Shown here piece after piece: positions 1-64,000 of a stretch of DNA of 64,000 bases. The first letter of the stretch is position 1; every line of letters starts with the position of its first letter. The position numbers and the translations under genes are program-made. The DNA is from Pseudomonas fluorescens (GTDB lineage Bacteria; Pseudomonadota; Gammaproteobacteria; Pseudomonadales; Pseudomonadaceae). Location: positions 2,171,001 to 2,235,000 of the forward strand of contig NZ_CP015637.1 in NCBI RefSeq assembly GCF_001708445.1, written 5' to 3'. Below the pieces are notes generated by a model that searched no databases, was not told the DNA's origin, and saw nothing but the letters and a program-made list of their open reading frames with translations.

Positions 1-86
1 TGTTGCTGGATGTCGGTCGGGTGCTGTCCCTGGAGCAGGTCGATGCACTGGCGAACCTTGAGTCTTCGCTGCCTGCGACCGTCTGA
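1..86 (+). CDS. cheW: CheW-like coupling protein, C-terminal end (partial)
   Basis: Only the last 28 codons are present, and the gene enters from the left edge. The visible tail reads LLDVGRVLS followed by a short acidic end, which fits the last beta strand of CheW, the adaptor that joins chemoreceptors to the kinase CheA. It lies 21 bp upstream of cheR in the same direction, as expected for a chemosensory operon. The assignment rests on a short tail and on context, so it is tentative. Confidence 0.55.
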   Translation, partial: LLDVGRVLSLEQVDALANLESSLPATV

Positions 87-107
87 TTCTTTCTTGGAAA
101 CGTCCTT

Positions 108-911
108 ATGAACGTGATTCTGTCCGACGCCGAGTTTCAGCAATTTCGCAATCTCATTCATCAGATCGCGGGCATCAGCCTGTCCGATGCGAAGAAACAG
201 TTAGTGAGCGCTCGGCTGGCCAAGCGCCTGCAAGTGTTCAAGCTCACGAACTACGGCGCTTACTACAAGGTGCTGATGCAGGACAGTGCGGAACTGCAGG
301 TGGCGATCGACATGCTGACCACCAACGAAACCTATTTCTTCCGCGAGCCCAAGCATTTTGATTTCCTGCGTGATGTGGCGCTGCCCGAACTGCGCGGCAG
401 CGGGCCGTTGCGCGTATGGAGTGGCGCGTGCTCGACCGGGGAGGAGCCCTATACCCTGGCGATGGTCCTGGCGGACAACCTCGCCGGTCGGCCCTGGGAA
501 ATTGTCGCGTCGGACATCAGCAGCCGGGTATTGGACAAGGCCCGCCTAGGGCGCTACCCCCTGGACGGGACACGCGGGATTCCCGAAGCACTGCTGCATA
601 AATATTGCCTCAAGGGTGTCGGTACCAACCACGGGTGTTTCATGGTCGAACCGGCGCTGGCGTCGCGGATCGACTTCCAGGCGATCAATTTGAATAACCC
701 GTTGCCGAAACTGGGGATGTTTGACGTCATCTTCCTGCGCAACGTGATGATCTATTTTGACAACGACACCAAAGTGCAGGTCGTCAAGCGGCTGGTCAGC
801 CACCTCAAGCCGGGTGGGTATTTCATTGTCAGTCACTCGGAGAGCCTCAATGGCATCACCGATGAGCTGCGGCTGGTCAAGCCTTCCATCTACCGGAGGC
901 CACATGCCTGA
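108..911 (+). CDS. cheR: Chemotaxis protein methyltransferase CheR
   Basis: SAM-dependent O-methyltransferase that methylates glutamates of chemoreceptors during adaptation. The 267 aa length is normal. An all-helical N-terminal CheR domain (about residues 10-65) is followed by TTNETYFFRE, the SAM-binding loop WSGACSTGEEPYTLAM and FLRNVMIYF, all typical of CheR. The ATG at 108 follows a weak purine tract. The stop overlaps the start of cheD by 8 bp, so the genes are translationally coupled. The cheR-cheD-cheB order resembles the Che2 cluster of P. aeruginosa. Confidence 0.95.
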   Translation: MNVILSDAEFQQFRNLIHQIAGISLSDAKKQLVSARLAKRLQVFKLTNYGAYYKVLMQDSAELQVAIDMLTTNETYFFREPKHFDFLRDVALPELRGSGPLRVWSGACSTGEEPYTLAMVLADNLAGRPWEIVASDISSRVLDKARLGRYPLDGTRGIPEALLHKYCLKGVGTNHGCFMVEPALASRIDFQAINLNNPLPKLGMFDVIFLRNVMIYFDNDTKVQVVKRLVSHLKPGGYFIVSHSESLNGITDELRLVKPSIYRRPHA

Positions 912-1416
912 TTCCCGCGAGGTGTTCCTGAATCCCGGCGAGTGGTTTTTCGGCGCTGGCTCGATTCGGCTACGAACCGTGCTGGGGTCGTGTGTGGCCC
1001 TGGTGTTCTGGCATCCCCGGCACTTGCTGGGCGGCATGTGCCACTACCTGCTGCCGCAGCGCGCGGTGGCCAAGCCCGGTGTGCTGGACGGGCGCTACGG
1101 CAATGAGGCACTCGAATTGTTGCTCGCACGGATACACGCGAGCAAGGTCCGGCCTGCCGAGTTCAGGATCAATGTCTACGGTGGTGGGGACATGTTTCCC
1201 GGGCTTGCGCGTGCGGATAACCACTACGTCGGGCAACGCAATGTCGAGCAAGCCAGGCGACTGCTCGACCTGCACCAGTTGCCTTGCCACAACTTCCACG
1301 TGGAAGGCGTGGGGTATCGCACCGTGGTGCTCGATCTTGCCACTGGCAACATTGAACTCAACTACCTGGCCCTGCAACGACCCCCCGGCAGACCCCATGG
1401 AGAGCGTACGACATGA
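904..1416 (+). CDS. cheD: Chemoreceptor glutamine deamidase CheD
   Basis: Deamidates glutamines of chemoreceptors to glutamates that CheR can methylate. With the ATG inside the end of cheR (cacATGcc) the protein is 170 aa. It carries the catalytic-cysteine motif LGSCVAL near residue 29 and the histidine motif GGMCHYLLP, as in the family, and the conserved INVYGGG strand. A longer in-frame extension starting inside cheR has no CheD similarity and was not used. The ATGA overlap with cheB indicates one transcript. Confidence 0.93.
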
Positions 1417-2483
1417 GCCTTATCAAAGTGCTGATCATTGACGACTCCGCCGTGGTTCGCCAGGTACTGACGGCGACCCTGGGACAAGACCCCGCTATTG
1501 AAGTGATTGGCGCAGCCGCGGACCCGGTGTTCGCCATGGAAAAAATGAACAAGCAATGGCCGGATGTCATTGTGCTGGACGTCGAGATGCCACGGATGGA
1601 CGGCATTACGTTCCTCAAGAAATTGATGGCCGAACACCCCACGCCGGTGGTCATCTGCTCCACATTGACCGAGAAGGGCGCGGCCACCACCATGCAGGCA
1701 CTGGCTGCCGGCGCGGTGAGTATCGTGACCAAGCCACAACTCAATTTGCGCCAGTTTCTGACCGACAGCGCCGATGAACTGGCCGGTGCCGTCAAGGCCG
1801 CAGCCCGGGCCAACATGAAGCGGATGGTGCCGTCCGGGGAGCGGGTCCCCGTCAGGTTGAATGCCGACGCCATACTGCCTGGGAGCACTCAGGCGATGGC
1901 GCGCACCACCGAAAACATCGTTGCCATCGGAACGTCCACGGGAGGGACGCAAGCGTTGGAGCTGGTGTTGACCGCCTTGCCCAGGGTCTGCCCAGGCATT
2001 GTGATCGTGCAGCACATGCCTGAACACTTCACGGCGGCGTTTGCCGAGCGACTCAACCGACTGTGCGAGATCGAGGTCAGAGAAGCCAGGCATGGCGACC
2101 GGGTCATGCCCGGCTGTGCGCTGATTGCACCCGGTGGCCGGCACATGTTGCTCAAGCGCAGTGGTGCCCAATACCAGGTAGAAATTGTCGACGGGCCTCC
2201 CGTCAGTCGGCATCGCCCTTCGGTGGATGTGCTGTTTCGCTCGGTTGCCCGCAGTGCGGGGGGCAACGCCCTGGGCATCATCATGACGGGCATGGGGGAC
2301 GATGGCGCCCGAGGCTTGAAGGAAATGCACGACAACGGTGCCCGCACCCTCGGCCAGGATGAACAGTCCTGTGTGGTGTACGGCATGCCCAAGGAGGCCT
2401 TCAAGCTGGGGGCCGTGGAGCGTGAGCTGCCCCTTGAGCATATTGCGGCGGCGATTTTGCAGTCGACGCATCAGCGTCGCTGA
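1413..2483 (+). CDS. cheB: Chemotaxis response regulator protein-glutamate methylesterase CheB
   Basis: Removes receptor methyl groups after phosphorylation by CheA, and can also deamidate receptors. The 356 aa hold an N-terminal receiver domain with acidic residues D10/D11 and phospho-acceptor D56 ([10 protein letters not shown]). The C-terminal methylesterase has a Ser-His-Asp triad that I place at S175 (GTSTGG), H201 (VQHMPEHF) and D297 (MTGMGDDG); this spacing equals that of the E. coli enzyme. It is the last gene of the che operon and is followed by a hairpin and a convergent gene. Confidence 0.96.
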
Positions 2484-2502
2484 GGCTTCGGTCCGTGTGT
2501 GA

Positions 2503-2527
2503 GGGGCGGCAGGACACCCTGCGCCCC
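2503..2527. terminator. Hairpin between convergent cheB and acyl-CoA synthetase genes
   Basis: GGGGCGGCAGG and CCTGCGCCCC pair, with one bulged base, around a 4-base loop. It lies in the 88-bp gap between two converging genes, where a terminator for both is expected. No T-run follows on either strand, so this is a candidate only. Confidence 0.35.
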
Positions 2528-2571
2528 AGGCTCAAAGACTCGCGTTTCGACAATGTGGTCTGGGGTTCGGG

Positions 2572-4194
2572 CTAGAGCTTTTTCGCCATGTCCCTTAACA
2601 CGAACTTCTGGATCTTGCCGGTCGAGGTCTTCGGCAACTGCGTGAACACCACCGTGCGCGGGACCTTGAAGCCCGCCAGGTGTTCTCGGCAGAAACTGAT
2701 GATCTCGGCTTCGCGGACGTGGGGGTGGTCGGCCTTGAGGGTGATGAAGGCACAGGGCGTTTCACCCCATTTCTCATCGGGGCGGGCGACGACGGCTGCT
2801 TCCATGACGGCCGGGTGGCGGTACAGCACACCTTCGAGTTCGATGGTGGAGATATTCTCGCCGCCGGAAATGATGATGTCCTTGAGCCGGTCGCGGATTT
2901 CCACGTAGCCGTCGGGGTGGGTCACCGCCAGGTCGCCGGTGTGGAACCAGCCGCCTTCGAACGCTTCGGCGGTGGCGGTCGGGTTCTTCAGGTAGCCCTT
3001 CATCACGGTATTGCCGCGCATGAAAATCTCACCGATGGTCTGGCCATCATGGGGCGTGGGTTCAAGGGTTTTCGGGTCGGCGACCATCACGCCTTCCAGG
3101 GTCGGGTAGCGCACACCTTGGCGTGCCTTGATCTGCGCCCGTTCTTCCAGGGGCAGGGCATCCCATTCGGCGTGCCAGGCGCAGAGGGTCACCGGGCCAT
3201 AGACTTCGGTCAGGCCATAGACGTGGATGACCTTGATGCCCATTTCTTCCACGGCACCGATCACCTTGGCCGGTGGAGCGGCGCCGGCGACCATGGCGTT
3301 CACCGGGTGGTCGATGGCGGCCTTGGCCGAGTCCGGCATATTCACCAGCGCGTTGAGCACAATCGGCGCACCGCACAAGTGGGTGACCTGGTGCTCGCGG
3401 ATCAGATTGAGGATTTTCTGCGGATCGACTCGGCGCAGGAACACATGCACCCCGGCCAAGGCCGTGATGATCCACGGGTAGCACCAGCCATTGCAGTGGA
3501 ACATCGGCAGGGTCCACAGGTACACGGGGTGGTTGCCGATCGCCCAGATCATCTGGTTGCCCAGGGAGTTGAGATAGGCGCCGCGGTGGTGATAGACCAC
3601 GCCCTTGGGGTTGCCGGTGGTCCCCGAGGTGTAGTTCAGCGAAATGGCCTGCCATTCATCCTCCGGCCACTGCCAGGCGTAGTCCGGATCGCCTTCGGCC
3701 AGGAAGGCCTCGTAGTCCAGTTCGCTGACCGGCTGGCCTTCGCCGTATTCCGGGTCGTCGACGTCGATCACCAGCGGCGGATGGTCCAGCATGCCAATGG
3801 CGGCATGCACCACGTCATGGAACTCGCGGTCGGCGATCAGTACCTTGGCTTCGCCGTGGGCCAGCATGAACGCGATAGCCTCGGCATCCAGGCGCACATT
3901 GAGTGCATTGAGGACCGCGCCAATCATCGGCACGCCGAAATGCGCTTCGAGCATGGCCGGGATATTGGGCAGCATGACGGCCACCGTGTCGTTTTTGCCA
4001 ATCCCGCGACCAGCCAGGGCAGACGCCAGGCGTCGGCAGCGACGGTAGGTTTGCGCCCAGGTGGCGCGCACCGATCCGTGGATCACGGCAGGGTAGTCGG
4101 GATAGACGCTGGCGGTGCGTTCGATGAAGCTCAACGGCGAGAGGGCGATGTGATTGACGCTGGTCGGCGCGAGGCCTTGCTCGTAAATGGACAT
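2572..4194 (-). CDS. AMP-dependent acyl-CoA synthetase (short/medium-chain type)
   Basis: Activates a carboxylic acid to its CoA thioester using ATP. The 540 aa show the adenylation P-loop YTSGTTGNPKGVVYHH (about residue 190), the YGLTEVYGP motif, GWFHTGDLA, DIIISGGENIS and the C-terminal catalytic lysine in STGKIQKF, so the enzyme looks intact. It is transcribed away from a PAS kinase/FixJ regulator pair and lies near acyl-CoA and 3-hydroxybutyryl-CoA dehydrogenases. A similar grouping in P. putida handles short/medium-chain fatty acids and alcohols, as I recall. The exact chain length cannot be read from the sequence. Confidence 0.88.
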   Translation of the reverse strand: MSIYEQGLAPTSVNHIALSPLSFIERTASVYPDYPAVIHGSVRATWAQTYRRCRRLASALAGRGIGKNDTVAVMLPNIPAMLEAHFGVPMIGAVLNALNVRLDAEAIAFMLAHGEAKVLIADREFHDVVHAAIGMLDHPPLVIDVDDPEYGEGQPVSELDYEAFLAEGDPDYAWQWPEDEWQAISLNYTSGTTGNPKGVVYHHRGAYLNSLGNQMIWAIGNHPVYLWTLPMFHCNGWCYPWIITALAGVHVFLRRVDPQKILNLIREHQVTHLCGAPIVLNALVNMPDSAKAAIDHPVNAMVAGAAPPAKVIGAVEEMGIKVIHVYGLTEVYGPVTLCAWHAEWDALPLEERAQIKARQGVRYPTLEGVMVADPKTLEPTPHDGQTIGEIFMRGNTVMKGYLKNPTATAEAFEGGWFHTGDLAVTHPDGYVEIRDRLKDIIISGGENISTIELEGVLYRHPAVMEAAVVARPDEKWGETPCAFITLKADHPHVREAEIISFCREHLAGFKVPRTVVFTQLPKTSTGKIQKFVLRDMAKKL

Positions 4195-4381
4195 GGTGCA
4201 AATACCCGGTGGCTGATTATTAGCTCTATTGGTCGAGGTGCTGGTGCTGGCCGCTCGGCGGACAACGCTGGCCTTGAGGCTTTAGCGTAGGCAAGCCGGC
4301 CCCAGCAGGAAAAGCGCGGTGACTTCTCCGGCCGCTTTTATATACTGTTCGCACGGATATATGGAAGTACTACCTGAGTTG

Positions 4382-4399
4382 TATAGTATATCTACTATA
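4382..4399. promoter_or_regulatory. Perfect AT-rich palindrome in a divergent promoter region
   Basis: TATAGTA-TATC-TACTATA has perfect 7-bp arms. It sits in the 239-bp gap between the acyl-CoA synthetase and the sensor kinase and is much richer in A+T than its surroundings. A FixJ-type regulator site is a natural guess. Nothing else is obvious in this gap. Confidence 0.45.
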
Positions 4400-4433
4400 T
4401 TTCGCTCACCGGCTTTCCCTCTGCATAGGTTCG

Positions 4434-6278
4434 ATGATGATAGGCAACTCTGTGCGCGTGCCGCGCTGCTCGCCGCTGCTCGATCATGACCCGCAGCCGA
4501 GCCTCCTGTTGGACGCCCAGGCCCGGCCGCTGGAACTCAATGCGGCGCTGCGGGTATTGCTCGAGCAGCTGTCCCTGGCCGAGTGCGAAAGCCTGTTGCC
4601 GGTCAATTACGTGTCGCTCGTCCAGGCGTGCCTGGGGCAGGCGCGGGCGATCGAAAATGTCGAGGCGCAGTTCGCCGACCGCATCCTGGTGTGGACCTTT
4701 ATTCCCGACCCTGGGGGCAATCGCGTACTGGCCCGTTGCCGGGACGCCAGTGCGCAGATTGCCGCCGAGCGCGAATCGGTCAAGGCCAGGCGCTTGTACC
4801 GGCTGATCATCGAAAACACCACCGACCTGATTTCCCGGCACACGCCCGACGGCTGTTTTCTCGATGCCTCGCCGGCGTCCTGGGCCTTGCTGGGGTATTG
4901 GCCGGGGGAGTTGCGTGGGCGCCCGGCGCAACGCCTGTTTCACCGCCAGGGCTTGGCCAGGCTGGCGCGTCGCGCCCGTGAGGGCCTGGAGCAGGACGGT
5001 TACTACACGATGACCTATCGCATCCGCCATCGTCAGGGGCATTACCTGTGGTTCGAGACGGCCTGCCGGGCAATCCGCGAGACCTACACGGGGGCGGTGG
5101 TGGAGGTGGTCAGCGTGTCCCGCGATATCACGGCCAGGGTCCAGGCCGAGGAAACCACCCGGCGCCTGGCCGAGGTGGTGGAGGCCCACACCGACCCCGT
5201 GTTGTTTATCCAGCCCGGCGGGGCCGTGACCTATCTCAACCCTGCCGCTCGACGCATCCTGGGGTTGCTTGAATCGCCGCAGATGCCGAGCCTGGCGCAG
5301 TTTCTCGGCAGCGAGGTCCTGGCCTGCCTGCACCGCGAAGGCTGGAGTAATGCGGAACGCCATGGCCGCTGGAGCCTCGACACGCGCCTGCAACCGCTGG
5401 GTGGGGCGGTGACGGTGCCCGTGGTGCTGATGTTGCTGGCGCATCGCTCTGCCAGCGGCGAGCGTTTTTATTCCCTGGTGGTTCGCGACCTCACTGAACG
5501 GGAGTTGCGCGAGGCTCAACAGCGTCATCACCAGGATGAACTGGCCCACACCGCGCGCCTGGTGACCCTGGGGGAACTGGCGTCGGGCATTGCCCATGAA
5601 ATGAACCAGCCCCTGGCGGCCGTGGTGAACTACGCCAACGCCAGCCAGCGTTACCTGAGTGCCCTGGGCAGCGACTCCCCGGCGGCCGAACGGGTGGCGC
5701 AGGGCCTGGAGCGGATCTCCGTGCATGCCAACCATGCCGCGCAAGTGATCAAGCGCCTGCGCGCATTCCTGCGCAAGGGCCGACGGCGCATGGAGGCGTT
5801 GAACCCCCGGGAGGTGGCCCGCGAAGCGGTACGCCTGTGCGCCTGGGAGGCCGGCGATTGCCAGGTGACGATCGAGGATCGCCTGCCGGATAATCTGCCG
5901 CTGATCTACGCCGACCGCGTGCTGCTGGAGCAGGTGCTGTTGAACCTGCTGCGCAATGCCATCGAGGCGAATCGCGAAGCCCATCCCGGCCGGCCCTCGC
6001 GCCTGGTCATCGGCGCCGTGGCGCAGCGTGACGGCTGGGTGCAGATCGACGTCAGCGACCAGGGCCCCGGTGTATCACCGGCCCAACTGGAGCAGATATT
6101 TACCCCGTTCTACACCAGCAAGGCCAATGGCCTGGGCCTGGGCTTGTCCATGAGTCGCAGCATCATCGAAGGTTTCGGTGGCGAGTTGCAGGCTGTGCCG
6201 ATGTCGGCAGGCCTGCAAATGTGCTGTCGCTTGCCGGCACATGCCCAGGGCGGTGCAACACAACAACAACAGGAATGA
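4434..6278 (+). CDS. PAS-domain sensor histidine kinase (FixL-like)
   Basis: Cytoplasmic sensor kinase of 614 aa with no clear membrane segments. It has an N-terminal PAS-like region, a PAS domain around residues 120-240 (YRLIIENTTDLI, then WFETACRAI), and a second PAS at about 245-360. The dimerisation domain has the phospho-histidine in GIAHEMNQPLAAV (about residue 388), and the ATPase motifs are NLLRNAIEAN, DQGPGVSP and GLGLGLSMS. The partner regulator starts 4 bp after the stop. Divergence from the acyl-CoA synthetase suggests that fatty-acid catabolism is the target. Confidence 0.88.
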   Translation: MMIGNSVRVPRCSPLLDHDPQPSLLLDAQARPLELNAALRVLLEQLSLAECESLLPVNYVSLVQACLGQARAIENVEAQFADRILVWTFIPDPGGNRVLARCRDASAQIAAERESVKARRLYRLIIENTTDLISRHTPDGCFLDASPASWALLGYWPGELRGRPAQRLFHRQGLARLARRAREGLEQDGYYTMTYRIRHRQGHYLWFETACRAIRETYTGAVVEVVSVSRDITARVQAEETTRRLAEVVEAHTDPVLFIQPGGAVTYLNPAARRILGLLESPQMPSLAQFLGSEVLACLHREGWSNAERHGRWSLDTRLQPLGGAVTVPVVLMLLAHRSASGERFYSLVVRDLTERELREAQQRHHQDELAHTARLVTLGELASGIAHEMNQPLAAVVNYANASQRYLSALGSDSPAAERVAQGLERISVHANHAAQVIKRLRAFLRKGRRRMEALNPREVAREAVRLCAWEAGDCQVTIEDRLPDNLPLIYADRVLLEQVLLNLLRNAIEANREAHPGRPSRLVIGAVAQRDGWVQIDVSDQGPGVSPAQLEQIFTPFYTSKANGLGLGLSMSRSIIEGFGGELQAVPMSAGLQMCCRLPAHAQGGATQQQQE

Positions 6279-6282
6279 AGGC

Positions 6283-6918
6283 ATGGTCAGCGTGACGGAA
6301 CAGGTGGTGTATGTGGTGGATGACGACCAGGGGATGCTCGACTCGACCGTCTGGTTGCTGGAGTCGGTGGGCCTCAAGGCGCTGCCGTTTACCAGTGGCC
6401 GCGACTTTCTTGAGGCCTGCGACAGCCGCCTCAATGCCTGCGTGCTGCTGGATGTGCGCATGCCCGGCATGGGCGGCCTGAATGTCCAGGAGCACATGCG
6501 CAGCCGAGACTTGCACCTGCCGGTGATTTTCGTCAGTGGCCACGCCGACGTGCCGATCGTAGTCCGTGCCTTCAAGGCCGGTGCCCATGACTTTATCGAA
6601 AAGCCCTACAACGAACAGTTGCTGCTGGACAGCGTGCAGCAAGCCCTGAGCAAAGCCGATCAACACCACAGCCTGGGCGAAGGGCCTGCGCGGGTCCAGG
6701 CGCGCCTGCAACAACTGACGCCACGGGAGCGCGATGTGTTGCTCCCGCTGGTGCAGGGCTACACCAACCGGGAAATCGCCGAGCAGTTGGGTGTCAGCGT
6801 CAAGACCATCGATCTGTATCGCGCACGGGTGATGAAACGCATGGCGGCCAGTCATTTACCGGAGCTGGTGGGCATGGCGATTGCCGCCGGCCTGGTCGAC
6901 CCCCTGCACCTGCGCTGA
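6283..6918 (+). CDS. FixJ/NarL-type response regulator
   Basis: DNA-binding partner of the kinase just upstream. The 211-aa form starts at ATG 6283, preceded by AGGAATGAAGGC; a longer reading into the kinase gene is not needed. The receiver domain has acidic D13-D15, phospho-acceptor D57 (LLDVRMPGMGG) and the conserved lysine in FIEKPYN. The C-terminal LuxR-type helix-turn-helix starts at LTPRERDVL and contains TNREIAEQLGVSVKTI. It ends 6 bp before the converging tetR-like gene. Confidence 0.92.
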   Translation: MVSVTEQVVYVVDDDQGMLDSTVWLLESVGLKALPFTSGRDFLEACDSRLNACVLLDVRMPGMGGLNVQEHMRSRDLHLPVIFVSGHADVPIVVRAFKAGAHDFIEKPYNEQLLLDSVQQALSKADQHHSLGEGPARVQARLQQLTPRERDVLLPLVQGYTNREIAEQLGVSVKTIDLYRARVMKRMAASHLPELVGMAIAAGLVDPLHLR

Positions 6919-6924
6919 GGCGGC

Positions 6925-7539
6925 TCAGGCCACGGCAACCTGCAGGCTCGGCCGGTCACTGGGCCTTGTCGCCAGCATGCGCTCGATGGCACCGGTGAGC
7001 AGGTTCTCCAGCAGTTCGGTGCGTTCCGCCTCATCCAGCGCCTGATCGGCCAGCCAGCTCGGCGCGTTGTTCAGCAGCGTGGCGATGGCGTGGCCAGCGG
7101 CTTGCAGGGCCTGGGCACTCAGGCGCCGCGGCCGGCCGAGCATCTGCAACAGTCGGCGTTCGTATTGTTCGCGCAACTGCCGCACCCGCAGTTGCTGGTC
7201 TTGCGTGAGACAACCGCTGTCACGCTCCACCAGGCGGAAATGCCAGGGCATCTCTTCATGCAGCCTCAGGTGCGCGTGGATCAGCCGTTGCAGATTGTCC
7301 TGGCGCGAGCGTGGTCGCTGCTCGACGCGCCCCAGGGTGGTCAGCAGTTCTTCGTAGAACTCTTCGATCAGGTCCAGCAGCAGATGCTGCTTGCTGGGAT
7401 AGTGGTGATACAGCGAGCCCGGGGTGAGCCCCAGGCTACTCGCCAGCTCGCGCATGCCGACTTGACCGAAGCCTTTGCTGGCCAGCAGTTCCAGGGCCTT
7501 GTTGCGGTGTTCGCACAGGCGCGAGCGATATTCAGCCAT
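6925..7539 (-). CDS. TetR/AcrR family transcriptional regulator
   Basis: The 204-aa repressor-type protein has an N-terminal helix-turn-helix (MRELASSLGLTPGSLYHHYPSK, about residues 28-50) and a C-terminal ligand-binding region of ordinary length. Its start overlaps the end of the 3-hydroxybutyryl-CoA dehydrogenase gene by 8 bp, so the two are co-transcribed. It probably controls that operon in response to an acyl-CoA or fatty acid. This is inferred from context, and the ligand is unknown. Confidence 0.88.
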   Translation of the reverse strand: MAEYRSRLCEHRNKALELLASKGFGQVGMRELASSLGLTPGSLYHHYPSKQHLLLDLIEEFYEELLTTLGRVEQRPRSRQDNLQRLIHAHLRLHEEMPWHFRLVERDSGCLTQDQQLRVRQLREQYERRLLQMLGRPRRLSAQALQAAGHAIATLLNNAPSWLADQALDEAERTELLENLLTGAIERMLATRPSDRPSLQVAVA

Positions 7540-8383
7540 AGCTATGGAAGCCGCGCCCGGTCTTGCGCCCCAGGTAACCGGCGGCGACCATCTCCCGCAG
7601 CAGCGGGGCGCTGCGGTATTTGCTGTCCTGGAAGCCGTCGTAGAAGGCCTCCAGGATCGCCAGCAGGGTATCCAGGCCGATCAGGTCGGCCAGTGCCAGC
7701 GGGCCGATCGGCTGGTTGCAGCCCAGGCACATGCCGGCGTCGATGTCTTCGGCGCTGGCCAGGCCCTCCTGGAGCACCAGGATCGCTTCGTTGATCATCG
7801 GCACCAGGATGCGGTTGACCACAAAGCCTGGGCGATTGCCGGCGGTGATCGCGGTTTTGCCCAGGTACTGGGCCAGCTCGATGGCCTGGGCGTGGGTCGC
7901 GTCACTGGTCTGCAGGCCCCGGATCACTTCGATCAGGCCCATCACCGGCACCGGGTTGAAAAAATGCAGGCCGATAAAGCGCTCGGGGGCGTTGACGCTC
8001 GCTGCCAGTTCGGTGATGGACAGCGACGAGGTATTGGAGGCAATCACGCACCGCTCATCGACGTGCGCGGCGATCTGTTGCAACACGCGTCGTTTCAGCT
8101 CGAGGTTTTCCGTGGCGGCCTCGATCACCCATTGCACAGGCGCCAGGCTGGTGTAGTCGGTGCTGGTGCGGATCTTGTCCAGGGCGGCGTGCTTCTGCGA
8201 CTCGCTGAGCAGCCCCTTGCTGACCTGGCGATCAAGGTTCTTGCCCACCGTGGCCAGGGCTTTTTCCAGGGCACCGGCGCAGATGTCCAGCAAGGTCACG
8301 TTAATGCCGGCCACTGCGCAGACCTGGGCGATGCCGTTACCCATGGTGCCCGCGCCGATTATGCCGATAGTCTGCAAATTCAT
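7532..8383 (-). CDS. 3-hydroxybutyryl-CoA dehydrogenase
   Basis: NAD-dependent oxidation of 3-hydroxyacyl-CoA to 3-ketoacyl-CoA. The 283 aa start with the Rossmann motif IGIIGAGTMGNGIAQ. They contain the catalytic-histidine segment GLHFFNPVPVM and the family motif PGFVVNRIL, with a C-terminal dimerisation domain. The length equals the stand-alone Hbd/PaaH family rather than the fused FadB type. It is followed by a co-transcribed tetR-like gene and diverges from an AraC-type regulator 162 bp away. Confidence 0.93.
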   Translation of the reverse strand: MNLQTIGIIGAGTMGNGIAQVCAVAGINVTLLDICAGALEKALATVGKNLDRQVSKGLLSESQKHAALDKIRTSTDYTSLAPVQWVIEAATENLELKRRVLQQIAAHVDERCVIASNTSSLSITELAASVNAPERFIGLHFFNPVPVMGLIEVIRGLQTSDATHAQAIELAQYLGKTAITAGNRPGFVVNRILVPMINEAILVLQEGLASAEDIDAGMCLGCNQPIGPLALADLIGLDTLLAILEAFYDGFQDSKYRSAPLLREMVAAGYLGRKTGRGFHSYG

Positions 8384-8545
8384 CGTCAGTCTCTCTTCTC
8401 AAGGTGCGCTGCCTTTGCAGGGCAGGCACGCCTTGCAATACGGAGCATTGGGCGAGAGTCTAGGGCCCGACAATGTGGCGGCCTATGCCGTAACCTGTCA
8501 GTTGTATTGGCGTTTCTTACCATGTTCACGCTACAGGACCCCAGA

Positions 8546-9568
8546 ATGATGCCCACGCGGGAAAAGGATTCGGTTGCCGTCTACTTCGTGCAGGTCATGA
8601 TCCATGCGCTGCGCGACCAGCCTGAGCGGCAGGCCGCGGTGCTGGCCGAAGCGGGCATTGCGCCGGCGCTGCTGAATCAGCCCGAGGCCCGGGTGCCGGC
8701 CAGTGCGTTTGCGGCGTTATGGCTGATCCAGATTCGCGAGTTGAACGACGAGTTCTTCCGGCTCGACTCCCATGGCATGCCGCCGGGCAGTTTCGCCCTG
8801 ATCTGCCGGGGGCTGATCCAGGAACCGAACCTGGGCAAGGCACTCACCCAGTGCCTGGCCAGTTTCTCCCTGTTCCTGCGCGATTTTCGCGGCAGCCTCA
8901 GCGTGCAGGGCAAGCGCGCGGTGCTGCGCCTGGAGGCCGGCGGCGGCGATGACGACACCCGTCGTTATGGCGAAGAAACCTTTCTGGTGCTGATGATCAG
9001 CCTGCTGTGCTGGTTGGGTGGCCGACGCGTGCCCATCGATCGCGCCGATTTCCGCCATGCCCGTCCGCCCCAGAGCGACGACCTGTTGCTGTGGGGCTAC
9101 AACCTGACGTTTGGCGCCGAGCGCACCGAAATCGAATTTGCCAGCAGCTACCTGCACCTGGCCGTGGTCCAGGACCTGGCTTCGCTCAAGGTGTTCCTGC
9201 GCAGCGCGCCGCAATGGCTGGTGATCCGCTTTCGCAACCCACATGGCGTCTCGACCCAGGTGTACCAGCGCCTGCGTGGCAGTCATTACAGCCAATGGCC
9301 GGCCCTGGAGGACTTGGCGGTGGACTTGCACATGAGCCCCAGTACCTTGCGCCGACGCCTGGAGCGCGAGGGCTGTTCGTTTCAGGAGATCAAGGATGAA
9401 GTCCGGCGCAGCATGGCGCTGGAGCTGCTGTGCCAGACACGGGCCAGCATTGGTGAAATCGCCGCGCACAGTGGTTTCCAGGAGCCCAGCGCGTTTCATC
9501 GGGCCTTCAAGAAGTGGACCGGTGAAAGCCCTGGCCGTTACCGCGACCGCGTCCAGGGCAAGCCCTAA
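8546..9568 (+). CDS. AraC-family regulator with arabinose-binding-like N-domain
   Basis: The 340-aa transcription factor carries the long N-terminal effector domain seen in Pseudomonas regulators of the OruR/ArgR-like type (about residues 20-215). Its C-terminal double helix-turn-helix includes LAVDLHMSPSTLRRRLEREG and IGEIAAHSGFQEPSAFHRAFKKWTG. I chose the ATG at 8546, seven bases after AGGA; an in-frame ATG at 8522 lacks a ribosome site. It faces away from the hbd-tetR operon and toward the acyl-CoA dehydrogenase, either of which may be its target. Confidence 0.85.
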   Translation: MMPTREKDSVAVYFVQVMIHALRDQPERQAAVLAEAGIAPALLNQPEARVPASAFAALWLIQIRELNDEFFRLDSHGMPPGSFALICRGLIQEPNLGKALTQCLASFSLFLRDFRGSLSVQGKRAVLRLEAGGGDDDTRRYGEETFLVLMISLLCWLGGRRVPIDRADFRHARPPQSDDLLLWGYNLTFGAERTEIEFASSYLHLAVVQDLASLKVFLRSAPQWLVIRFRNPHGVSTQVYQRLRGSHYSQWPALEDLAVDLHMSPSTLRRRLEREGCSFQEIKDEVRRSMALELLCQTRASIGEIAAHSGFQEPSAFHRAFKKWTGESPGRYRDRVQGKP

Positions 9569-9590
9569 TGCCATTCAGTCAGGGCTTTTT

Positions 9591-9690
9591 TGTAGGAGCG
9601 AGCTTGCTCGCGAAGAACTCACAGGCGCCGCGTTCATTCAGGAAGCACGCGTTATCGTTGACGTTTTTCGCGAGCAAGCTCGCTCCTACA
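9591..9690. repeat. REP doublet, family 1 (TGTAGGAGCGAGC type)
   Basis: Two inverted arms, TGTAGGAGCGAGCTTGCTCG and its complement, enclose a spacer of about 50 bp and form a 100-bp palindromic unit. Three more copies lie at 39669, 41126 and 41354. It is a typical extragenic palindrome pair of fluorescent pseudomonads, just after the AraC-type gene. Confidence 0.9.
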
Positions 9691-9935
9691 AACAAGCCTT
9701 AACTGAATGAGCCCGCTCCCCACCGTTACAGTGTTCCTCCTTCAGTGAGAGTGTCCGTTTACGTCAGTTTTTCGACGGATTTGGTAATTGCCAGGGCGCA
9801 CTCGCTCAACGCTCAATAGCGCTATGTGCTGCGGGCTCCGCAGTACACCTGGGTTTTTGCCGATGGCCGTCTGGGTCAATCGCCAGCGGCGAAGGCGGTA
9901 GCAGCCTGTCTAACGAGTCAACGAGGAAAGCAGCA
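9691..9935. other. Leader region of the acyl-CoA dehydrogenase gene
   Basis: The region between the REP doublet and the dehydrogenase start has no open reading frame that resembles a gene. It must hold the dehydrogenase promoter. A ribosome site (GAGGAAAG) precedes the ATG by seven bases. I see no clear operator. Confidence 0.5.
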
Positions 9936-11714
9936 ATGAGTGGTTATGCCCATCCGTACCGCGATACCGAATTCGTGCTGGAGGAATTGGTCGGGTTTGA
10001 GCGGTTATGCGCGAGCGCCGGGCTTCAGGATGTCAATAACGAGCTGGTCTCGGCCATTTTGAGCGAGGCCGGCCGCTTGGGTTCCGGCGTGCTGGCACCG
10101 CTCAACCGGGTCGGCGATACCCAGGGGGCGCGGTTGGGCGAGCAGGGTGTGCAGGAAACGCCGGGGTTTGCCGATGCCTATCGGCAGTTCCAGGAGGGCG
10201 GCTGGCCCTCGTTGACGGCGGCGGAGCAGCATGGCGGGCAGAACCTGCCCAACGTGATCGGCACGGCCGTCAATGAAATCTGGCACAGCGCCAATATGGC
10301 GTTCGCCCTGTGCCCGATGTTGACCCAAGGCGCCATCGAGGCCATTGCCCATCACGGCTCGGCCGAACTGCAGGCGCACTACCTGCCCAAACTGGTCAGT
10401 GGCGAATGGACTGGCACCATGAACCTCACCGAACCGGATGCCGGCTCCGACCTGGCCGCGATCAAGAGCCGGGCGGTCCCCCAGGGCGATCATTACCTGA
10501 TCAGCGGCCAGAAGATCTTCATCACCTGGGGCGACCACCAGATGACCGACAACGTCGTGCACCTGGTGCTGGCGCGGTTGCCAGAGGCTCCGGTGGGCGT
10601 CAAGGGCCTTTCATTGTTCGTGGTGCCGAAGTTCTTGCTCGACGCCCAGGGCCGGCCAGGTGCGCGCAATCATGTGCAGTGCATTTCCCTGGAACACAAA
10701 CTGGGCATTCATGGCAGCCCCACCTGCGTGATGAACTTTGGTGACCCCGAAGGGGCCGTCGGCTATTTGCTCGGTGAACCGCACACGGGCCTGGCCTGCA
10801 TGTTCACCATGATGAACCACGCCCGCCAGAGTGTCGGGTTGCAGGGGCTGGCGATTGCCGAACGGGCCTACCAGCAGGCGCGTCAATACGCCAAGGACCG
10901 CCTGCAAGGCTCGCGTAAGGACGGCAGCCGTTTCTCGATCATCCACTTTCCGGATGTGCGCCGGATGTTGTTGCAGATGAAAGCGTCCATCGAAGCCATG
11001 CGCGCGTTGGCCCTGGTGGCCGCGGCGGAAGTCGACCGTGCCGCGTGCGCAGCCACGGCAGACCTTGCGCGCGAGCATCAGGGCCGGGTCGACCTGTGGA
11101 CCCCGATCGTCAAGGGCTGGCTGACCGAGCTGGCCCAGGAGGTCACCTCCCTGGGCGTGCAAATCCACGGCGGCATGGGGTTTATCGAAGAGACCGGCGC
11201 GGCCCAGCATTATCGTGACGCCCGTATCCTCACCATTTATGAAGGCACCACCGGTATCCAGGCGCTTGACCTGGTTGGGCGCAAGACCCTGCTGAACCAG
11301 GGCGAGCTGTTGAACAACCTGCTGGATGAAATGCATGAAACCGTCGAGCAACTGCACCGCATCGACGCCCTCGCGTACCAGGCGGTGACGCTGGAGGCCG
11401 CACTCGGGGCCGGACGCCAGGCCTTGTCCCTGTTACTCGACCAGGCCAAACACGATGGGGATTGGGCGGGCAGCGTCAGCGTTAACTACCTGATGCTGTT
11501 CGGCTACCTGTCGGGCGGCTGGCTCATGGCGCGCTCGGCGGTGCAGGCGCATGCGCGCCTGGCCGCCGGCACGGGCGACGCCAGCTTCCTTGAAGCCAAG
11601 GGCATCAGCGCACGTTTCTATGCCGAGCAACTGCTGCCCCGCGTGCACGCCTTGCTGGCGGCGATCAGCGCCGGGAGCGCGAGCATCATGGCGTTGGAGG
11701 AAGAGCAGTTCTGA
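9936..11714 (+). CDS. Acyl-CoA dehydrogenase, long form with C-terminal extension
   Basis: FAD enzyme that introduces the alpha-beta double bond in acyl-CoA. It is 592 aa, longer than the roughly 380 aa of short-chain enzymes, and matches the AcdA-like subgroup with an extra C-terminal domain. Visible motifs are MNLTEPDAGSDL (FAD/substrate loop), GQKIFITWGDH, the signature QIHGGMGFIEETGAAQHYRD and the catalytic glutamate in TIYEGTTGIQ. Together with the nearby CoA synthetase and 3-hydroxybutyryl-CoA dehydrogenase it provides most steps of a beta-oxidation route; no hydratase or thiolase is seen here. Confidence 0.92.
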   Translation: MSGYAHPYRDTEFVLEELVGFERLCASAGLQDVNNELVSAILSEAGRLGSGVLAPLNRVGDTQGARLGEQGVQETPGFADAYRQFQEGGWPSLTAAEQHGGQNLPNVIGTAVNEIWHSANMAFALCPMLTQGAIEAIAHHGSAELQAHYLPKLVSGEWTGTMNLTEPDAGSDLAAIKSRAVPQGDHYLISGQKIFITWGDHQMTDNVVHLVLARLPEAPVGVKGLSLFVVPKFLLDAQGRPGARNHVQCISLEHKLGIHGSPTCVMNFGDPEGAVGYLLGEPHTGLACMFTMMNHARQSVGLQGLAIAERAYQQARQYAKDRLQGSRKDGSRFSIIHFPDVRRMLLQMKASIEAMRALALVAAAEVDRAACAATADLAREHQGRVDLWTPIVKGWLTELAQEVTSLGVQIHGGMGFIEETGAAQHYRDARILTIYEGTTGIQALDLVGRKTLLNQGELLNNLLDEMHETVEQLHRIDALAYQAVTLEAALGAGRQALSLLLDQAKHDGDWAGSVSVNYLMLFGYLSGGWLMARSAVQAHARLAAGTGDASFLEAKGISARFYAEQLLPRVHALLAAISAGSASIMALEEEQF

Positions 11715-11727
11715 CCGCCGCGTTGTA

Positions 11728-11764
11728 GCGTCTGCAGCCGGGGGTACCTCACGGCTGCAGACGC
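11728..11764. terminator. Strong hairpin after the acyl-CoA dehydrogenase gene
   Basis: GCGTCTGCAGCCG pairs perfectly with CGGCTGCAGACGC (13 bp) around an 11-base loop, 14 bp after the stop codon. Its position fits transcription termination, although no T-run follows. Confidence 0.5.
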
Positions 11765-11854
11765 CATTGGCCAGGGCGGCGTCAGTTGCATGTGTTATGA
11801 GGTAATAACGTCGAAATTGGCCGCTGTGGCGATAAATGGGGACAAAAACGCTGC

Positions 11855-11872
11855 CTGCCATTCAACATTCAT
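11855..11872 (+). promoter_or_regulatory. Candidate PHO box upstream of pstS
   Basis: CTGCCATTCAACATTCAT fits the PhoB pattern of two CTGTCAT-like 7-mers separated by 4 bp, with 6/7 and 5/7 matches. It ends 59 bp before the pstS start, a normal position for PhoB activation in phosphate starvation. Confidence 0.5.
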
Positions 11873-11931
11873 AAAAACGTAACAACACTGCTGCAAAGTT
11901 CGGGAGCCCTTAAACACAAGGAGTTCCCTTA

Positions 11932-12960
11932 ATGAAAAGCTTGATGAAGTCTGTTGCACTCGCCGTTACGGTATCGCTGTGCGGCACCACGGTGTTCGCT
12001 GCCGAGAGCGTCCGCCTGACCGGCTCCGGCGCCAGTTTCCCTGCACCGATCTACCTCACCTGGTTCAAGGACTTCAGCAAGAAAAGCGAAGGTGTCACCG
12101 TGGATTACCAATCCAAGGGCAGCGGCGCGGGTGTACAGGACTTCCTGAATAAAACCGTCGACTTCGCCGCCAGTGACTCGGCGATGAAAGACGAAGACAT
12201 CGCCAAGGTCGCCGAAGGCGCGCAGTTGCTGCCGATGACCGCGGGCGAAATCGTGCTGGCCTACAACCTGCCGGGCAACCCCAAGGGCCTGAAGCTGCCA
12301 CGGGATGTGTACTCCAACATCTTCCTGGGCAAGATCACCAAGTGGAACGATCCGCAGATCGTCGCCGCCAACCCTGACCTGAAACTGACCGATACGCCGA
12401 TCACCGTGGTTGTGCGTGCAGACTCCAGCGGTACCACGGCGGTCTTCACCAAGCACCTGGCAGCGATCAATCCGCAGTTCCAGAAAGAGCTGGGTGAGGG
12501 CAACACCGTCAACTGGCCAGCCAGCGACAAATTCATCAAATCGCCCAAGAACGATGGTGTGACCGCCACCGTACGCCAGACCCCGGGCGCTATTGGCTAC
12601 ATCGAATACGGCTTCGCCAAGCTGGCCAAGGTTGACTTTGCCCAACTGCAAAACAAGTCCGGTCATTACGTCGTGCCGAACGCCGAAAGCGGTGCCGAAG
12701 CCCTGGCCGCGGTGAAAATGCCGGAAAGCCTGGTGGCCTGGCTGCCGGACCCGGACGGTGCCAAGTCGTACCCGATCACCTCCTACACCTGGATGATCTT
12801 CCGCAAGCAGAACGGCAACCCGGCCAAGGCCAAGGCCATGCGTGAAATGGTCGAGTACAGCCTGACCGAGGGGCAGAAAATCGCCGACTCGATGGGTTAT
12901 ATCCCGCTGCCGAAATCGGTCGTGGACCAGGTTCGCAAAGCGTCCGCCAACATCCAGTAA
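11932..12960 (+). CDS. pstS: Phosphate ABC transporter, periplasmic phosphate-binding protein
   Basis: Captures inorganic phosphate in the periplasm for the PstCAB importer. The 342 aa begin with a clear signal peptide, probably cleaved after FA at residue 23. The mature start LTGSGASFPAPIY, the segment SKGSGAGVQDFL and the RADSSGTTAVFTKHL motif supply the phosphate-binding loops of the family. AAGGAG lies about seven bases before the ATG. It is the first gene of pstSCAB and probably PhoB-controlled. Confidence 0.96.
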   Translation: MKSLMKSVALAVTVSLCGTTVFAAESVRLTGSGASFPAPIYLTWFKDFSKKSEGVTVDYQSKGSGAGVQDFLNKTVDFAASDSAMKDEDIAKVAEGAQLLPMTAGEIVLAYNLPGNPKGLKLPRDVYSNIFLGKITKWNDPQIVAANPDLKLTDTPITVVVRADSSGTTAVFTKHLAAINPQFQKELGEGNTVNWPASDKFIKSPKNDGVTATVRQTPGAIGYIEYGFAKLAKVDFAQLQNKSGHYVVPNAESGAEALAAVKMPESLVAWLPDPDGAKSYPITSYTWMIFRKQNGNPAKAKAMREMVEYSLTEGQKIADSMGYIPLPKSVVDQVRKASANIQ

Positions 12961-13034
12961 CGCGCTTAGGGCCTCTCTCGGTGTGTGCTGCCAGCCATGC
13001 CGGGAGCGCTTCCCCCCTGTTCCGGAACTCGCCA

Positions 13035-14000
13035 ATGAACACACCTTTTGTCGTACCGGTTAACCCGGATTCTGCCTGCCAGCCACCGTCTACGAAGGAT
13101 TTCCTGGTTGACCGGACCTTCCGTGCGCTTGCGCGAATAGGGGTGGTGCTGGTGCTGGCATTGGTCTTTGCCTTGGTCTTCGAGGTGGGACGCAAAGCCC
13201 TTCCCGGCATGGAAAAGCACGGTTTTGACGTATTGCTCGGCAGCGTCTGGGACGTCAACCAGGGCAAGTACGGCATTCTGCCGGCTATTTGGGGCACGCT
13301 GTACAGCGCCCTGATCGCCTTGTTGATCGCCGGGTTTTTCGGCGTCAGCATGGCGATTTTCCTGACCCAGGACTTCCTGCCCGCAAAACTGGCCGCCGTG
13401 TTTCGTACCATCGTCGAATTGCTCGCCGCGATCCCCAGCGTGGTGTACGGCCTGTGGGGCATCTACGTGGTGATTCCGGCCATTCGCCCGCTGACGGCCT
13501 GGTTGAACACTGAACTGGGCTGGATCCCGTTTTTCGGCACGTCCTTGAGCGGGCCGGGGCTGCTCCCGGCGGCGCTGGTACTGGCCATCATGATTCTGCC
13601 GACCATTGCCGCGGTGTCCCAGGACGCCCTGACCGCCGTGCCGATGAAAACCAAGCAAGCGGCCTATGGCATGGGCACCACCCATTGGGAAGCGATCCTC
13701 AAGGTGATGGTCCCGTCCGCCGCCACCGGTATTTTCGGCTCGCTGGTCCTGGGCCTGGGCCGCGCGCTGGGTGAAACCATGGCCCTGGCCATGCTGGTCG
13801 GTAACGCGAACAACATCTCCCTGTCGCTGTTTGCCCCGGCCAATACCCTGGCGGCCTTGCTGGCGCTGAACTTCCCCGAAGCCGGGCCGAACGAGATCGA
13901 GGTGTTGATGTACGCGGCACTGGTGCTGATGTTGATCACGCTGATCGTGAACGTCTTCGGCTCCATGATCATGATGTATGCCCAACGGGGTAATAAGTGA
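13035..14000 (+). CDS. pstC: Phosphate ABC transporter permease PstC
   Basis: Inner-membrane subunit of the phosphate importer, 321 aa from the ATG at 13035. The first membrane segment is near residues 34-52, followed by five more. The EAA-type coupling motif appears as GMGTTHWEAILKVMVPSA before the last segments. An upstream in-frame extension from 12981 has no ribosome site or conservation pattern. The stop shares one base with the pstA start, so the two proteins are made in balance. Confidence 0.93.
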   Translation: MNTPFVVPVNPDSACQPPSTKDFLVDRTFRALARIGVVLVLALVFALVFEVGRKALPGMEKHGFDVLLGSVWDVNQGKYGILPAIWGTLYSALIALLIAGFFGVSMAIFLTQDFLPAKLAAVFRTIVELLAAIPSVVYGLWGIYVVIPAIRPLTAWLNTELGWIPFFGTSLSGPGLLPAALVLAIMILPTIAAVSQDALTAVPMKTKQAAYGMGTTHWEAILKVMVPSAATGIFGSLVLGLGRALGETMALAMLVGNANNISLSLFAPANTLAALLALNFPEAGPNEIEVLMYAALVLMLITLIVNVFGSMIMMYAQRGNK

Positions 14001-14911
14001 TGACTGATCTCACTGCAGCAACCGACCTGACCGCGCCCGCAGGCGCGATGCCCAGCTTGCAGCGCAAGTTCGAAGGCCGCGCCCTGCGTAGCCTGGTATT
14101 GACCACTCTGGTCTGGGGCGGCGCGCTACTGGCCAGCGTGCCGCTGATCTCCGTGCTCTACATGCTGATCATGCGCGGCGGGGCGCGCCTGAGCCTGGAA
14201 GTGTTCACCGAGTTGCCTCCGACGGGGTTCGAGACGGGCGGTGGCTTCGGCAACGCCATGGCCGGCACCTTTGTGATGGTCGGTATCGCGGCGGCTATCG
14301 CCGTACCGGTCGGCATCATGGCGGCGATCTTCCTGGCCGAACTGGGGCCGGACAGCAAGCTGGCCAACGCCTCGCGCTTTGCCGCCAAGATGCTCACGGG
14401 GCTGCCTTCCATCCTGGCCGGGGTGTTTGCCTATGCCCTGGTGGTGATGACCACCGGGACCTACTCGGCCCCGGCGGGCGGCGTGGCACTGGCGGTCCTG
14501 ATGCTGCCCATCGTGGTGCTGACGGCGGAAGAGTCGATGAGGATGGTGCCCAAGATCATGAAGGATGCGGCCTACGGCATGGGCTGCACACGCTCGCAGG
14601 TCATCTGGAAAATCGTCTTGCCCACCGGCCTGCCGGCGATCCTCACGGGCGTCATGCTGGCCGTGGCGCGAGCGGCGGGCGAAACCGCGCCGTTGTTGTT
14701 TACCGCGCTGTTCAGCAACTACTGGATCTACCACGACGGCAGCCTGGCCGTCATGAATCCGACGGCCTCGTTGGCCGTGCTGATTTACAACTTTTCAGGC
14801 ATGCCCTTCGACAACCAGCTTGAGCTCGCCTGGGCGGCCTCGCTGGTGCTGGTCATGATCGTGCTGGTCGTAAATATCGTCAGCCGTATTTTCGGCAAGC
14901 CCAAGTATTGA
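14000..14911 (+). CDS. pstA: Phosphate ABC transporter permease PstA
   Basis: Second membrane subunit of the phosphate importer, 303 aa from the ATG at 14000; a GTG one codon earlier is possible. It has six hydrophobic segments and the coupling motif GMGCTRSQVIWKIVLPTG. It overlaps pstC by one base (TGATG) and precedes pstB by 19 bp. Confidence 0.93.
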   Translation: MTDLTAATDLTAPAGAMPSLQRKFEGRALRSLVLTTLVWGGALLASVPLISVLYMLIMRGGARLSLEVFTELPPTGFETGGGFGNAMAGTFVMVGIAAAIAVPVGIMAAIFLAELGPDSKLANASRFAAKMLTGLPSILAGVFAYALVVMTTGTYSAPAGGVALAVLMLPIVVLTAEESMRMVPKIMKDAAYGMGCTRSQVIWKIVLPTGLPAILTGVMLAVARAAGETAPLLFTALFSNYWIYHDGSLAVMNPTASLAVLIYNFSGMPFDNQLELAWAASLVLVMIVLVVNIVSRIFGKPKY

Positions 14912-14930
14912 GAACGGGAGCACCTGAATT

Positions 14931-15749
14931 TTGAACGTATCAACTGCGCAACGAGCCGCTCCGTTTGTCACCCAGGCGCCTGTGGTCATGGACTGCAAAC
15001 TGGACAAGATTTTCTACGGCAACTTCATGGCCGTGCGTGACAGCCATGTGCCGATCGAAAAAAACAAGATCACCGGCTTCATCGGGCCTTCCGGCTGCGG
15101 CAAAAGTACCGTGCTGCGTAGCCTCAACCGCATGAACGATCTGGTGAAGGGCTTTCGCTTCGAGGGCCATGTGCATTTCCTCGGGCAGGACGTCTACGGC
15201 AAGGGCGTTGATCCAGTGGTCGTGCGCCGCTATATCGGCATGGTGTTTCAACAGCCGAACCCGTTTTCGATGAGCATCTTCGACAACGTCGCCTTCGGCC
15301 TGCGCCTCAACCGCTACAAGGGCGACCTGGGTGATCGCGTCAAGCACGCCCTGCAAGGCGCCGCGCTGTGGGATGAGGTCAAGGACAAGCTCAAGGTCAG
15401 CGGCCTGTCGCTGTCCGGTGGCCAGCAGCAACGGCTGTGTATCGCCCGAGCCATCGCCACCGAGCCGGAGGTGCTGTTGCTCGACGAGCCTTGTTCCGCG
15501 CTGGACCCGATCGCCACCCGCCGGGTCGAGGAACTGATGGTCGAGTTGAAGAAGGACTACACCATCGCGCTGGTCACCCACAATATGCAGCAGGCCATCC
15601 GCGTGGCGGACACCACGGCCTTCTTCTCAGTGGACATTTCCCAGGGCACGCGCACCGGCTACCTGGTGGAGATGGGCCCCACCGCGCAGATTTTCGACAA
15701 CCCGCGCGAACAAATGACCGGGGACTACATCAGCGGCAAGTTCAGCTGA
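14931..15749 (+). CDS. pstB: Phosphate ABC transporter ATP-binding protein PstB
   Basis: ATPase of the phosphate importer. It contains Walker [10 protein letters not shown], the Q-loop in VFQQPNPF, the signature LSGGQQQR and Walker [13 protein letters not shown] followed by the switch histidine in VTHNM. The 272-aa form uses a TTG start with GGGAG about 12 bases upstream. The next choice, ATG at 14988 (253 aa), lacks a good ribosome site but keeps all motifs, so the start is uncertain. No phoU follows; two unusual accessory genes come next. Confidence 0.93.
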
Positions 15750-15780
15750 CCCACTTATCCAACGTTTCTCAGGATTGCCA

Positions 15781-16479
15781 ATGCCTGCAACACGTCGCCT
15801 TGATTTGCCCGCGATCGAACGCGCACTGCGTGAGGTACAGAGCCGCTTTGCCGAACTCAGCCGGCACTTTACCGAGCCGCGCGACCCCTTGACGGACGAA
15901 GTGCTGCACAACGTGCTTGAAGGCTACGCGCTGATTGACGATTATGTCGCTCGCGGCGTCGACCTGTTCGATCTGCAGCAACTGAACCTGATGCTGGAGA
16001 TCAACGCCACCGTGCTCTGCGGCAAGGACCCGGTGCGTCGGCTGGAATACGCCCAGCACCTGGCGGCCACCGAGGAGCACTTTTTCAACAACGTTGAAGG
16101 TGGCATCAAGGACTTGTACAACTGGTATTGCGCGTATCGCAGTGAGTCCGTGTGGAAGCGTGCCGCGGGTGTGTATGTGCGCATCCTCAGCAAGCCGCAA
16201 TTGTTCATCGAGGGCAACAACCGCAGTGGCTCGCTGATCGTCAGCTACTTGCTGATGCGCGCCGGGTTGCCGCCGTTCGTGCTGACGCTGGATAACGCCG
16301 AGGGCTATTTCAACCCGTCCTCGGTCATACGCAACTCCGCCAAGCATGGCGTCAAGGCGTTGTACGAATTGCCCAAGATCAAGAAAAAATACGCTGCGTT
16401 CCTGGAAGATAAGGCGCCTGATCCAATGAAGTTTTTCCTGAGCGACACCGCCGTGCCTGCCTATCAGGGAGGCCTTTGA
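15781..16479 (+). CDS. Fic-like domain protein with degenerate active-site motif
   Basis: The 232-aa protein has an AGGA ribosome site six bases before its ATG and lies 31 bp after pstB in the same direction. Residues 140-151 read QLFIEGNNRSGS. This lines up with the Fic signature HxFx(D/E)GNGRxxR but has Gln for the catalytic His, Asn for the second Gly and Ser for the last Arg. The fold may be kept while AMP transfer is lost, or another chemistry may be used. The next gene starts on its stop (TGATG), so the pair probably works together. Function is unknown. Confidence 0.6.
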   Translation: MPATRRLDLPAIERALREVQSRFAELSRHFTEPRDPLTDEVLHNVLEGYALIDDYVARGVDLFDLQQLNLMLEINATVLCGKDPVRRLEYAQHLAATEEHFFNNVEGGIKDLYNWYCAYRSESVWKRAAGVYVRILSKPQLFIEGNNRSGSLIVSYLLMRAGLPPFVLTLDNAEGYFNPSSVIRNSAKHGVKALYELPKIKKKYAAFLEDKAPDPMKFFLSDTAVPAYQGGL

Positions 16480-17066
16480 TGGGACGGTATTCAGTGACCG
16501 ACACGCTCCAGCGCCTGTTCAAACGCCCGCGCATCCGTATCTCGTTTGATATCGATGACACATTGGCCTGCCAGCTCCACCATAGCGCCGTCGAACGCAG
16601 CCGGCTGCCGGCCTGTGTCCACCGGTTGCTCGGCGAGCCGCTGCGCCTGGGGACACGCGCCCTGACCCGCGAACTGCGCCGCCAGGGTTGCAGCATCTGG
16701 GTCTATACCTCGTCCGGTCGCACACCGTCCTATATTCGGCGTTGGCTCATGCTGTATGGCATCCGTGTCGACGGTGTGGTCAACAGCGTGCTGCACAACC
16801 GTGCGCTGACGGTGCATGGCCTGTCGAATACCCCCTCCAAATTTCCGCCGGCCTTCGATATCGACTTGCATGTCGATGATTCCGAAGGTGTGCGCAGTGA
16901 AGGCCATGACCATGGTTTCCGCGTGGTCGTGGTGGACCCGCAGGACGAAAACTGGGCACAGCGAGTGCTGGATGCCGTCGCTCATGTCCAGGCGCAACTC
17001 GCCCGGCAGCAACCGCTCAGGCACCCACAGCCTGCGCGACCACGGGCGCAAGTGTTCTCCTCCTGA
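16479..17066 (+). CDS. HAD-superfamily hydrolase-like protein
   Basis: The 195-aa protein has a first HAD motif, FDIDDTL, with nucleophile D24 and general acid D26. A threonine/serine motif, VYTSSG, follows at about residue 77 and an acidic pair, HVDDSEG, near residue 130. This fits a small phosphatase or nucleotidase of the HAD fold. It starts on the stop codon of the Fic-like gene with GGAGG upstream and is the last gene of the pst transcript. The substrate is unknown; control with phosphate uptake is inferred from position. Confidence 0.7.
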   Translation: MGRYSVTDTLQRLFKRPRIRISFDIDDTLACQLHHSAVERSRLPACVHRLLGEPLRLGTRALTRELRRQGCSIWVYTSSGRTPSYIRRWLMLYGIRVDGVVNSVLHNRALTVHGLSNTPSKFPPAFDIDLHVDDSEGVRSEGHDHGFRVVVVDPQDENWAQRVLDAVAHVQAQLARQQPLRHPQPARPRAQVFSS

Positions 17067-17118
17067 GCATGGGTATCTGCTTGGGCTCAACGCTGAACAC
17101 CCGGTAGATAGGGGCTGC

Positions 17119-17289
17119 TGTGGCGAGCGGGCTTGCTGTGGTGAGAGGGCTTGCTGTGGCGAGCGGGCTTGCCCCGCGTTGGGCTGCGCAGCAGCCCCAG
17201 TCAAGAAGAACGCGGTGTATCAGACACTCTGTAGAGGCTGGTTTTGGGGCTGCTGCGCAGCCCAACGCGGGGCAAGCCCGCTCGCCACA
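17119..17289. repeat. REP doublet, family 3, with a tandem 18-bp triplication in its left arm
   Basis: The outer arms TGTGGCGAGCGGGCTTGC and complement, and the inner arms GGGCTGCGCAGCAGCCCC and complement, form a 171-bp inverted structure. In the left arm the 18-bp outer segment is repeated three times head to tail (17119, 17137, 17155; the middle copy has two changes), while the right arm has one copy. Confidence 0.85.
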
Positions 17290-17328
17290 ACAGGTCTGTG
17301 TGCCGGGGCGATCGCCGGAATACGCCTT

Positions 17329-18669
17329 TCAGCGCATATGCAGAATAATCGGGCTGCTGCTGGCCGGGTCTGTATGCCCGCGCAGCTTGGCCACCGCCTT
17401 CGCGTCGACCGCGCCACCGCTGTTGCCCCAACTGCTGCGCACGAAACTCAGAACCTCGGCGATTTGCGCGTCGGTCAGTTGCTCGCGGAAGGCCGGCATG
17501 CGGTACGCGTCCGGCACGCCGGCGGCGACGACGCGTTGCGAGCCGTTGAGGGTGATGTTGATCGCCGAGGCGTCTTCCTTGGCCAGTGCCGAGGTGGCGC
17601 CGGCCAGCGGTGGCATCCACTCGGGTTGGCCCTTGCCGTCAAGGCCGTGGCAGGAGGCGCAGCGGGTCGCGTAGGTGTGCGCGCCGGGGGAGTCCGGGCG
17701 CGCTTCGGCGGTCACGTAGTGCCAGGGTGTGCCGTCGCGCTGCGGGTCGCCGGGTAGTGACTTGAGGTAGCGCGCGATGGCCGCCAGGTCGTCGTCAGCC
17801 ATGAACTGGGTGGAGTTGTTGAAGGCTTCGGTCATCGAACCGTAGACCACCGCGTGTTGATTACGCCCGCTCTTAAGGAACTGCACGATCTCCGGTTCGC
17901 TCCAGCGCCCCAGCCCGGTGTTAGGGTCCTGGCGCAGGCTGGGGGCGTACCAGCCGTCGAGCAGGGCGCCGGCGAGGAACGGCGCGCCGGATTCGTCGAG
18001 GGCCTTCTCGTTGAAAGCCAGGCCGCGCGGCGTGTGGCAGCTGCCGCAGTGGCCCGGCCCCTGGACGATGTAGGCGCCGCGGTTCCACAGCGCGTCTTGG
18101 CTGGGCTTGGCCGCGTAGGTGGCGGTCGGCGCGAACAGGCCGTTCCACAACGCGATGGGCCAGCGCATATTCAGCGGCCAGGGAATATCGCTGGGGATAT
18201 TCGGCTGCTTGGCCGGTTGCACGCCATGCATGAAAAACGCGTACAGCGCACGCACGTCATCGTCGCTGAGCTTGGCATAGGACGGGTAGGGCATGGCCGG
18301 GTAGAGGCGTCGACCACCTGGCGCTACGCCGTGGCGCACCGCGCGGTCGAAGTCGGCCAGGCTGTAGGCGCCGATGCCGGTGCCCTGGTCGGGGGTGATG
18401 TTGGTGGCGTGGATAGCTCCCAGCGGCGTGGCCATCTCCAGGCCGCCGGCAAACGGCGCCTTGCCCGGCAGGCTGTGGCAGGCCACGCAGTCGCTGAGGC
18501 GGGCGACGTACTCGCCACGGCTGATCAGGGCCGGCTCGTTACTGGCGGCCGCTTCCTGTGCGAAGGGTGAAGCGGGCTGACGGTTGACATACCAGGCCAG
18601 CAGCGCGGCGGCGACCAGGCCGGCCAGCGCGAGCCAGCCTACGGTTCTTGCGAATCGGCGGTTGTTCAT
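17329..18669 (-). CDS. Tri-haem cytochrome c, electron acceptor subunit
   Basis: Periplasmic, membrane-anchored c-type cytochrome of 446 aa. A hydrophobic N-terminal anchor (about residues 10-27) is followed by three haem-binding sites, CVACH, CGSCH and CASCH, spaced as in the cytochrome subunits of alcohol and aldehyde dehydrogenases. It is the third gene of an operon with a molybdenum hydroxylase and starts 16 bp after its large subunit. It therefore probably passes electrons from that enzyme to the respiratory chain. Confidence 0.92.
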   Translation of the reverse strand: MNNRRFARTVGWLALAGLVAAALLAWYVNRQPASPFAQEAAASNEPALISRGEYVARLSDCVACHSLPGKAPFAGGLEMATPLGAIHATNITPDQGTGIGAYSLADFDRAVRHGVAPGGRRLYPAMPYPSYAKLSDDDVRALYAFFMHGVQPAKQPNIPSDIPWPLNMRWPIALWNGLFAPTATYAAKPSQDALWNRGAYIVQGPGHCGSCHTPRGLAFNEKALDESGAPFLAGALLDGWYAPSLRQDPNTGLGRWSEPEIVQFLKSGRNQHAVVYGSMTEAFNNSTQFMADDDLAAIARYLKSLPGDPQRDGTPWHYVTAEARPDSPGAHTYATRCASCHGLDGKGQPEWMPPLAGATSALAKEDASAINITLNGSQRVVAAGVPDAYRMPAFREQLTDAQIAEVLSFVRSSWGNSGGAVDAKAVAKLRGHTDPASSSPIILHMR

Positions 18670-18685
18670 GGGCGTTCCTTGTCGG

Positions 18686-20917
18686 TTAGCTGAAGGTGTA
18701 TCGGCTCAATGGCAGGCTGCGGATGCGCTGGCCAGTCAGCTGCGCGACCGCATTGGCCACCGCCGGCGCCACGGCAGGCAGCGGTGGTTCGCCGATACCG
18801 CCCATCTTTTCGCCACTTTCGACGATCTTGACGTGCACCTGGGCCATGCGCGAAGGCGGCAGGATCGGGTACAGGTCGTAGTTGCGCGCACGTGGCTTGC
18901 CGTCCACGTACACCGCTTCCTCCAGCAAGGTTTGCGACAGGCCCAACGCCACGGCGCCATTGACCTGGGCCTCAATGATCGCCGGGTTGACGATGCTGCC
19001 CGGATCGATGGCTTCCCAGATCTGGTGCACCTTGACCTGGCCCTTGTCGATCGACACTTCGGCGATCACTGCGGCGTGGGAGCCGAACGGCGAAGCCATG
19101 GCCACGCCGCGCGCGCGTCGAGTGCCGTCTTCGGCGGTGTAGGGGCCACGCTTCCAGCCACCGGACAGCTCGCCCACCGCGTTGAGCAAGGTGGTCAGCC
19201 GTGGGTTGTCGCGCAGCAGGTGCAGGCGCAGCTCAAAGGGATCGCGGCCGCCTTTGTCCGCCAGTTCATCAAGGAACGCTTCGTAGAAGAAGTCGTTGAG
19301 CGAATTGCCCACCGAGCGCCAATAGCCGAGCATGGCCGGGCCCTTGACGTAGATCTGCGCGATGCGTTTGTTGGGGATGGCGTAGCTCTTGCCCGACAGC
19401 CCTTCAAGGGCCGTGGGGTCGAGCTTTTCGCCCTGTTTGCCGGCGATGGCTTCGGTGGGGCCTTCGGTGGCGCTGACTGCCTCGATTGCCACGGGCAAGC
19501 CTTCGGCGTCCAGCGCGGCGCGGAACTTGACCACCGCCACCGGGCGCAGCACATCGCGCAGAAACTCTTCCTCGCGGCTCCAGATCAACTTGATCGGACG
19601 GCCCACCGCCTTGGCCAGGGCGATGGCCTGCGGGTACGGGCTGGCCGAGTCATACAGGAAATGGCGGCCGAAAAAGCCGCCCAGCAGGGGCGAGTGCAGG
19701 TTGATTTTGGACGGGTCGAGACCGGCGCGCTTGGCGATGTCGGCGCGGAACAGGTCGGGCGCCTGGTTGGGCAGCCAGATGTCCAGCGTGCCGTCGGGGT
19801 TGAAGCGTGCCAAGGCCGACGGCGGCTCCAACTGAGCGTGGTTGACGTATTGATTGTGGTAGGTGGCTTCGACCTGGGTCTTGGCGCCTGCCAGGGCGGC
19901 GGCGACGTCGCCTTGGTTTTCGTCGTCGCGGGCCGGGCCTTGTTGGGCCGCAAGAAAATCACGGTACGTGTCGCTGGAAAAATTCGCCGGCATCACGCGC
20001 ACGCTGGCATCGGCGGCAGCTTCCTGCCAGTCGACCTGGATCGCCTCGACGGCGCGCTTGGCGTGCCACCAGCGTTCGGCCACGACGGCGACCGCCCCAG
20101 GCAGTTGATGCACCGAGTGCACGCCTTTCATGGCTTCGACCTGGGCCTGGTTGCGCAGGCCGCCCACGCTCATGCCCAGGCGCGGCGCGTGCTGCACGGC
20201 GGCGTGGAGCATGCCGTCGACCTTCATGTCGATGCTGTATTGCGCCTTGCCGGTGGATTTGTCATAGGCATCCAGGCGCCTGACCGGCTTGCCGATCCAG
20301 CGGAACTGGCTCGGGTCGCGCAGGGTGATGCTGGCCGGGTCGGGCACCGGCATGTCCAGCGCGCGACTGGCCAGCTCGCCGTAGCCCAGTGAGCGGCCGG
20401 ACGCGGCATGAACCACACGGCCCGGCTGGGTGGTCAGCTCGGCCAGCGGTACGCCCAACTGCTCGGCGCCGGCCTGCAACAGCATGGCGCGGGCCAGGGC
20501 GCCGAGGCGGCGCATGGTCGGGTAACTCATGCGCACCGACATGCTGCCGCCGGTAATGCGCATGCCGTTTTCCATCACCACATACGCTTCACCGGGCGGC
20601 GCGGCTTCGACGATGAACGTGGCGGGGTCGGCGTCCAGCTCTTCGCCGACAATCTGCGCCATCGCGGTATGGGTGCCTTGGCCACCTTCCATGAAGGGGC
20701 TGAGCAGGCGCACGCTGCCGTCCGGGCGGATCTCCAGGAACGCCGGCACCTGGGTGCCGCGTTCCGCCGTGGCGGCGGCCTGCACCCGGGCCGAGCCCAG
20801 CGGCAAGCCGAATCCGATGACCAGCGCGCCCACGGCCGTGCTGGTCAGAAAGCGCCGGCGCGACAGGTTGATGGGCTCGCTCAGCGACAGGTCGGGTAGC
20901 TCGTAGCGCGTGTTCAT
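18686..20917 (-). CDS. Molybdenum hydroxylase large subunit (isoquinoline 1-oxidoreductase beta-like)
   Basis: The molybdopterin-binding catalytic subunit has 743 aa. A twin-arginine signal (SRRRFL at residues 19-24 plus a hydrophobic stretch) sends it, and by hitch-hiking its small subunit, to the periplasm. Motifs such as GGFFGRHFLYD, the MoCo-binding glycine loops and the C-terminal GEPPLPAVAPAVANA (active-site glutamate region) match the xanthine oxidase family, IorB branch. Substrates in this branch are N-heterocycles or aldehydes, and the sequence does not decide. It overlaps the small subunit by one base. Confidence 0.9.
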   Translation of the reverse strand: MNTRYELPDLSLSEPINLSRRRFLTSTAVGALVIGFGLPLGSARVQAAATAERGTQVPAFLEIRPDGSVRLLSPFMEGGQGTHTAMAQIVGEELDADPATFIVEAAPPGEAYVVMENGMRITGGSMSVRMSYPTMRRLGALARAMLLQAGAEQLGVPLAELTTQPGRVVHAASGRSLGYGELASRALDMPVPDPASITLRDPSQFRWIGKPVRRLDAYDKSTGKAQYSIDMKVDGMLHAAVQHAPRLGMSVGGLRNQAQVEAMKGVHSVHQLPGAVAVVAERWWHAKRAVEAIQVDWQEAAADASVRVMPANFSSDTYRDFLAAQQGPARDDENQGDVAAALAGAKTQVEATYHNQYVNHAQLEPPSALARFNPDGTLDIWLPNQAPDLFRADIAKRAGLDPSKINLHSPLLGGFFGRHFLYDSASPYPQAIALAKAVGRPIKLIWSREEEFLRDVLRPVAVVKFRAALDAEGLPVAIEAVSATEGPTEAIAGKQGEKLDPTALEGLSGKSYAIPNKRIAQIYVKGPAMLGYWRSVGNSLNDFFYEAFLDELADKGGRDPFELRLHLLRDNPRLTTLLNAVGELSGGWKRGPYTAEDGTRRARGVAMASPFGSHAAVIAEVSIDKGQVKVHQIWEAIDPGSIVNPAIIEAQVNGAVALGLSQTLLEEAVYVDGKPRARNYDLYPILPPSRMAQVHVKIVESGEKMGGIGEPPLPAVAPAVANAVAQLTGQRIRSLPLSRYTFS

Positions 20918-21372
20918 CAGGCGTTCTCCTGCTTGGCCAGGTCATGCACCGCGGTACGAATGGCGTTATAGGTGCCGCAGCGGCACAGGTTGACCATCGC
21001 TGCTTCGATCTGCGCATCACTCGGCGCGGGGGTGTGCTTGAGCAGCGCGGTGGCGGCCATCACCTGCCCGGACTGGCAGTAACCGCATTGCGCCACTTGA
21101 TGCTCGACCCAGGCGGCGACCACCCGCTGGCCCACCGCATCGGCCTCGATGGCCTCGATGGTGGTGATCTCGCGACCGACCACACCCGCCACCGGCGTGA
21201 CGCAGGAACGCACCACGTTGCCGTCCACCAGCACCGAGCAGGCGCCGCATTGCGCCAGGCCGCAGCCGTACTTGGTACCGGTCAGCCCAAGGTCATCACG
21301 GATGACCCACAGCAATGGCGTGTCGGCGTCGGCATCGACCTGATAGGACTTTTGGTTGATTCGTAGCTCCAT
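20917..21372 (-). CDS. Molybdenum hydroxylase [2Fe-2S] small subunit (isoquinoline 1-oxidoreductase alpha-like)
   Basis: The 151-aa electron-transfer subunit binds two [2Fe-2S] clusters. The N-terminal plant-type ferredoxin has CGLAQCGAC followed by a fourth cysteine. The C-terminal helical domain has CGYCQSGQ and CRCG. It is first in the three-gene operon (small subunit, molybdenum subunit, cytochrome c). No local gene for cofactor insertion is seen. Confidence 0.93.
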   Translation of the reverse strand: MELRINQKSYQVDADADTPLLWVIRDDLGLTGTKYGCGLAQCGACSVLVDGNVVRSCVTPVAGVVGREITTIEAIEADAVGQRVVAAWVEHQVAQCGYCQSGQVMAATALLKHTPAPSDAQIEAAMVNLCRCGTYNAIRTAVHDLAKQENA

Positions 21373-21670
21373 GATGCATGGCTCCGTGGCTCATCGGCTG
21401 ATCTTCGGTCGGTGGGGCTTTTTTCTTATGCGAGCGACAGGCGCTCATTGTCGAACTCTAGACCAGGGGGCAAGGGCTATCTATCAAAGCGCCGATAAGT
21501 CGGAGGATCAGGCAAGTATTCAAGAGGATTGGGCGATCGCGGCGCGGCAGGCCGCTCCCGGTGCGGACCTGTTCGGCTTTCGGGGGGCGTCTGGTTGGGG
21601 GCGGTGTATCAGTTGGCAAAGCAGCCGTAGGCGTGGCGGAACATCCCCACCGGCCTACGGCTCATATCAA
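21373..21670. other. Intergenic region between the hydroxylase operon and the LLM gene
   Basis: This 298-bp stretch must hold the promoter of the leftward hydroxylase operon and the downstream end of the leftward LLM gene. I see no REP element, no clear operator and no credible small gene. The GGTATACC operator found around neighbouring units is absent here. Confidence 0.5.
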
Positions 21671-22714
21671 TCAACGAAACGCTGGCACGACCTGCTCGAT
21701 AAACAGCGCCAGGGATTTCTTCTTCTCGGCGTGGGGCAAGCTGTTGTCGCACCAGAAGCTGAACTCATCCACGCCCAATTCCTGGTAGTACTTGATGCGC
21801 GGGATGATCTCTTCGGCGGTGCCGATCATCGCGGTCTTGTGCAGGCTGTCCAGTTCGAACTCGGGGCGGGCGGCGAATTTTTCCTCCGGGCTTGGCGCCA
21901 GGAAGCCGTTGACCGGCACCTCTTTGTTGCCGAACCAGGCATCGAAGGTGCGATAGAACTTGGAGATCGCCTTGGCCCCGACTTTCCAGCCCTCTGGATC
22001 GTCGGCGGCGTGTACGTGGGTGTGGCGCAGCACCATCAATTGCGGGCGCGGCACCGCCGGGTTGTTGTCCAGGGCGGCCTGGAATTTGTTCTTCAGGTCG
22101 AGCACCTCTTCATCGCCTTTCATCAGCGGCGTGACCATCACGTTGCAGCCGTTGGCCACTGCGAAGTTGTGTGAGTCCGGGTCGCGGGCGGCGATCCACA
22201 TCGGCGGGTTGGGCTTTTGGATCGGTTTGGGCACGCTGGTGGAGGTGGGGAACTTCCAGAGGTCACCATCATGGGCGTAGTCGCCCTGCCACAGCGCGCG
22301 CACCACCGGCACCATTTCGCGCAGGGCCTGGCCACCGCTGGAGGCGGGCATGCCACCGGCCATGCGGTCGAATTCCACCTGGTAAGCGCCACGGGCCAGG
22401 CCGACTTCCATGCGGCCGTTGCTGATCACGTCGAGCAAGGCGCATTCACCCGCCACCCGCAGCGGGTGCCAGAACGGCGCGATGATGGTGCCGGCGCCCA
22501 GGTGAATGGTGGTGGTCTTGGCCGCGAGGTAAGCCAGCAACGGCATCGGGCTGGGCGAGATGGTGTATTCCATGGCGTGGTGCTCGCCAATCCATACGGT
22601 GCTGAAACCACCGGCTTCGGCCATCAGGGTCAGTTCGGTCAAGTCTTCGAACAGCTGGCGGTGGCTGATGCTTTCATCCCAGCGCTCCATGTGTACGAAC
22701 AGGGAAAACTTCAT
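21671..22714 (-). CDS. LLM-class (luciferase-like) flavin-dependent monooxygenase
   Basis: The 347-aa TIM-barrel protein of the bacterial luciferase/alkanal monooxygenase family uses reduced FMN supplied by a separate reductase. Visible family features are GFSTVWIGEHH at the N-terminus, LGAGTIIAPFWHPLRVAGE, the GRMEVGLARG segment and GTAEEIIPRIKYY near the C-terminus. It is transcribed alone, 187 bp divergent from a chemoreceptor gene, with a 17-bp operator in between. The same operator precedes a flavin reductase and transporters, so they probably serve one pathway. The substrate is not recognisable. Confidence 0.88.
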   Translation of the reverse strand: MKFSLFVHMERWDESISHRQLFEDLTELTLMAEAGGFSTVWIGEHHAMEYTISPSPMPLLAYLAAKTTTIHLGAGTIIAPFWHPLRVAGECALLDVISNGRMEVGLARGAYQVEFDRMAGGMPASSGGQALREMVPVVRALWQGDYAHDGDLWKFPTSTSVPKPIQKPNPPMWIAARDPDSHNFAVANGCNVMVTPLMKGDEEVLDLKNKFQAALDNNPAVPRPQLMVLRHTHVHAADDPEGWKVGAKAISKFYRTFDAWFGNKEVPVNGFLAPSPEEKFAARPEFELDSLHKTAMIGTAEEIIPRIKYYQELGVDEFSFWCDNSLPHAEKKKSLALFIEQVVPAFR

Positions 22715-22821
22715 GACGCTTACCTCGGATCTATTGTGATCGGCCTGTCGACTGCGGGCCCTTGAATGCTCACGCCCTTGTGAAGCCTGCCAGTGATGAC
22801 GGCTGTTCGGCGGATTGATTG

Positions 22822-22838
22822 TTGGTATACCATAATAC
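22822..22838 (+). promoter_or_regulatory. Operator site 1 of the LLM regulon
   Basis: TTGGTATACCATAATAC lies in the gap between the LLM gene (108 bp away) and the divergent chemoreceptor gene (65 bp away). The GGTATACC core is a perfect palindrome, as for GntR/FCD regulators. Four related 17-mers lie at 25601, 25774, 59417 and 60607. Confidence 0.75.
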
Positions 22839-22902
22839 GGAATATCCGCAAAACTTTTCTCTCCAACGGTCGCACTCTCACCTCACAAGGAAGGCGAGCT
22901 AG

Positions 22903-24849
22903 ATGAACATAAAACAAAAATTGATCCTGGCCTTTACGGTGATCGCCAGCCTGCCGGTGATTCTGGTGGCTGTGATGATCATCCTCAACGTGCGTCATGA
23001 AGCACGGGATGGCTTTATCGACGGCAGCGAGCGCGAGATCCGCCAGGTCGACAACGCCATGCAGCTGTTTTTCGAGGGCATCAGCCAGAACGTCGCCTAC
23101 CTGGCAGCGCACCCGCAGTTGCAGGGCATTGATGGCGATGTGAAACGCTACCTGGCCGCCGATGCTGCGCGCGTCGCCCCCGGCGTGCGTGACGAGCAGG
23201 TGTTCAAACTGTTCGAAGGCTTGGCCAAGAGTCATTCGGCCTATACCTATCTGTCCTTGGGCACCGAAGACGGTGGTTATGTGTTTTGGCCCGGCGACCC
23301 CCAGCTCGCCAGCTACGACCCGCGCACGCGTCCCTGGTACAAAACCGCGATGGCGCAGCCGGGCAAGACCCTGCGCACCCAGGCCTACTACTGGGCCGCC
23401 GACGATGTGGTGCTGGTCAGCACCGTGCAAAGTTTCAACAGCCGCCAGGGCAAGCCGGGTGGGGTGGTGAATATCGACGTATCGCTCAAGCAACTGACCG
23501 ACCTGGTCAAGCAGATCAAGTTGGGCGAGAGCGGCTACCTGATGCTGATGGAGGCCGACAATACCGTACTGGTCGACCCGAATGACCCGTCCCATAACTT
23601 CAAGGCGCTGGGCGAGTTGGGCGAGGGCTACCGGCAGTTGAGCGAGGCCGGCCAGGGTTTGGTCCAGGTCGAGCTGGCGGGGGAGCGCTACATGGCGCTT
23701 GTCTGGCCATCCAAGGCATTGGGCTGGCGATTTGTCGGGGTGATGCGCGAAAGTGAAGTGATGGCCGGCGCGGCGCGCCTGACCTGGCTGATCGCAGCCA
23801 TCGCGCTGGTGTGCGCGGTGCTATTTGCCGGGGTCGGGGCCTGGTTTGCCGGGCTGATCGTCAAGCCGATTCGCGGCGTGGCCAGTGGCCTGGAAGGTAT
23901 CGCTCAAGGCGAAGGTGACCTGACCGCGCGCCTGGCGATCAAGGGCCGCGACGAGACGGCGCAACTGGCCGGCTGGTTCAACCAGTTCCTCGAAGCGATC
24001 CGCACGCTGATTCAACGCATCGGCCAGGCCGCCGGGCAGATCCACAGCAGCTCTGGCAGTGCCACTGAAGTCTCGGTGGAAATGGCCGAAGTCGCCTCGC
24101 GCCAGCGCGAAGCGGTGGATATGGTCTCCACCGCGTTTCATGAAATGGTCGCCACTTCCAACGAAGTCGCGCGTTCCTGCAGCCAGGCCGCCGACTCGGC
24201 CGACAACGGCCAGCGCCAGGCCCATACCGGGCAGCAACAGATCGACGCGGCGGTGAACAGCGTGGGGCGCCTGAGCGAAGAAATCGGCCACTCCGCCCAG
24301 GCCATGGAGCAACTGGAAAAAGACAGCAACGACATCCAGTCGATCCTCGGCACCATCCGCTCCATCGCCGAACAGACCAACCTGTTGGCGCTGAACGCCG
24401 CCATCGAAGCCGCGCGAGCGGGTGAGCAGGGCCGTGGTTTTGCGGTGGTGGCGGACGAGGTGCGCGCGTTGGCCAAACGCACGTCGGACTCCACCGGCGA
24501 AATCGACGGGCTGCTGGGTAACCTGGCGCGGCGCACGCACCAGATGGGCAAGCAGATGCATGCCAGCCTTGAGGTGTCCCAGGAAACGGTGGTGTCGATC
24601 AACGACGCTCGCGAAAGCTTCGGGTTGATCCGCGAGTCGGTGGACGTGATCCGCGACATGAACACGCAAATCGCCACCGCCGCGGAAGAGCAGCACCAGG
24701 TGGCCGAAGACATCAATCGGCATATCAGCCAGATTCACGGGGATGCGCAATTGGTGGCAAGCCTGGCCGACGCCACACGCCAGGATGCACAGCAATTGAC
24801 GGCGTTGTCGCAGACGTTGAATCAACTGGTCAGCCGGTTTCGAACCTGA
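22903..24849 (+). CDS. Methyl-accepting chemotaxis protein with periplasmic Cache domain
   Basis: Transmembrane chemoreceptor of 648 aa. The first membrane segment is at about residues 8-28. The periplasmic dCache domain (about 35-285) shows the ligand-region signature [10 protein letters not shown] second membrane segment lies near 292-315, then a HAMP domain, then the signalling hairpin tip ([18 protein letters not shown], about residue 490). AAGGAAGGCGAG precedes the ATG. It shares its promoter region and an operator with the LLM monooxygenase gene, which suggests that it senses that pathway's substrate. Confidence 0.95.
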
Positions 24850-24880
24850 CCTGTATCTGGCCGTCATCCCGCAATCAAAC

Positions 24881-24969
24881 TGTGGGAGGGGGCTTGCCCC
24901 CGATGGCGGTGGGTCAGCGACAAATAAGCGGGCTGTCCCACCGCGATCGGGGGCAAGCCCCCTCCCACA
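24881..24969. repeat. REPIN, family 2 (TGTGGGAGGGGGC type)
   Basis: Inverted arms TGTGGGAGGGGGCTTGCCCC and complement lie about 50 bp apart, in the gap after the chemoreceptor gene. The same family occurs at 55024, 55219, 60969 and 61133. The rest of the gap to 25066 shows nothing notable. Confidence 0.9.
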
Positions 24970-25066
24970 TGTCTAACCGAGTACACCAGACACAACTCCG
25001 GTTGGCTCTAAGGCACACAGAAGCCAGAGCAAAACCAGACCGAGGGCTGCCTGATGATTGTGTGGC

Positions 25067-25552
25067 TCAGGCCGGCAGCGGCAGGGCGCCCATCTTGCCG
25101 TGGCAGTACACCAGTGGCCCGGCGTTCTGCTGGGGCACGATCAGGTTCTTCACCGAGCCGACCATGATCGCGTGGTCGCCGCCTTCGTATTCGCGCCACA
25201 ACTCGCACTCGATCACCGCCGTGGCATTGGCCAGGATCGGGTTGCCCAGTGCGCTCAAGGTCCATTCGATGCCTTGCGCCTTGTCCTTGCCCTTGCGCGC
25301 GAACGCGTAGGCTTCGCTTTGCTGGCCTGCGGAAAGGACGTGGATGGCAAAGCGCTTGTTCTTGATCAGCACCGGGTACGAGTCGGAACTGTAGTTGGGG
25401 CAAAACAACACCAGGGCCGGGTCCATGGATAACGAGCTGAAGGCGCTGGCCGTCAGCCCGACGATTTGCCCGTCGTCATCCAGCGTGGTGATCACGGTGA
25501 CCCCGGACGGAAACGAACCCATCACTTGTTTGTAGATGGCGGCATCGATCAT
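25067..25552 (-). CDS. Flavin reductase family protein (copy 1)
   Basis: The 161-aa NAD(P)H:FMN oxidoreductase of the HpaC/DIM6-NTAB fold reduces FMN for a two-component monooxygenase. FPSGVTVITT, ASAFSSLSMDPALVLFC and the C-terminal GGDHAIMVGSV segment are conserved. A close paralogue lies at 63062-63547, with the same length and about three quarters of residues shared by eye. It has its own promoter, with an operator of the LLM regulon 49 bp before the start. The probable client is the LLM monooxygenase at 21671. Confidence 0.9.
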   Translation of the reverse strand: MIDAAIYKQVMGSFPSGVTVITTLDDDGQIVGLTASAFSSLSMDPALVLFCPNYSSDSYPVLIKNKRFAIHVLSAGQQSEAYAFARKGKDKAQGIEWTLSALGNPILANATAVIECELWREYEGGDHAIMVGSVKNLIVPQQNAGPLVYCHGKMGALPLPA

Positions 25553-25600
25553 GGGACGGTCCTCTGCGGGTTGAGCGGCTTTTATAGGTTTGTAGGTATG

Positions 25601-25617
25601 ATGGTATACCGTAATAC
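25601..25617 (+). promoter_or_regulatory. Operator site 2 of the LLM regulon
   Basis: ATGGTATACCGTAATAC lies 49 bp upstream of flavin reductase copy 1. It differs from site 1 at two positions and keeps the GGTATACC palindrome. Confidence 0.7.
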
Positions 25618-25773
25618 AATCCGTGCAACCGCTTTTTCAATCGCCCGATGAACGTCGATCCTGGCTCTTACAGCCAATAAATACGGGGACTATGCCAGGA
25701 AATAACCGCGTGCCCTGTGGCACACTTGCGGATCAGATGCGCGCTGAGACTACGGATCAGTCTTGTGAAAATG

Positions 25774-25790
25774 TTGGAATACCATAATAT
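25774..25790 (+). promoter_or_regulatory. Operator site 3 of the LLM regulon
   Basis: TTGGAATACCATAATAT lies 85 bp upstream of the NCS1 permease. It is identical over 17 bp to the site in front of the ABC importer at 59417 (opposite strand). The 322-bp divergent gap thus holds one site near each gene; nothing else is evident in it. Confidence 0.72.
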
Positions 25791-25874
25791 GGTGTTCATC
25801 TGAGGGGCGGCCGCAGAGCTCCCCCGGTTTGGCGTCAAACAACTATAAGATCAGACAAACGCGAGTTCATTTCC

Positions 25875-27281
25875 ATGCCCCAGATGTCCCGGCAAGACCC
25901 CCTGATCGAGCATCACACGGTCGATTACGTCCCCCTCGCAGAGCGCCATGGAAAGGCCCGCGACCTGTTCACCTTATGGTTCAGCACCAACATTGCACCG
26001 CTGCCCATCGTCACCGGCGCCATGGTGGCCCAGGTGTTCCATCTCAACCTGGTGTGGGGGCTGCTGGCGATTGCCCTTGGGCACCTGCTCGGCGGCATCG
26101 TGATTGCCCTCGCATCGGCGCAGGGCCCGCGCATGGGCATCCCGCAGATGGTGCAGAGCCGGGGCCAGTTCGGCCGTTACGGTGCGCTGCTGATCGTGTT
26201 CTTCGCCGCGCTGATCTACATCGGTTTCTTCATTTCCAATATCGTACTGGCGGGCAAGTCCATCGTCGGCATCGTGCCGTCGGTCCCGGTGCCGGCAAGC
26301 ATCCTGATCGGCGCGCTCGCCGCCACGGCTATCGGCGTGATCGGCTACCGCTTTATCCATAGCCTCAACCGTATCGGCACGTGGGTGATGGGCAGCGCGT
26401 TGCTGGCGGGGTTCGTCTACATCTTCGCCCATGACCTGCCGGCGGACTTCCTCACCCGTGGCGGCTTCAACGCGGCCGGCTGGCTGGCCACCGTATCGCT
26501 GGGGGTGATCTGGCAGATCAGCTTTTCGCCCTACACCAGCGACTACTCACGCTACCTGCCGGCGGATATCGGCATCACTCGGCCATTTATCGCGACTTAC
26601 CTGGGCGCGACCCTTGGCACCATCCTGTCCTTCGCCTTTGGCCTGGTCGCGGCATTGGCCACCCCCGAAGGCACCGAAGCCATGCTCGCCGTCAAGCAAG
26701 CCACCGGCTGGCTGGGGCCGATCCTGATGGTGCTGTTCCTGCTCAACATCATCAGCCACAACGCCCTGAATCTGTATGGCGCGGTGCTGTCGATCATCAC
26801 CTCGGTCCAGACCTTCGCCAGCCACTGGACCCCCAGCATCAAGGTGCGCGTGCTGCTCTCAGGCGTGATCCTCGCCGGTTGCTGTGTCGTCGCGTTGGGC
26901 GCGTCGGCGGACTTCATCTCGCAATTTATCGGCCTGATCCTCGCGCTGTTGCTGGTACTGGTGCCGTGGGCGTCGATCAACCTGATCGACTTCTACGTCA
27001 TCAAGCGCGGGGTCTATGACATTGCTTCGATCTTCCAGGCGGATGGCGGGGTGTACGGGCGTTTCAACCTGCATGCGATCGTGGCGTATTTCCTTGGCAT
27101 CCTTGTGCAACTGCCGTTTGCCAATACCTCGCTGTATGTGGGGCCGTGGGCCAACCTGGTGGAAGGCGCGGACTTGTCGTGGCTGGTGGGGTTGGTGGTG
27201 ACGTGTCCGTTGTATTACTGCCTGGCGACACGTCAACACACCCAGAAGGTCAGGGCGGGGCGGTTGGGCTATACCGACTGA
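25875..27281 (+). CDS. NCS1-family permease (nucleobase/cytosine/allantoin-type)
   Basis: Inner-membrane symporter of 468 aa with about 12 hydrophobic segments. Family landmarks are TLWFSTNIAPLPIVTGAM in the first helix, SQGP-like ASAQGPRMGIPQM, FSPYTSDYSRYLP and NLIDFYVIKRG. Known members carry nucleobases, hydantoins and related N-heterocycles. An LLM-regulon operator lies 85 bp upstream, so it may import the substrate of that pathway. Its end overlaps the converging mgdD gene by 13 bp. A start three codons later (ATG 25884) is equally possible. Confidence 0.9.
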   Translation: MPQMSRQDPLIEHHTVDYVPLAERHGKARDLFTLWFSTNIAPLPIVTGAMVAQVFHLNLVWGLLAIALGHLLGGIVIALASAQGPRMGIPQMVQSRGQFGRYGALLIVFFAALIYIGFFISNIVLAGKSIVGIVPSVPVPASILIGALAATAIGVIGYRFIHSLNRIGTWVMGSALLAGFVYIFAHDLPADFLTRGGFNAAGWLATVSLGVIWQISFSPYTSDYSRYLPADIGITRPFIATYLGATLGTILSFAFGLVAALATPEGTEAMLAVKQATGWLGPILMVLFLLNIISHNALNLYGAVLSIITSVQTFASHWTPSIKVRVLLSGVILAGCCVVALGASADFISQFIGLILALLLVLVPWASINLIDFYVIKRGVYDIASIFQADGGVYGRFNLHAIVAYFLGILVQLPFANTSLYVGPWANLVEGADLSWLVGLVVTCPLYYCLATRQHTQKVRAGRLGYTD

Positions 27282-27835
27282 TCCACGCCGCCAAACTCCT
27301 CCAATGCATCCACTAACGCGCCCTCGAAGTATTCCTTCGAGGCGCGATCCCACAGGATATGAAACGCCGGCACCTCCACACTCCCTGTGTGGATGACAAT
27401 CCCATTCACCCGCGCCACCGACGTCTGCGCCACCATGCCCGGTTTGAATGTCGGGTGGCTGAGGTCGACGCCGCACAGCTTGGCCATGACCTGGGCAATC
27501 ACACCGCCGCTGAGCCGCACACAGGCATGGCTGTCCTGGCGCGGCAGCAGGTAGTTGGCGCGGTGGTCGAGTTCCCAGCGCGCTTCTTCATCGGCGATGC
27601 GCTGGCCCTCATCCTGGGGGCTGCCCAACAACAGGTATTCGTTCTGCGACAGGCGCGCCACCCAACCGCCGTCGGCCTGCGCGAGTGCGCGGTTGGGCGC
27701 ACCGGGCAGGGTGAAGCCGCGTGCGCTGAGGTACTCGGCGCTTTGCGTACCGCGAAAGCCAACCCGGGGCAGGTCGGTCTGATCTTGCAACTGGCAGGCA
27801 GGCGTGAACAATTCGTGGGCTTTCAGACTGGTCAT
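27269..27835 (-). CDS. mgdD: N-methylglutamate dehydrogenase subunit D (sarcosine oxidase gamma-like)
   Basis: The 188-aa gamma-type subunit of the heterotetrameric sarcosine oxidase family is last in a six-gene leftward operon (purU, folD, mgdA, mgdB, mgdC, mgdD) and lies 3 bp after mgdC. The gamma fold resembles GcvT, and RANYLLPRQDSHACVRLSG and HILWDRASKEYF are typical. I name it MgdD rather than SoxG because gmaS and mgsABC, which make N-methylglutamate, lie next to this operon. A true sarcosine oxidase remains possible. Confidence 0.72.
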   Translation of the reverse strand: MTSLKAHELFTPACQLQDQTDLPRVGFRGTQSAEYLSARGFTLPGAPNRALAQADGGWVARLSQNEYLLLGSPQDEGQRIADEEARWELDHRANYLLPRQDSHACVRLSGGVIAQVMAKLCGVDLSHPTFKPGMVAQTSVARVNGIVIHTGSVEVPAFHILWDRASKEYFEGALVDALEEFGGVDQSV

Positions 27836-27838
27836 GGC

Positions 27839-30736
27839 TTAACCCTCCTGGCGTTGGTTGGTGGGGTCGAAGAACGGCAGTTGCACCACCTCGGCCTGGA
27901 CGACGATGCCGCCCTCGACGCGAATCGGAATGCGCTGCCCCGGTGTGCTCTGGTCGATCCCGGCATAGGCCAGGCCGATGATACGGCCCAGGCTGCTGGA
28001 GTATTCGCAGGAGGTGACGTTGCCGCTGATGTCCGCGCCGTTGAGCACCAGGTGGCCTTCCAGCGGTTGTACGCTGCCCTTGGGCAGGCTGAAGCCCACC
28101 AGTTTGCGTTTCAGCGGTTGGGCTTCGAGGATGTCCACCGAGCGGCGGCCGACGAAAAACGGCTTGGTGCGGCTCACTGCCCAGCCCATGTCGATTTCCG
28201 CCGGGTGGGTCATGCCATCGGTGTCCTGGCTGATGATCACGTGGCCTTTTTCCAGGCGCAGCAGGCGTTGGGTCTCGACGCCGAAGGGGCGAATGTCAAA
28301 GGCCTTGCCGGCCGTCATCAACGCGTCCCACAACGCCAGGCCGTGGCGCGCCGGTACGTGGATTTCATAGCCCAGTTCGCCGACGAAACCCACCCGCAGC
28401 AGGCGGGCCTTGGTCCCGGCCACCGTGCCCTGGCGCACGCCCAGGTAGGGGAAGCCTTCAGCACTGAGGTCGAGGTCGCTGCACACCTGTTCCAGCACCT
28501 TGCGCGAATCCGGCCCGGCCACGTTCACCGCACAGATCGCTGCCGTGACGTTGGTCACGTCCACGTCCAGGCGCCACTGCGCGTTCCACTTGAGCATCTG
28601 CTGGTAGATGCGGTCGACGCCGCTGGTGGTGGCGGTGACGTAGAAATGCTTGTCGGCCAGCCGCGCGCACACGCCGTCGTCGATCACCACGCCGTGTTCG
28701 TTGGTCATCAGCGCATAACGCGAACGGCCCACCGGCTGCTTGAGGAACGCAAAGGTGTACATGCGGTTGAGCAGTTCGGCGGCGTCCGGGCCGCGTACAT
28801 CCAGGCCGCCCAGGGTCGACACATCGATCAGGCCAACCTTGTTGCGCACGTGCAGCGCTTCGGCCTGCATGCAGGCTTCGCGGTCCTCGGGCTTGCCATA
28901 GTAGGCCGGGCGTTGCCAGATACCGGCAGGCATCATCTTCGCCCCGGCTTGCACATGGCGCGCGTGCATCGGCGTTTGGCGGTAGGGGTCGAAGGCACGC
29001 CCGGCGACATGCGCGAGTTTTTCCGCCACGAATGGCGGCCGTGCGGTGGTCACTCCGGTTTCACTGATATTGCGCTGGGTCGCCCAGGCCACCAGCCGCG
29101 CGGTCGGCAGCGCCGAGTGGCGCCCCTGGGACGGGCCCATGCCGACCGTGGAGTAACGCTTGACCAACTGCACATCGCGGTAGCCGATGCGGGTGGCGTT
29201 GACGATGTCCGCCACTTGCAGGTCTTCGTCAAAATCCACGAAGTCCTTGCCCTTGGGGTGCGGGAAGATTGGCCAGTGGAAGTTGACCTGGGCTTCGCTG
29301 CGCAGCGGCACGCGCGGGCTGGCAGTCTTCAAGCCGAGGGCGAGCACACTGTCGGCGGCGGCATTGGTGGCGTCTGCCAGCACGTTGTCCAACTGGTGCC
29401 GACCGTGCACGGAGCCGGCCACATTCAGGTTCTGCGGTAAACCGCTGAGGCTGAACTCCGCACGCGAGTCGTCATAGGCCAGCTTGCCACCGGCCTGGCA
29501 CAGCAACTGATAGACCGGCATATAACCGGCGGACATGCACAGCAGGTCGCAGTCGATCACTTGCCCGCTGGCGCTGACCTGGCCCTGGCCGGTGATCTGA
29601 CGCACGTCGACGCCCTTCACATGGCGCAGGCCTTTTTCATGCAGGGCCTCGAACACCGTGCTGTTGGTCAGGCACGGGATCTTACGCTGGGCCAGGGCCG
29701 CGGGCAGGGCGTTGTCTGCCGGAGCGTGACGCAGGTCGATCACGGCGGCCACGTCGACGCCCTGGTCATGCAGGTCGAGGGCGGCGAGGTAGCCGTCATC
29801 GTTGCCGGTGAGCACCACGGCGCGCTTGCCGGGCTTGACCGCATAGAGCTTCATCAGGCGTTGCGCGGCACTGGTGAGCATCACCCCCGGTAGATCGTTG
29901 TTGCGGAAAACCACCGGTTGGTCGAACGAACCGCTGCACACCAGGCACTGTTGCGCGCGCACCTTATACAGGCGCTTGCCCTGGATCACCGGCAGGTAGT
30001 TGTCGGTAAACCAGGCATTGCAGGTGGCGTCGGTGAGCACTCGGATATTCGCGTGCTGCTGCACCGCGTCCAGCAACTCGCGGCGCAAGGTGTCGGCGCG
30101 GGTGCCGGCGATATCGAAGCGCGCATAGGTCAGCGACCCACCGAGGATCGGCTGCTGTTCGATCAGCAACACCTTGGCTCCGGCATTCGCGGCGGTCAGC
30201 GCGGCCTGCAAGCCGGCGGGGCCGGCACCGATCACCGCGAGGTCGGTAAACAGGTAGGCCTTGTCGTAGTACTCAGGTTGGAATCTCAGGTCGAGCACGC
30301 CCAGGCCGGCCTTTTTACGGATGATCGGCTCCCAGACTTTCCACATGCCCTTGGGCTTGTAGAACGAGCGATAGTAGAAACCCACCGGCATGAACCTGGA
30401 GAACTTGCCCAGGTAGGCGTCCTTGTCGTTGTCCAGCGAACCGTTGACGTTCTGCGCCGTTACGGCCAAGCCGGCGGACAGCGCGTGGGCATCGGCCAGC
30501 ACGTTGGGTTCGCGGGGCAGTTGCACCAGGCTGTTGGCGTCCTGGCCGGCCATGGTCAAGGGGCCGCGTGGGCGGTGGTATTTGAACGAACGCGACATCA
30601 GGAAGCGCCCGTTGGCGAGCAGGGCACTGGCGATGCTGTCGCCCTGTAAACCTTGGTAGGGCAGGCCGTCGAAACTGAAATCGAGTGGCTGGTCACGCTG
30701 GATCAGCAGGCCCATGGGGGCGGGGAGGCGGTTCAT
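27839..30736 (-). CDS. mgdC: N-methylglutamate dehydrogenase subunit C (sarcosine oxidase alpha-like)
   Basis: The 965-aa subunit has an N-terminal ferredoxin-fold segment lacking iron-sulphur cysteines (residues 1-100) and a dinucleotide-binding domain starting at VIGAGPAGLQAAL (about residue 168). A C-terminal folate-binding GcvT-like domain (about 590-965) contains GLIDVSTLGGLDVRGPDA and GYEIHVPARH. This is the alpha-subunit layout, in which the methyl carbon leaves as methylene-THF. It overlaps mgdB by four bases (ATGA). FolD and PurU, encoded upstream in the same operon, would process the C1 product. Confidence 0.82.
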   Translation of the reverse strand: MNRLPAPMGLLIQRDQPLDFSFDGLPYQGLQGDSIASALLANGRFLMSRSFKYHRPRGPLTMAGQDANSLVQLPREPNVLADAHALSAGLAVTAQNVNGSLDNDKDAYLGKFSRFMPVGFYYRSFYKPKGMWKVWEPIIRKKAGLGVLDLRFQPEYYDKAYLFTDLAVIGAGPAGLQAALTAANAGAKVLLIEQQPILGGSLTYARFDIAGTRADTLRRELLDAVQQHANIRVLTDATCNAWFTDNYLPVIQGKRLYKVRAQQCLVCSGSFDQPVVFRNNDLPGVMLTSAAQRLMKLYAVKPGKRAVVLTGNDDGYLAALDLHDQGVDVAAVIDLRHAPADNALPAALAQRKIPCLTNSTVFEALHEKGLRHVKGVDVRQITGQGQVSASGQVIDCDLLCMSAGYMPVYQLLCQAGGKLAYDDSRAEFSLSGLPQNLNVAGSVHGRHQLDNVLADATNAAADSVLALGLKTASPRVPLRSEAQVNFHWPIFPHPKGKDFVDFDEDLQVADIVNATRIGYRDVQLVKRYSTVGMGPSQGRHSALPTARLVAWATQRNISETGVTTARPPFVAEKLAHVAGRAFDPYRQTPMHARHVQAGAKMMPAGIWQRPAYYGKPEDREACMQAEALHVRNKVGLIDVSTLGGLDVRGPDAAELLNRMYTFAFLKQPVGRSRYALMTNEHGVVIDDGVCARLADKHFYVTATTSGVDRIYQQMLKWNAQWRLDVDVTNVTAAICAVNVAGPDSRKVLEQVCSDLDLSAEGFPYLGVRQGTVAGTKARLLRVGFVGELGYEIHVPARHGLALWDALMTAGKAFDIRPFGVETQRLLRLEKGHVIISQDTDGMTHPAEIDMGWAVSRTKPFFVGRRSVDILEAQPLKRKLVGFSLPKGSVQPLEGHLVLNGADISGNVTSCEYSSSLGRIIGLAYAGIDQSTPGQRIPIRVEGGIVVQAEVVQLPFFDPTNQRQEG

Positions 30737-31032
30737 CCGGCGATCTCCTTGGCGGTGGTGAAGTCGACGCGGGTGGTGAATAACTCGCGGGGATCGAAGG
30801 TGCGCAGGATTTCATCGGTGACCGTGTGGCGTTCGGCGAGGAACCAATAGCTGGAGGGCGTGTGCATCCACCATTCGCGCACCACACCGGCGAGGTTGTC
30901 GGTGTTGAACACGTAGTCGGCCCATTCGGCATCGCTGCACGTCACTGGGTCGGGCATCGGTTTGAATTCACCGCCATAGGTGAACTCGCTGATATTGCGT
31001 GGCCCGTTGAGCGGGCACATCATGATTTTCAT
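30733..31032 (-). CDS. mgdB: N-methylglutamate dehydrogenase subunit B (sarcosine oxidase delta-like)
   Basis: The small 99-aa subunit has the delta-family pattern CP..G..N..EF.YGGE, then EWADYVFNTDN and REWWMHTPSSYWF. Sarcosine oxidase delta subunits bind zinc through CPxCG, but here the motif is CPLNG, so the second cysteine is missing and the zinc site may be lost or altered. The ATG at 31032 is preferred; a longer reading into mgdA has no family similarity. It sits 13 bp after mgdA and overlaps mgdC. Confidence 0.78.
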   Translation of the reverse strand: MKIMMCPLNGPRNISEFTYGGEFKPMPDPVTCSDAEWADYVFNTDNLAGVVREWWMHTPSSYWFLAERHTVTDEILRTFDPRELFTTRVDFTTAKEIAG

Positions 31033-31045
31033 AGTCCGCTCTCCG

Positions 31046-32287
31046 TCAGTGACTGGCCGCCGTGGCGCCCATCTCGTTGACTTGCTGGAAGGTCGAGAAA
31101 CGTTCGAGACCAAACGGCTTGATCAGCTCCGGCACCTTGCCGCCGCTGGCGACCAGCTCGGCCATGGTCTTGCCGCAGATCGGCGTGGCCTTGAAGCCCC
31201 AGGTGCCCCAGCCGGCGTCGAGGTAGTAATTTTTTACCGGCGACAGGCCCATGATCGGGCTGTAGTCGGGGGTCATGTCGGTGATCCCGGCCCACTGGCG
31301 CATCAACTTGGCATTGGCGAGGAAGGGGAACATCTCGATGGCATGGGCCAGCAGGCTTTCCTTGAGGTCCAGGGTCGAGCGCGTGTTGAACAGCGGGTAA
31401 GGGTCGGAGCCACCGCCGAACACCACTTCGCCGCGGCTGGTTTGCTGCACGTAACAGTGCAGCGCCGAGGAACTGACCAGCGGATCGAGGAACGGCTTGA
31501 ACGGCTGGGTGACCATGGCTTGCAGCGGGAAGGTCTGGATCGGCGAGCGAATGCCGGCCTTGGCCATCAGCAGCGAGCTGTGCCCGGCAATCGCCTGCAC
31601 CGCGCAGCCGCACCGGATGGTGCCGCGATTGGTCTTCACCGCCGTGATGGCGCCGTTCTCGATCACCAGGTCCTGCACTTCGGTGAGCTGATGGATTTCC
31701 ACGCCGCGTTTGGCCGCCTGCTTGGCGTAGCCCCAGGCCACGGCGTCGTGGCGCGCGGTGGCGCCGTCGATATGCCAGAGCCCGGCGATCACCGGCAAGT
31801 GGCCGGGGTCGAGGTTGAGGCTGGGCACCAGCTCGCGGATCTGCTGGCGGTCGATCATTTCCGTACGTCCGCCGAAGTGCTTGTTGACCTCAGCGCGCTG
31901 GCGGAACGAACGCACGGTGGCGTCGGTGTGGGCCAGGGTCAATTGGCCGCGCTCGGAGTACATGATGTTGAAGTCGAATTCGTTGGACAGCGACTGGAAC
32001 ATCTTCACCGACTCGGCATAGAAACGAACGCCTTCGCTGGTGAGGTAGTTGGAGCGGATCACCGCGGTGTTGCGCGCCGTATTGCCGCCGCCCAGGTAAG
32101 ACTTTTCCAGCACTGCGATATTCGTGATTCCGTGGTACTTGGCCAGGTAGTAGGCGGTCGCGAGGCCATGGCCGCCGGCGCCGATGATCACGACGTCATA
32201 GCTGGCCTTGAGTTCCTTGGGCGGCGGTAGATCCACCTCCACCGGGTACTCCGAACTCAGTCCGTATTTCAATAGATTGAATGGCAT
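31046..32287 (-). CDS. mgdA: N-methylglutamate dehydrogenase subunit A (sarcosine oxidase beta-like)
   Basis: FAD-dependent amine oxidase subunit of 413 aa that oxidises the N-methyl group. The Rossmann motif [18 protein letters not shown] is at residues 32-49. [32 protein letters not shown] and [14 protein letters not shown] are typical of the beta/DadA family. The ATG at 32287 overlaps the end of folD by 19 bp, so the two are coupled. With mgdB, mgdC and mgdD it should form a heterotetramer. The substrate N-methylglutamate is inferred from the neighbouring gmaS-mgsABC operon. Confidence 0.82.
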
Positions 32288-33174
32288 ACGGCCTCCGATT
32301 GGCTGCGTAAGGTGTGGTGTTGCGCGAGGGCGGCGGCCACGGTGTTTTTCATCAGGAAGGCAATGGTCATCGGCCCGACACCGCCGGGCACCGGGGTGAT
32401 GGCGGCGACATGGGGCAGGGCGCTGTCGAAGTCGACATCGCCCACCAGGCGGCTGCGGCCGTCGTCGTCGATGCGGTTGATGCCGACATCGATCACCACC
32501 GCGCCAGGCTTGAGCCAGCTGGCGTCGATCAAGCGTGCACGGCCTACGGCGGCGATCACGATATCGGCCTGTTTGCACAGGGCCTGGGCATTTTGGCTGC
32601 GCGAATGCAGCACGGTCACCGAGCAGTCCGCCTTGAGCAGCAGCGCGGCCATGGGTTTGCCGACGATGTTCGAGCGGCCGATCACCACCGCGTGTTTGCC
32701 GCGCAGGTCGCCGCAGGTTTGCTCCAACAGGTACAGGCAGCCGCTCGGCGTGCACGGCGTGAGTACCGCGCGCCCCTGGCTGAGGCCGCCGACGTTCTGG
32801 CTGTGAAAACCATCGACGTCCTTGTCCGGTGAGATGGCCTCCAAGGCACGCAGTTCGTCCATCTGCGCCGGCAACGGCAATTGCAGGAGGATGCCGTGGA
32901 TCGCCGGGTCGGCATTCAATTGGCCGATCAGGATCAACAGTTGTTCGGTGCTGGTGTCATCGGGCAGGCGATGCTCCACGGAGCGGATGCCCACCTCCTC
33001 GGCGCGCAGGATCTTGTTGCGCACATAGACCTGGCTGGCCGGGTCGTTGCCCACCAGGATCACCGCCAGGGCCGGTTGAATGTCTTGCGCATGCAGGTGC
33101 GCCACGTCCTCGCGCACTTGCAGCAGCACCCGCGCGGCGGCGGCTTTGCCGTCGATCAGTGTGGGCGCGCTCAC
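32269..33174 (-). CDS. folD: Methylene-THF dehydrogenase/cyclohydrolase (copy 1)
   Basis: Bifunctional enzyme that oxidises 5,10-methylene-THF to methenyl-THF and hydrolyses it to 10-formyl-THF. It is 301 aa, with the catalytic lysine region [11 protein letters not shown], the signatures [18 protein letters not shown] and [11 protein letters not shown], and [10 protein letters not shown]. It lies between purU and mgdA with overlaps on both sides, so it is dedicated to the C1 units released by the Mgd complex. A paralogue in the Tmm/Tdm operon (41449) has the same pattern. Confidence 0.95.
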
Positions 33175-34037
33175 CGGAACACCACCGTTCTGTCCTGGTT
33201 GAGGAAGACGCGGTGCTCCAGGTGGTACTTGACCGCCTTGGACAGGGCCACGGTTTCGGTGTCGCGGCCGATGGCGACGAGGTCGTCGGGCTTGTACACG
33301 TGGTCGACGCGCTGTACTTCCTGCTCGATGATCGGGCCCTCATCCAAGTCGCTGGTCACGTAGTGCGCGGTGGCGCCGATCAGCTTCACGCCGCGTTGAT
33401 AAGCCTGGTGATAGGGCTTGGCCCCCTTGAAACCGGGCAGGAACGAATGGTGGATATTGATCGCCCGCCCCGACAGTTGCCGGCACAGGTCGTCGGAGAG
33501 GATCTGCATGTAGCGCGCCAACACCACCAGTTCGGTGCGGGTGTCGTCGACGATCTTCATCAGCTCGGCTTCCTGCGCGGCCTTGTTGTCCTTGGACACA
33601 GGCAGGTAAATAAAGCGAATACCCTCACGCTCGGCCATGGGCCGCAGGTCGAGGTGGTTGGAGACGATGGCGGTGATGGTCATGTCCATCTCGCCCTTGT
33701 GGTAGCGGTAGAGCAGGTCGGTGAGGCAGTGGTCGAACTTGCTCACCATCAGCATCACGCGCATCGGCTCGCGGGTGTCGTACAGTTCCCACTGCATATC
33801 GAAGGCCTGGGCGACCTCGGCGAAACCGTCCCTGATCTCTTGCAGGTTGCCCGCATGGCCATCGTTGAAACGGAACACCGCGCGCATGAAGAAGCGGCCG
33901 CTGAAGTCATCGTCGAACTGCGCCATCTCCCCGATGTAGCACGCCTTGTCTGCCAGGTAGGTGGTGACGGCAGCGACAATGCCGGACACCGCGGGACAAG
34001 TGACTTTGATGATGAAATGGTTTTTTTCGTGTTGCAT
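33171..34037 (-). CDS. purU: Formyltetrahydrofolate deformylase (copy 1)
   Basis: Hydrolyses 10-formyl-THF to formate and THF, which recycles folate when C1 flux is high. The 288 aa start at ATG 34037, preceded by GAGGA; a longer in-frame form lacks this. An N-terminal ACT domain (about 1-85) precedes the formyltransferase fold with [19 protein letters not shown] and [17 protein letters not shown], the latter holding the catalytic aspartate. It is first of the purU-folD-mgdABCD operon, 84 bp downstream of a paired 13-bp operator. Confidence 0.94.
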
Positions 34038-34120
34038 GACACGTCCTCGGGATGATGGCGGCAGCTCATCGCATAGCGAAAAAATGTCTGAGGACAGCAG
34101 GCTCATTCCTTGAGCGCGTT

Positions 34121-34153
34121 TTCTTGTGGGGAATAAAATATTCCTGAAGTGGC
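34121..34153 (+). promoter_or_regulatory. Paired 13-bp operator upstream of purU-folD-mgdABCD
   Basis: TTCTTGTGGGGAA at 34121 and TTCCTGAAGTGGC (a half-matching copy) at 34141 are 20 bp apart. They match the pairs at 35185, 35281 and 52366. The neighbouring Xre-cupin regulator is the likely binder. Confidence 0.6.
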
Positions 34154-34222
34154 TTTATAGGGGAATGGGGGCGGGGCGTCTAGGGGTTTTGGGAAAGATT
34201 TTTAACTGGGGGGAAATTTTTT

Positions 34223-34247
34223 GGTTGGGTTGGGTTGGGTTGGGTTG
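34223..34247 (+). repeat. (GGGTT)n microsatellite with G-quadruplex potential
   Basis: Four GGG runs, each separated by TT (34227-34244), with a further GG before and a G after, form a perfect intramolecular quadruplex pattern on the + strand. It lies in the 452-bp gap between purU and the Xre-family gene. Confidence 0.85.
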
Positions 34248-34304
34248 AGTACATATCCGTTTCTGCGGTAACGGCGGCTGGCGGTTCCGCTCTTACAACG
34301 GGTC

Positions 34305-34344
34305 ACTTTTGGCAAACGCCCGGGATGCCGGCCCAGCCAAAAGT
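34305..34344. repeat. Inverted repeat ACTTTTGGC/GCCAAAAGT
   Basis: Nine-bp arms are separated by 22 bp, followed by AACCAAAAGG and, further on, TTTCTTTTTGGTTGG. Segments of this type recur in pseudomonad genomes from general knowledge. It is the only structure I see between the G-rich repeat and the 3' end of the Xre-family gene, apart from a C-rich tract near 34445-34475. Confidence 0.55.
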
Positions 34345-34489
34345 AACCAAAAGGTCTGTGCCCCACCACTCGGCAACGCGGGTTTCTTTTTGGTTGGCAT
34401 ACATGCACCTCTTACTCATGTTATGCCCGAACACAAAATTTCTGACACCCCCGAAACCCCCACCCCCAAAACAACGGATATGCCCACGA

Positions 34490-35089
34490 TCACTCCTTAT
34501 CCCCCCCATAATTCATAATCGACAACAACCGAATCGGCACCCGCACCAACTCCTCCGGCCCATGAGGAATTTCCCCCTCAAACGTCAAGCTGTCCCCAGC
34601 CTCCATCCGATACAGCTGATTGCCATGCCGATAAATCAACTCCCCCTCCAGCAAATGCAAAAACTCCGTCCCCGGATGAGCAAAGGTCGGAAACTCCTCA
34701 CTGGCGTCATCCATGCTCACCATGTACGCCTCGAAACTCTTCTTCGGCCCGCGCGTATGGTTGAGCAGGTGATAGGTATGCCCCTTCTCGGTCCCCCGGC
34801 GCACCACTTCCATGCCCTGGTCAGCCTTGACCAGCAAGGCGCTGCCATCCTGCTGGTCGTATTCGCTGAACAACTTCGATAACGGCAGCCCGAGCACATC
34901 GCACAGGCGGCTCAAGGTATCGAGGCTGGTGGACACCTGGGCGTTCTCAATCTTGCTCAACATGCCCTGGCTGATATCGGCAATCTTCGCCACGTCGGAC
35001 AGCTTCAGGTCCTGGGCCTGGCGCTGGCGTTTGATCTGCAGCCCCAGGTATTGCTCGAGCTTGAGGCGCGGGGCGGTTTCGGTGGACAT
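34490..35089 (-). CDS. Xre-family regulator with C-terminal cupin domain
   Basis: The 199-aa transcription factor has an N-terminal helix-turn-helix of the Cro/CI type (LKLSDVAKIADISQGMLSKIENAQ, about residues 26-49) and a C-terminal cupin sensor (about 115-185). This is the layout of PuuR-like regulators of amine and amino acid catabolism. The ATG at 35089 has AGGAG nine bases upstream. It sits between the purU-folD-mgd operon and the gmaS operon, whose promoters share a 13-bp palindrome, so it is the obvious candidate controller. Whether it represses or activates cannot be told. Confidence 0.88.
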   Translation of the reverse strand: MSTETAPRLKLEQYLGLQIKRQRQAQDLKLSDVAKIADISQGMLSKIENAQVSTSLDTLSRLCDVLGLPLSKLFSEYDQQDGSALLVKADQGMEVVRRGTEKGHTYHLLNHTRGPKKSFEAYMVSMDDASEEFPTFAHPGTEFLHLLEGELIYRHGNQLYRMEAGDSLTFEGEIPHGPEELVRVPIRLLSIMNYGGDKE

Positions 35090-35132
35090 GATCATCGGCT
35101 CCTGCACGGTTTCCGTTCAGTAATATTATTTT

Positions 35133-35149
35133 CGCACTGGGAAAGTGCA
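35133..35149 (+). promoter_or_regulatory. NtrC-like binding site upstream of gmaS
   Basis: CGCACT-GGGAA-AGTGCA has the 6-5-6 spacing of the NtrC consensus TGCACC-N5-GGTGCA, with a perfect GCACT/AGTGC inverted repeat. It lies about 115 bp upstream of the sigma-54 core, a normal enhancer distance, and within 45 bp of the start of the divergent Xre-family gene. Confidence 0.6.
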
Positions 35150-35184
35150 AGGTCTGGCGCTTGAAGGCCACCCCGCTGTACGTA

Positions 35185-35217
35185 TTCCTGCGGGGAAAAG
35201 AATTTTCCCATATATAC
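35185..35217 (+). promoter_or_regulatory. Paired 13-bp operator between the Xre-family gene and gmaS
   Basis: TTCCTGCGGGGAA at 35185 is a full palindromic site. A weaker TTCCC half-site starts 20 bp later at 35205. It could serve the Xre-family gene itself or act as an upstream element of the gmaS promoter. Confidence 0.6.
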
Positions 35218-35264
35218 AGCACAAAAGCGCTTTCACCGGCACATCAATCCGCCGCTCGCGAATC

Positions 35265-35280
35265 TGGCAAGGGTATTGCA
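35265..35280 (+). promoter_or_regulatory. Sigma-54 promoter core of gmaS
   Basis: TGGCAAGGGTATTGCA has GG and GC separated by exactly 10 bases and fits the consensus TGGCAC-N5-TTGC. Transcription would start near 35290, about 80 bp before the gmaS ATG. With the NtrC-like site it implies induction under nitrogen limitation. Confidence 0.72.
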
Positions 35281-35313
35281 TTCCTGTTGGGAAACTAACT
35301 TTCTTTTTAGGAA
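35281..35313 (+). promoter_or_regulatory. Paired 13-bp operator over the gmaS transcription start
   Basis: TTCCTGTTGGGAA at 35281 and TTCTTTTTAGGAA at 35301 are 20 bp apart. The pair begins directly after the sigma-54 core and covers the predicted start site. A protein bound here would be expected to block transcription, which suggests a repressor. Confidence 0.65.
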
Positions 35314-35371
35314 TAAAAAGACAGCCTAGGCCCACCCACACGGTTTTGCCTTTCGCGAGGAGTGACACGCA

Positions 35372-36706
35372 ATGTTGCCAGCAGAAACCCAGCGCATCAT
35401 CGACAAGCACGGGATCAAGTACGTGCTTGCGCAGTTTGTGGATATACACGGGGCGGCCAAGACCAAGTCGGTGCCGATCTGTGGGCTCAAGACCGTGGCC
35501 GAAGAGGGCGCGGGGTTCGCCGGGTTTGCCATCAGCGGCATGGGCATGGAGCCTCATGGCCCGGACTTCATGGCGCGCGGCGATCTCTCGACATTGACCC
35601 CGGTGCCCTGGCAGCCAGGTTATGGGCGCGTGGTGTGCGTCGGTCATGTCGACGGCCAGCCCCATCCCTACGACAGCCGCTACGTGTTGCAACAGCAGGT
35701 GCAGCGCCTGCAGGACAAGGGCTGGACGCTGAACACCGGCCTGGAACCCGAATTCAACCTGATGCGCCGCGACGAGCAGGGCAAGTTGCAACTGGTAGAC
35801 CCCAGCGACAACCTCGACAAGCCTTGCTACGACTACAAGGGCCTGTCCCGTTCGCGGGTGTTCCTCGAGCGCCTGACCGAAGCCTTGCAGGCGGTGGATT
35901 TCGAGGTCTATCAAATCGACCACGAAGACGCCAACGGCCAGTTCGAGATCAACTACACCTACAGCGACGCCCTGACCTCGGCCGACCGTTTCACCTTCTT
36001 CCGCATGGCCGCCGGCGAGATCGCCAATGACCTGGGCATGATCTGTTCATTCATGCCCAAGCCCGACCCGAAACGCGCCGGCAACGGCATGCACTTTCAC
36101 TTGTCGATCAGCAGCGCCGAGAACAAAAACCTGTTCCATGACGCCAGCGACCCGAGCGGCATGGGCCTGTCGAAACTCGCCTATCACTTCGCCGCCGGTT
36201 TGCTCGCCCATGGCCCGGCGCTGTGTGCGTTCGCCGCGCCCACGGTCAACTCGTACAAGCGCCTGGTGGTCGGCAACTCGTTGTCCGGCGCCACCTGGGC
36301 CCCGGCCTTTATTGCGTTTGGCGCCAACAACCGCTCGGCCATGGTGCGCGTGCCGTATGGCCGCCTGGAGTTCCGCCTGCCGGATGCCGGTTGCAACCCT
36401 TACCTGGTCAGCGCCGCGATCATCGCCGCGGGCCTGGACGGTATCGATCGCCAGTTGGAAATCGACCACGTCTGCAACGAAAACCTCTACAGCCTGAGCC
36501 TTGAGCAGATCGCTGAACGCGGCATCAAGACCCTGCCGCAATCCCTCAAGGAAGCCTGTGACGCGCTGGAAGCCGACGCGCTGTTCGCCGAAGTGCTTGG
36601 CCCGCAGATCGTGGGCGAGTTCATCAAGCTCAAGCGCATGGAGTGGGTGGAGTACAGCCGCCATGTGAGCGACTGGGAAATCCAGCGCTATACCGAATTT
36701 TTCTGA
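35372..36706 (+). CDS. gmaS: Gamma-glutamylmethylamide synthetase (glutamine synthetase family)
   Basis: ATP-dependent ligation of methylamine to glutamate. The 444 aa have glutamine-synthetase motifs: the beta-grasp [13 protein letters not shown], the metal-ligand region [15 protein letters not shown], and the ATP/glutamate loops [10 protein letters not shown] and [20 protein letters not shown]. It is shorter than housekeeping GlnA. It is followed by three glutamate-synthase-like genes and an ammonium transporter, the arrangement of N-methylglutamate-pathway clusters. GAGGAG precedes the ATG. It is probably nitrogen-controlled through the sigma-54 promoter. Confidence 0.85.
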
Positions 36707-36728
36707 CACCGTGTGACGGAGACTTGTT

Positions 36729-37634
36729 ATGTGTGGAATCGTAGGCCTGTACCTCAAGAATCCGCGGCTGGAACCCCAGCTCGGCCAGCTGTTTGAACCC
36801 ATGCTGCAAGCCATGACCGACCGTGGCCCGGACAGCGCCGGTTTTGCCATCTACGGCGATGAAGTCGCCGATGGCTGGGTCAAGCTGACCCTGCAAGCCA
36901 CCACCGAAGCCTTCGATTGGAAAGGCTTGATGGGCGAGCTGGAAGGGCGCCTCGGCTGTTCCCTGGACTGGTTCCAGAACGCCAGCGCCGCCGTATTGAA
37001 GATCCACGCCGACGAAGCCCCGGTGCGCCAGGCCCTGGCCGAACTGGCGCCGAGCGTACGCATCATGAGCGCCGGGCAGAGCATCGAGATCCTCAAGGGC
37101 ATGGGCCTGCCCGAGGAGATTTCCCAGCGCTTCGGCCTGGCGAGCATGCAGGGCAGCCACATCATCGGCCACACGCGCATGGCCACCGAAAGTGCGGTGA
37201 CCATGGAAGGCAGCCACCCGTTTTCCACCGGCGCCGACCTGTGCCTGGTGCACAACGGCTCGCTGTCCAACCACTTCCGCCTGCGCCAGGAACTCAAGCG
37301 CGAAGGCATCCACTTCGAAACCGACAACGACACCGAAGTCGCCGCCGGCTACCTGACCTGGCGCCTGCAACAGGGCGATTCGCTCAAAGAGGCGCTGGAC
37401 CATTCCCTGGAAGACCTCGACGGCTTCTTCACCTTCGCCATCGGCACGCGCAACGGTTTTGCGGTGATCCGCGACCCGATTGCGTGCAAGCCGGCGATCC
37501 TCGCCGAGACCGACGACTACGTCGCCATGGCCTCCGAATACCAGGCGCTGTCGAGCCTGCCGGGCATCGAGAACGCGCGGATCTGGGAGCCGGCACCGGC
37601 CACGTTGTACATCTGGGAACGCCAGTCGGCTTAA
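36729..37634 (+). CDS. mgsA: N-methylglutamate synthase subunit A (class II glutamine amidotransferase)
   Basis: The 301-aa N-terminal-nucleophile amidohydrolase begins with MCGIVGLYL, so Cys2 is the nucleophile once Met is removed. Further motifs are DRGPDSAGFA, GHTRMATES and HNGSLSN, as in the GltB amidotransferase domain. In the Mgs complex this domain splits gamma-glutamylmethylamide and frees methylamine for the synthase domain. It is the second gene of gmaS-mgsABC-amt, 22 bp after gmaS. GlxB-type naming would be equally defensible. Confidence 0.8.
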   Translation: MCGIVGLYLKNPRLEPQLGQLFEPMLQAMTDRGPDSAGFAIYGDEVADGWVKLTLQATTEAFDWKGLMGELEGRLGCSLDWFQNASAAVLKIHADEAPVRQALAELAPSVRIMSAGQSIEILKGMGLPEEISQRFGLASMQGSHIIGHTRMATESAVTMEGSHPFSTGADLCLVHNGSLSNHFRLRQELKREGIHFETDNDTEVAAGYLTWRLQQGDSLKEALDHSLEDLDGFFTFAIGTRNGFAVIRDPIACKPAILAETDDYVAMASEYQALSSLPGIENARIWEPAPATLYIWERQSA

Positions 37635-37645
37635 GGAGCGCACAC

Positions 37646-38320
37646 ATGAAAACCATCGATCTTTCCACCGCCACCGTGCGTGACCTCAACCAGGCGCTGC
37701 ACGCCCAGGCCATCGACAACGAATGGCGCGTGATCCATTCCAACGGCAAGCACAACCTCGCGGTGGGCGTGAACCAAGCCGTGTCCATCGATATCGAGGG
37801 CCACGCCGGCTACTACTGCGCGGGCATGAACCAGCAGGCTTCGATCACCGTGCACGGCAATGTCGGCGTGGGCTGCGCCGAGAACATGATGTCCGGCTCG
37901 GTACGGGTCAAGGGCAGCGCCTCTCAGGCGGCCGGGGCCACGGCCCATGGCGGCTTGCTGGTGATCGAGGGCGATGCGGGCGCGCGTTGCGGGATTTCCA
38001 TGAAGGGTATCGACATCGTCGTCGGCGGCAGCATCGGCCACATGAGTTGCTTCATGGGCCAGGCCGGGCGTCTGGTGGTGTGCGGCGATGCCGGCGATGC
38101 GCTGGGCGATTCGCTGTACGAAACCCACATCTACGTCAAAGGCACGGTGGAGTCCCTGGGCTCGGACTGCGTCGAAAAAGAGATGCGCAGCGAGCACCTC
38201 AAGGAGCTGCAAGAGCTGCTCGACCGTGCGGGTTTCGCCCACCAGGCGGCGGACTTCAAGCGCTACGGCTCGGCCCGTCAACTCTACAACTTCAAAGTCG
38301 ATAACGCCTCCGCGTACTGA
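37646..38320 (+). CDS. mgsB: N-methylglutamate synthase subunit B (GXGXG domain protein)
   Basis: The 224-aa protein is a right-handed beta-helix of the type found at the C-terminus of glutamate synthase large subunits. Repeated glycine-rich turns such as GHAGYYCAGMNQQ, GNVGVGCAENMMSGSVRVKG and GGSIGHMSCFMGQAG are seen. The ATG at 37646 follows AAGGAG; a longer reading through mgsA is a shadow. It is structural and couples the amidotransferase to the FMN synthase subunit encoded next, 14 bp away. Confidence 0.8.
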   Translation: MKTIDLSTATVRDLNQALHAQAIDNEWRVIHSNGKHNLAVGVNQAVSIDIEGHAGYYCAGMNQQASITVHGNVGVGCAENMMSGSVRVKGSASQAAGATAHGGLLVIEGDAGARCGISMKGIDIVVGGSIGHMSCFMGQAGRLVVCGDAGDALGDSLYETHIYVKGTVESLGSDCVEKEMRSEHLKELQELLDRAGFAHQAADFKRYGSARQLYNFKVDNASAY

Positions 38321-38334
38321 TCAGGAGCTCCACC

Positions 38335-39657
38335 ATGACTGAACAAACCCCTCCGGTCCTGCGCGAGTCGGCCACCTTCGACCGCCTGACCATCCAGGAA
38401 ATCCAGCGCGCCGCCGAAACCGGCATCTACGACATTCGCGGCGGCGGCACCAAGCGCAAGCTGCCGCACTTCGATGACTTGCTGCTGCTTGGCGCCAGCG
38501 TGTCGCGCTACCCGCTGGAAGGCTATCGCGAGAAGTGTGGCACCGACGTGATCCTCGGCAACCGCTTCGCCAAGAAGCCGATCCACCTGAAGATCCCAGT
38601 GACCATCGCCGGCATGAGTTTCGGTGCGCTGTCGGCCAATGCCAAGGAAGCCCTGGGCCGTGGCGCGACCATCGCGGGCACCAGCACCACCACCGGTGAC
38701 GGTGGCATGACCCCGGAAGAGCGCGGCCAGTCCCAGCATTTGGTCTATCAATATTTGCCGTCGCGCTACGGCATGAACCCGGATGATTTGCGCAAGGCCG
38801 ACGCCATCGAGATCGTCCTCGGCCAGGGCGCCAAGCCCGGCGGTGGCGGCATGTTGCTGGGCATGAAGGTCACCGAACGCGTGGCCGGCATGCGCACCTT
38901 GCCCATCGGTGTGGATCAGCGCAGCGCCTGCCGCCACCCGGACTGGACCGGGCCGGATGACCTGGCGATCAAGATTGCCGAGCTGCGCGAAATCACCGAT
39001 TGGGAAAAACCGATCTACGTGAAGATCGGCGCGAGCCGGCCGTATTACGACGTGAAGCTGGCGGTCAAGGCCGGTGCCGATGTGATCGTGCTCGACGGCA
39101 TGCAAGGCGGTACCGCCGCGACCCAGGAAGTGTTTATCGAGCATGTGGGCATTCCGATTTTGTCGGCCATCCCGCAAGCGGTACAGGCTTTGCAAGAAAT
39201 GGGCATGCACCGCAAGGTCCAGTTGATCGTGTCGGGCGGGATTCGCAACGGTGCCGACGTGGCCAAGGCCATGGCGATGGGCGCGGACGCGGTCGCCATT
39301 GGTACGGCGGCGCTGATTGCCCTGGGCGATAACCACCCGAGGCTGGACGCGGAACTGAAAAAGATCGGCTCGGCCGCCGGCTTCTACGACGACTGGCAGA
39401 ACGGCCGCGACCCGGCCGGTATCACCACCCAGGACCCGGAGCTGTCCAAGCGCCTCGACCCGGTAGAAGGTGGGCGGCGGTTAGCCAACTACCTGCGGGT
39501 GATGGTGCTGGAGGCGCAGACCATGGCGCGTGCGTGCGGCAAGTCGCACCTGCACAACCTCGACCCCGAGGACCTGGTGGCGCTGACCGTGGAATCGGCC
39601 GCCATGGCCCGCGTGCCGCTGGCCGGGACCAGCTGGGTGCCGGGTTCGAGTTACTGA
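38335..39657 (+). CDS. mgsC: N-methylglutamate synthase subunit C (FMN-binding glutamate synthase domain)
   Basis: The 440-aa FMN barrel is homologous to the central synthase domain of GltB. Motifs include AGMSFGALSANAKEALGRGA, TSTTTGDGGMTPEER, LGQGAKPGGGGMLLG (synthase loop), VKIGASRPYYDVKLAVKAGADVI-type strand turns and the FMN phosphate site SGGIRNGADVAKAMAMGADAV. It would transfer methylamine to 2-oxoglutarate to give N-methylglutamate. GGAG precedes the start, and a REP doublet separates it from amt. Confidence 0.82.
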   Translation: MTEQTPPVLRESATFDRLTIQEIQRAAETGIYDIRGGGTKRKLPHFDDLLLLGASVSRYPLEGYREKCGTDVILGNRFAKKPIHLKIPVTIAGMSFGALSANAKEALGRGATIAGTSTTTGDGGMTPEERGQSQHLVYQYLPSRYGMNPDDLRKADAIEIVLGQGAKPGGGGMLLGMKVTERVAGMRTLPIGVDQRSACRHPDWTGPDDLAIKIAELREITDWEKPIYVKIGASRPYYDVKLAVKAGADVIVLDGMQGGTAATQEVFIEHVGIPILSAIPQAVQALQEMGMHRKVQLIVSGGIRNGADVAKAMAMGADAVAIGTAALIALGDNHPRLDAELKKIGSAAGFYDDWQNGRDPAGITTQDPELSKRLDPVEGGRRLANYLRVMVLEAQTMARACGKSHLHNLDPEDLVALTVESAAMARVPLAGTSWVPGSSY

Positions 39658-39668
39658 ATTACCCCCCC

Positions 39669-39768
39669 TGTGGGAGCGAGCTTGCTCGCGAAGATCGTCA
39701 ACGATAACGCTGGCACCCTGGATGAACGCGTTGCCTGGACGTTTTTCGCGAGCAAGCTCGCTCCTACA
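39669..39768. repeat. REP doublet, family 1, between mgsC and amt
   Basis: This 100-bp inverted unit (TGTGGGAGCGAGC at one end, GCTCGCTCCTACA at the other) starts 12 bp after the mgsC stop and ends 25 bp before the amt start. It lies inside what is otherwise a continuous operon and could tune expression of amt. Confidence 0.88.
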
Positions 39769-39793
39769 CACTTCTGTTGCAGGAGCTTTGAAC

Positions 39794-41119
39794 ATGGTCA
39801 ATCGTCTTCTCGGCAAATCCCTCTTCGGTTTATTCGCGGCCGGTGCCTTTGCACCCTTGGCGTACGCTGCTGATGCCCCCACCTTGAACACCGGCAGTAC
39901 CGCCTGGATGGTCACCGCCGCCGTGCTGGTGCTGTTCATGTGCTTGCCGGGGCTCGCGTTGTTCTATGGCGGCCTGGTCCGCGCGAAAAACATGCTTTCG
40001 CTGTTCACCCAATGCTTTGGCATCGCCGGGTTGGTGGGCGTGCTGTGGGTGATCTACGGCTACAGCATGGTGGTCGACACCACCGGCATGGTCGAAGGGC
40101 AGGTGACCTTCAACAGTTTTGTCGGCGGCCTGAGCCGTGCCTTCCTGGCCGGCATGACCCCGGAGAGCCTGGTGGGGGATATTCCGGAAGGGGTCTTCGT
40201 GACCTTCCAGATGACCTTCGCCATCATCACCCCGGCCCTGATCGCGGGGGCCTTTGCCGAACGCATGAAATTCTCGGCGGCGCTGCTGTTCATGGCCATC
40301 TGGTTCACCCTGGTCTATGCCCCGGTGGCGCATATGGTCTGGGGCGGTTCGGGGGCCTTGATGCATAACTGGGGCGTGCTCGATTTTGCCGGCGGCACCG
40401 CCGTGCACATCAATGCCGGTGTGGCGGCACTCGCCGCGTGCCTGATCCTCGGCAAGCGCAAGGGCTACCAGAACACGCCGATGCCTGCGCATAACCTGAG
40501 CCTGACCATGGCCGGCGCGGCGATGCTCTGGGTCGGCTGGTTCGGCTTCAATATCGGTTCCGGCGGTGGCCTCAGCGGTACCTCGGGCATCGTCATGCTC
40601 AATACCCAACTGGGCGCGTGCGCCGGGATTCTCGGCTGGATGTTCACCGAGTGGTTCAAGGTCGGCAAACCCAGTGCCCTCGGCCTGGCCAGCGGCGCGT
40701 TGGCCGGCCTGGTGGGGATTACCCCGGCGTGCGCTTATGTGGGGGTGGGGGGGGCGTTGGCCATCGGTCTGCTGTGCGGGGTGTTCTGCTACTTGAGCGT
40801 GACGGTGTTGAAGCGCCGTTTCGGCTACGACGACAGCCTTGATGTGTTCGGCCTGCATGGCATCGGCGGCATGATCGGCGCGGTGTTGACTGGCGTGTTC
40901 TGTGTACCGTCCATGGGTGGCCTGGTGGAAGGTGTGACCATGGGAGGGCAGGTGGTTGCCCAGCTCAAGGGGGTGTTGTTGACCACGGTGTATTGCTTTG
41001 TGGTCAGTTGGATCATTCTCAAAGTGGTCAATGCCCTGGTCGGCTTGCGTGCCCATGAGTCGGTGGAAGAGATGGGCCTGGACCTGGCCGAGCACAACGA
41101 GCGCGCCTACAACCACTGA
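39794..41119 (+). CDS. amt: Ammonium (methylammonium) transporter Amt
   Basis: Membrane channel protein of 441 aa with a cleavable signal-like N-terminus (ending LAYAAD) and eleven hydrophobic segments. The twin pore histidines are visible in TAVHINAGVAAL and FGLHGIGGMIG. Amt proteins conduct ammonium and methylammonium, so its place at the end of gmaS-mgsABC suggests methylamine uptake; this is inference. The ATG at 39794 has AGGAG seven bases upstream. Its last 74 bp are part of a tandem duplication. Confidence 0.93.
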   Translation: MVNRLLGKSLFGLFAAGAFAPLAYAADAPTLNTGSTAWMVTAAVLVLFMCLPGLALFYGGLVRAKNMLSLFTQCFGIAGLVGVLWVIYGYSMVVDTTGMVEGQVTFNSFVGGLSRAFLAGMTPESLVGDIPEGVFVTFQMTFAIITPALIAGAFAERMKFSAALLFMAIWFTLVYAPVAHMVWGGSGALMHNWGVLDFAGGTAVHINAGVAALAACLILGKRKGYQNTPMPAHNLSLTMAGAAMLWVGWFGFNIGSGGGLSGTSGIVMLNTQLGACAGILGWMFTEWFKVGKPSALGLASGALAGLVGITPACAYVGVGGALAIGLLCGVFCYLSVTVLKRRFGYDDSLDVFGLHGIGGMIGAVLTGVFCVPSMGGLVEGVTMGGQVVAQLKGVLLTTVYCFVVSWIILKVVNALVGLRAHESVEEMGLDLAEHNERAYNH

Positions 41120-41125
41120 GAACCC

Positions 41126-41225
41126 TGTAGGAGCGAGCTTGCTCGCGAAGATCGTTAACGATAACGCGGGCATCCTGGATGACCGCGTTGCCTGGACGTT
41201 TTTCGCGAGCAAGCTCGCTCCTACA
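41126..41225. repeat. REP doublet, family 1, duplication copy A
   Basis: This 100-bp inverted unit has arms TGTAGGAGCGAGC and complement and lies six bases after the amt stop. It differs from copy B at a single base in the spacer. Confidence 0.9.
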
Positions 41226-41353
41226 GGTGCAGCGCCGGCGCTCGGGGCAGGGCTTTGCGCTGCAACTGGCTCGCCACCAGGGTGTTCTTCAGCCTGCGTG
41301 CCCATGAGTCGGTGGAAGAAATGGACCTGGCCGCCTAAAACCACTGAGAACCC

Positions 41354-41453
41354 TGTAGGAGCGAGCTTGCTCGCGAAGATCGTTAACGATAACGCGGGCA
41401 CCCTGGATGACCGCGTTGCCTGGACGTTTTTCGCGAGCAAGCTCGCTCCTACA
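41354..41453. repeat. REP doublet, family 1, duplication copy B
   Basis: This second 100-bp unit has an outer end (CTACA on the + strand) that supplies the TAG stop codon of the leftward folD copy 2. Confidence 0.9.
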
Positions 41454-42369
41454 GGTACAGCGCCAGCGCTCGGGGCAGGGCTTTGCGCTGCAACTGGCTC
41501 GCCACCAGGGTGTTCTTCAGCAGGTAGGCTATCGTCATGGGGCCCACACCGCCGGGTACCGGCGTGATCGCGCTGGCCACGGTGCGGGCGCTGGCATAGT
41601 CCACATCCCCCACCAGCCTCGTGCCGGTCTCGGTGGTGATGCGGTTGATCCCGACATCAATGACCACTGCGCCAGGCTTGAGCCAGCTGGCGTCGATCAA
41701 TTGCGGCCGGCCGACGGCGGCGACGACGATGTCGGCCAAACGGCACAACGCTGGGGCATCGACGCTGCGTGAGTGCACCACGCTGACCGAGCAGTGGGCC
41801 TGCAATAGCAGGGTCGCCATGGGTTTGCCGACGATGTTCGAGCGGCCGATGACCACCGCGTGCAAGCCGCTCAAGTCGCCGCAGGTTTCGTGCAGCAGGC
41901 GCATGCAGCCGCTGGGTGTGCAGGGCGTGAGCACCTCGATGCCTTGCACCAGGCCGCCGACGTTTTCGCGGTGGAAGCCATCCACGTCCTTGATCGGGTC
42001 AATCGCGTGGATCACCGCTGCCTCGTCGATATGCGCCGGCAGTGGCAATTGCACCAGGATGCCGTTGACCGACGCATCGGTATTCAACTGGGCAAGCAGG
42101 TCCAGCACCTGCGCCTGGCTGGCATCTTCCGGCAGCCGGTATTCCAGGGAGCGAATCCCGGCTTCCTTGGCCCGCAGCAGTTTATTGCGCACGTAGACGT
42201 GGCTGGCCGGGTCATCGCCCACCAGCAATACCGCCAGGGCCGGGTAGATCTGCTGCGAGGCAAGCAGCAGGACCTCTTCGCGAACCTCGTCGAGCACCTG
42301 GGCGGCGATGGCCTTGCCGTCGATATCGCGGGCAAGCGTGGGGAGAGAGCTGGTCAAAAGCGTCACCAT
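41449..42369 (-). CDS. folD: Methylene-THF dehydrogenase/cyclohydrolase (copy 2)
   Basis: The 306-aa bifunctional folate enzyme carries the same motif set as copy 1 ([41 protein letters not shown]) but is clearly diverged. It is the last gene of the long leftward operon that starts at 52339. Its role would be to convert methylene-THF from the Tdm and GcvT-like proteins to 10-formyl-THF for PurU copy 2. Its stop codon lies inside a REP element, which suggests that REP insertion shaped the C-terminus. Confidence 0.94.
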
Positions 42370-42429
42370 TGTCTGGGAAATAAGGAGCTGAGGGATAACA
42401 ATCCCTCAGCCATAGGCAGGCCAGAAGGC

Positions 42430-44109
42430 TCAGGCTACCAGTTGATGGCAGGCATACACCACCAGCACACCGGCCACCAGCGTGGCATAGGGCAGCCAGC
42501 CGGCGCGGCGTTGGCCGTCGTCGGCCTGGATATACAGGTCGGTGAGCATGGCGGCGGGGAAGTGGCCCTTGTCCTGCACATAGTGGCGGTAGCAGAACAC
42601 CGGCAGGATCAGCAGCGCCAACAGCAAGCCGGTGACCAGCGTGCCCGCGCCCCAGATATCCGCGCCCAGGCCCATGCAGGCCAGGTTGACGAAACTCAGC
42701 ACGCCGCCGGCCGCCAGCAGCACGGTGGGGGCTTTGTACGGGCGTACCCAGTCGGGGCGGTCCAGGCGGTGGATCCAGCCGGCATTGAGGTTGAGGAAGT
42801 TGAAGATGATGTAGCTGACGTTGGATGCCGCCAGCACGAACACGTAGTCCGACATCAGCAACAGCAGCAGGTTGAATGACAGGTCGGTCCACATTGCCGC
42901 CGTCGGCGCGCCGTGCTCGTTGGTGCGCCCCAGGTACTTGGGCAACCAGCCATCCACCGAGGCCTGATACAGGGTGCGCGACGAACCGGACATCGAGGTC
43001 ATGATCGCCAGCAACGTCGCCAGCACCAGCATGATCAACACGATATTGGCGACCACCTTGCCGCCACCGATGCTGTCGGCCATCACCTGGCCAACCCCCA
43101 TGCCGCTGTAGATCGCGGGCGAGAGCAGGCCGCTGTACACCGCCGGCGTCACGACTGCGCCACTGGCGTCGAGCACCGCCGGGGTCACGAGTTGGCCCAG
43201 CCCCAGGCTGCCCTGGAACGCCAGCGGTACCAGGGTGAACACCAGGATGCACAGCAGGCCGGCGTAGAAGATCGCCTTGAACGTGTCGCGCTTGGGGTCC
43301 TTGAATTCGCGGGTGTAGCACACCGCCGTTTCAAAACCGTAGGTGGACCACGCTGCCATGAACAGCCCACCGGCCATCAGCGACCAGCCGGAAATATCCC
43401 AGGGCCCATCGATGACTTGCCCGGCCGCGTCATGGGCCAGGGGGTAGAGCGGCAGGAAGTTGGCCTGGGCCGCATCCCCGGTGAACAAGGGCACCACGCC
43501 CACCAGCAGCAGCGGAATCAACGAGGTGACGCCGAGCACCAGGGTCAGGCGCGCCGAACGCAGGATGCCGCCGTGCTGCACGGCAAACACCGTGAGCAAA
43601 ATCAACAAACCAATGGCGAACGTCGCGTTGATGCGCAGCGACAGACCGCTCTTGACCCAGCCCAGGTCCAGCAGGGTCAGTTGCCAGGTGTTGATCAACG
43701 CATCGGCGGGAAACAGCGCCGTGAGGATATACCCCGCCGCCAGCCCCGAGCCGATGGACAGCACCGGTGACCAGGCCAGCCAGTTGCACCACACCGACAC
43801 CGGCGCGATCAGCTTGCTGTAGCGCACCCAGGCCACCGCGCCGTACACCGAGGCGCCGCCGGATTTGTGCGGGAACAACCCGGCGATCTCGGCGTAGGTG
43901 AAGGCCTGGATAAACCCGAACAGGATCGACACGATCCACACGATCCACGCCGGCTTGCCCACCGTGGCGGCAATCGCACCGATGGAGAACAGCACCAGCG
44001 CGGGCACGCCACTGGCGACCCAGAAGGCCCCGCGCCAATCGATCTTGCGGTGCAGGCTGCCCACCGAGCCGGCAGCCTGCGGTACAGCCTCGAACGTCGT
44101 CGCTTCCAT
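42430..44109 (-). CDS. APC-superfamily permease, probable amine transporter
   Basis: Inner-membrane transporter of 559 aa with about 12 to 14 hydrophobic segments. It opens with WRGAFWVASGVPALVLFSIGAIA and has FTYAEIAGLFPHKSGGASVYG, the helix-1/2 pattern of amino acid-polyamine-choline permeases. It lies in the same operon as tmm, tdm and the dmm genes, between tdm and folD. Uptake of trimethylamine, TMAO or another quaternary or tertiary amine is a reasonable inference; the substrate cannot be read from sequence. Confidence 0.85.
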   Translation of the reverse strand: MEATTFEAVPQAAGSVGSLHRKIDWRGAFWVASGVPALVLFSIGAIAATVGKPAWIVWIVSILFGFIQAFTYAEIAGLFPHKSGGASVYGAVAWVRYSKLIAPVSVWCNWLAWSPVLSIGSGLAAGYILTALFPADALINTWQLTLLDLGWVKSGLSLRINATFAIGLLILLTVFAVQHGGILRSARLTLVLGVTSLIPLLLVGVVPLFTGDAAQANFLPLYPLAHDAAGQVIDGPWDISGWSLMAGGLFMAAWSTYGFETAVCYTREFKDPKRDTFKAIFYAGLLCILVFTLVPLAFQGSLGLGQLVTPAVLDASGAVVTPAVYSGLLSPAIYSGMGVGQVMADSIGGGKVVANIVLIMLVLATLLAIMTSMSGSSRTLYQASVDGWLPKYLGRTNEHGAPTAAMWTDLSFNLLLLLMSDYVFVLAASNVSYIIFNFLNLNAGWIHRLDRPDWVRPYKAPTVLLAAGGVLSFVNLACMGLGADIWGAGTLVTGLLLALLILPVFCYRHYVQDKGHFPAAMLTDLYIQADDGQRRAGWLPYATLVAGVLVVYACHQLVA

Positions 44110-44183
44110 CTTCGTATTCCCATGTCTGAATAGCGGTTAGGTTGGGGCAGTCAAAATGGGGTGGCACACACGTTTCGGGACGA

Positions 44184-46496
44184 TCAGCTACGTACCCGGC
44201 TTTTGTCCGGGTCGTAGAAAATCGCTGCGCTGACCCTGGCGCTGATGCGCTTCTGCAGGCCATCGACTTTGCCAATCTCCAGTTCAGTGCCGGGCTCGGC
44301 GCAGCTCACGTCGACCCGGCACAGCGCGATATTGCTGGCCAGCAGCGGTGAGCGGCAGGCACTGGTGATCACCCCGACCTGGGCCCGGCCCTGGTACACC
44401 GGGTCGCCATGCCGGGCCGTCTCGTTGCCGCTCAGGTGCAGGCCGACCAGCTTGTGGCTGGGGTGGGCGCTGCGCCGCAACAGGGCATCGCGGCCGATGA
44501 AGTCATCGGTCTTGCTCTTGAGCGGTACGCTGAAACCGATGCCCGCCTCGAACGGGTCGGTCTGGTCGCTGAACTCGTAGCCGGCAAAGATCAGCCCGGC
44601 TTCGATGCGCAGCAGGTCCAGGGCCTCCAGGCCCAGCGGGACCAGGCCCAAGGGTTGGCCGAGTTGCCAGATGCGGTCCCACACCCGTTCGGCGTCTTCG
44701 GGCTGGCACCACACCTCAAAGCCCAGCTCGCCGGTGTAGCCGGTGCGCGAAATCATCAACGGGCAGCCGTCGAAACCGTCCAGCCGGCCGACCAGGAAGC
44801 GGAACCAGCCGAGGGTTTCCAGGCTCGGCTGGGTGGGCGGGGTCCAGACCATCTGCTTGAGCAGTTCGCGACTCAGGGGCCCTTGCACCGCCAGGTTGTG
44901 GATCTGCTCGCTGGCGGACTTGACCCACACCTTCATGCCCAGTTTCTGTGCCTGCTCGCGCAACCAGACGCCGGCGTAGTCTTCGCCGCAGATCCAACGG
45001 AAGTTGTCCGGGCCCAGGCGCAGCAGGGTGCCGTCGTCGAGCATGCCGCCGTGGGCGTGGCACATCGCCGAATACACCACTTGGCCCACCGCCAGGCGCC
45101 GCACATCGCGGGTCAGGCAGTACTGCAACAGGGCTTCGGCGTCGGGGCCGATGATTTCGAATTTGCGCAGGGCGGTCAGGTCCATCACCGCCACCCGTTC
45201 GCGGCACCCGAGGTATTCCTCGGTGGCGCCGTAACCGTCGTAGCGCAGCGGCAGCCACCAGTTGCGGTAGTCGGTGAAGCTGCCGGTGAGGGCGCTGGTG
45301 CGTGAGTGAAACGCGGACTCACGGGTGAGAATCGGGTCGGCATCCGCCGTGGTTCGAGTGCTCATGGCGATGGAAAAACGCTCCTTCTCGCTGTAGATGC
45401 GGACATGGATATCGGTCGGGTTCCAGCCATTGGCCGGGTCGATGTCATCCGGGCACGAGGTACTGCCACACAGCAGGTCGGTCATGGCCCGCAGCAGCAC
45501 GTAGTCACCGGGCCGCGACCAGGGCTCATCCAGGGTCATCTGCTGGTGCGCATCAATCCCCGTATTGAAGAAAAAGTTGATCGCCGGCCAACCGTTGCGG
45601 GCCTGCACGCCATAGGGCGCAAGGACCTGGCTGAGGTTGTCGCTGCAGTTGTCGTGCCCGAAATACCCATGGGTTTCGTAGTAGCGCGCCGCGCAGGCCA
45701 GGGCGAATGAATCGTGGCGCCCGACGGTGTCTTGCACCACCTCCAGCATCGGTTGCATGTGGCGGTCGAAAAACTTCGAGAACAGCCCCGGTGCCGGGTA
45801 GGCGCTGCCGTTCAGGGTGCGCGTGACGGTCTGGTCCAGATCCAGCTCCACGCCGCGATCCAGGGCACGCCGGTCGAGGGCGACGAAGTCCGAACACTGG
45901 CGGCCGGCCACATCCAGCACCTGCACGTACTGGCCCTTGGCAACGGTGTAGCTGCGGGCCGTGCCCGCGCGCAGGGTGAATTCGTCCAGCACGTCGCCCA
46001 ACGGCTCGGGCAGGTGCGGTACCAGCAGCGGCGACGGGTTGGCCCGCGTCACCCGCAGGCGCAGCTCGCTGGGCCGGTATTGCCGGTCGACGGCGGTGGC
46101 CTCGGCGGGCGCGGCGACGATCACCAGCAGCGCGTCCTGGGCGACAAACTGCCGGCTGTGGCCGGGCGGACTGTCGGTGTCCCACAGCGAGGCGGCCAGC
46201 GGCAATGCCTGGGCGTCGATGCCGCGCCGCTGGAGCGCCAGGCCGATACGCCCTGGCACACTGCACGCCGTTGACCCGCTCAGGCCCCAGCTCGCCAGGG
46301 CGCTGCGACCGCCGGCGTCGAGGGCCAGCAGTGCGCAGGGTTGCCGGCCTTCGACGTCGATCACGTGCAGACCGTCGCCAGGCTGCAAGTCCACCAGGGT
46401 CACACCGCCGGCGGCCACGCGGTAGCGCTCCAGGTTCGGCGCGCGGGCAAACAGCCCGGGCTCTCGGGGATGGGAAATACGCGGTGCATTCATCAT
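44184..46496 (-). CDS. tdm: Tdm-like TMAO demethylase (DUF1989-GcvT fusion)
   Basis: The 770-aa two-part protein has a DUF1989 domain (about residues 180-380) with the metal-ligand-type cysteines HDNCSDN and LLCGSTSCPDDID. A C-terminal folate-binding GcvT domain (about 400-770) has MISRTGYTGELGFEVW and the C-terminal GcvT barrel. This is the architecture of TMAO demethylase, which splits TMAO to dimethylamine and a C1 unit captured on THF. The first 175 residues look like a second, diverged DUF1989 copy. It starts at the stop of tmm (TGATG), which supports the substrate assignment. Confidence 0.8.
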   Translation of the reverse strand: MMNAPRISHPREPGLFARAPNLERYRVAAGGVTLVDLQPGDGLHVIDVEGRQPCALLALDAGGRSALASWGLSGSTACSVPGRIGLALQRRGIDAQALPLAASLWDTDSPPGHSRQFVAQDALLVIVAAPAEATAVDRQYRPSELRLRVTRANPSPLLVPHLPEPLGDVLDEFTLRAGTARSYTVAKGQYVQVLDVAGRQCSDFVALDRRALDRGVELDLDQTVTRTLNGSAYPAPGLFSKFFDRHMQPMLEVVQDTVGRHDSFALACAARYYETHGYFGHDNCSDNLSQVLAPYGVQARNGWPAINFFFNTGIDAHQQMTLDEPWSRPGDYVLLRAMTDLLCGSTSCPDDIDPANGWNPTDIHVRIYSEKERFSIAMSTRTTADADPILTRESAFHSRTSALTGSFTDYRNWWLPLRYDGYGATEEYLGCRERVAVMDLTALRKFEIIGPDAEALLQYCLTRDVRRLAVGQVVYSAMCHAHGGMLDDGTLLRLGPDNFRWICGEDYAGVWLREQAQKLGMKVWVKSASEQIHNLAVQGPLSRELLKQMVWTPPTQPSLETLGWFRFLVGRLDGFDGCPLMISRTGYTGELGFEVWCQPEDAERVWDRIWQLGQPLGLVPLGLEALDLLRIEAGLIFAGYEFSDQTDPFEAGIGFSVPLKSKTDDFIGRDALLRRSAHPSHKLVGLHLSGNETARHGDPVYQGRAQVGVITSACRSPLLASNIALCRVDVSCAEPGTELEIGKVDGLQKRISARVSAAIFYDPDKSRVRS

Positions 46497-47863
46497 CAGC
46501 CGACCGACTTGATGGGCGTCGCGGGCGCGCCCAGGTACGCTGCCATCGAATCATCCAGGGCCTGCAACCACGGCGTGTGGTGGGGCGGCGACTGGGTGCC
46601 GGTCATCAGCGAGCGGTAGGACTTGTCGCGATAACCCATGATGTTTTCCGCCTTGTCGTGCTTCCAGTGCAGAAAGGTTTCGTTGACCCCGGCGATGTCG
46701 AAATCCGGGTAGTCGGTGGCGTCCACCAGGTGCTGGATATAGGCGCCCTGGTATTCGAACATCTGCTGGTTGGTTTCCAGGGTCTGTTCCCGCGCGTGCC
46801 ATTGCTGGCTGTCGGCGACCATCTCGGCCTGGCTGGGCAGTGGGATGCGCCCCAGGATCACATCGCGGGCATACCAGGCCTGGGCATCGAACATGTTGAA
46901 GGAGTACCACTGGTCCTGCATGCCGAGGTAGATCAGGCGGGGGTTGGGTTCCCAGAACACGCCCTTGTAGAGGTTCATCGGCCACAGGCGGTTGTCGGTC
47001 TTGAGGCTCAGTTCATCGGGCAGGAATGGGAAGTGGTGCTTGTAGCCGGTGCACAGGATCACCGCATCGATGTGCTTGCTGCTGCCGTCGGCAAAGTACG
47101 CGCGGTTGTTTTCCAGACGCTGGAGCAGTGGTTTTTCTTCCCAGTTGTCCGGCCAGGCATAGCCCATGGGGGCGGTGCGGTAGCAACTGGTGATGCTGCG
47201 CGCGCCGTATTTGTAGCATTGCGAGCCGATATCCTCGGCCGAATAGCTGCTGCCGACAATCAGCAGGTCCTTGTCCTTGAACTCCAGGGCCTCGCGAAAA
47301 TCATGGGCATGTAGGATGCGCCCGGCGAATTGCTCAAAGCCTTCGAAGTACGGCACCTTGGGCGTGGAGAAGTGGCCGCAGGCGTTGATCACGTAGTCGA
47401 ATGCTTCGCAGGTCAAGGTGTCGGTGTTGTAGTCGTGGGCATACAGGCTGAAGCGCTGGGTCTGTTCGTCGAAGGTGACTTGGCGCACCACATGGTTGAA
47501 GCGGATGTAGTCGCGTACCCCGGCTTTCTCCACCCGGCCCTTGATGTAGTCCCACAGCACCTCGCGCGGCGGGTAGGACGCGATGGGCCGGCCGAAATGT
47601 TCTTCAAAGGTGTAGTCGGCAAATTCCAGGCATTCCTTGGGGCCGTTGGACCACAGGTAGCGGTACATGCTGCCGTGCACCGGCTCGCCGTTCTCGTCGA
47701 GGCCGGTGCGCCAGGTGTAGTTCCACATGCCGCCCCAGTCCTGCTGTTTCTCGAAGCACACCAACTCGGGGATGGCGGCACCTTTGTCGCGGGCCGACTG
47801 GAACGCGCGAAGTTGCGCCAGGCCACACGGGCCGGCGCCGATGATTGCAACACGTAGGGTCAT
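46496..47863 (-). CDS. tmm: Trimethylamine monooxygenase (flavin-containing monooxygenase)
   Basis: NADPH-dependent FMO that oxidises trimethylamine to its N-oxide. It is 455 aa, the usual length for bacterial Tmm. FAD site [12 protein letters not shown] is at residues 7-18, the FMO signature [11 protein letters not shown] follows the FEGFEQ segment, and the NADPH site is [27 protein letters not shown] and [14 protein letters not shown] are typical of Tmm rather than of other FMOs. Close linkage to tdm, the dmm-type genes and purU completes a TMA route. Confidence 0.86.
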
Positions 47864-47883
47864 GAGCGTGCCTCCTGAAGGTT

Positions 47884-48750
47884 TCAGCGAAAGATCACTG
47901 TCTTGTCCTGGTTGATGAACACCCGGTGTTCCAGGTGGTATTTCAGGGCCTTGGAAAGGGCCACGGTTTCGGTGTCGCGGCCGATGGCGACCAGCGAGTC
48001 GGGCAAGTGGGTATGGTCGACGCGCTGGATTTCCTGCTCGATGATCGGGCCCTCATCCAGGTCGCTGGTGACGTAGTGGGCGGTGGCGCCGATCAGCTTG
48101 ACGCCACGGTCATAGGCCTGGTGGTAGGGCTTGGCGCCCTTGAACCCTGGGAGGAACGAGTGATGGATATTGATCGCCCGCCCCGACAGGTGCTGGCACA
48201 GGCCGTCAGACAGGATCTGCATGTAGCGCGCGAGCACCACCAGGTCGGTCTGGGTGTCTTCGATGATGCGCATCAGCTCGGCTTCCTGGCTGGCCTTGGT
48301 GTCCTGGGTGATCGGCAGGTAGATGAAGCGGATGCCTTCGCGCTCGGCCATCGCCCGCAGGTCCAGGTGGTTGGAGACCACGGCGGTGATGTGCATGTCC
48401 ATCTCGCCCTTGCGGTGGCGGTAGAGCAGGTCGGTGAGGCAGTGGTCGAATTTGCTGACCATCAGCAGTACGCGGGTCGGTTGGCGTGAGCTGAACAACT
48501 GCCAGTGCATATCGAACCCGCCGGCCAGGTCGCCCAGGCCTTCGCGCAGGGCGCCGATATCGCCGCTGACGCCGGTGTTGAAGCGGAACACCGCGCGCAT
48601 GAAGAACTGCCCGGTGAACTCGTCGTCGAACTGCGCCAGCTCGCTGATGTAGCACTGCTGCCGGGCCAGGCAGGCGCTGATCGCGGCGACGATCCCGGAC
48701 GCCGCCGGGCAGGTGATCTTGAGGATGTAATGTTCGCGGGAGGCGTCCAT
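47884..48750 (-). CDS. purU: Formyltetrahydrofolate deformylase (copy 2)
   Basis: The 288-aa protein has exactly the same length as copy 1. It has an N-terminal ACT domain and the catalytic formyltransferase motifs [19 protein letters not shown] and [17 protein letters not shown]. It lies between tmm and the GcvT-like gene in the leftward amine operon. It would release formate and regenerate THF for Tdm and the GcvT-like protein. Confidence 0.94.
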
Positions 48751-48780
48751 CGAAGGCTCCTGAATACAGTGAAGGAAGGC

Positions 48781-49911
48781 TCAGCCCTTGGCCGTGCGCT
48801 TGGTTTTTTGCGGGTCATCGAAGGGCAGGGCGTGGGTGCTGGCGCTGGCCTCAAGGCTGCCGCGCACCTGCACGGCAATACCGGGTTCGGAACAGGCGAC
48901 GCTCATGCGCGCGATGGCCATCGAGCGTTTGCTCAGGCGCGAATACATGCCGCAGGTGATCACGCCGACTTGCCGGTTGCCCTGCCACAAGGTGTCGCCG
49001 GCCTCGGCGGCACGCACGCCCTCAAGCAGCACGCCGGTGATCTTGAAACGCTCCTGGCCGCGCAGGCGCTGGTGTTCTTCGGCGCCCCGGAACGCGCTTT
49101 TGCCCGGCGAAACGGTGAAGTCCAGGCCCATTTCCCAGAGGGTGTCGCCGGCCTTCTGGTCGGCGAAGGGGTACATCTGCGAGTTGTCGTAGGGGAAGAA
49201 CATCAGCGAGCTTTCCACCCGCAGCCAGTCCAGGGCGGTGAAGGCGCAGGGGATGATCCCCAGGCCGGCGCCCTGTTCGAGGATGCTGTCCCACAGGAAC
49301 GGCGCGTCGGCGGCCTTGCAGAAAATCTCGTAGCCGCGCTCACCGGTGTAGCCGGTGCGGGAGATCATCACCGGGCGCTCGAACAGGCGGGTTTGCAGGT
49401 GGTGGAAGTACGCCAGTTGGCGGATGCCGGGCACGTGTTCGGCGAGGAAGTCCACCGCCAGCGGGCCTTGCAGCGACAGGTCGTGCAGGTCGTCATCGAA
49501 CAGCACCGCCACTTGCCGGCCCAGGGCCGAGCGCACCAGCATTTCATGCCCGCTGCCGGCGCCATGCACCACCATGAACGCATTGGGCCCGGTGCGGTAG
49601 ACGATGCAGTCATCGACGAATTTGCCGTCCTCGTCGAGCATCGAGGCGTACACCGATTTGCCGGGGTAGAGCTTGGCGATGTCGCGGGTGGTCGCCCACT
49701 GCAACAGGCTCTCGGCGTGGGGCCCCACGTAATGGACTTTTTTCAGCCCCGACACGTCCATCAGGCCGGCGCGGGTGCGGATCGCTTCGTGGTGGTCGGC
49801 CAGTGCACTGCTGTAGGTCCAGGCGGTGCCCATGCCGTTCCAGTCTTCAAGGTTCGAGCCAAGGGCGCGGTGCCGTTCGGCCAATGCAGAGATACGCCAG
49901 GAGTGGGTCAT
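48781..49911 (-). CDS. GcvT-like aminomethyltransferase, linked to dimethylamine oxidation
   Basis: The 376-aa folate-binding protein of the GcvT/DmdA fold contains MDVSGLKKVHYVGPHAE, the folate-pocket segment MISRTGYTGERGYEIF and the C-terminal barrel VGVITCGMYS. It is not part of a glycine cleavage cluster. It sits directly after the haem N-demethylase gene and before purU. It therefore probably captures formaldehyde from dimethylamine as methylene-THF, or is a further Dmm subunit. The role is inferred from context. Confidence 0.8.
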   Translation of the reverse strand: MTHSWRISALAERHRALGSNLEDWNGMGTAWTYSSALADHHEAIRTRAGLMDVSGLKKVHYVGPHAESLLQWATTRDIAKLYPGKSVYASMLDEDGKFVDDCIVYRTGPNAFMVVHGAGSGHEMLVRSALGRQVAVLFDDDLHDLSLQGPLAVDFLAEHVPGIRQLAYFHHLQTRLFERPVMISRTGYTGERGYEIFCKAADAPFLWDSILEQGAGLGIIPCAFTALDWLRVESSLMFFPYDNSQMYPFADQKAGDTLWEMGLDFTVSPGKSAFRGAEEHQRLRGQERFKITGVLLEGVRAAEAGDTLWQGNRQVGVITCGMYSRLSKRSMAIARMSVACSEPGIAVQVRGSLEASASTHALPFDDPQKTKRTAKG

Positions 49912-49938
49912 GTGATGCTCCTTGTCGGGAAAATGAGG

Positions 49939-50955
49939 TCACGCGAGTGGGTCAAACTGGCTCAGCCACTCGACCAGCGTGCGGCGGTAGCGGGTCATGC
50001 CCTTGTAGTCGGCGATGGGGTCGGGCAGGTCGCGCAGCACGCGGTGCAGGCGACAGCCCCAGCCGGGTTGCGTGACCAGCTCGTCCAGGCTGATCAGGTA
50101 GGTACGGATGCTGAACATCACCGCGTGGCTGCGCGGCAGGCGCGCCATCACTTGCAGCTCGACCCGCAGGTGCACCTGCTGCCCGACGTTCTGCGCGGTG
50201 ATCTGGCCGCGATCGGCGCCCCATTGATGGAACGTCTCGGGGGATGAATCCAGGCGCGGGTTGATGGTCAGGGTCCAGTTCAAGCGCCGCACGGGCTGGC
50301 CGACCTGCAGGTTGAGCAGGTACTTCAGCGCGCGGTCGAACACGCCCATCTGATGGGCCATGGGCACCGGTGCGTGCCATTGCTTGAAACTCATGCCGGC
50401 ATCGAACGCCAGCGACCAGTCGGCCGGGCTGGTGACCAGGCCGGCGTCCATGTACAGGTCGCCGTCGCGCTGGTCGAGCAGGGCGAAATCCCCCTGCACC
50501 TGACGGCCGATGTACTCCAGCGGTGCGCAGGGCAGGCTGGTGGCGTCGCCGAAGATGAAGGGCTGGTCGATGTCCAGCAGGTGGTTGCGCCAATGCCAGT
50601 GCTCGCCGTCTTGCGTCAGGCTGAACCACTGCGGGTAGTCGGCGGCCAGGTGCTGCATGAGCATCTGCAACGCATCCCAGGCCGCCACTTGCATGTGCGG
50701 CATCACCAGGTAGCGGCGCGGGTCCTGGTCCAGCACCAGGGCGCGCTCGGCCATTTCCGAGCGGTAGTGCTCGTCGATGTCGAAGGCGTGCTCATAGATC
50801 GAGCCGGGGTCGCGGGAGGTGGCCGGTTCGATATTCACCGAGTACAGGTAGCTGTCCTCGATGAAGGGAAAGGGGAAGCGCCGGATCGCCGCCGGGCTGT
50901 TGCGAAAGCTGAAATCGTCGCGATAGCTCAACACGGGGCTCGATTGCAGGGGCAT
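49939..50955 (-). CDS. Haem-dependent oxidative N-demethylase subunit (DUF3445), dimethylamine monooxygenase
   Basis: The 338-aa protein of the DUF3445/HODM family has a PAS-like fold that binds haem for oxidative N-demethylation. Conserved stretches include EDSYLYSVNIEPATSRDPGS-type residues near 30 and RLNWTLTINPRLDSSPETFH near 210. ATG 50955 follows AGGAG by eight bases; a GTG three codons earlier is too close to it. The gene follows its reductase by 11 bp and belongs to the group described as dimethylamine monooxygenase; I do not assign a subunit letter. Confidence 0.82.
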   Translation of the reverse strand: MPLQSSPVLSYRDDFSFRNSPAAIRRFPFPFIEDSYLYSVNIEPATSRDPGSIYEHAFDIDEHYRSEMAERALVLDQDPRRYLVMPHMQVAAWDALQMLMQHLAADYPQWFSLTQDGEHWHWRNHLLDIDQPFIFGDATSLPCAPLEYIGRQVQGDFALLDQRDGDLYMDAGLVTSPADWSLAFDAGMSFKQWHAPVPMAHQMGVFDRALKYLLNLQVGQPVRRLNWTLTINPRLDSSPETFHQWGADRGQITAQNVGQQVHLRVELQVMARLPRSHAVMFSIRTYLISLDELVTQPGWGCRLHRVLRDLPDPIADYKGMTRYRRTLVEWLSQFDPLA

Positions 50956-50966
50956 ATCACTCACTC

Positions 50967-51896
50967 CTAGAGGTCCAGCGAAACGCAGGGGCCGTGGCCG
51001 CGCGAGACGCAGGGCATCAGAAATTCGGCCTGCTCGGCCGGGCTGAGGAAACTGTCACGGTGTTCGATGGCGCCGCCGTTGTGCCGGGTGATGCACTGGC
51101 CGCAGACCCCGCCACGGCACAGGTTGGGCACCTGTAGTCCTGCGTGCTCCAGGGCTTCGAGCAGGCTTTGCTCGGCCTCGACCCGCAGGCGCCGGCCGCT
51201 GCGCAGCAGGTGCAGGTCGAACGGCTGGCCCGGCTGGGCACCCTTGAAGGCTTCGGAATGCACGCGCTTGGGCGACCAACCGAGGCGGGTGGCCTCAAGC
51301 TCGACCGCGTCGAGCAGAGACTGCGGGCCACAGCTGTAGACGTGGCTGCCCAGTGGCCGGTTGGCGAGGATCCGGTTCAGGTCCGGGCGCCGTTCGTAGC
51401 TGTGCAGGCGCGGGCCTAGGCGTTGTTGCAACTCGTCGAGATAGGCGTCGCTGAGGCCCGGGCGGAACAGGTAATGCAGTTCGAAGTCGGCCTGCTGCTG
51501 TTCCAGCGCGGCGATATAGGCCATGAACGGCGTGATACCGATCCCGGCAGCGATGAGGATATGCCGGCGCGCGGTGCCGTGGGGCGCGAACAGATTGGCC
51601 GGCGGCGAGAGCTGCAAGGTGTCGCCGACCCGCACCTGCCGATGCAGGTACTGCGAGCCGCCACGCGAAGCGTCTTGCAGGCGCACGGCGATGCGGTAGT
51701 GGTGCAGGTGCGCCGGGTCGCTGGTCAGCGAATAGGCGTTGCGCACCGTGCCGTCGGCCAGCGGCAGATGCACTTGCACATGGCTGCCGGGCGAGAAGCC
51801 GGGCAGGGTACCGTCGCAGGCGGTCAGGGTGAGTTCGCGCACCACCGGCGTGAGCATTCTTGCGGCGCTGACCTGAACCTTCAGGGCCGCGCTCAT
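50967..51896 (-). CDS. Phthalate dioxygenase reductase-type flavoprotein, dimethylamine monooxygenase reductase
   Basis: Electron-transfer protein of 309 aa. The FMN-binding barrel has RNAYSLTSDP near residue 60, the NAD(P)-binding domain has IAAGIGITPFMAYI, and the C-terminal plant-type [2Fe-2S] ferredoxin has CRGGVCGQC with a further cysteine near the end. It would pass electrons from NAD(P)H to the haem N-demethylase encoded 11 bp downstream. The ATG at 51896 overlaps the small-subunit gene by four bases (ATGA). Confidence 0.87.
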   Translation of the reverse strand: MSAALKVQVSAARMLTPVVRELTLTACDGTLPGFSPGSHVQVHLPLADGTVRNAYSLTSDPAHLHHYRIAVRLQDASRGGSQYLHRQVRVGDTLQLSPPANLFAPHGTARRHILIAAGIGITPFMAYIAALEQQQADFELHYLFRPGLSDAYLDELQQRLGPRLHSYERRPDLNRILANRPLGSHVYSCGPQSLLDAVELEATRLGWSPKRVHSEAFKGAQPGQPFDLHLLRSGRRLRVEAEQSLLEALEHAGLQVPNLCRGGVCGQCITRHNGGAIEHRDSFLSPAEQAEFLMPCVSRGHGPCVSLDL

Positions 51897-52339
51897 GGCT
51901 GGAACCCTGCATAGGGCTGGTCGGGGTTGTGGCACACGCCGAGGTAAGCCCCCAGGCGCCGGGAGAAATGCGTACGCACTTCAAGCCCGACGTGGCAGCC
52001 GATGCAGTTCAATGAGGGCGCTGGCCCGGCAGCCTGGGTCAGGCCACAGTGGGCGCAATACACCTGGCGTAGGCCGGGCGTGGCGCAGGTCATGCTGATC
52101 TCGTCGTCTTCCAGGCCTGCGGCGCGGGCTTGCGCATGGATACGCCAGACAAAGGCTTCATCTCCCAGCAGGTAAAGCCGGCACCCCACGGTGGCGCTGC
52201 TCAATGCCTGTTGCAGGCGGCGCGCGAAGTCGGGTTGTTCGCCGTTCAGCAGTACCGGCTGGTCCAGCGTGGCGACCACCTCCGTGCAGGCGGTCGCCGA
52301 TTGCATCACCACGATGGGGCGGCTGAGGGTGTGCGTCAT
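51893..52339 (-). CDS. dmmA: Small dimethylamine monooxygenase subunit (DmmA family)
   Basis: The 148-aa protein ends in a metal-binding knuckle with two CxxC pairs (CAHC and CIGC, about residues 95-115), probably zinc or iron. It is first in the nine-gene leftward operon and overlaps the reductase gene. Small proteins of this type precede the reductase and DUF3445 subunits in Dmm clusters. The name relies on my memory of the family and on context, and the role in the complex is not known to me. A paired operator lies 27 bp upstream. Confidence 0.65.
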   Translation of the reverse strand: MTHTLSRPIVVMQSATACTEVVATLDQPVLLNGEQPDFARRLQQALSSATVGCRLYLLGDEAFVWRIHAQARAAGLEDDEISMTCATPGLRQVYCAHCGLTQAAGPAPSLNCIGCHVGLEVRTHFSRRLGAYLGVCHNPDQPYAGFQP

Positions 52340-52365
52340 GCGGGCTCCTCCAAGGTGCGTTTTGT

Positions 52366-52398
52366 TTCCTGTTGGGAGAGATACTTTCCTATGGGGAA
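52366..52398 (+). promoter_or_regulatory. Paired 13-bp operator between the dmm-tmm-tdm operon and the sensor kinase
   Basis: TTCCTGTTGGGAG at 52366 and TTCCTATGGGGAA at 52386 are 20 bp apart. The first differs at one base from the site over the gmaS start. The pair lies 27 bp upstream of dmmA and 67 bp upstream of the divergent kinase gene, so it may control both. Confidence 0.68.
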
Positions 52399-52465
52399 AA
52401 TCTTCTCAATCTGGAAAAAGGGCTATGCCTTTGGAGATAAGCCTTGCCCCAAGGGCGTTCGGGGC

Positions 52466-53635
52466 ATGGAAGTTGCTGGGCTTGAGGTCACGCCGAGCAA
52501 CGGGACGGGGAGTTATCGAAGAGTGCGAATACGACCGCAATGGTGGCCGCTCTGGTTGGGGCCTGTGCGCCGCGAACAGGCGCGCAGCGTGCGCCGGCTG
52601 TTGGCCGGGTTGCCCCTGCACGCTGACGGTGCCTTGTCGGATTTCCTGGACCGTTTCGACGCACTGCTACCCCGCGCCAGGCTCAACCTGATCCTCGGCG
52701 GCGAAGACCTCAGCCCGACACGCCGCGCCTTGATCGAAGGCTGCCAGGACGCCGCGACCTGCCCCTGGCGCAATGCAGCCGTGGCGCAAACGCCCCAGGC
52801 CTGTGGCCCGTGCCGGCAACGCGGTGTGCATCGCCTGGTGTGTGCCTTGCCCGAGGGCCAGAAGGGCGTGTTGCTGCTCGACACGCCCAGGCGAGCCGGT
52901 GCCAGCTGGCGCCAGTTGTTGGAAGAGGCAGCGCAGGCCGTCGGCGTAACCGTGCGCCTGCGCGGCCACGCCCGTGAGCAGCAGCGCAAACAGGCGACCT
53001 CCCGCCACGGTGCCCTGGCCCGTGAGCTGCACGATTCGGTGGCGCAGCAGTTGGGTTACCTGTCGTTCCAGGCCCATGGGTTGCAGTCGCAGTTGGGCGC
53101 GCCAGCCCTGCACGACCTGTGTGTCGGCCTGAGCCAGTTGCAACGCCAGGTGCGCGAGCTGATCACCAGTGCGCGCCTGACCATGGACGGGCGCTCGCTG
53201 CGCCAGGCCCTGGCCGATTCGGTGGCGGAGTTCTCGCGGCGTTGCATCATCGTGTTCGAACTGGACAACCGCCTGCCGGACGATGCCCTGGGCCCGGAAA
53301 CCGAATTGCAGGTCTTGCAGATCATTCGCGAGGCCCTGGCCAATGCCGTGCGCCATTCCCACGCGCGGCACGTGCGCATTGAGCTGCGCCAGACCCAGGA
53401 CGGCGACGCTTCAGTGTCGGTGGAAGACGATGGCATCGGCCTGAGCCCGGCATCCGACGAACATAATCATTTCGGCCTGGCGATTATCCGCGAGCGCGCC
53501 GCCAGCCTCGGCGCGCGCCTGAGCATTGAAACGATCCGCCCGCACGGGGTGCGCGTGCACCTTGGCCTGCGCCGCCACCACGACCTGCCACAGGGGAGTC
53601 TCGATGGACTGCACGACCTTATTACTGATCGATGA
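52466..53635 (+). CDS. NarX/NreB-type sensor histidine kinase with N-terminal cysteine cluster
   Basis: Soluble kinase of 389 aa from ATG 52466; the start is uncertain because no strong ribosome site is seen, and ATG 52391 would lie in the operator. Cysteines at 93, 99, 113, 116 and 126 (CQDAATC, CGPC) suggest a metal or iron-sulphur sensor. The HisKA_3 phospho-histidine is H189 in ARELHDSVAQQLG. ATPase motifs are IREALANAVRHS, VEDDGIGL and HFGLAIIRERA. It overlaps the regulator by 32 bp and diverges from the dmm operon, its likely target. Confidence 0.85.
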   Translation: MEVAGLEVTPSNGTGSYRRVRIRPQWWPLWLGPVRREQARSVRRLLAGLPLHADGALSDFLDRFDALLPRARLNLILGGEDLSPTRRALIEGCQDAATCPWRNAAVAQTPQACGPCRQRGVHRLVCALPEGQKGVLLLDTPRRAGASWRQLLEEAAQAVGVTVRLRGHAREQQRKQATSRHGALARELHDSVAQQLGYLSFQAHGLQSQLGAPALHDLCVGLSQLQRQVRELITSARLTMDGRSLRQALADSVAEFSRRCIIVFELDNRLPDDALGPETELQVLQIIREALANAVRHSHARHVRIELRQTQDGDASVSVEDDGIGLSPASDEHNHFGLAIIRERAASLGARLSIETIRPHGVRVHLGLRRHHDLPQGSLDGLHDLITDR

Positions 53636-54263
53636 TCACCCATTGTTTCGCAAGGGCCTGGCGCAGTTGTTCGATGCCAGCGACGACTTCGAAGTGGTGG
53701 GGCAGGCAGCCAGTGGCCGTGAAGGCATCAACCTGGCCGTGAGCCTGACGCCGCAACAGGTCCTGCTCGATCTGCACATGCCCGGCCTCAGCGGTTTGCA
53801 GGTGCTGGATGAACTGCGCCAGTTGCGCCTGGAGTGTCAGGTGGTGGTGCTCACCGCCTCGATGGACCGCGCCGAGCTGCTCACCGCCTTGCGCCTGGGC
53901 GCCAGCGGCTATGTGCTCAAGGAAACAGAGCCCGAGGCGTTGCTGGCGTATATGCGCAACTGTCACAAGGGCGCGATCGTGCTGGACTCGACCCTGATTG
54001 CCTTGCTCGCCGACCAGGCCGAGCCTGCGCCGGCGTGTGAGGCCGCGGGCAGCGAAAACCTCACCGAACGCGAAGGCCAGACCCTGGCGCTGATCGCCGC
54101 CGGCATGAGCAATAAACAGATCGGCCGGGAATTGGGGATCAGCGACGGCACGGTGAAAATCTACGTGCGTAGCCTGTTGCAGAAGCTTGGCCTGCATTCA
54201 CGGCTGGAGCTGGCGGCCTGGGTGCACAGCGGCGCCTTGATGAAACAAGAGGAGCGCCACTAG
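53604..54263 (+). CDS. NarL-family response regulator
   Basis: The 219-aa regulator starts at ATG 53604, inside the end of the kinase gene, after AGGGGAG. The receiver domain has D10/D11 (LLIDDHPLF), phospho-acceptor D56 (LLDLHMPGLSG) and the lysine in VLKETEPE. The C-terminal LuxR-type helix-turn-helix runs from LTEREGQTLALIAAGMSNKQ to VKIYVRSLLQKLG. It is the cognate partner of the Cys-rich kinase and is followed without a gap by a PAS-PAS protein. Confidence 0.92.
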   Translation: MDCTTLLLIDDHPLFRKGLAQLFDASDDFEVVGQAASGREGINLAVSLTPQQVLLDLHMPGLSGLQVLDELRQLRLECQVVVLTASMDRAELLTALRLGASGYVLKETEPEALLAYMRNCHKGAIVLDSTLIALLADQAEPAPACEAAGSENLTEREGQTLALIAAGMSNKQIGRELGISDGTVKIYVRSLLQKLGLHSRLELAAWVHSGALMKQEERH

Positions 54264-55004
54264 ATGAGGGACAGCCCCGAAGCGTTTGCGCACCTGCCGA
54301 TTGACCTGATGGATTGCTTTCCCGCCGCCTTATTGCAACTGCGCGACAACGGCCAGATCGCCCACTTCAACCTGGCCTGGGCCGAGCTGATGGGGCCGCC
54401 GGGTGCCGAGCGCAACCTGATGGACTATGTGCACCAGGAAGACCGCCCGCTGTGGCGCCAGGCCCTGAATGAACTGCGCCGCCGCCCCGAGACCTCGTTC
54501 AACCAGCGCCTGCGCTTCGTGCACCCCTGCGGCGAGCTGCGCTGGTTCGAGATCAGCCTCAAGCGCGGCCCCCAGGGGTTCTATCTGGTGGCCAGCGACA
54601 TCACCGCGCATAAACGCCGTGAAATTGCCTTGCAGGCCAGCCAGCGCAGCAGCATGAGCCTGCTCGACAGCATGCCGGGGCTGATCTACCGCGGGCGCAA
54701 CAACCGCGACTGGACCATGGAATTCGTCAGCGCCGGCTGCCTGGAGTTGACCGGCTACCCCGCCGAGCGCCTGGTGGACAACCATGAGTTCACCTACAAC
54801 AGCCTGATCCTGGCGCAGGATGCCGACTACGTATGGCGCGAGGTGCAATATGCGCTGTCGCGGCATGAGCCGTTCGAGCTCAATTACCAGATCCGCTGCG
54901 CCGACCGCTCGATCAAGCACGTATGGGAGAAGGGCGTGGGGATTTATGCCGATACCCGCGAGGTGCTGGGGATCGAGGGGGCGATTTTCGAGCGCAAGCT
55001 TTAA
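54264..55004 (+). CDS. Stand-alone PAS-PAS protein without output domain
   Basis: The 246-aa soluble protein has two PAS domains (about residues 15-120 and 130-246). Typical features are VHQEDRPLWRQAL with the PAC segment GELRWFEISLK, then MPGLIYRGRNNRDWTMEFVS with a second PAC segment ending in IEGAIFERKL. No kinase, cyclase, HTH or methyl-accepting region follows. Its ATG abuts the stop of the response regulator, so it belongs to the same signalling unit and may sense a ligand for the kinase. The function is unproven. Confidence 0.82.
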   Translation: MRDSPEAFAHLPIDLMDCFPAALLQLRDNGQIAHFNLAWAELMGPPGAERNLMDYVHQEDRPLWRQALNELRRRPETSFNQRLRFVHPCGELRWFEISLKRGPQGFYLVASDITAHKRREIALQASQRSSMSLLDSMPGLIYRGRNNRDWTMEFVSAGCLELTGYPAERLVDNHEFTYNSLILAQDADYVWREVQYALSRHEPFELNYQIRCADRSIKHVWEKGVGIYADTREVLGIEGAIFERKL

Positions 55005-55023
55005 CGGGTAAACGCCGTTCAAA

Positions 55024-55127
55024 TGTGGGAGGGGCGGTGCGACGATTCGACTTGCCCCCGATGGTGGAGTGTCAGTGGATGCATCTTTGGCTGACACACA
55101 GCCATCGGGGGCAAGCCCCCTCCCACA
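55024..55127. repeat. REPIN, family 2, with variant left arm
   Basis: The right arm is the standard family-2 form. The left arm carries CGGTGCGACGATTCGA in place of the usual GGGGC stem segment. The same variant occurs, inverted, in the right arm of the element at 61133. The region from 55005 to 55315 holds only this and the next REPIN. Confidence 0.85.
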
Positions 55128-55218
55128 GGGATCTACTGTGATTTCAAATAACGGAGCTATCCATGCAGCTTTTGATGGAAATGGCTGCCGCAGAACCAAA
55201 CACCTACACAGATCCAAA

Positions 55219-55307
55219 TGTGGGAGGGGGCTTGCCCCCGATGAGGGAGTGTCAGTAGATGCATCTGTAACTGAACCACAGCCATCGGGGGCAAGCCCCC
55301 TCCCACA
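55219..55307. repeat. REPIN, family 2
   Basis: A standard inverted pair (TGTGGGAGGGGGCTTGCCCC and complement), 92 bp after the preceding element. The spacers of the two share the segments GGAGTGTCAGT and GATGCATCT, so one may be a copy of the other. Confidence 0.9.
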
Positions 55308-55315
55308 AGGGTGAC

Positions 55316-56470
55316 TCAGTGCGCGCCGGCGGCTTTGTTCAGGTCGCTTTCAGCCCATTCGGTATACACACACGCATCCGCCGTGGCCCAGCGCACGCGC
55401 ACCGGGTCGCCGGCCTTGAGGGGCATGCCCGCGGCAGACAGCGCCTTGACCGTCATCGACGTGCCGCCGAGGGTTTTCACCGTGCAGGTCTGGCTTTCGC
55501 CGAGGAACAGCACTTCACCGACGATGGCCGACACTTCATTCCAACCGGCGGCCAAGGGCTGTGCGGTGGCCTGTTCGACGCTCAGCGCCAGGGCTTTTTC
55601 CGGGCGCACCATCAGCAGTACCTCCTGCTCGGTGTGCAACCCGCTGGTCAGGCGGATCGACAGGGATTGGCCTTCGAACGACGCCGCAGCATTGCCCTGG
55701 GCCTTGAGCTTGAGGAAGTTGGAGTTGCCGAGGAACGACGCGACAAAGGCGTTCGGCGGGTTCTGATAGAGGTCGAAGCCGCTGCCCAGGCCGACGATCT
55801 TGCCGTGGCTGAAAATCGCGATGCGCTGGGACAGGCGCATGGCTTCTTCCTGGTCGTGGGTCACGTAGACGATGGTGATGCCCAGGCGCCGGTGCAGTTG
55901 GCGCAGTTCGTCCTGCAGGTCTTCACGCAGCTTCTTGTCGAGGGCGCCGAGGGGTTCGTCCATCAGCAGGATGCGCGGCTCGTACACCAGCGCGCGTGCG
56001 ATGGCGACCCGTTGCTGCTGGCCGCCGGACAGTTGCGAAGGGCGGCGATGCGCAAATTGCTCAAGCTGCACCAGCTTGAGCATGGCGTCGACGCGCTTCT
56101 CGCGTTCGGCGCTGGCCAGTTTGCGAATCGCCAGGGGGAAGGCGATGTTGTCGCGTACCGATAGGTGCGGGAACAGCGAGTAACGCTGGAACACCATGCC
56201 GATGTCGCGCTTGTGCGGCGGTACGTTGACCAGCGATTGGCCGCTCACCAGGATCTCGCCGCTGCTCGGTGTTTCAAAACCGGCGAGCATCGACAGCGTG
56301 GTGCTTTTGCCCGAGCCGCTGGAGCCGAGGAAGGTGAGGAATTCGCCGTCCTTGATATCCAGCGAAATGTTGTCGACGGCGGCAAATTCGCCGTAGTGCT
56401 TGTTCAGGTTGCGCAGGCTGACCAGGGGTTGGCCATGGCTTCGCGCGACATCGTTGATCACTGCACTCAT
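55316..56470 (-). CDS. ABC importer ATP-binding protein (PotA-like)
   Basis: ATPase subunit of 384 aa. Walker A is FLGSSGSGKST, the signature is LSGGQQQR and Walker B is LLMDEPLGALD, with the switch histidine in VTHDQEEAM. A C-terminal TOBE domain (about 285-375) is typical of polyamine/spermidine-type importers. The ATG at 56470 starts the conserved region; an upstream extension into the permease gene is a shadow. It is the last gene of the four-gene importer operon. Confidence 0.92.
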   Translation of the reverse strand: MSAVINDVARSHGQPLVSLRNLNKHYGEFAAVDNISLDIKDGEFLTFLGSSGSGKSTTLSMLAGFETPSSGEILVSGQSLVNVPPHKRDIGMVFQRYSLFPHLSVRDNIAFPLAIRKLASAEREKRVDAMLKLVQLEQFAHRRPSQLSGGQQQRVAIARALVYEPRILLMDEPLGALDKKLREDLQDELRQLHRRLGITIVYVTHDQEEAMRLSQRIAIFSHGKIVGLGSGFDLYQNPPNAFVASFLGNSNFLKLKAQGNAAASFEGQSLSIRLTSGLHTEQEVLLMVRPEKALALSVEQATAQPLAAGWNEVSAIVGEVLFLGESQTCTVKTLGGTSMTVKALSAAGMPLKAGDPVRVRWATADACVYTEWAESDLNKAAGAH

Positions 56471-56487
56471 GTTCTTCTCCTCGGCGC

Positions 56488-57297
56488 TCAGGCGCGGGTT
56501 TCGGTACGCCGGCGAACGGCGGCGGCAATCACCATGACCAGTACCGAGAGGCCGATCAGCAGCGTCGAAGCGACGGCGATCACAGGCGTCAGGTCCTGGC
56601 GCAGGGTGGTCCACATTTTCACGGGAAGGGTTTGCAGGGTCGGGCTGGCCATCATCACGCTGAGCACCACCTCGTCCCACGAGACCAGAAAGGCAAACAG
56701 CGCACCGGCCACCATTCCTGGGCGAATCGCCGGAAAGGTCACCTTGAACACCGCCTGCAAACGCGAGGCGCCGCAGATCACCGCCGCGTCTTCGATCGAC
56801 TGGTCGAACAGCTTCAGCGAGTTGATGATCGAGATGATCGTGAACGGCAGCGCGACGATCACATGGCTGACCACAAAGGCGAACATCGTGCCGGTGTAGC
56901 CGAGCTTGAGGAACAGCGCGTACACCGCCACGGCGATGATCACCAGCGGCACGATCATCGGCAGCGTGAACAGACCGTAGAGCAGCTCACGGCCGGGGAA
57001 ACGCCCGCGCACCAGGGCAAACGCGGTGGGCAGGCCCAGGGCGACGGCGAACACGGTGGTCAGCACCGCCACCTTGAGGCTGGCCATCGCGGCATTCATC
57101 CAGTCGGCGTTGGAGAAGAACTGGCCATACCATTTCAGCGTCCAGCCCGGTGGCGGGAACACCAGCCATTGCGACGAGCCGAACGAGAGCAGCACGATGA
57201 ACACGATCGGCAGCAGCAGGAACAGGCCGATCAAGCCGGTGGTGGTGTAGAGGCCCAAGCGCATCCTGCGGCTCATGGCATTGGGAGTCAGGAGCAT
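56488..57297 (-). CDS. ABC importer permease (PotC-like)
   Basis: Inner-membrane subunit of 269 aa with six hydrophobic segments and the coupling motif GASRLQAVFKVTFPAIRPG. It starts 6 bp after the PotB-like gene, with GAGG nine bases before the ATG. Confidence 0.92.
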   Translation of the reverse strand: MLLTPNAMSRRMRLGLYTTTGLIGLFLLLPIVFIVLLSFGSSQWLVFPPPGWTLKWYGQFFSNADWMNAAMASLKVAVLTTVFAVALGLPTAFALVRGRFPGRELLYGLFTLPMIVPLVIIAVAVYALFLKLGYTGTMFAFVVSHVIVALPFTIISIINSLKLFDQSIEDAAVICGASRLQAVFKVTFPAIRPGMVAGALFAFLVSWDEVVLSVMMASPTLQTLPVKMWTTLRQDLTPVIAVASTLLIGLSVLVMVIAAAVRRRTETRA

Positions 57298-57303
57298 GAC
57301 GGC

Positions 57304-58221
57304 TTACCTCGCGTTGCTGGCGCCAACCGGGGATTCCGGCTGAAGCTTCAGGTAGAAGTAGAACAGCACCAGGGTGATGAAGATCAGCAACGCGGCGCCG
57401 GCACTGGCCAGGCCCCAATTGAGGAACGATTGCACCTGCTGGATGATGAACTCGGGCAGCATCATGTTCTGCGCACCGCCGAGCAGCGCCGGGGTGACGT
57501 AGTAACCGAGGGACATCACGAACACCATCAGGCCGCCGGAAAACAACCCCGGCCGGCACAGCGGCAGGAACACCCGGAAGAAGTTGGTCCACGGGCTCGC
57601 GCCGCAGATCGAGCCGGCCTGCAGGATCATCGGGTCGATGGCCTGCATGGTCGCCTGCAACGGCAGCACAATGAACGGGATCATGATGTAGCTCATGCCG
57701 ATCACCACGCCGGTCAGGTTGTGCACCATCTCCAGCGGCTGATCGATGATGCCCATCGCCATCAGCGCCTTGTTGATCACTCCGGAGGCTTGCAGCAAGA
57801 CCAACCAGGAATAGGTGCGGGCGAGCAGGCTGGTCCACATCGATAGCAGCACGATGTTCAGGATCCAGCGCCCCCAGCCGCGCGGCACCAGGGTAATCGC
57901 CCAGGCCAGCGGGAAGCCCAGCAGCAGGCTGAACAGGGTCACCAGGCCCGCCACCGAAAAGGTGTTGAGCAGCACCCGTGCATAGGCCGAGTTGGCAAAC
58001 AGTTGTTCATAGTTGCCCAGGCCCGGCACCGGCTCCAGCACGCCACGCAGCAGCAGGCCGATCAGCGGCGCCAGGAAGAACAGGCCGAGGAACAGCAGGG
58101 CCGGGATCAGGTTGCTCGACCCCCGCCAGCGCTGCGCCAGGGACGGCGCACCGGCCTTGGAGGAAACCGCGCCGGCAGCGCCGAGGGCGCTCCCGGTCGG
58201 TGTGGTTGCCGTCATTTTCAT
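57304..58221 (-). CDS. ABC importer permease (PotB-like)
   Basis: Inner-membrane subunit of 305 aa from the ATG that overlaps the binding-protein stop (ATGA at 58218-58221); an in-frame start four codons earlier is possible. It has six hydrophobic segments and the coupling motif GASPWTNFFRVFLPLCRPG. Confidence 0.91.
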   Translation of the reverse strand: MKMTATTPTGSALGAAGAVSSKAGAPSLAQRWRGSSNLIPALLFLGLFFLAPLIGLLLRGVLEPVPGLGNYEQLFANSAYARVLLNTFSVAGLVTLFSLLLGFPLAWAITLVPRGWGRWILNIVLLSMWTSLLARTYSWLVLLQASGVINKALMAMGIIDQPLEMVHNLTGVVIGMSYIMIPFIVLPLQATMQAIDPMILQAGSICGASPWTNFFRVFLPLCRPGLFSGGLMVFVMSLGYYVTPALLGGAQNMMLPEFIIQQVQSFLNWGLASAGAALLIFITLVLFYFYLKLQPESPVGASNAR

Positions 58222-59243
58222 TTGACTAGCCATTCATTCCACCGTGTCGCAATGGCCGGACCGTTCTTGGCCCAGTAGGCGAAATCGAGGGTGATCTGAT
58301 CCTTGACGTAGGCGGTCGGCAGGTTCGGCGCCAGCACCGAGTCGAGGCGCTGCACACTGTCGATGTTCACTGGAGCATAGGCGGTCAGGTTGGAAAAGTC
58401 GGCCTGGCCTTTGGCGCTGCTGGCACTGGCCAGGAACTTCATCGCGGCGGCTTTGTTCTTCGTGCCTTTAGGCACGACGAGGATGTCGGCCATCACCAGG
58501 TTCTGCTTCCAGCTCACGCCCACTGGCGCGCCGTCTTCCTGCAGGGCGTGGATGCGACCGTTCCAGAACTGGCCCATGCTGACTTCGCCGGAGGCCAGCA
58601 GTTGCTGAGACTGTGCACCGCCGCCCCACCAGACGATGTCTTTCTTGATGGTGTCGAGTTTCTTGAAGGCGCGGTCCAGGTCCAGCGGGTAGAGCTTGTC
58701 GGCCGGTACGCCGTCGGCGAGCAGGGCCAGTTCGAGCACGCCAGGGCTCGGCCATTTGTAGAGGGCGCGTTTGCCGGGGTAGGTCTTGGTGTCGAACAGC
58801 GCGGTCCAGTCCTGGGGCTTGCTGGCGCCGAGCTTGCCTTCGTTGTAGCCGAGCACGAAGGAGAAGAAGAACGAGCCCACGCCATGGTCGGAGACGAAGC
58901 GCGGGTCGATCTTGTCGCGCTGGATCACCGAGAAATCCAGGGGTTCGAGCAGACCTTCGGCGGCGGCGCGCAAGGCGAAGTCGGCCTCCACATCCACCAC
59001 GTCCCACTGCACGTTGCCGCTTTCGACCATGGCCTTGAGTTTGCCGTAGTCGGTGGGCCCATCCTGGACCACGGTAATGCCGCTGGCCTTGCTGAACGGG
59101 TCGGCCCAGGCCTGCTTCTGCGCATCCTGGGTGCTACCGCCCCAGCTCACGAAGTTGATGCTTTCGGCCGCCAGGGCCGCGTGGGTGGCCGTCGCCAGTA
59201 AACCGGCAAACAGCACCGCGGTTGTACGTTTGTTCAACACCAT
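58218..59243 (-). CDS. ABC importer periplasmic substrate-binding protein (PotD/spermidine type)
   Basis: Extracytoplasmic binding protein of 341 aa, with a signal peptide ending in LAAES near residue 26 and the family start INFVSWGGSTQ. The ATG at 59243 follows GAGGG by seven bases; a GTG two codons upstream is less likely. The family takes up polyamines and other cationic or amine compounds. It is first in the importer operon, with an exact copy of the LLM-regulon operator 174 bp upstream, so it probably imports a substrate or precursor for that pathway. Confidence 0.9.
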   Translation of the reverse strand: MVLNKRTTAVLFAGLLATATHAALAAESINFVSWGGSTQDAQKQAWADPFSKASGITVVQDGPTDYGKLKAMVESGNVQWDVVDVEADFALRAAAEGLLEPLDFSVIQRDKIDPRFVSDHGVGSFFFSFVLGYNEGKLGASKPQDWTALFDTKTYPGKRALYKWPSPGVLELALLADGVPADKLYPLDLDRAFKKLDTIKKDIVWWGGGAQSQQLLASGEVSMGQFWNGRIHALQEDGAPVGVSWKQNLVMADILVVPKGTKNKAAAMKFLASASSAKGQADFSNLTAYAPVNIDSVQRLDSVLAPNLPTAYVKDQITLDFAYWAKNGPAIATRWNEWLVK

Positions 59244-59416
59244 GTTCACGCCCTCATTTGTTTTGTTATTGAGCGGGCTGGTAATGCCCGCCTATCGGGA
59301 GCAGTAGGTCAATCAGGGCCTCAGTCGGGGCCCCAAAAGGCGACCGTGCCAAGGGCTGTTATTGGTGCTATCCCTGGCGGGCGCACTTGGCGAAAGCGTT
59401 CGGTCTATGGAATATC

Positions 59417-59433
59417 ATATTATGGTATTCCAA
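59417..59433 (-). promoter_or_regulatory. Operator site 4 of the LLM regulon
   Basis: On the minus strand it reads TTGGAATACCATAATAT, identical to site 3. On the + strand it is part of a wider inverted repeat, TGGAATA ... TATTCCA (59408-59432). It is the only notable element in the 225-bp gap before the ABC importer genes. Confidence 0.74.
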
Positions 59434-59468
59434 ACTTTGTGCAAGCATTTTGCCTTACCGGTTATCCG

Positions 59469-60578
59469 TCATTCGGTGAAGGGAATGCTCTCGACCACCT
59501 CCAGGTCGTAGCCGGTCAGCCCGGCGTATTTGAGGGGCGGGCCGAGGTGACGCAGCTTGCCGACGCCGAGGTCCTGCAAGATCTGCGCCCCGGTACCCAC
59601 TTCCGAATAGATGCGCGACTGCGAACGGTTGAACTGGCGTGGCGCCTGGGTGAGTTGTGGCACACGCTCCAGCAGCGCCTGGGACGACTCATGGTTGGCC
59701 AGCACCACCACCACGCCGCAGCCTTCGGCGGCGACGCGTTGCAACGCGGCCCACAGGGTCCAGTTGGACGGGCCGCTGTAGTCGGCGCCGACCAGGTCGC
59801 GCAGCGGGTCGATCACATGCACGCGCACCAGCGCAGGGGTATCGCGGCGCAACTGGCCCATGACCATTGCCATGTGCACGCCGCCGTCGATGCGGTCTTC
59901 GAAGGTGATCAGGCGGAACGTGCCATGCACCGTGGGCAAATCCCGTTCGCCAATGCGCACCACGGTACGCTCGGTGCTGAGGCGGTAGTGGATCAGGTCG
60001 GCGATGGTGCCGATCTTGATCCCATGTTTGCGCGCGAAAATTTCCAGGTCGGGGCGGCGCGCCATGGTGCCGTCGTCGTTCATCACTTCAACGATCACCG
60101 AGGCCGGTGTGTGCCCGGCCAGGCGCGCCAGGTCGCAGCCGGCTTCGGTGTGGCCGGCGCGGGTCAATACGCCGCCGTCCTTGGCGCGCAACGGGAAGAT
60201 ATGCCCAGGTTGCACGATGTCGGCGGGCCCGGCATTGACGTCAACGGCCGCCGCCACGGTGCGCGCGCGGTCGGCGGCAGAGATGCCGGTGGTTACGCCG
60301 CTGGCGGCTTCGATGGACACGGTAAACGCCGTACTGAACACGCTGCCATTGCTCGGCACCATCTGCTCGAGGCCCAGGCGCTGGCAATGTTCGTCGGTCA
60401 GGGTCAGGCAAATCAGGCCACGGGCTTCGCGAGCCATGAAACTGATAGTCTCGGCGGTGCAGCAGGCAGCGGGCAGCAACAGGTCGCCTTCGTTTTCCCG
60501 GTCTTCGTCGTCCACCAGGAGCACCATCTTGCCCTGGCGATAGTCTTCGATGATGTCTGCGATGCTGTTGAAGGGCAT
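59469..60578 (-). CDS. ribB: 3,4-dihydroxy-2-butanone-4-phosphate synthase with degenerate GTP cyclohydrolase II domain (RibBX type)
   Basis: Makes the four-carbon precursor of riboflavin from ribulose 5-phosphate. The 369 aa begin with the RibB domain (about 1-200): DDEDRENEGDLL, RARGLICL and the RAGHTEAGCDLARLAG motif. The C-terminal domain resembles GTP cyclohydrolase II but has no zinc cysteines where a functional enzyme has them (after LVRVH), so it is probably inactive. The ATG at 60578 is used. It shares an operator with the divergent DUF1330 gene; extra flavin supply for the LLM monooxygenase is a likely purpose. Confidence 0.88.
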   Translation of the reverse strand: MPFNSIADIIEDYRQGKMVLLVDDEDRENEGDLLLPAACCTAETISFMAREARGLICLTLTDEHCQRLGLEQMVPSNGSVFSTAFTVSIEAASGVTTGISAADRARTVAAAVDVNAGPADIVQPGHIFPLRAKDGGVLTRAGHTEAGCDLARLAGHTPASVIVEVMNDDGTMARRPDLEIFARKHGIKIGTIADLIHYRLSTERTVVRIGERDLPTVHGTFRLITFEDRIDGGVHMAMVMGQLRRDTPALVRVHVIDPLRDLVGADYSGPSNWTLWAALQRVAAEGCGVVVVLANHESSQALLERVPQLTQAPRQFNRSQSRIYSEVGTGAQILQDLGVGKLRHLGPPLKYAGLTGYDLEVVESIPFTE

Positions 60579-60606
60579 GTCAGTGTGCTCGTTTTGTTGG
60601 TTGTAT

Positions 60607-60623
60607 GTATTATGGTATACCAC
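60607..60623 (-). promoter_or_regulatory. Operator site 5 of the LLM regulon
   Basis: On the minus strand it reads GTGGTATACCATAATAC, 16 of 17 bases identical to site 1. It lies 29 bp before the ribB start and 26 bp before the divergent DUF1330 start, a position that can control both. Confidence 0.74.
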
Positions 60624-60648
60624 AAAAACTCAACAAGAGGATGTCACG

Positions 60649-60942
60649 ATGAAGGCTTACTGGATTGCCCATGTGGATGTGTCCGACGCAGAGCAGTACA
60701 CGCAGTACACCCAACGCGCACCGGCAGCGTTTGCCAAGTTTGGCGGGCGGTTCCTGGCCAGGGGCGGGCGCAGCGAGGCGATGGAAGGCGGGCCGGCACG
60801 GCAGCGCAATGTGGTGATCGAGTTCGATAGCTACGAGCAGGCGGTGGCGTGCTACGAGTCTGCTGAATATCAGGAGGCGAAGGGGTACCGTGAAGGGGCG
60901 GGGGTGGCGCAGATCGTCATCGTGGAAGGGCTGGCGCCTTAG
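60649..60942 (+). CDS. DUF1330 family protein
   Basis: Small protein of 97 aa from ATG 60649 with GAGG eight bases upstream. It has the dimeric alpha-beta barrel pattern of DUF1330: AYWIAHVDVSD, KFGGRFLARGG, ERNVVIEFDSYEQA-like residues and YQEAKGYREGAG. The fold is used by small monooxygenases and isomerases. It is under the shared operator at 60607, so it probably works in the LLM pathway, perhaps on a reactive intermediate. The function is unknown. Confidence 0.85.
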   Translation: MKAYWIAHVDVSDAEQYTQYTQRAPAAFAKFGGRFLARGGRSEAMEGGPARQRNVVIEFDSYEQAVACYESAEYQEAKGYREGAGVAQIVIVEGLAP

Positions 60943-60968
60943 GTCATCAGGCCAAACATAGGACCAAA

Positions 60969-61068
60969 TGTGGGAGGGGGCTTGCCCCCGATGGCGGTGG
61001 GTCAGCCAACCTCTCTGCCAACCGTGCCGCCGCCTTCGAAGCCTCGCTAAAGCTCGACATCTCCCACA
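60969..61068. repeat. REPIN, family 2, degenerate
   Basis: An intact left arm (TGTGGGAGGGGGCTTGCCCC) is followed about 65 bp later by only a remnant of the right arm (CTCCCACA). The region from 60943 to 61262 contains this element and the next one and no gene. Confidence 0.75.
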
Positions 61069-61132
61069 GGGGATTGGTGGTATCCATGCGATCTACCGCC
61101 GGGCTGCTTTCTACCTGCCAACAGCGGGCCAG

Positions 61133-61237
61133 TGTGGGAGGGGGCTTGCCCCCGATGGCGGTGGGTCAGTCACCTTATTCAGCGGCTGACACACTGCTAT
61201 CGGGGGCAAGTCGAATCGTCGCACCGCCCCTCCCACA
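61133..61237. repeat. REPIN, family 2, with variant right arm
   Basis: The left arm is standard. The right arm contains TCGAATCGTCGCACCG in place of the usual stem segment, the inverted form of the variant arm at 55024. Confidence 0.85.
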
Positions 61238-61262
61238 TTTGGTCCGGTGTTTGGCTGTGAGA

Positions 61263-61826
61263 TCAGCGGATAAAGTGGATCTTGCCGCTGCCGTCATTGC
61301 CGATGTAGATGCCATACACCCCGGCCTGGCGTTCCTCGATATACCGTTCGAGGATCTGCCGGATCGCCGGGTAGTAGATGCTGTCCCAGGGAATGTCCTC
61401 GGGTGCGAAGAACCGGTAGTCGAGGGTTTCCGGGCCGAACTGGCCGGTGATCTCCAGCGCGATGGCGCGGAAGATGATGTACACCTCGCTGATCGTCGGC
61501 ACGCTGAAGATCGAGTAGGGCGAGACGATTTCCGCGCGCACGCCGCTTTCTTCCCAGACTTCGCGCAACGCGGCTTGTTCAGTGGTCTCGCCGCCTTCCA
61601 TGAAGCCGGCCGGTAGGGTCCAGGTGCCGGGACGGGGCGGGATTGCCCGTTGGCACAGCAGGTATTTGCCGTCCTGCTCGATGATGCAGCCGGCGATGAT
61701 CTTGGGGTTGATGTAGTGGATATAGCCGCAACCCCGGCACATCAGGCGCTCATGCGTATCGCCCGGTGGCAACTGGCGACCGAGGTCACTGCCGCCGCAT
61801 TTCGGGCAATAGCTTGGGCTGAACAT
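61263..61826 (-). CDS. Zinc-ribbon NUDIX hydrolase
   Basis: The 187-aa hydrolase has a four-cysteine ribbon at the N-terminus (CPKCGG and CRGCGY, residues 7-33). The NUDIX box is GFMEGGETTEQAALREVWEESG, which keeps the REVxEE core. It resembles ADP-ribose or NADH pyrophosphatase-like proteins, but the substrate cannot be assigned. It follows the GntR-type gene by 2 bp and is probably the last gene of that operon. Confidence 0.88.
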   Translation of the reverse strand: MFSPSYCPKCGGSDLGRQLPPGDTHERLMCRGCGYIHYINPKIIAGCIIEQDGKYLLCQRAIPPRPGTWTLPAGFMEGGETTEQAALREVWEESGVRAEIVSPYSIFSVPTISEVYIIFRAIALEITGQFGPETLDYRFFAPEDIPWDSIYYPAIRQILERYIEERQAGVYGIYIGNDGSGKIHFIR

Positions 61827-61828
61827 GG

Positions 61829-62581
61829 TCAGTGGCCTATGCGCGGTTCTTTGAGCGCGATGGGCAGGGTGATCTCTGGAATCTTGCCGGTCTCTTCCTG
61901 CTTGCGCTTGAGGTAATCCAGGGCCACGGCAGCGGCTGCGCGCACGTGATCGACACAGGCCTGGTGCGCCGCGAGCGGATCGCCGCTCTTGATTGCCTGG
62001 ACCATGCGTTCCATTTCCTGGTTACTGGCGCCGCGGCGGTTTTCCTGGGACACCGAGGTGGCGCGCAGGTAGCTGATACGCGCCTGCAACTGGCGCAGTT
62101 GCGTGGCCGCCACGTGGTTGCCGGAGCCTTCGAGCAAGACGTCGTAGAAGCCTTGCACCGAGTCGATCACCTGTTGCAGTTCGCCGTCCTTGAGGGCCTT
62201 GCGGTTCTCCTCCAGGGCTTTTTCCAGGGCCTTGATGTCCTTGGCCTTGGCGCGCAGGGTGAACAACTGCACGATCAAGCCTTCGAGCACGCAGCGCAGT
62301 TCATAGATGTCGACCGCGTCGGCCAGGGTGATGATCGCGACCTGCGGGCCTTTGGCATCGGCAAACTCCACCAGGCCCTCGGACTCCAGGTGACGCAGGG
62401 CTTCGCGCACCGACGTGCGGCTGACGCCCAGGCGATCACACAGGTCGCGTTCTACCAGGCGGTCGCCCGGCAGGAGCTGGAAGTTCATGATGGCGCTGCG
62501 CAGTTTCTCCAGCACGATTTCGCGCAGGGTGACCGGGTTGTGATTGACCTTGAAGCTGTCGTCGAGTGGCAGGCGTTTCAT
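61829..62581 (-). CDS. GntR-family regulator, FCD (FadR-like) subgroup
   Basis: The 250-aa regulator has an N-terminal winged helix (about residues 18-75, with DLCDRLGVSRTSVREALRHL) and an all-helical FCD ligand domain (about 90-225). It starts at ATG 62581; a longer reading is a shadow. It is the fourth gene of a leftward operon with aldehyde dehydrogenase, flavin reductase and decarboxylase-like genes. FCD regulators bind palindromes such as TGGTATACCA, which is the core of the five sites in this window. It is therefore the prime candidate controller of the LLM regulon. Confidence 0.9.
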   Translation of the reverse strand: MKRLPLDDSFKVNHNPVTLREIVLEKLRSAIMNFQLLPGDRLVERDLCDRLGVSRTSVREALRHLESEGLVEFADAKGPQVAIITLADAVDIYELRCVLEGLIVQLFTLRAKAKDIKALEKALEENRKALKDGELQQVIDSVQGFYDVLLEGSGNHVAATQLRQLQARISYLRATSVSQENRRGASNQEMERMVQAIKSGDPLAAHQACVDHVRAAAAVALDYLKRKQEETGKIPEITLPIALKEPRIGH

Positions 62582-62658
62582 GGGGTCTGCTCTGAAGGTG
62601 GCTGTCCCTGCAAAACGAGCACCGGCAGCGGTGCTCGATCGATCAAAACAGCCAAGGG

Positions 62659-63048
62659 TTAACGGGTGGCCTCTGCATCGGCTTCGGCGAAAGCTTCCCG
62701 GGCCAGCCGGAAGCTGTCCACGGCGGCGGGAACCCCGCAATAAATGCCGACCTGAAGCAGAATTTCGCGTATTTGTTCACGACTCAGCCCGTTACGCAAG
62801 GCGCCACGTACATGCAGCTTGAGCTCGTGAGGTCGATTGAGGGCCGAAATCATTGCCAAGTTTATCATGCTGCGTTCTTTAAGCGACAAACCCTCACGGC
62901 CCCACACATGGCCCCAGCAGTACTCGGTGACCATCTCCTGCAAGGGCCGGGTGAAATCGTCGGCATTCTCGAGGGAGCGCTGCACATAGGCTTCGCCCAG
63001 CACCTGGGTGCGGATTTTCAGGCCCTGCTCATATTTGTCGTTGCTCAT
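62659..63048 (-). CDS. Carboxymuconolactone decarboxylase (PcaC-like) family protein
   Basis: The 129 aa resemble PcaC: EYCWGHVWGREGLSLKERSM, LAMISALNRPHELKLHVRGA and ILLQVGIYCGVPAAVDSF. There is no CxxC redox pair, so it is not an AhpD-type peroxidase. No other beta-ketoadipate genes are nearby, so its substrate is probably an intermediate of the LLM pathway. It lies 13 bp after flavin reductase copy 2 and 77 bp before the GntR-type gene. Confidence 0.85.
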   Translation of the reverse strand: MSNDKYEQGLKIRTQVLGEAYVQRSLENADDFTRPLQEMVTEYCWGHVWGREGLSLKERSMINLAMISALNRPHELKLHVRGALRNGLSREQIREILLQVGIYCGVPAAVDSFRLAREAFAEADAEATR

Positions 63049-63061
63049 CGTACTGTGCTCC

Positions 63062-63547
63062 TCAGGCCAGGGTGGGCAGCGGGCCCAGCTTGCCTTTGTG
63101 GTAGATCATCGGCGTGACCGGTTGCTCGGGCAGGATCAGGTTCTTCACTGCGCCGACGATGATCGCGTGATCACCGCCATCGTATTCGCGCCACAACTCA
63201 CACTCGATGATCGCCGTGGCCTTGGCCAGCAACGGGTTGCCCAGGTCGCTGAGGTGCCACTCGATGCCCTTGGCCTTTTCCTTGCCCTTGCTGGCGAAGG
63301 CATAGGCTTCGGCGGTTTGGTCGGCCGACAGCAAGTGAATCGCAAAGCGCTTGCTGTCGCGCAGCACCGGGTAGGTGTCCGAAGCGTAGTTGGGGCAGAA
63401 CAGCACCAGGGCCGGGTCGATCGACAGCGCACTGAACGCGCTGGCGGTAATGCCCACGATGCCGCCGTCCGGGTCCAGGGTGGTGACCACCGTGACGCCG
63501 GAGGGGAACGAGCTCATGACGTCTTTGTAAATGCCGGGTTCGATCAT
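63062..63547 (-). CDS. Flavin reductase family protein (copy 2)
   Basis: The 161-aa FMN reductase is a paralogue of the protein at 25067-25552, sharing FPSGVTVVTT, ASAFSALSIDPALVLFC and GGDHAIIVGAVKNLI. It lies 12 bp after the aldehyde dehydrogenase gene. Two reductases for one visible LLM enzyme suggest a second monooxygenase outside the window or redundancy. Confidence 0.9.
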   Translation of the reverse strand: MIEPGIYKDVMSSFPSGVTVVTTLDPDGGIVGITASAFSALSIDPALVLFCPNYASDTYPVLRDSKRFAIHLLSADQTAEAYAFASKGKEKAKGIEWHLSDLGNPLLAKATAIIECELWREYDGGDHAIIVGAVKNLILPEQPVTPMIYHKGKLGPLPTLA

Positions 63548-63559
63548 GGTCGGGGTCTC

Positions 63560-64000
63560 TTAACGCATCACAAAAGGATCAGGCATGGGCGCCTGGGAGA
63601 GGTTGATCCACACCGTCTTCAGCTCGGTGTAGGCCAGCACCGAATCGATGCCGCTTTCGCGTCCGTAGCCGCTGTTCTTGAAGCCGCCGATGGGCGCCAT
63701 GGCCGAGACGGCGCGGTAGGTGTTGACCCAGATGATCCCCGAGCGCACGTCCCGGGCCAGGCGGTGAGCGCGGCCCAGGTCGCGGGTCCAGATGCCGGCG
63801 GCGAGGCCGAACTGCGAGTCGTTGGCGATCGCCAGGGCTTCGGCTTCGTCCTTGAAGCGGATCACCGAGGCCACCGGGCCGAAGACTTCTTCCTGCATGA
63901 TCTTCATCGAGTTGCGGTCGCACTCGAACAGGGTCGGCTCATAGAACCAGCCGGCCCCCAGGTTCTGCGGGCGCTTGCCGCCGGTGCGCAGGCGCGCGCC
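63560..64000 (-). CDS. Aldehyde dehydrogenase, C-terminal part (cut by the window end)
   Basis: The reading frame is open to the right edge, giving the last 146 residues of an NAD(P)-dependent aldehyde dehydrogenase. Family motifs are EEVFGPVASVIRF (with the conserved cofactor-binding glutamate), LAAGIWTRDL, IIWVNTY and PIGGFKNSGYGRESG. The catalytic cysteine and N-terminus lie outside. It is the most upstream visible gene of the leftward operon that includes flavin reductase copy 2 and the GntR-type regulator. Confidence 0.92.
   Translation of the reverse strand, partial: GARLRTGGKRPQNLGAGWFYEPTLFECDRNSMKIMQEEVFGPVASVIRFKDEAEALAIANDSQFGLAAGIWTRDLGRAHRLARDVRSGIIWVNTYRAVSAMAPIGGFKNSGYGRESGIDSVLAYTELKTVWINLSQAPMPDPFVMR

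Follow-up and report, generated by a model that had tools for sequence, protein, structure and literature searches.

Regulatory and comparative evidence is given here for a regulon of Pseudomonas fluorescens that probably serves the sensing, import and catabolism of trigonelline (N-methylnicotinate), a methylated relative of vitamin B3 from plants. The regulon lies in two blocks of a 64,000-nucleotide stretch of DNA (the window) and continues past its end. A preliminary description of the window had recognised no named pathway in this combination of genes, a claim that did not survive, since the Acinetobacter cluster for trigonelline (tgn) has a corresponding set; its suggestion of a nitrogen-containing, possibly heterocyclic substrate would fit this match. 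Its observation is confirmed and its interpretation is partly supported. New are a second subfamily of the LLM monooxygenase, the placing of the operons on both sides of a methylamine island, and the membership of RibBX, a Nudix hydrolase and a chemoreceptor in the regulon.

Genes and operator of the regulon

The genes, the operator, their co-occurrence and their homology were observed directly (Table 1). Family searches placed the parts in the protein families given earlier, and revealed a Nudix gene overlooked at the time, 2 bp after the FCD/GntR regulator gene. The PotD-type ABC importer genes together span 55316-59249 on the minus strand. Also missed was the extension of the regulon past the window end, which comprises the rest of the dehydrogenase gene, an alpha/beta hydrolase gene and a PF06684 gene; the dehydrogenase and hydrolase genes lie in an operon headed by an operator. 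In pairwise alignments with five TgnA-type flavin reductases, the Nudix protein matches their C-terminal region (z of 12 to 22 against shuffles), and a Pfam search of four such reductases found no Nudix domain.

The shared operator noticed earlier, the palindromic 15-bp TGGTATACCATAATA, proved to have six copies at one mismatch or fewer, each ahead of regulon genes. When the whole 6.64-Mb genome was searched, all six places fell within C1:2193823-2237558, and no further operator at this limit was found outside that segment. Within the window, 7 matches at two mismatches or fewer, which represent 5 places because two are read on both strands, stand against 0.01 expected from shuffles, a frequency far above chance. 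In named Pseudomonas loci the operator was present in 19/19 gaps between the LLM and chemoreceptor genes, in 18/18 between those of the binding protein (SBP) and RibBX, and in 16/16 between those of RibBX and DUF1330. Three weaker candidates were rejected. The operator core TGGTATACCA at 6119030 lies inside a frame that is protease-like by eye, and that at 2289097 overlaps the 5' ends listed for a divergent pair of frames, which by eye resemble a TonB receptor and a bestrophin, with no 15-mer within three mismatches in either case; a two-mismatch site at 1397911 falls inside a reading frame.

Table 1. Features of the regulon and its neighbourhood. Positions are those of the window unless marked L009, a locus that reaches past the window end.
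Feature	Position	Strand	Remarks
LLM (PF00296) monooxygenase, TgnB-like	21671..22714	-	second subfamily
Operator TGGTATACCATAATA, 0 mismatches	22823..22837	+	between LLM and chemoreceptor genes
dCache chemoreceptor	22903..24849	+	
Flavin reductase 1 (PF01613)	25067..25552	-	
Operator, 1 mismatch	25602..25616	+	ahead of flavin reductase 1
Operator, 1 mismatch	25775..25789	+	ahead of NCS1 permease
NCS1 permease	25875..27281	+	58% identity to Acinetobacter-cluster permease
Methylamine neighbour genes, first part	27839..41119	.	by Pfam content; without operator
Methylamine neighbour genes, second part	41449..51935	-	by Pfam content; without operator
ABC importer ATPase	55316..56470	-	start 56470 chosen among ATG/GTG candidates
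ABC permease	56488..57297	-	
ABC permease, second	57304..58233	-	
PotD-type binding protein of ABC importer	58218..59249	-	
Operator, 1 mismatch	59418..59432	-	ahead of ABC importer
RibBX	59469..60578	-	putative riboflavin precursor synthesis
Operator, 0 mismatches	60608..60622	-	between RibBX and DUF1330 genes
DUF1330 protein	60649..60942	+	
Nudix hydrolase	61263..61826	-	Nudix box intact by eye
FCD/GntR regulator	61829..62581	-	resembles Acinetobacter-cluster regulator
PcaC-like CMD protein	62659..63048	-	74% identity to Acinetobacter-region protein
Flavin reductase 2	63062..63547	-	73% identity to flavin reductase 1
Aldehyde dehydrogenase, TgnC-like	63560..64000; full gene L009:4560-6041	-	crosses window end
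Alpha/beta hydrolase	L009:6038-6886		past window end
PF06684 gene	L009:6916-7506		past window end
Sixth operator	L009:7544-7558		past window end; heads PF06684 gene

Co-occurrence in Pseudomonas and the methylamine island

The LLM gene was found in 112 of 199 Pseudomonas genomes, i.e. in over half of the sampled species. A PF06684 gene and the operator accompany it in 112/112 of these genomes, compared with 1/87 and 2/87, respectively, of the LLM-negative ones; these are raw counts that ignore kinship, operator presence being a non-zero count in the genome scan and the PF06684 set excluding G119 and G044, both at just 53%, and G058, where the match is a fragment of 100 residues at 90%. This co-occurrence supports the earlier claim of one pathway. 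Co-occurrence in other genomes had been proposed as the check on that claim, and the families do recur together in Pseudomonas and five other genera.

The two blocks around the methylamine genes are indeed separate, and by Pfam content the intervening genes constitute a methylated-amine island. We take its first part to consist of N-methylglutamate-pathway genes, a formyl-transferase gene, a regulator and an ammonium-type transporter; the second contains folD-like, permease, DUF1989+GCV_T, FMO-like, formyl-transferase, GCV_T, HODM-like and DmmA-like genes, presumably a tri-/dimethylamine route. The operator was absent from all of them in both the window and the genome scans. An mgsC-like gene occurs in 44/112 LLM-positive versus 3/87 LLM-negative genomes (raw counts, kinship ignored) and lies within 35 kb of the LLM gene in 29 of the 44 genomes having both; it is missing from 68/112 LLM-positive genomes, so methylamine use is not obligatory. 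Trigonelline breakdown releases methylamine, and the methylamine genes thus fit the regulon.

Comparison with tgn and related clusters

The tgn cluster of A. baylyi ADP1, reportedly described by Perchat et al. in 2018, was compared through a record of A. baumannii (L128) standing in for it. The homologues of L128 are identical to the Pseudomonas set by 74% (CMD), 58% (NCS1), 57% (PF06684), 55% (aldehyde dehydrogenase), 54% (DUF1330), 50% (LLM), 38% (FCD), 37% (flavin reductase) and 35% (hydrolase). The two-component pair of LLM and flavin reductase is therefore homologous to that of the Acinetobacter cluster, and the TgnC-like dehydrogenase and TgnD-like hydrolase share one regulon. The DNA-binding regions of the two FCD regulators align, and the operator occurs in L128 at one mismatch; it stands ahead of PF06684, as in Pseudomonas, and its start is 42 bp ahead of a gene that scores above the curated succinate-semialdehyde dehydrogenase cut-off. 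That enzyme (TgnE) is not encoded in the Pseudomonas cluster or regulon. A gene at C1:176784, far from the cluster, scores above the GabD-type cut-off and is 62% identical to the L128 one, and the genome scan found no operator there. A succinate-semialdehyde dehydrogenase is annotated in the Sinorhizobium meliloti and Arthrobacter clusters, and none in the Burkholderia stretch compared. Relative to Acinetobacter tgn, the Pseudomonas set has RibBX, the ABC importer and the chemoreceptor in addition, is split around the methylamine island, and has separate reductase and Nudix genes, whereas in the Acinetobacter flavin reductase the C-terminal region itself is Nudix-like and, by eye, degraded.

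LLM, flavin reductase, dehydrogenase, hydrolase, PF06684 and FCD-type regulator form a core that is also found in Acinetobacter, Burkholderia, Sinorhizobium and Leisingera, and in Arthrobacter with a more distant regulator; in a single record each from Sinorhizobium, Leisingera and Burkholderia, the operator precedes PF06684. The B. multivorans (L131) and S. meliloti (L129) clusters combine the core genes with an ABC importer 47-61% identical to the Pseudomonas one, and the former also has NCS1, CMD and DUF1330 homologues. Both have the operator at two mismatches ahead of PF06684, with a one-mismatch copy elsewhere in L131. Unlike in Pseudomonas, their LLM belongs to the TgnB group, and RibBX and chemoreceptor matches were not found within the stretch compared; RibBX had no match in any of the five other clusters compared. 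The plasmid cluster of Arthrobacter dokdonellae (L127) has an LLM 77.5% identical to that of Pseudomonas and resembles the Pseudomonas set in its hydrolase, aldehyde dehydrogenase and Nudix genes, with PF06684 present twice and a riboflavin kinase in place of RibBX. It differs in a regulator only 32% and a cytosine permease 27% identical, an extra tautomerase and its own annotated succinate-semialdehyde dehydrogenase, and shows no operator match at three mismatches or fewer.

In a tree built without very distant own paralogues and without gapped alignment-file rows, the Pseudomonas LLM, approximately 50% identical to the TgnB group to which the Acinetobacter enzyme belongs, forms its own fully supported clade. 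The LLM of L128 is 93-94% identical to those of three clusters named by NCBI as flavin-dependent trigonelline monooxygenase oxygenase component. Of the 120 listed relatives of the LLM, four JGI rows (75-82% identity) carry the name trigonelline monooxygenase versus 12 with a generic alkanesulfonate-monooxygenase name, and no NCBI name shown among them says trigonelline monooxygenase, all such names being homology-based. At E<=1e-100, which TgnB-group relatives at 44-49% identity still pass, each of the 199 Pseudomonas genomes has at most one LLM match, hence no sampled Pseudomonas genome shows both subfamilies. A partial second LLM belonging to the same subfamily (155 residues, 86%) is present in the named locus L091.

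Such divergence raises the question of whether the second-subfamily LLM has changed substrate, so that the compound degraded would be an N-alkyl pyridinium akin to trigonelline, or a different N-methyl heterocycle, with regulator, operator and downstream enzymes kept. The separate clade, the low identity of the hydrolase and the different reductase architecture speak for such a change, which we nevertheless regard as unlikely, as the dehydrogenase, PF06684, NCS1 and CMD retain 55-74% identity, the operator is unchanged, and no sampled Pseudomonas genome shows both subfamilies.

Dispersal of the regulon in Pseudomonas is common but variable: the distance between the starts of the LLM and PF06684 genes is below 2 kb in 24 genomes, and in 13 of the 92 genomes that carry both on one contig it exceeds 60 kb. 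It is conceivable that one regulator is common to two or more pathways, the RibBX/ABC block, for instance, serving another purpose. In some genomes a long distance separates it from the LLM block (~0.9 Mb in G003), the importer ATPase was not found within the stretch compared in 58 of 80 named loci, and RibBX lacks counterparts in the other clusters, as noted above. We consider this very improbable, given that the Sinorhizobium and Burkholderia clusters enclose the importer homologue together with LLM, dehydrogenase and hydrolase, and that no gap counted next to RibBX in the named loci lacked the operator. Of the 22 loci with the ATPase within reach, 16 have it no further than 1.5 kb from NCS1 or flavin reductase 1.

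Cleavage of an N-unsubstituted, pyridine- or uracil-like heterocycle (Rut- or Pyr-type) next to coincidental methylamine genes is less probable still: LLM, flavin reductase, hydrolase and NCS1 together do resemble Rut and pyridine clusters, and the flavin reductases show weak RutF similarity, but their TIGR03615 scores of 69.5 and 61.3 bits are far under the cut-off of 254.75, the best 25 of the LLM's 30 NCBIfam rows include no RutA, any match to which would hence be weaker than 2.2e-7, and the mgsC-like gene is associated with and close to the LLM gene. The NtaA/DmoA family, including chelator enzymes (TIGR03860, 30.1 bits versus a cut-off of 279.7), and the alkanesulfonate family (TIGR03565, far under its curated cut-off) were likewise rejected for the LLM.

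Proposed pathway

For the trigonelline regulon, we infer the substrate, chemistry, inducer and direction of control to be as follows. The FCD regulator would keep the genes behind the six operators repressed as long as neither trigonelline nor one of its metabolites is present. Trigonelline would enter through the NCS1 permease and/or the ABC importer, and the LLM and flavin reductase, using reduced FMN and O2, would open the ring at C5-C6; the aldehyde dehydrogenase would then oxidise the ring-opened product, and the hydrolase would yield CO2, formate, methylamine and succinic semialdehyde, the last being converted to succinate by the GabD-type dehydrogenase encoded elsewhere in the genome. 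This chemistry, from ring cleavage to succinate, is said to be that of A. baylyi. Methylamine would enter the N-methylglutamate pathway encoded between both blocks. The roles of PF06684, CMD and DUF1330 are putative, as are those of RibBX and Nudix, which may supply FMN, and of the chemoreceptor, which may steer cells toward trigonelline.

The sensor domain of the chemoreceptor aligns over residues 27-295 with PDB 6mni, which we take to be the PscC domain of Pseudomonas syringae, and this nearest solved relative is presumably of the GABA/proline type, which speaks against the trigonelline reading. Unlike PscC, the receptor described here carries the regulon operator. PscC is described as a chemoreceptor for GABA/L-Pro (PMC9452764), and S. 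meliloti McpX is listed as a trigonelline receptor (PMC8269324).

Implications

We lean, with some reserve, towards a self-sufficient trigonelline module, in which one operator, found in alpha-, beta- and gammaproteobacteria, would drive a chemoreceptor, two importers, FMN supply by RibBX and Nudix, the second-subfamily LLM, and the recurrent parts PF06684, PcaC-like CMD and DUF1330; such a module would repeatedly lie beside genes for methylamine assimilation, methylamine being what it produces. A regulon formerly of "unknown substrate" now has a testable substrate assignment, and its accessory genes (PF06684, PcaC-like CMD, DUF1330, RibBX, Nudix and chemoreceptor) become testable on a single substrate. 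The 15-bp operator may be used as a probe for finding trigonelline genes in other proteobacteria. As trigonelline accumulates in higher plants (PMC8269262), its sensing and use with recovery of methylamine nitrogen would matter for life around roots and on leaves.

Operator and extent of the regulon

The protein families that the preliminary description had claimed were found at their positions, and the palindromic operator that it saw shared by the two gene blocks proved real: with up to two mismatches, TGGTATACCATAATA gave seven matches in the window where 100 shuffles predict 0.01; they fall at five places, two of which match on both strands. Across the genome, a single contig of 6.64 Mb (C1) that contains the window (C1:2171001-2235000), six places were found at no more than one mismatch, all inside C1:2193823-2237558. 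The last operon begins past the window end, in the stretch L009, and continues inside the window, after the dehydrogenase gene, with flavin reductase 2 (FR2), the PcaC-like protein (CMD), the FCD regulator and a Nudix gene, the last of which had been overlooked. To judge from spacing and strand, we infer that the genes from PF06684 to Nudix form a single transcript.

Positions of operator places and of genes named in the text
Feature	Position	Remark
Operator, at most one mismatch	window 22823, 25602, 25775, 59418, 60608; sixth 2.5 kb past window end	genome-wide scan
Operator of last operon (the sixth place)	L009:7544	past window end
PF06684 gene	L009:6916-7506	first after operator
Alpha/beta hydrolase	L009:6038-6886	after PF06684
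Aldehyde dehydrogenase	L009:4560-6041	after hydrolase
mgsC-like gene	window 38335-39657	query for genome survey, E<=1e-150

The chemoreceptor is counted as a member of the regulon because its gene carries the operator; its sensor aligns with PDB 6mni (362 bits). The amine-type dCache domains tested in one study did not bind trigonelline (PMC10104139), and McpX of S. meliloti is listed as a direct receptor for it (PMC8269324).

Repeated GTGGGAGGGGGCTTGCCCCCGAT elements, REP-like by eye, lie in regulon gaps at window 24880-24980 and 60970-61240. A three-gene molybdenum dehydrogenase (2Fe-2S, MoCoBD and cytochrome c; window 17329-21372) adjoins the LLM monooxygenase gene without an operator, and could oxidise an aldehyde or an N-heterocycle.

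Correspondence to the trigonelline cluster

The combination, which the preliminary description had not recognised as a named pathway, matches the known trigonelline (tgn) cluster. In the Acinetobacter baumannii record L128, 10 of the 17 regulon proteins have a match at 1e-5: CMD (74% identity), NCS1 (58%), PF06684 (57%), aldehyde dehydrogenase (55%), DUF1330 (54%), LLM (50%), FCD (38%), the hydrolase (35%) and both flavin reductases, 1 (FR1) and 2, which hit the same protein at 37 and 36%. RibBX, Nudix, the chemoreceptor and the four ABC genes gave no match in L128 at that threshold; the ABC genes match the S. meliloti and B. multivorans clusters at 47-61%. The LLM of L128 is 93-94% identical to three clusters named by NCBI as flavin-dependent trigonelline monooxygenase oxygenase component, and the names of most other relatives listed are generic or absent. 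The reaction steps of the pathway were reportedly set out by Perchat et al. in PNAS in 2018. Bacterial trigonelline breakdown begins with ring opening by TgnA/TgnB, according to PMC8269262.

The operator recurs as well. In L128 it stands before PF06684 with one mismatch, where it overlaps the start codon (ATG) of the longest reading frame; the gene is assumed to start further downstream, as its counterpart in the window genome does. Another copy at 18456 (one mismatch) lies 42 bp upstream of the gene start at 18498, whose product exceeds the curated succinate-semialdehyde dehydrogenase cut-off (691 vs 646 bits). The operator also precedes PF06684 in Leisingera (one mismatch), S. meliloti (two) and B. 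multivorans (two), with further copies before GntR genes in the latter two and before a second flavin reductase in B. multivorans. The Arthrobacter cluster had no match at up to three mismatches. The reversed pattern gave one three-mismatch match in L128, one in the Arthrobacter dokdonellae plasmid L127, and none in three other non-Pseudomonas clusters.

Co-occurrence and gene order in Pseudomonas

Among 199 sampled Pseudomonas genomes, G000 included, LLM was present in 112 (E<=1e-100), PF06684 in 116 (E<=1e-40) and the operator, at up to one mismatch, in 114. The co-occurrence check proposed in the preliminary description came out in its favour: PF06684 and the operator accompany LLM in 112 of 112 genomes and occur in 1 and 2, respectively, of the 87 LLM-negative ones. 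For this tabulation the PF06684 set excluded two genomes whose only copy is 53% identical and another that holds a fragment of 100 residues. The two LLM-negative operator carriers, G058 (which holds the PF06684 fragment) and G076 (which holds PF06684), are draft assemblies in roughly 100 and 650 contigs. The reversed pattern was absent from 198 of the 199 genomes.

Gaps were scored in the best 80 of 517 confirmed LLM loci, all in records titled Pseudomonas, wherever both genes of a pair lay within 1.5 kb. An operator with up to two mismatches was found in every LLM/chemoreceptor (19/19), FR1/NCS1 (58/58), binding protein/RibBX (18/18) and RibBX/DUF1330 (16/16) gap, although the species are related and neither these nor the co-occurrence counts are independent events. 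On the 111 gaps, the reversed pattern gave no match and 20 permuted patterns a mean of zero.

Other PF06684 copies were seen in G149 and G181 (72-74% identical to that of the regulon) and in G129, G048, G044 and G119 (53-54%), being second copies in G149, G181, G129 and G048; they possibly mark sister pathways. One named record carries a second, partial LLM copy near the intact one (L091:15099-15563; 155 residues, 86%).

Among the 76 named loci that span 12 kb or more, NCS1-FR1-LLM alone was the commonest stretch (23 loci), and in several, CMD-FCD-Nudix-DUF1330-RibBX-ABC stands immediately ahead of NCS1 or FR1. An ABC ATPase turned up in 22 of the 80 loci, and in 16 of these NCS1 or FR1 is no more than 1.5 kb away. 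The window has this contiguous order too, except that the methylamine island separates ABC from NCS1 and the chemoreceptor gene separates FR1 from LLM. In G134, G024 and G003 (L163, L166 and L164) LLM is directly followed by PF06684, hydrolase, dehydrogenase, FR2, CMD, FCD and Nudix, an arrangement that links the two blocks; in other genomes the distance between the blocks is large, reaching megabases. G134 has another NCS1-type permease, sharing 65% identity with the window one, between Nudix and the methylamine genes (L163:11423-12802).

The methylamine island

Methylamine is a product of trigonelline cleavage. The island holds sarcosine-oxidase-like, glutamine-synthetase-like, GATase, glutamate-synthase-domain and ammonium-type transporter genes, together with FMO-like, HODM-like and DmmA-like ones, which we take to be the N-methylglutamate and tri-/dimethylamine routes, names such as mgsC being assumed likewise. 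Within it, window 41449-51935 (FMO-like, DUF1989+GCV_T, HODM-like, DmmA-like, formyl-transferase and folD-like genes) resembles a route from trimethylamine to methylamine, linked to the N-methylglutamate genes.

The mgsC-like gene was found in 47 of the 199 genomes, 44 of the 112 with LLM and 3 of the 87 without (Fisher test without phylogenetic correction, p 3e-10). In 35 of the 44 it shares a contig with LLM, and in 29 the two genes are at most 35 kb apart, with several distinct spacings. As 68 of the 112 LLM-positive genomes gave no mgsC-like match and neither the window nor the genome scan placed an operator in the island, the link between the regulon and the methylamine genes is frequent, not necessary.

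Differences from known tgn clusters

The window LLM shares 47-50% identity with TgnB-group proteins (44% in one case) and 17-22% with seven LLM paralogues from the window genome. In a 30-row tree it falls outside the TgnB group, into a distinct clade with full support whose members include actinobacterial proteins and others. Pseudomonas encodes flavin reductase and Nudix by distinct genes, whereas in the five flavin reductases of L128, L129 (S. meliloti), L130 and L131 (B. multivorans), of 308-320 residues, the region C-terminal of the reductase domain can be aligned to the Nudix protein of the window (z 12-22 over shuffles). The Nudix box in that region is degraded by eye, and Pfam made no call on it in the four TgnA-type reductases scanned. 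Unlike L128, the window genome has no succinate-semialdehyde dehydrogenase gene with the operator; one whose product exceeds the family cut-off is at C1:176784 (1019 vs 828 bits).

The Arthrobacter plasmid cluster (L127:4342-15068) comprises LLM, two PF06684, riboflavin kinase, Nudix, tautomerase and SnoaL-flavin reductase fusion genes. Because it carries riboflavin kinase and the Pseudomonas regulon RibBX, the comparison suggests that FMN supply was added to the pathway more than once.

A literature search, with subscription papers mostly outside its reach, found no paper describing this operator or a trigonelline regulon in Pseudomonas, which is weak evidence of novelty. Taken together, the regulon is real and conserved and most likely serves trigonelline, and its Pseudomonas form carries additional parts; the pathway itself is already known, and this form of it seems to be new.
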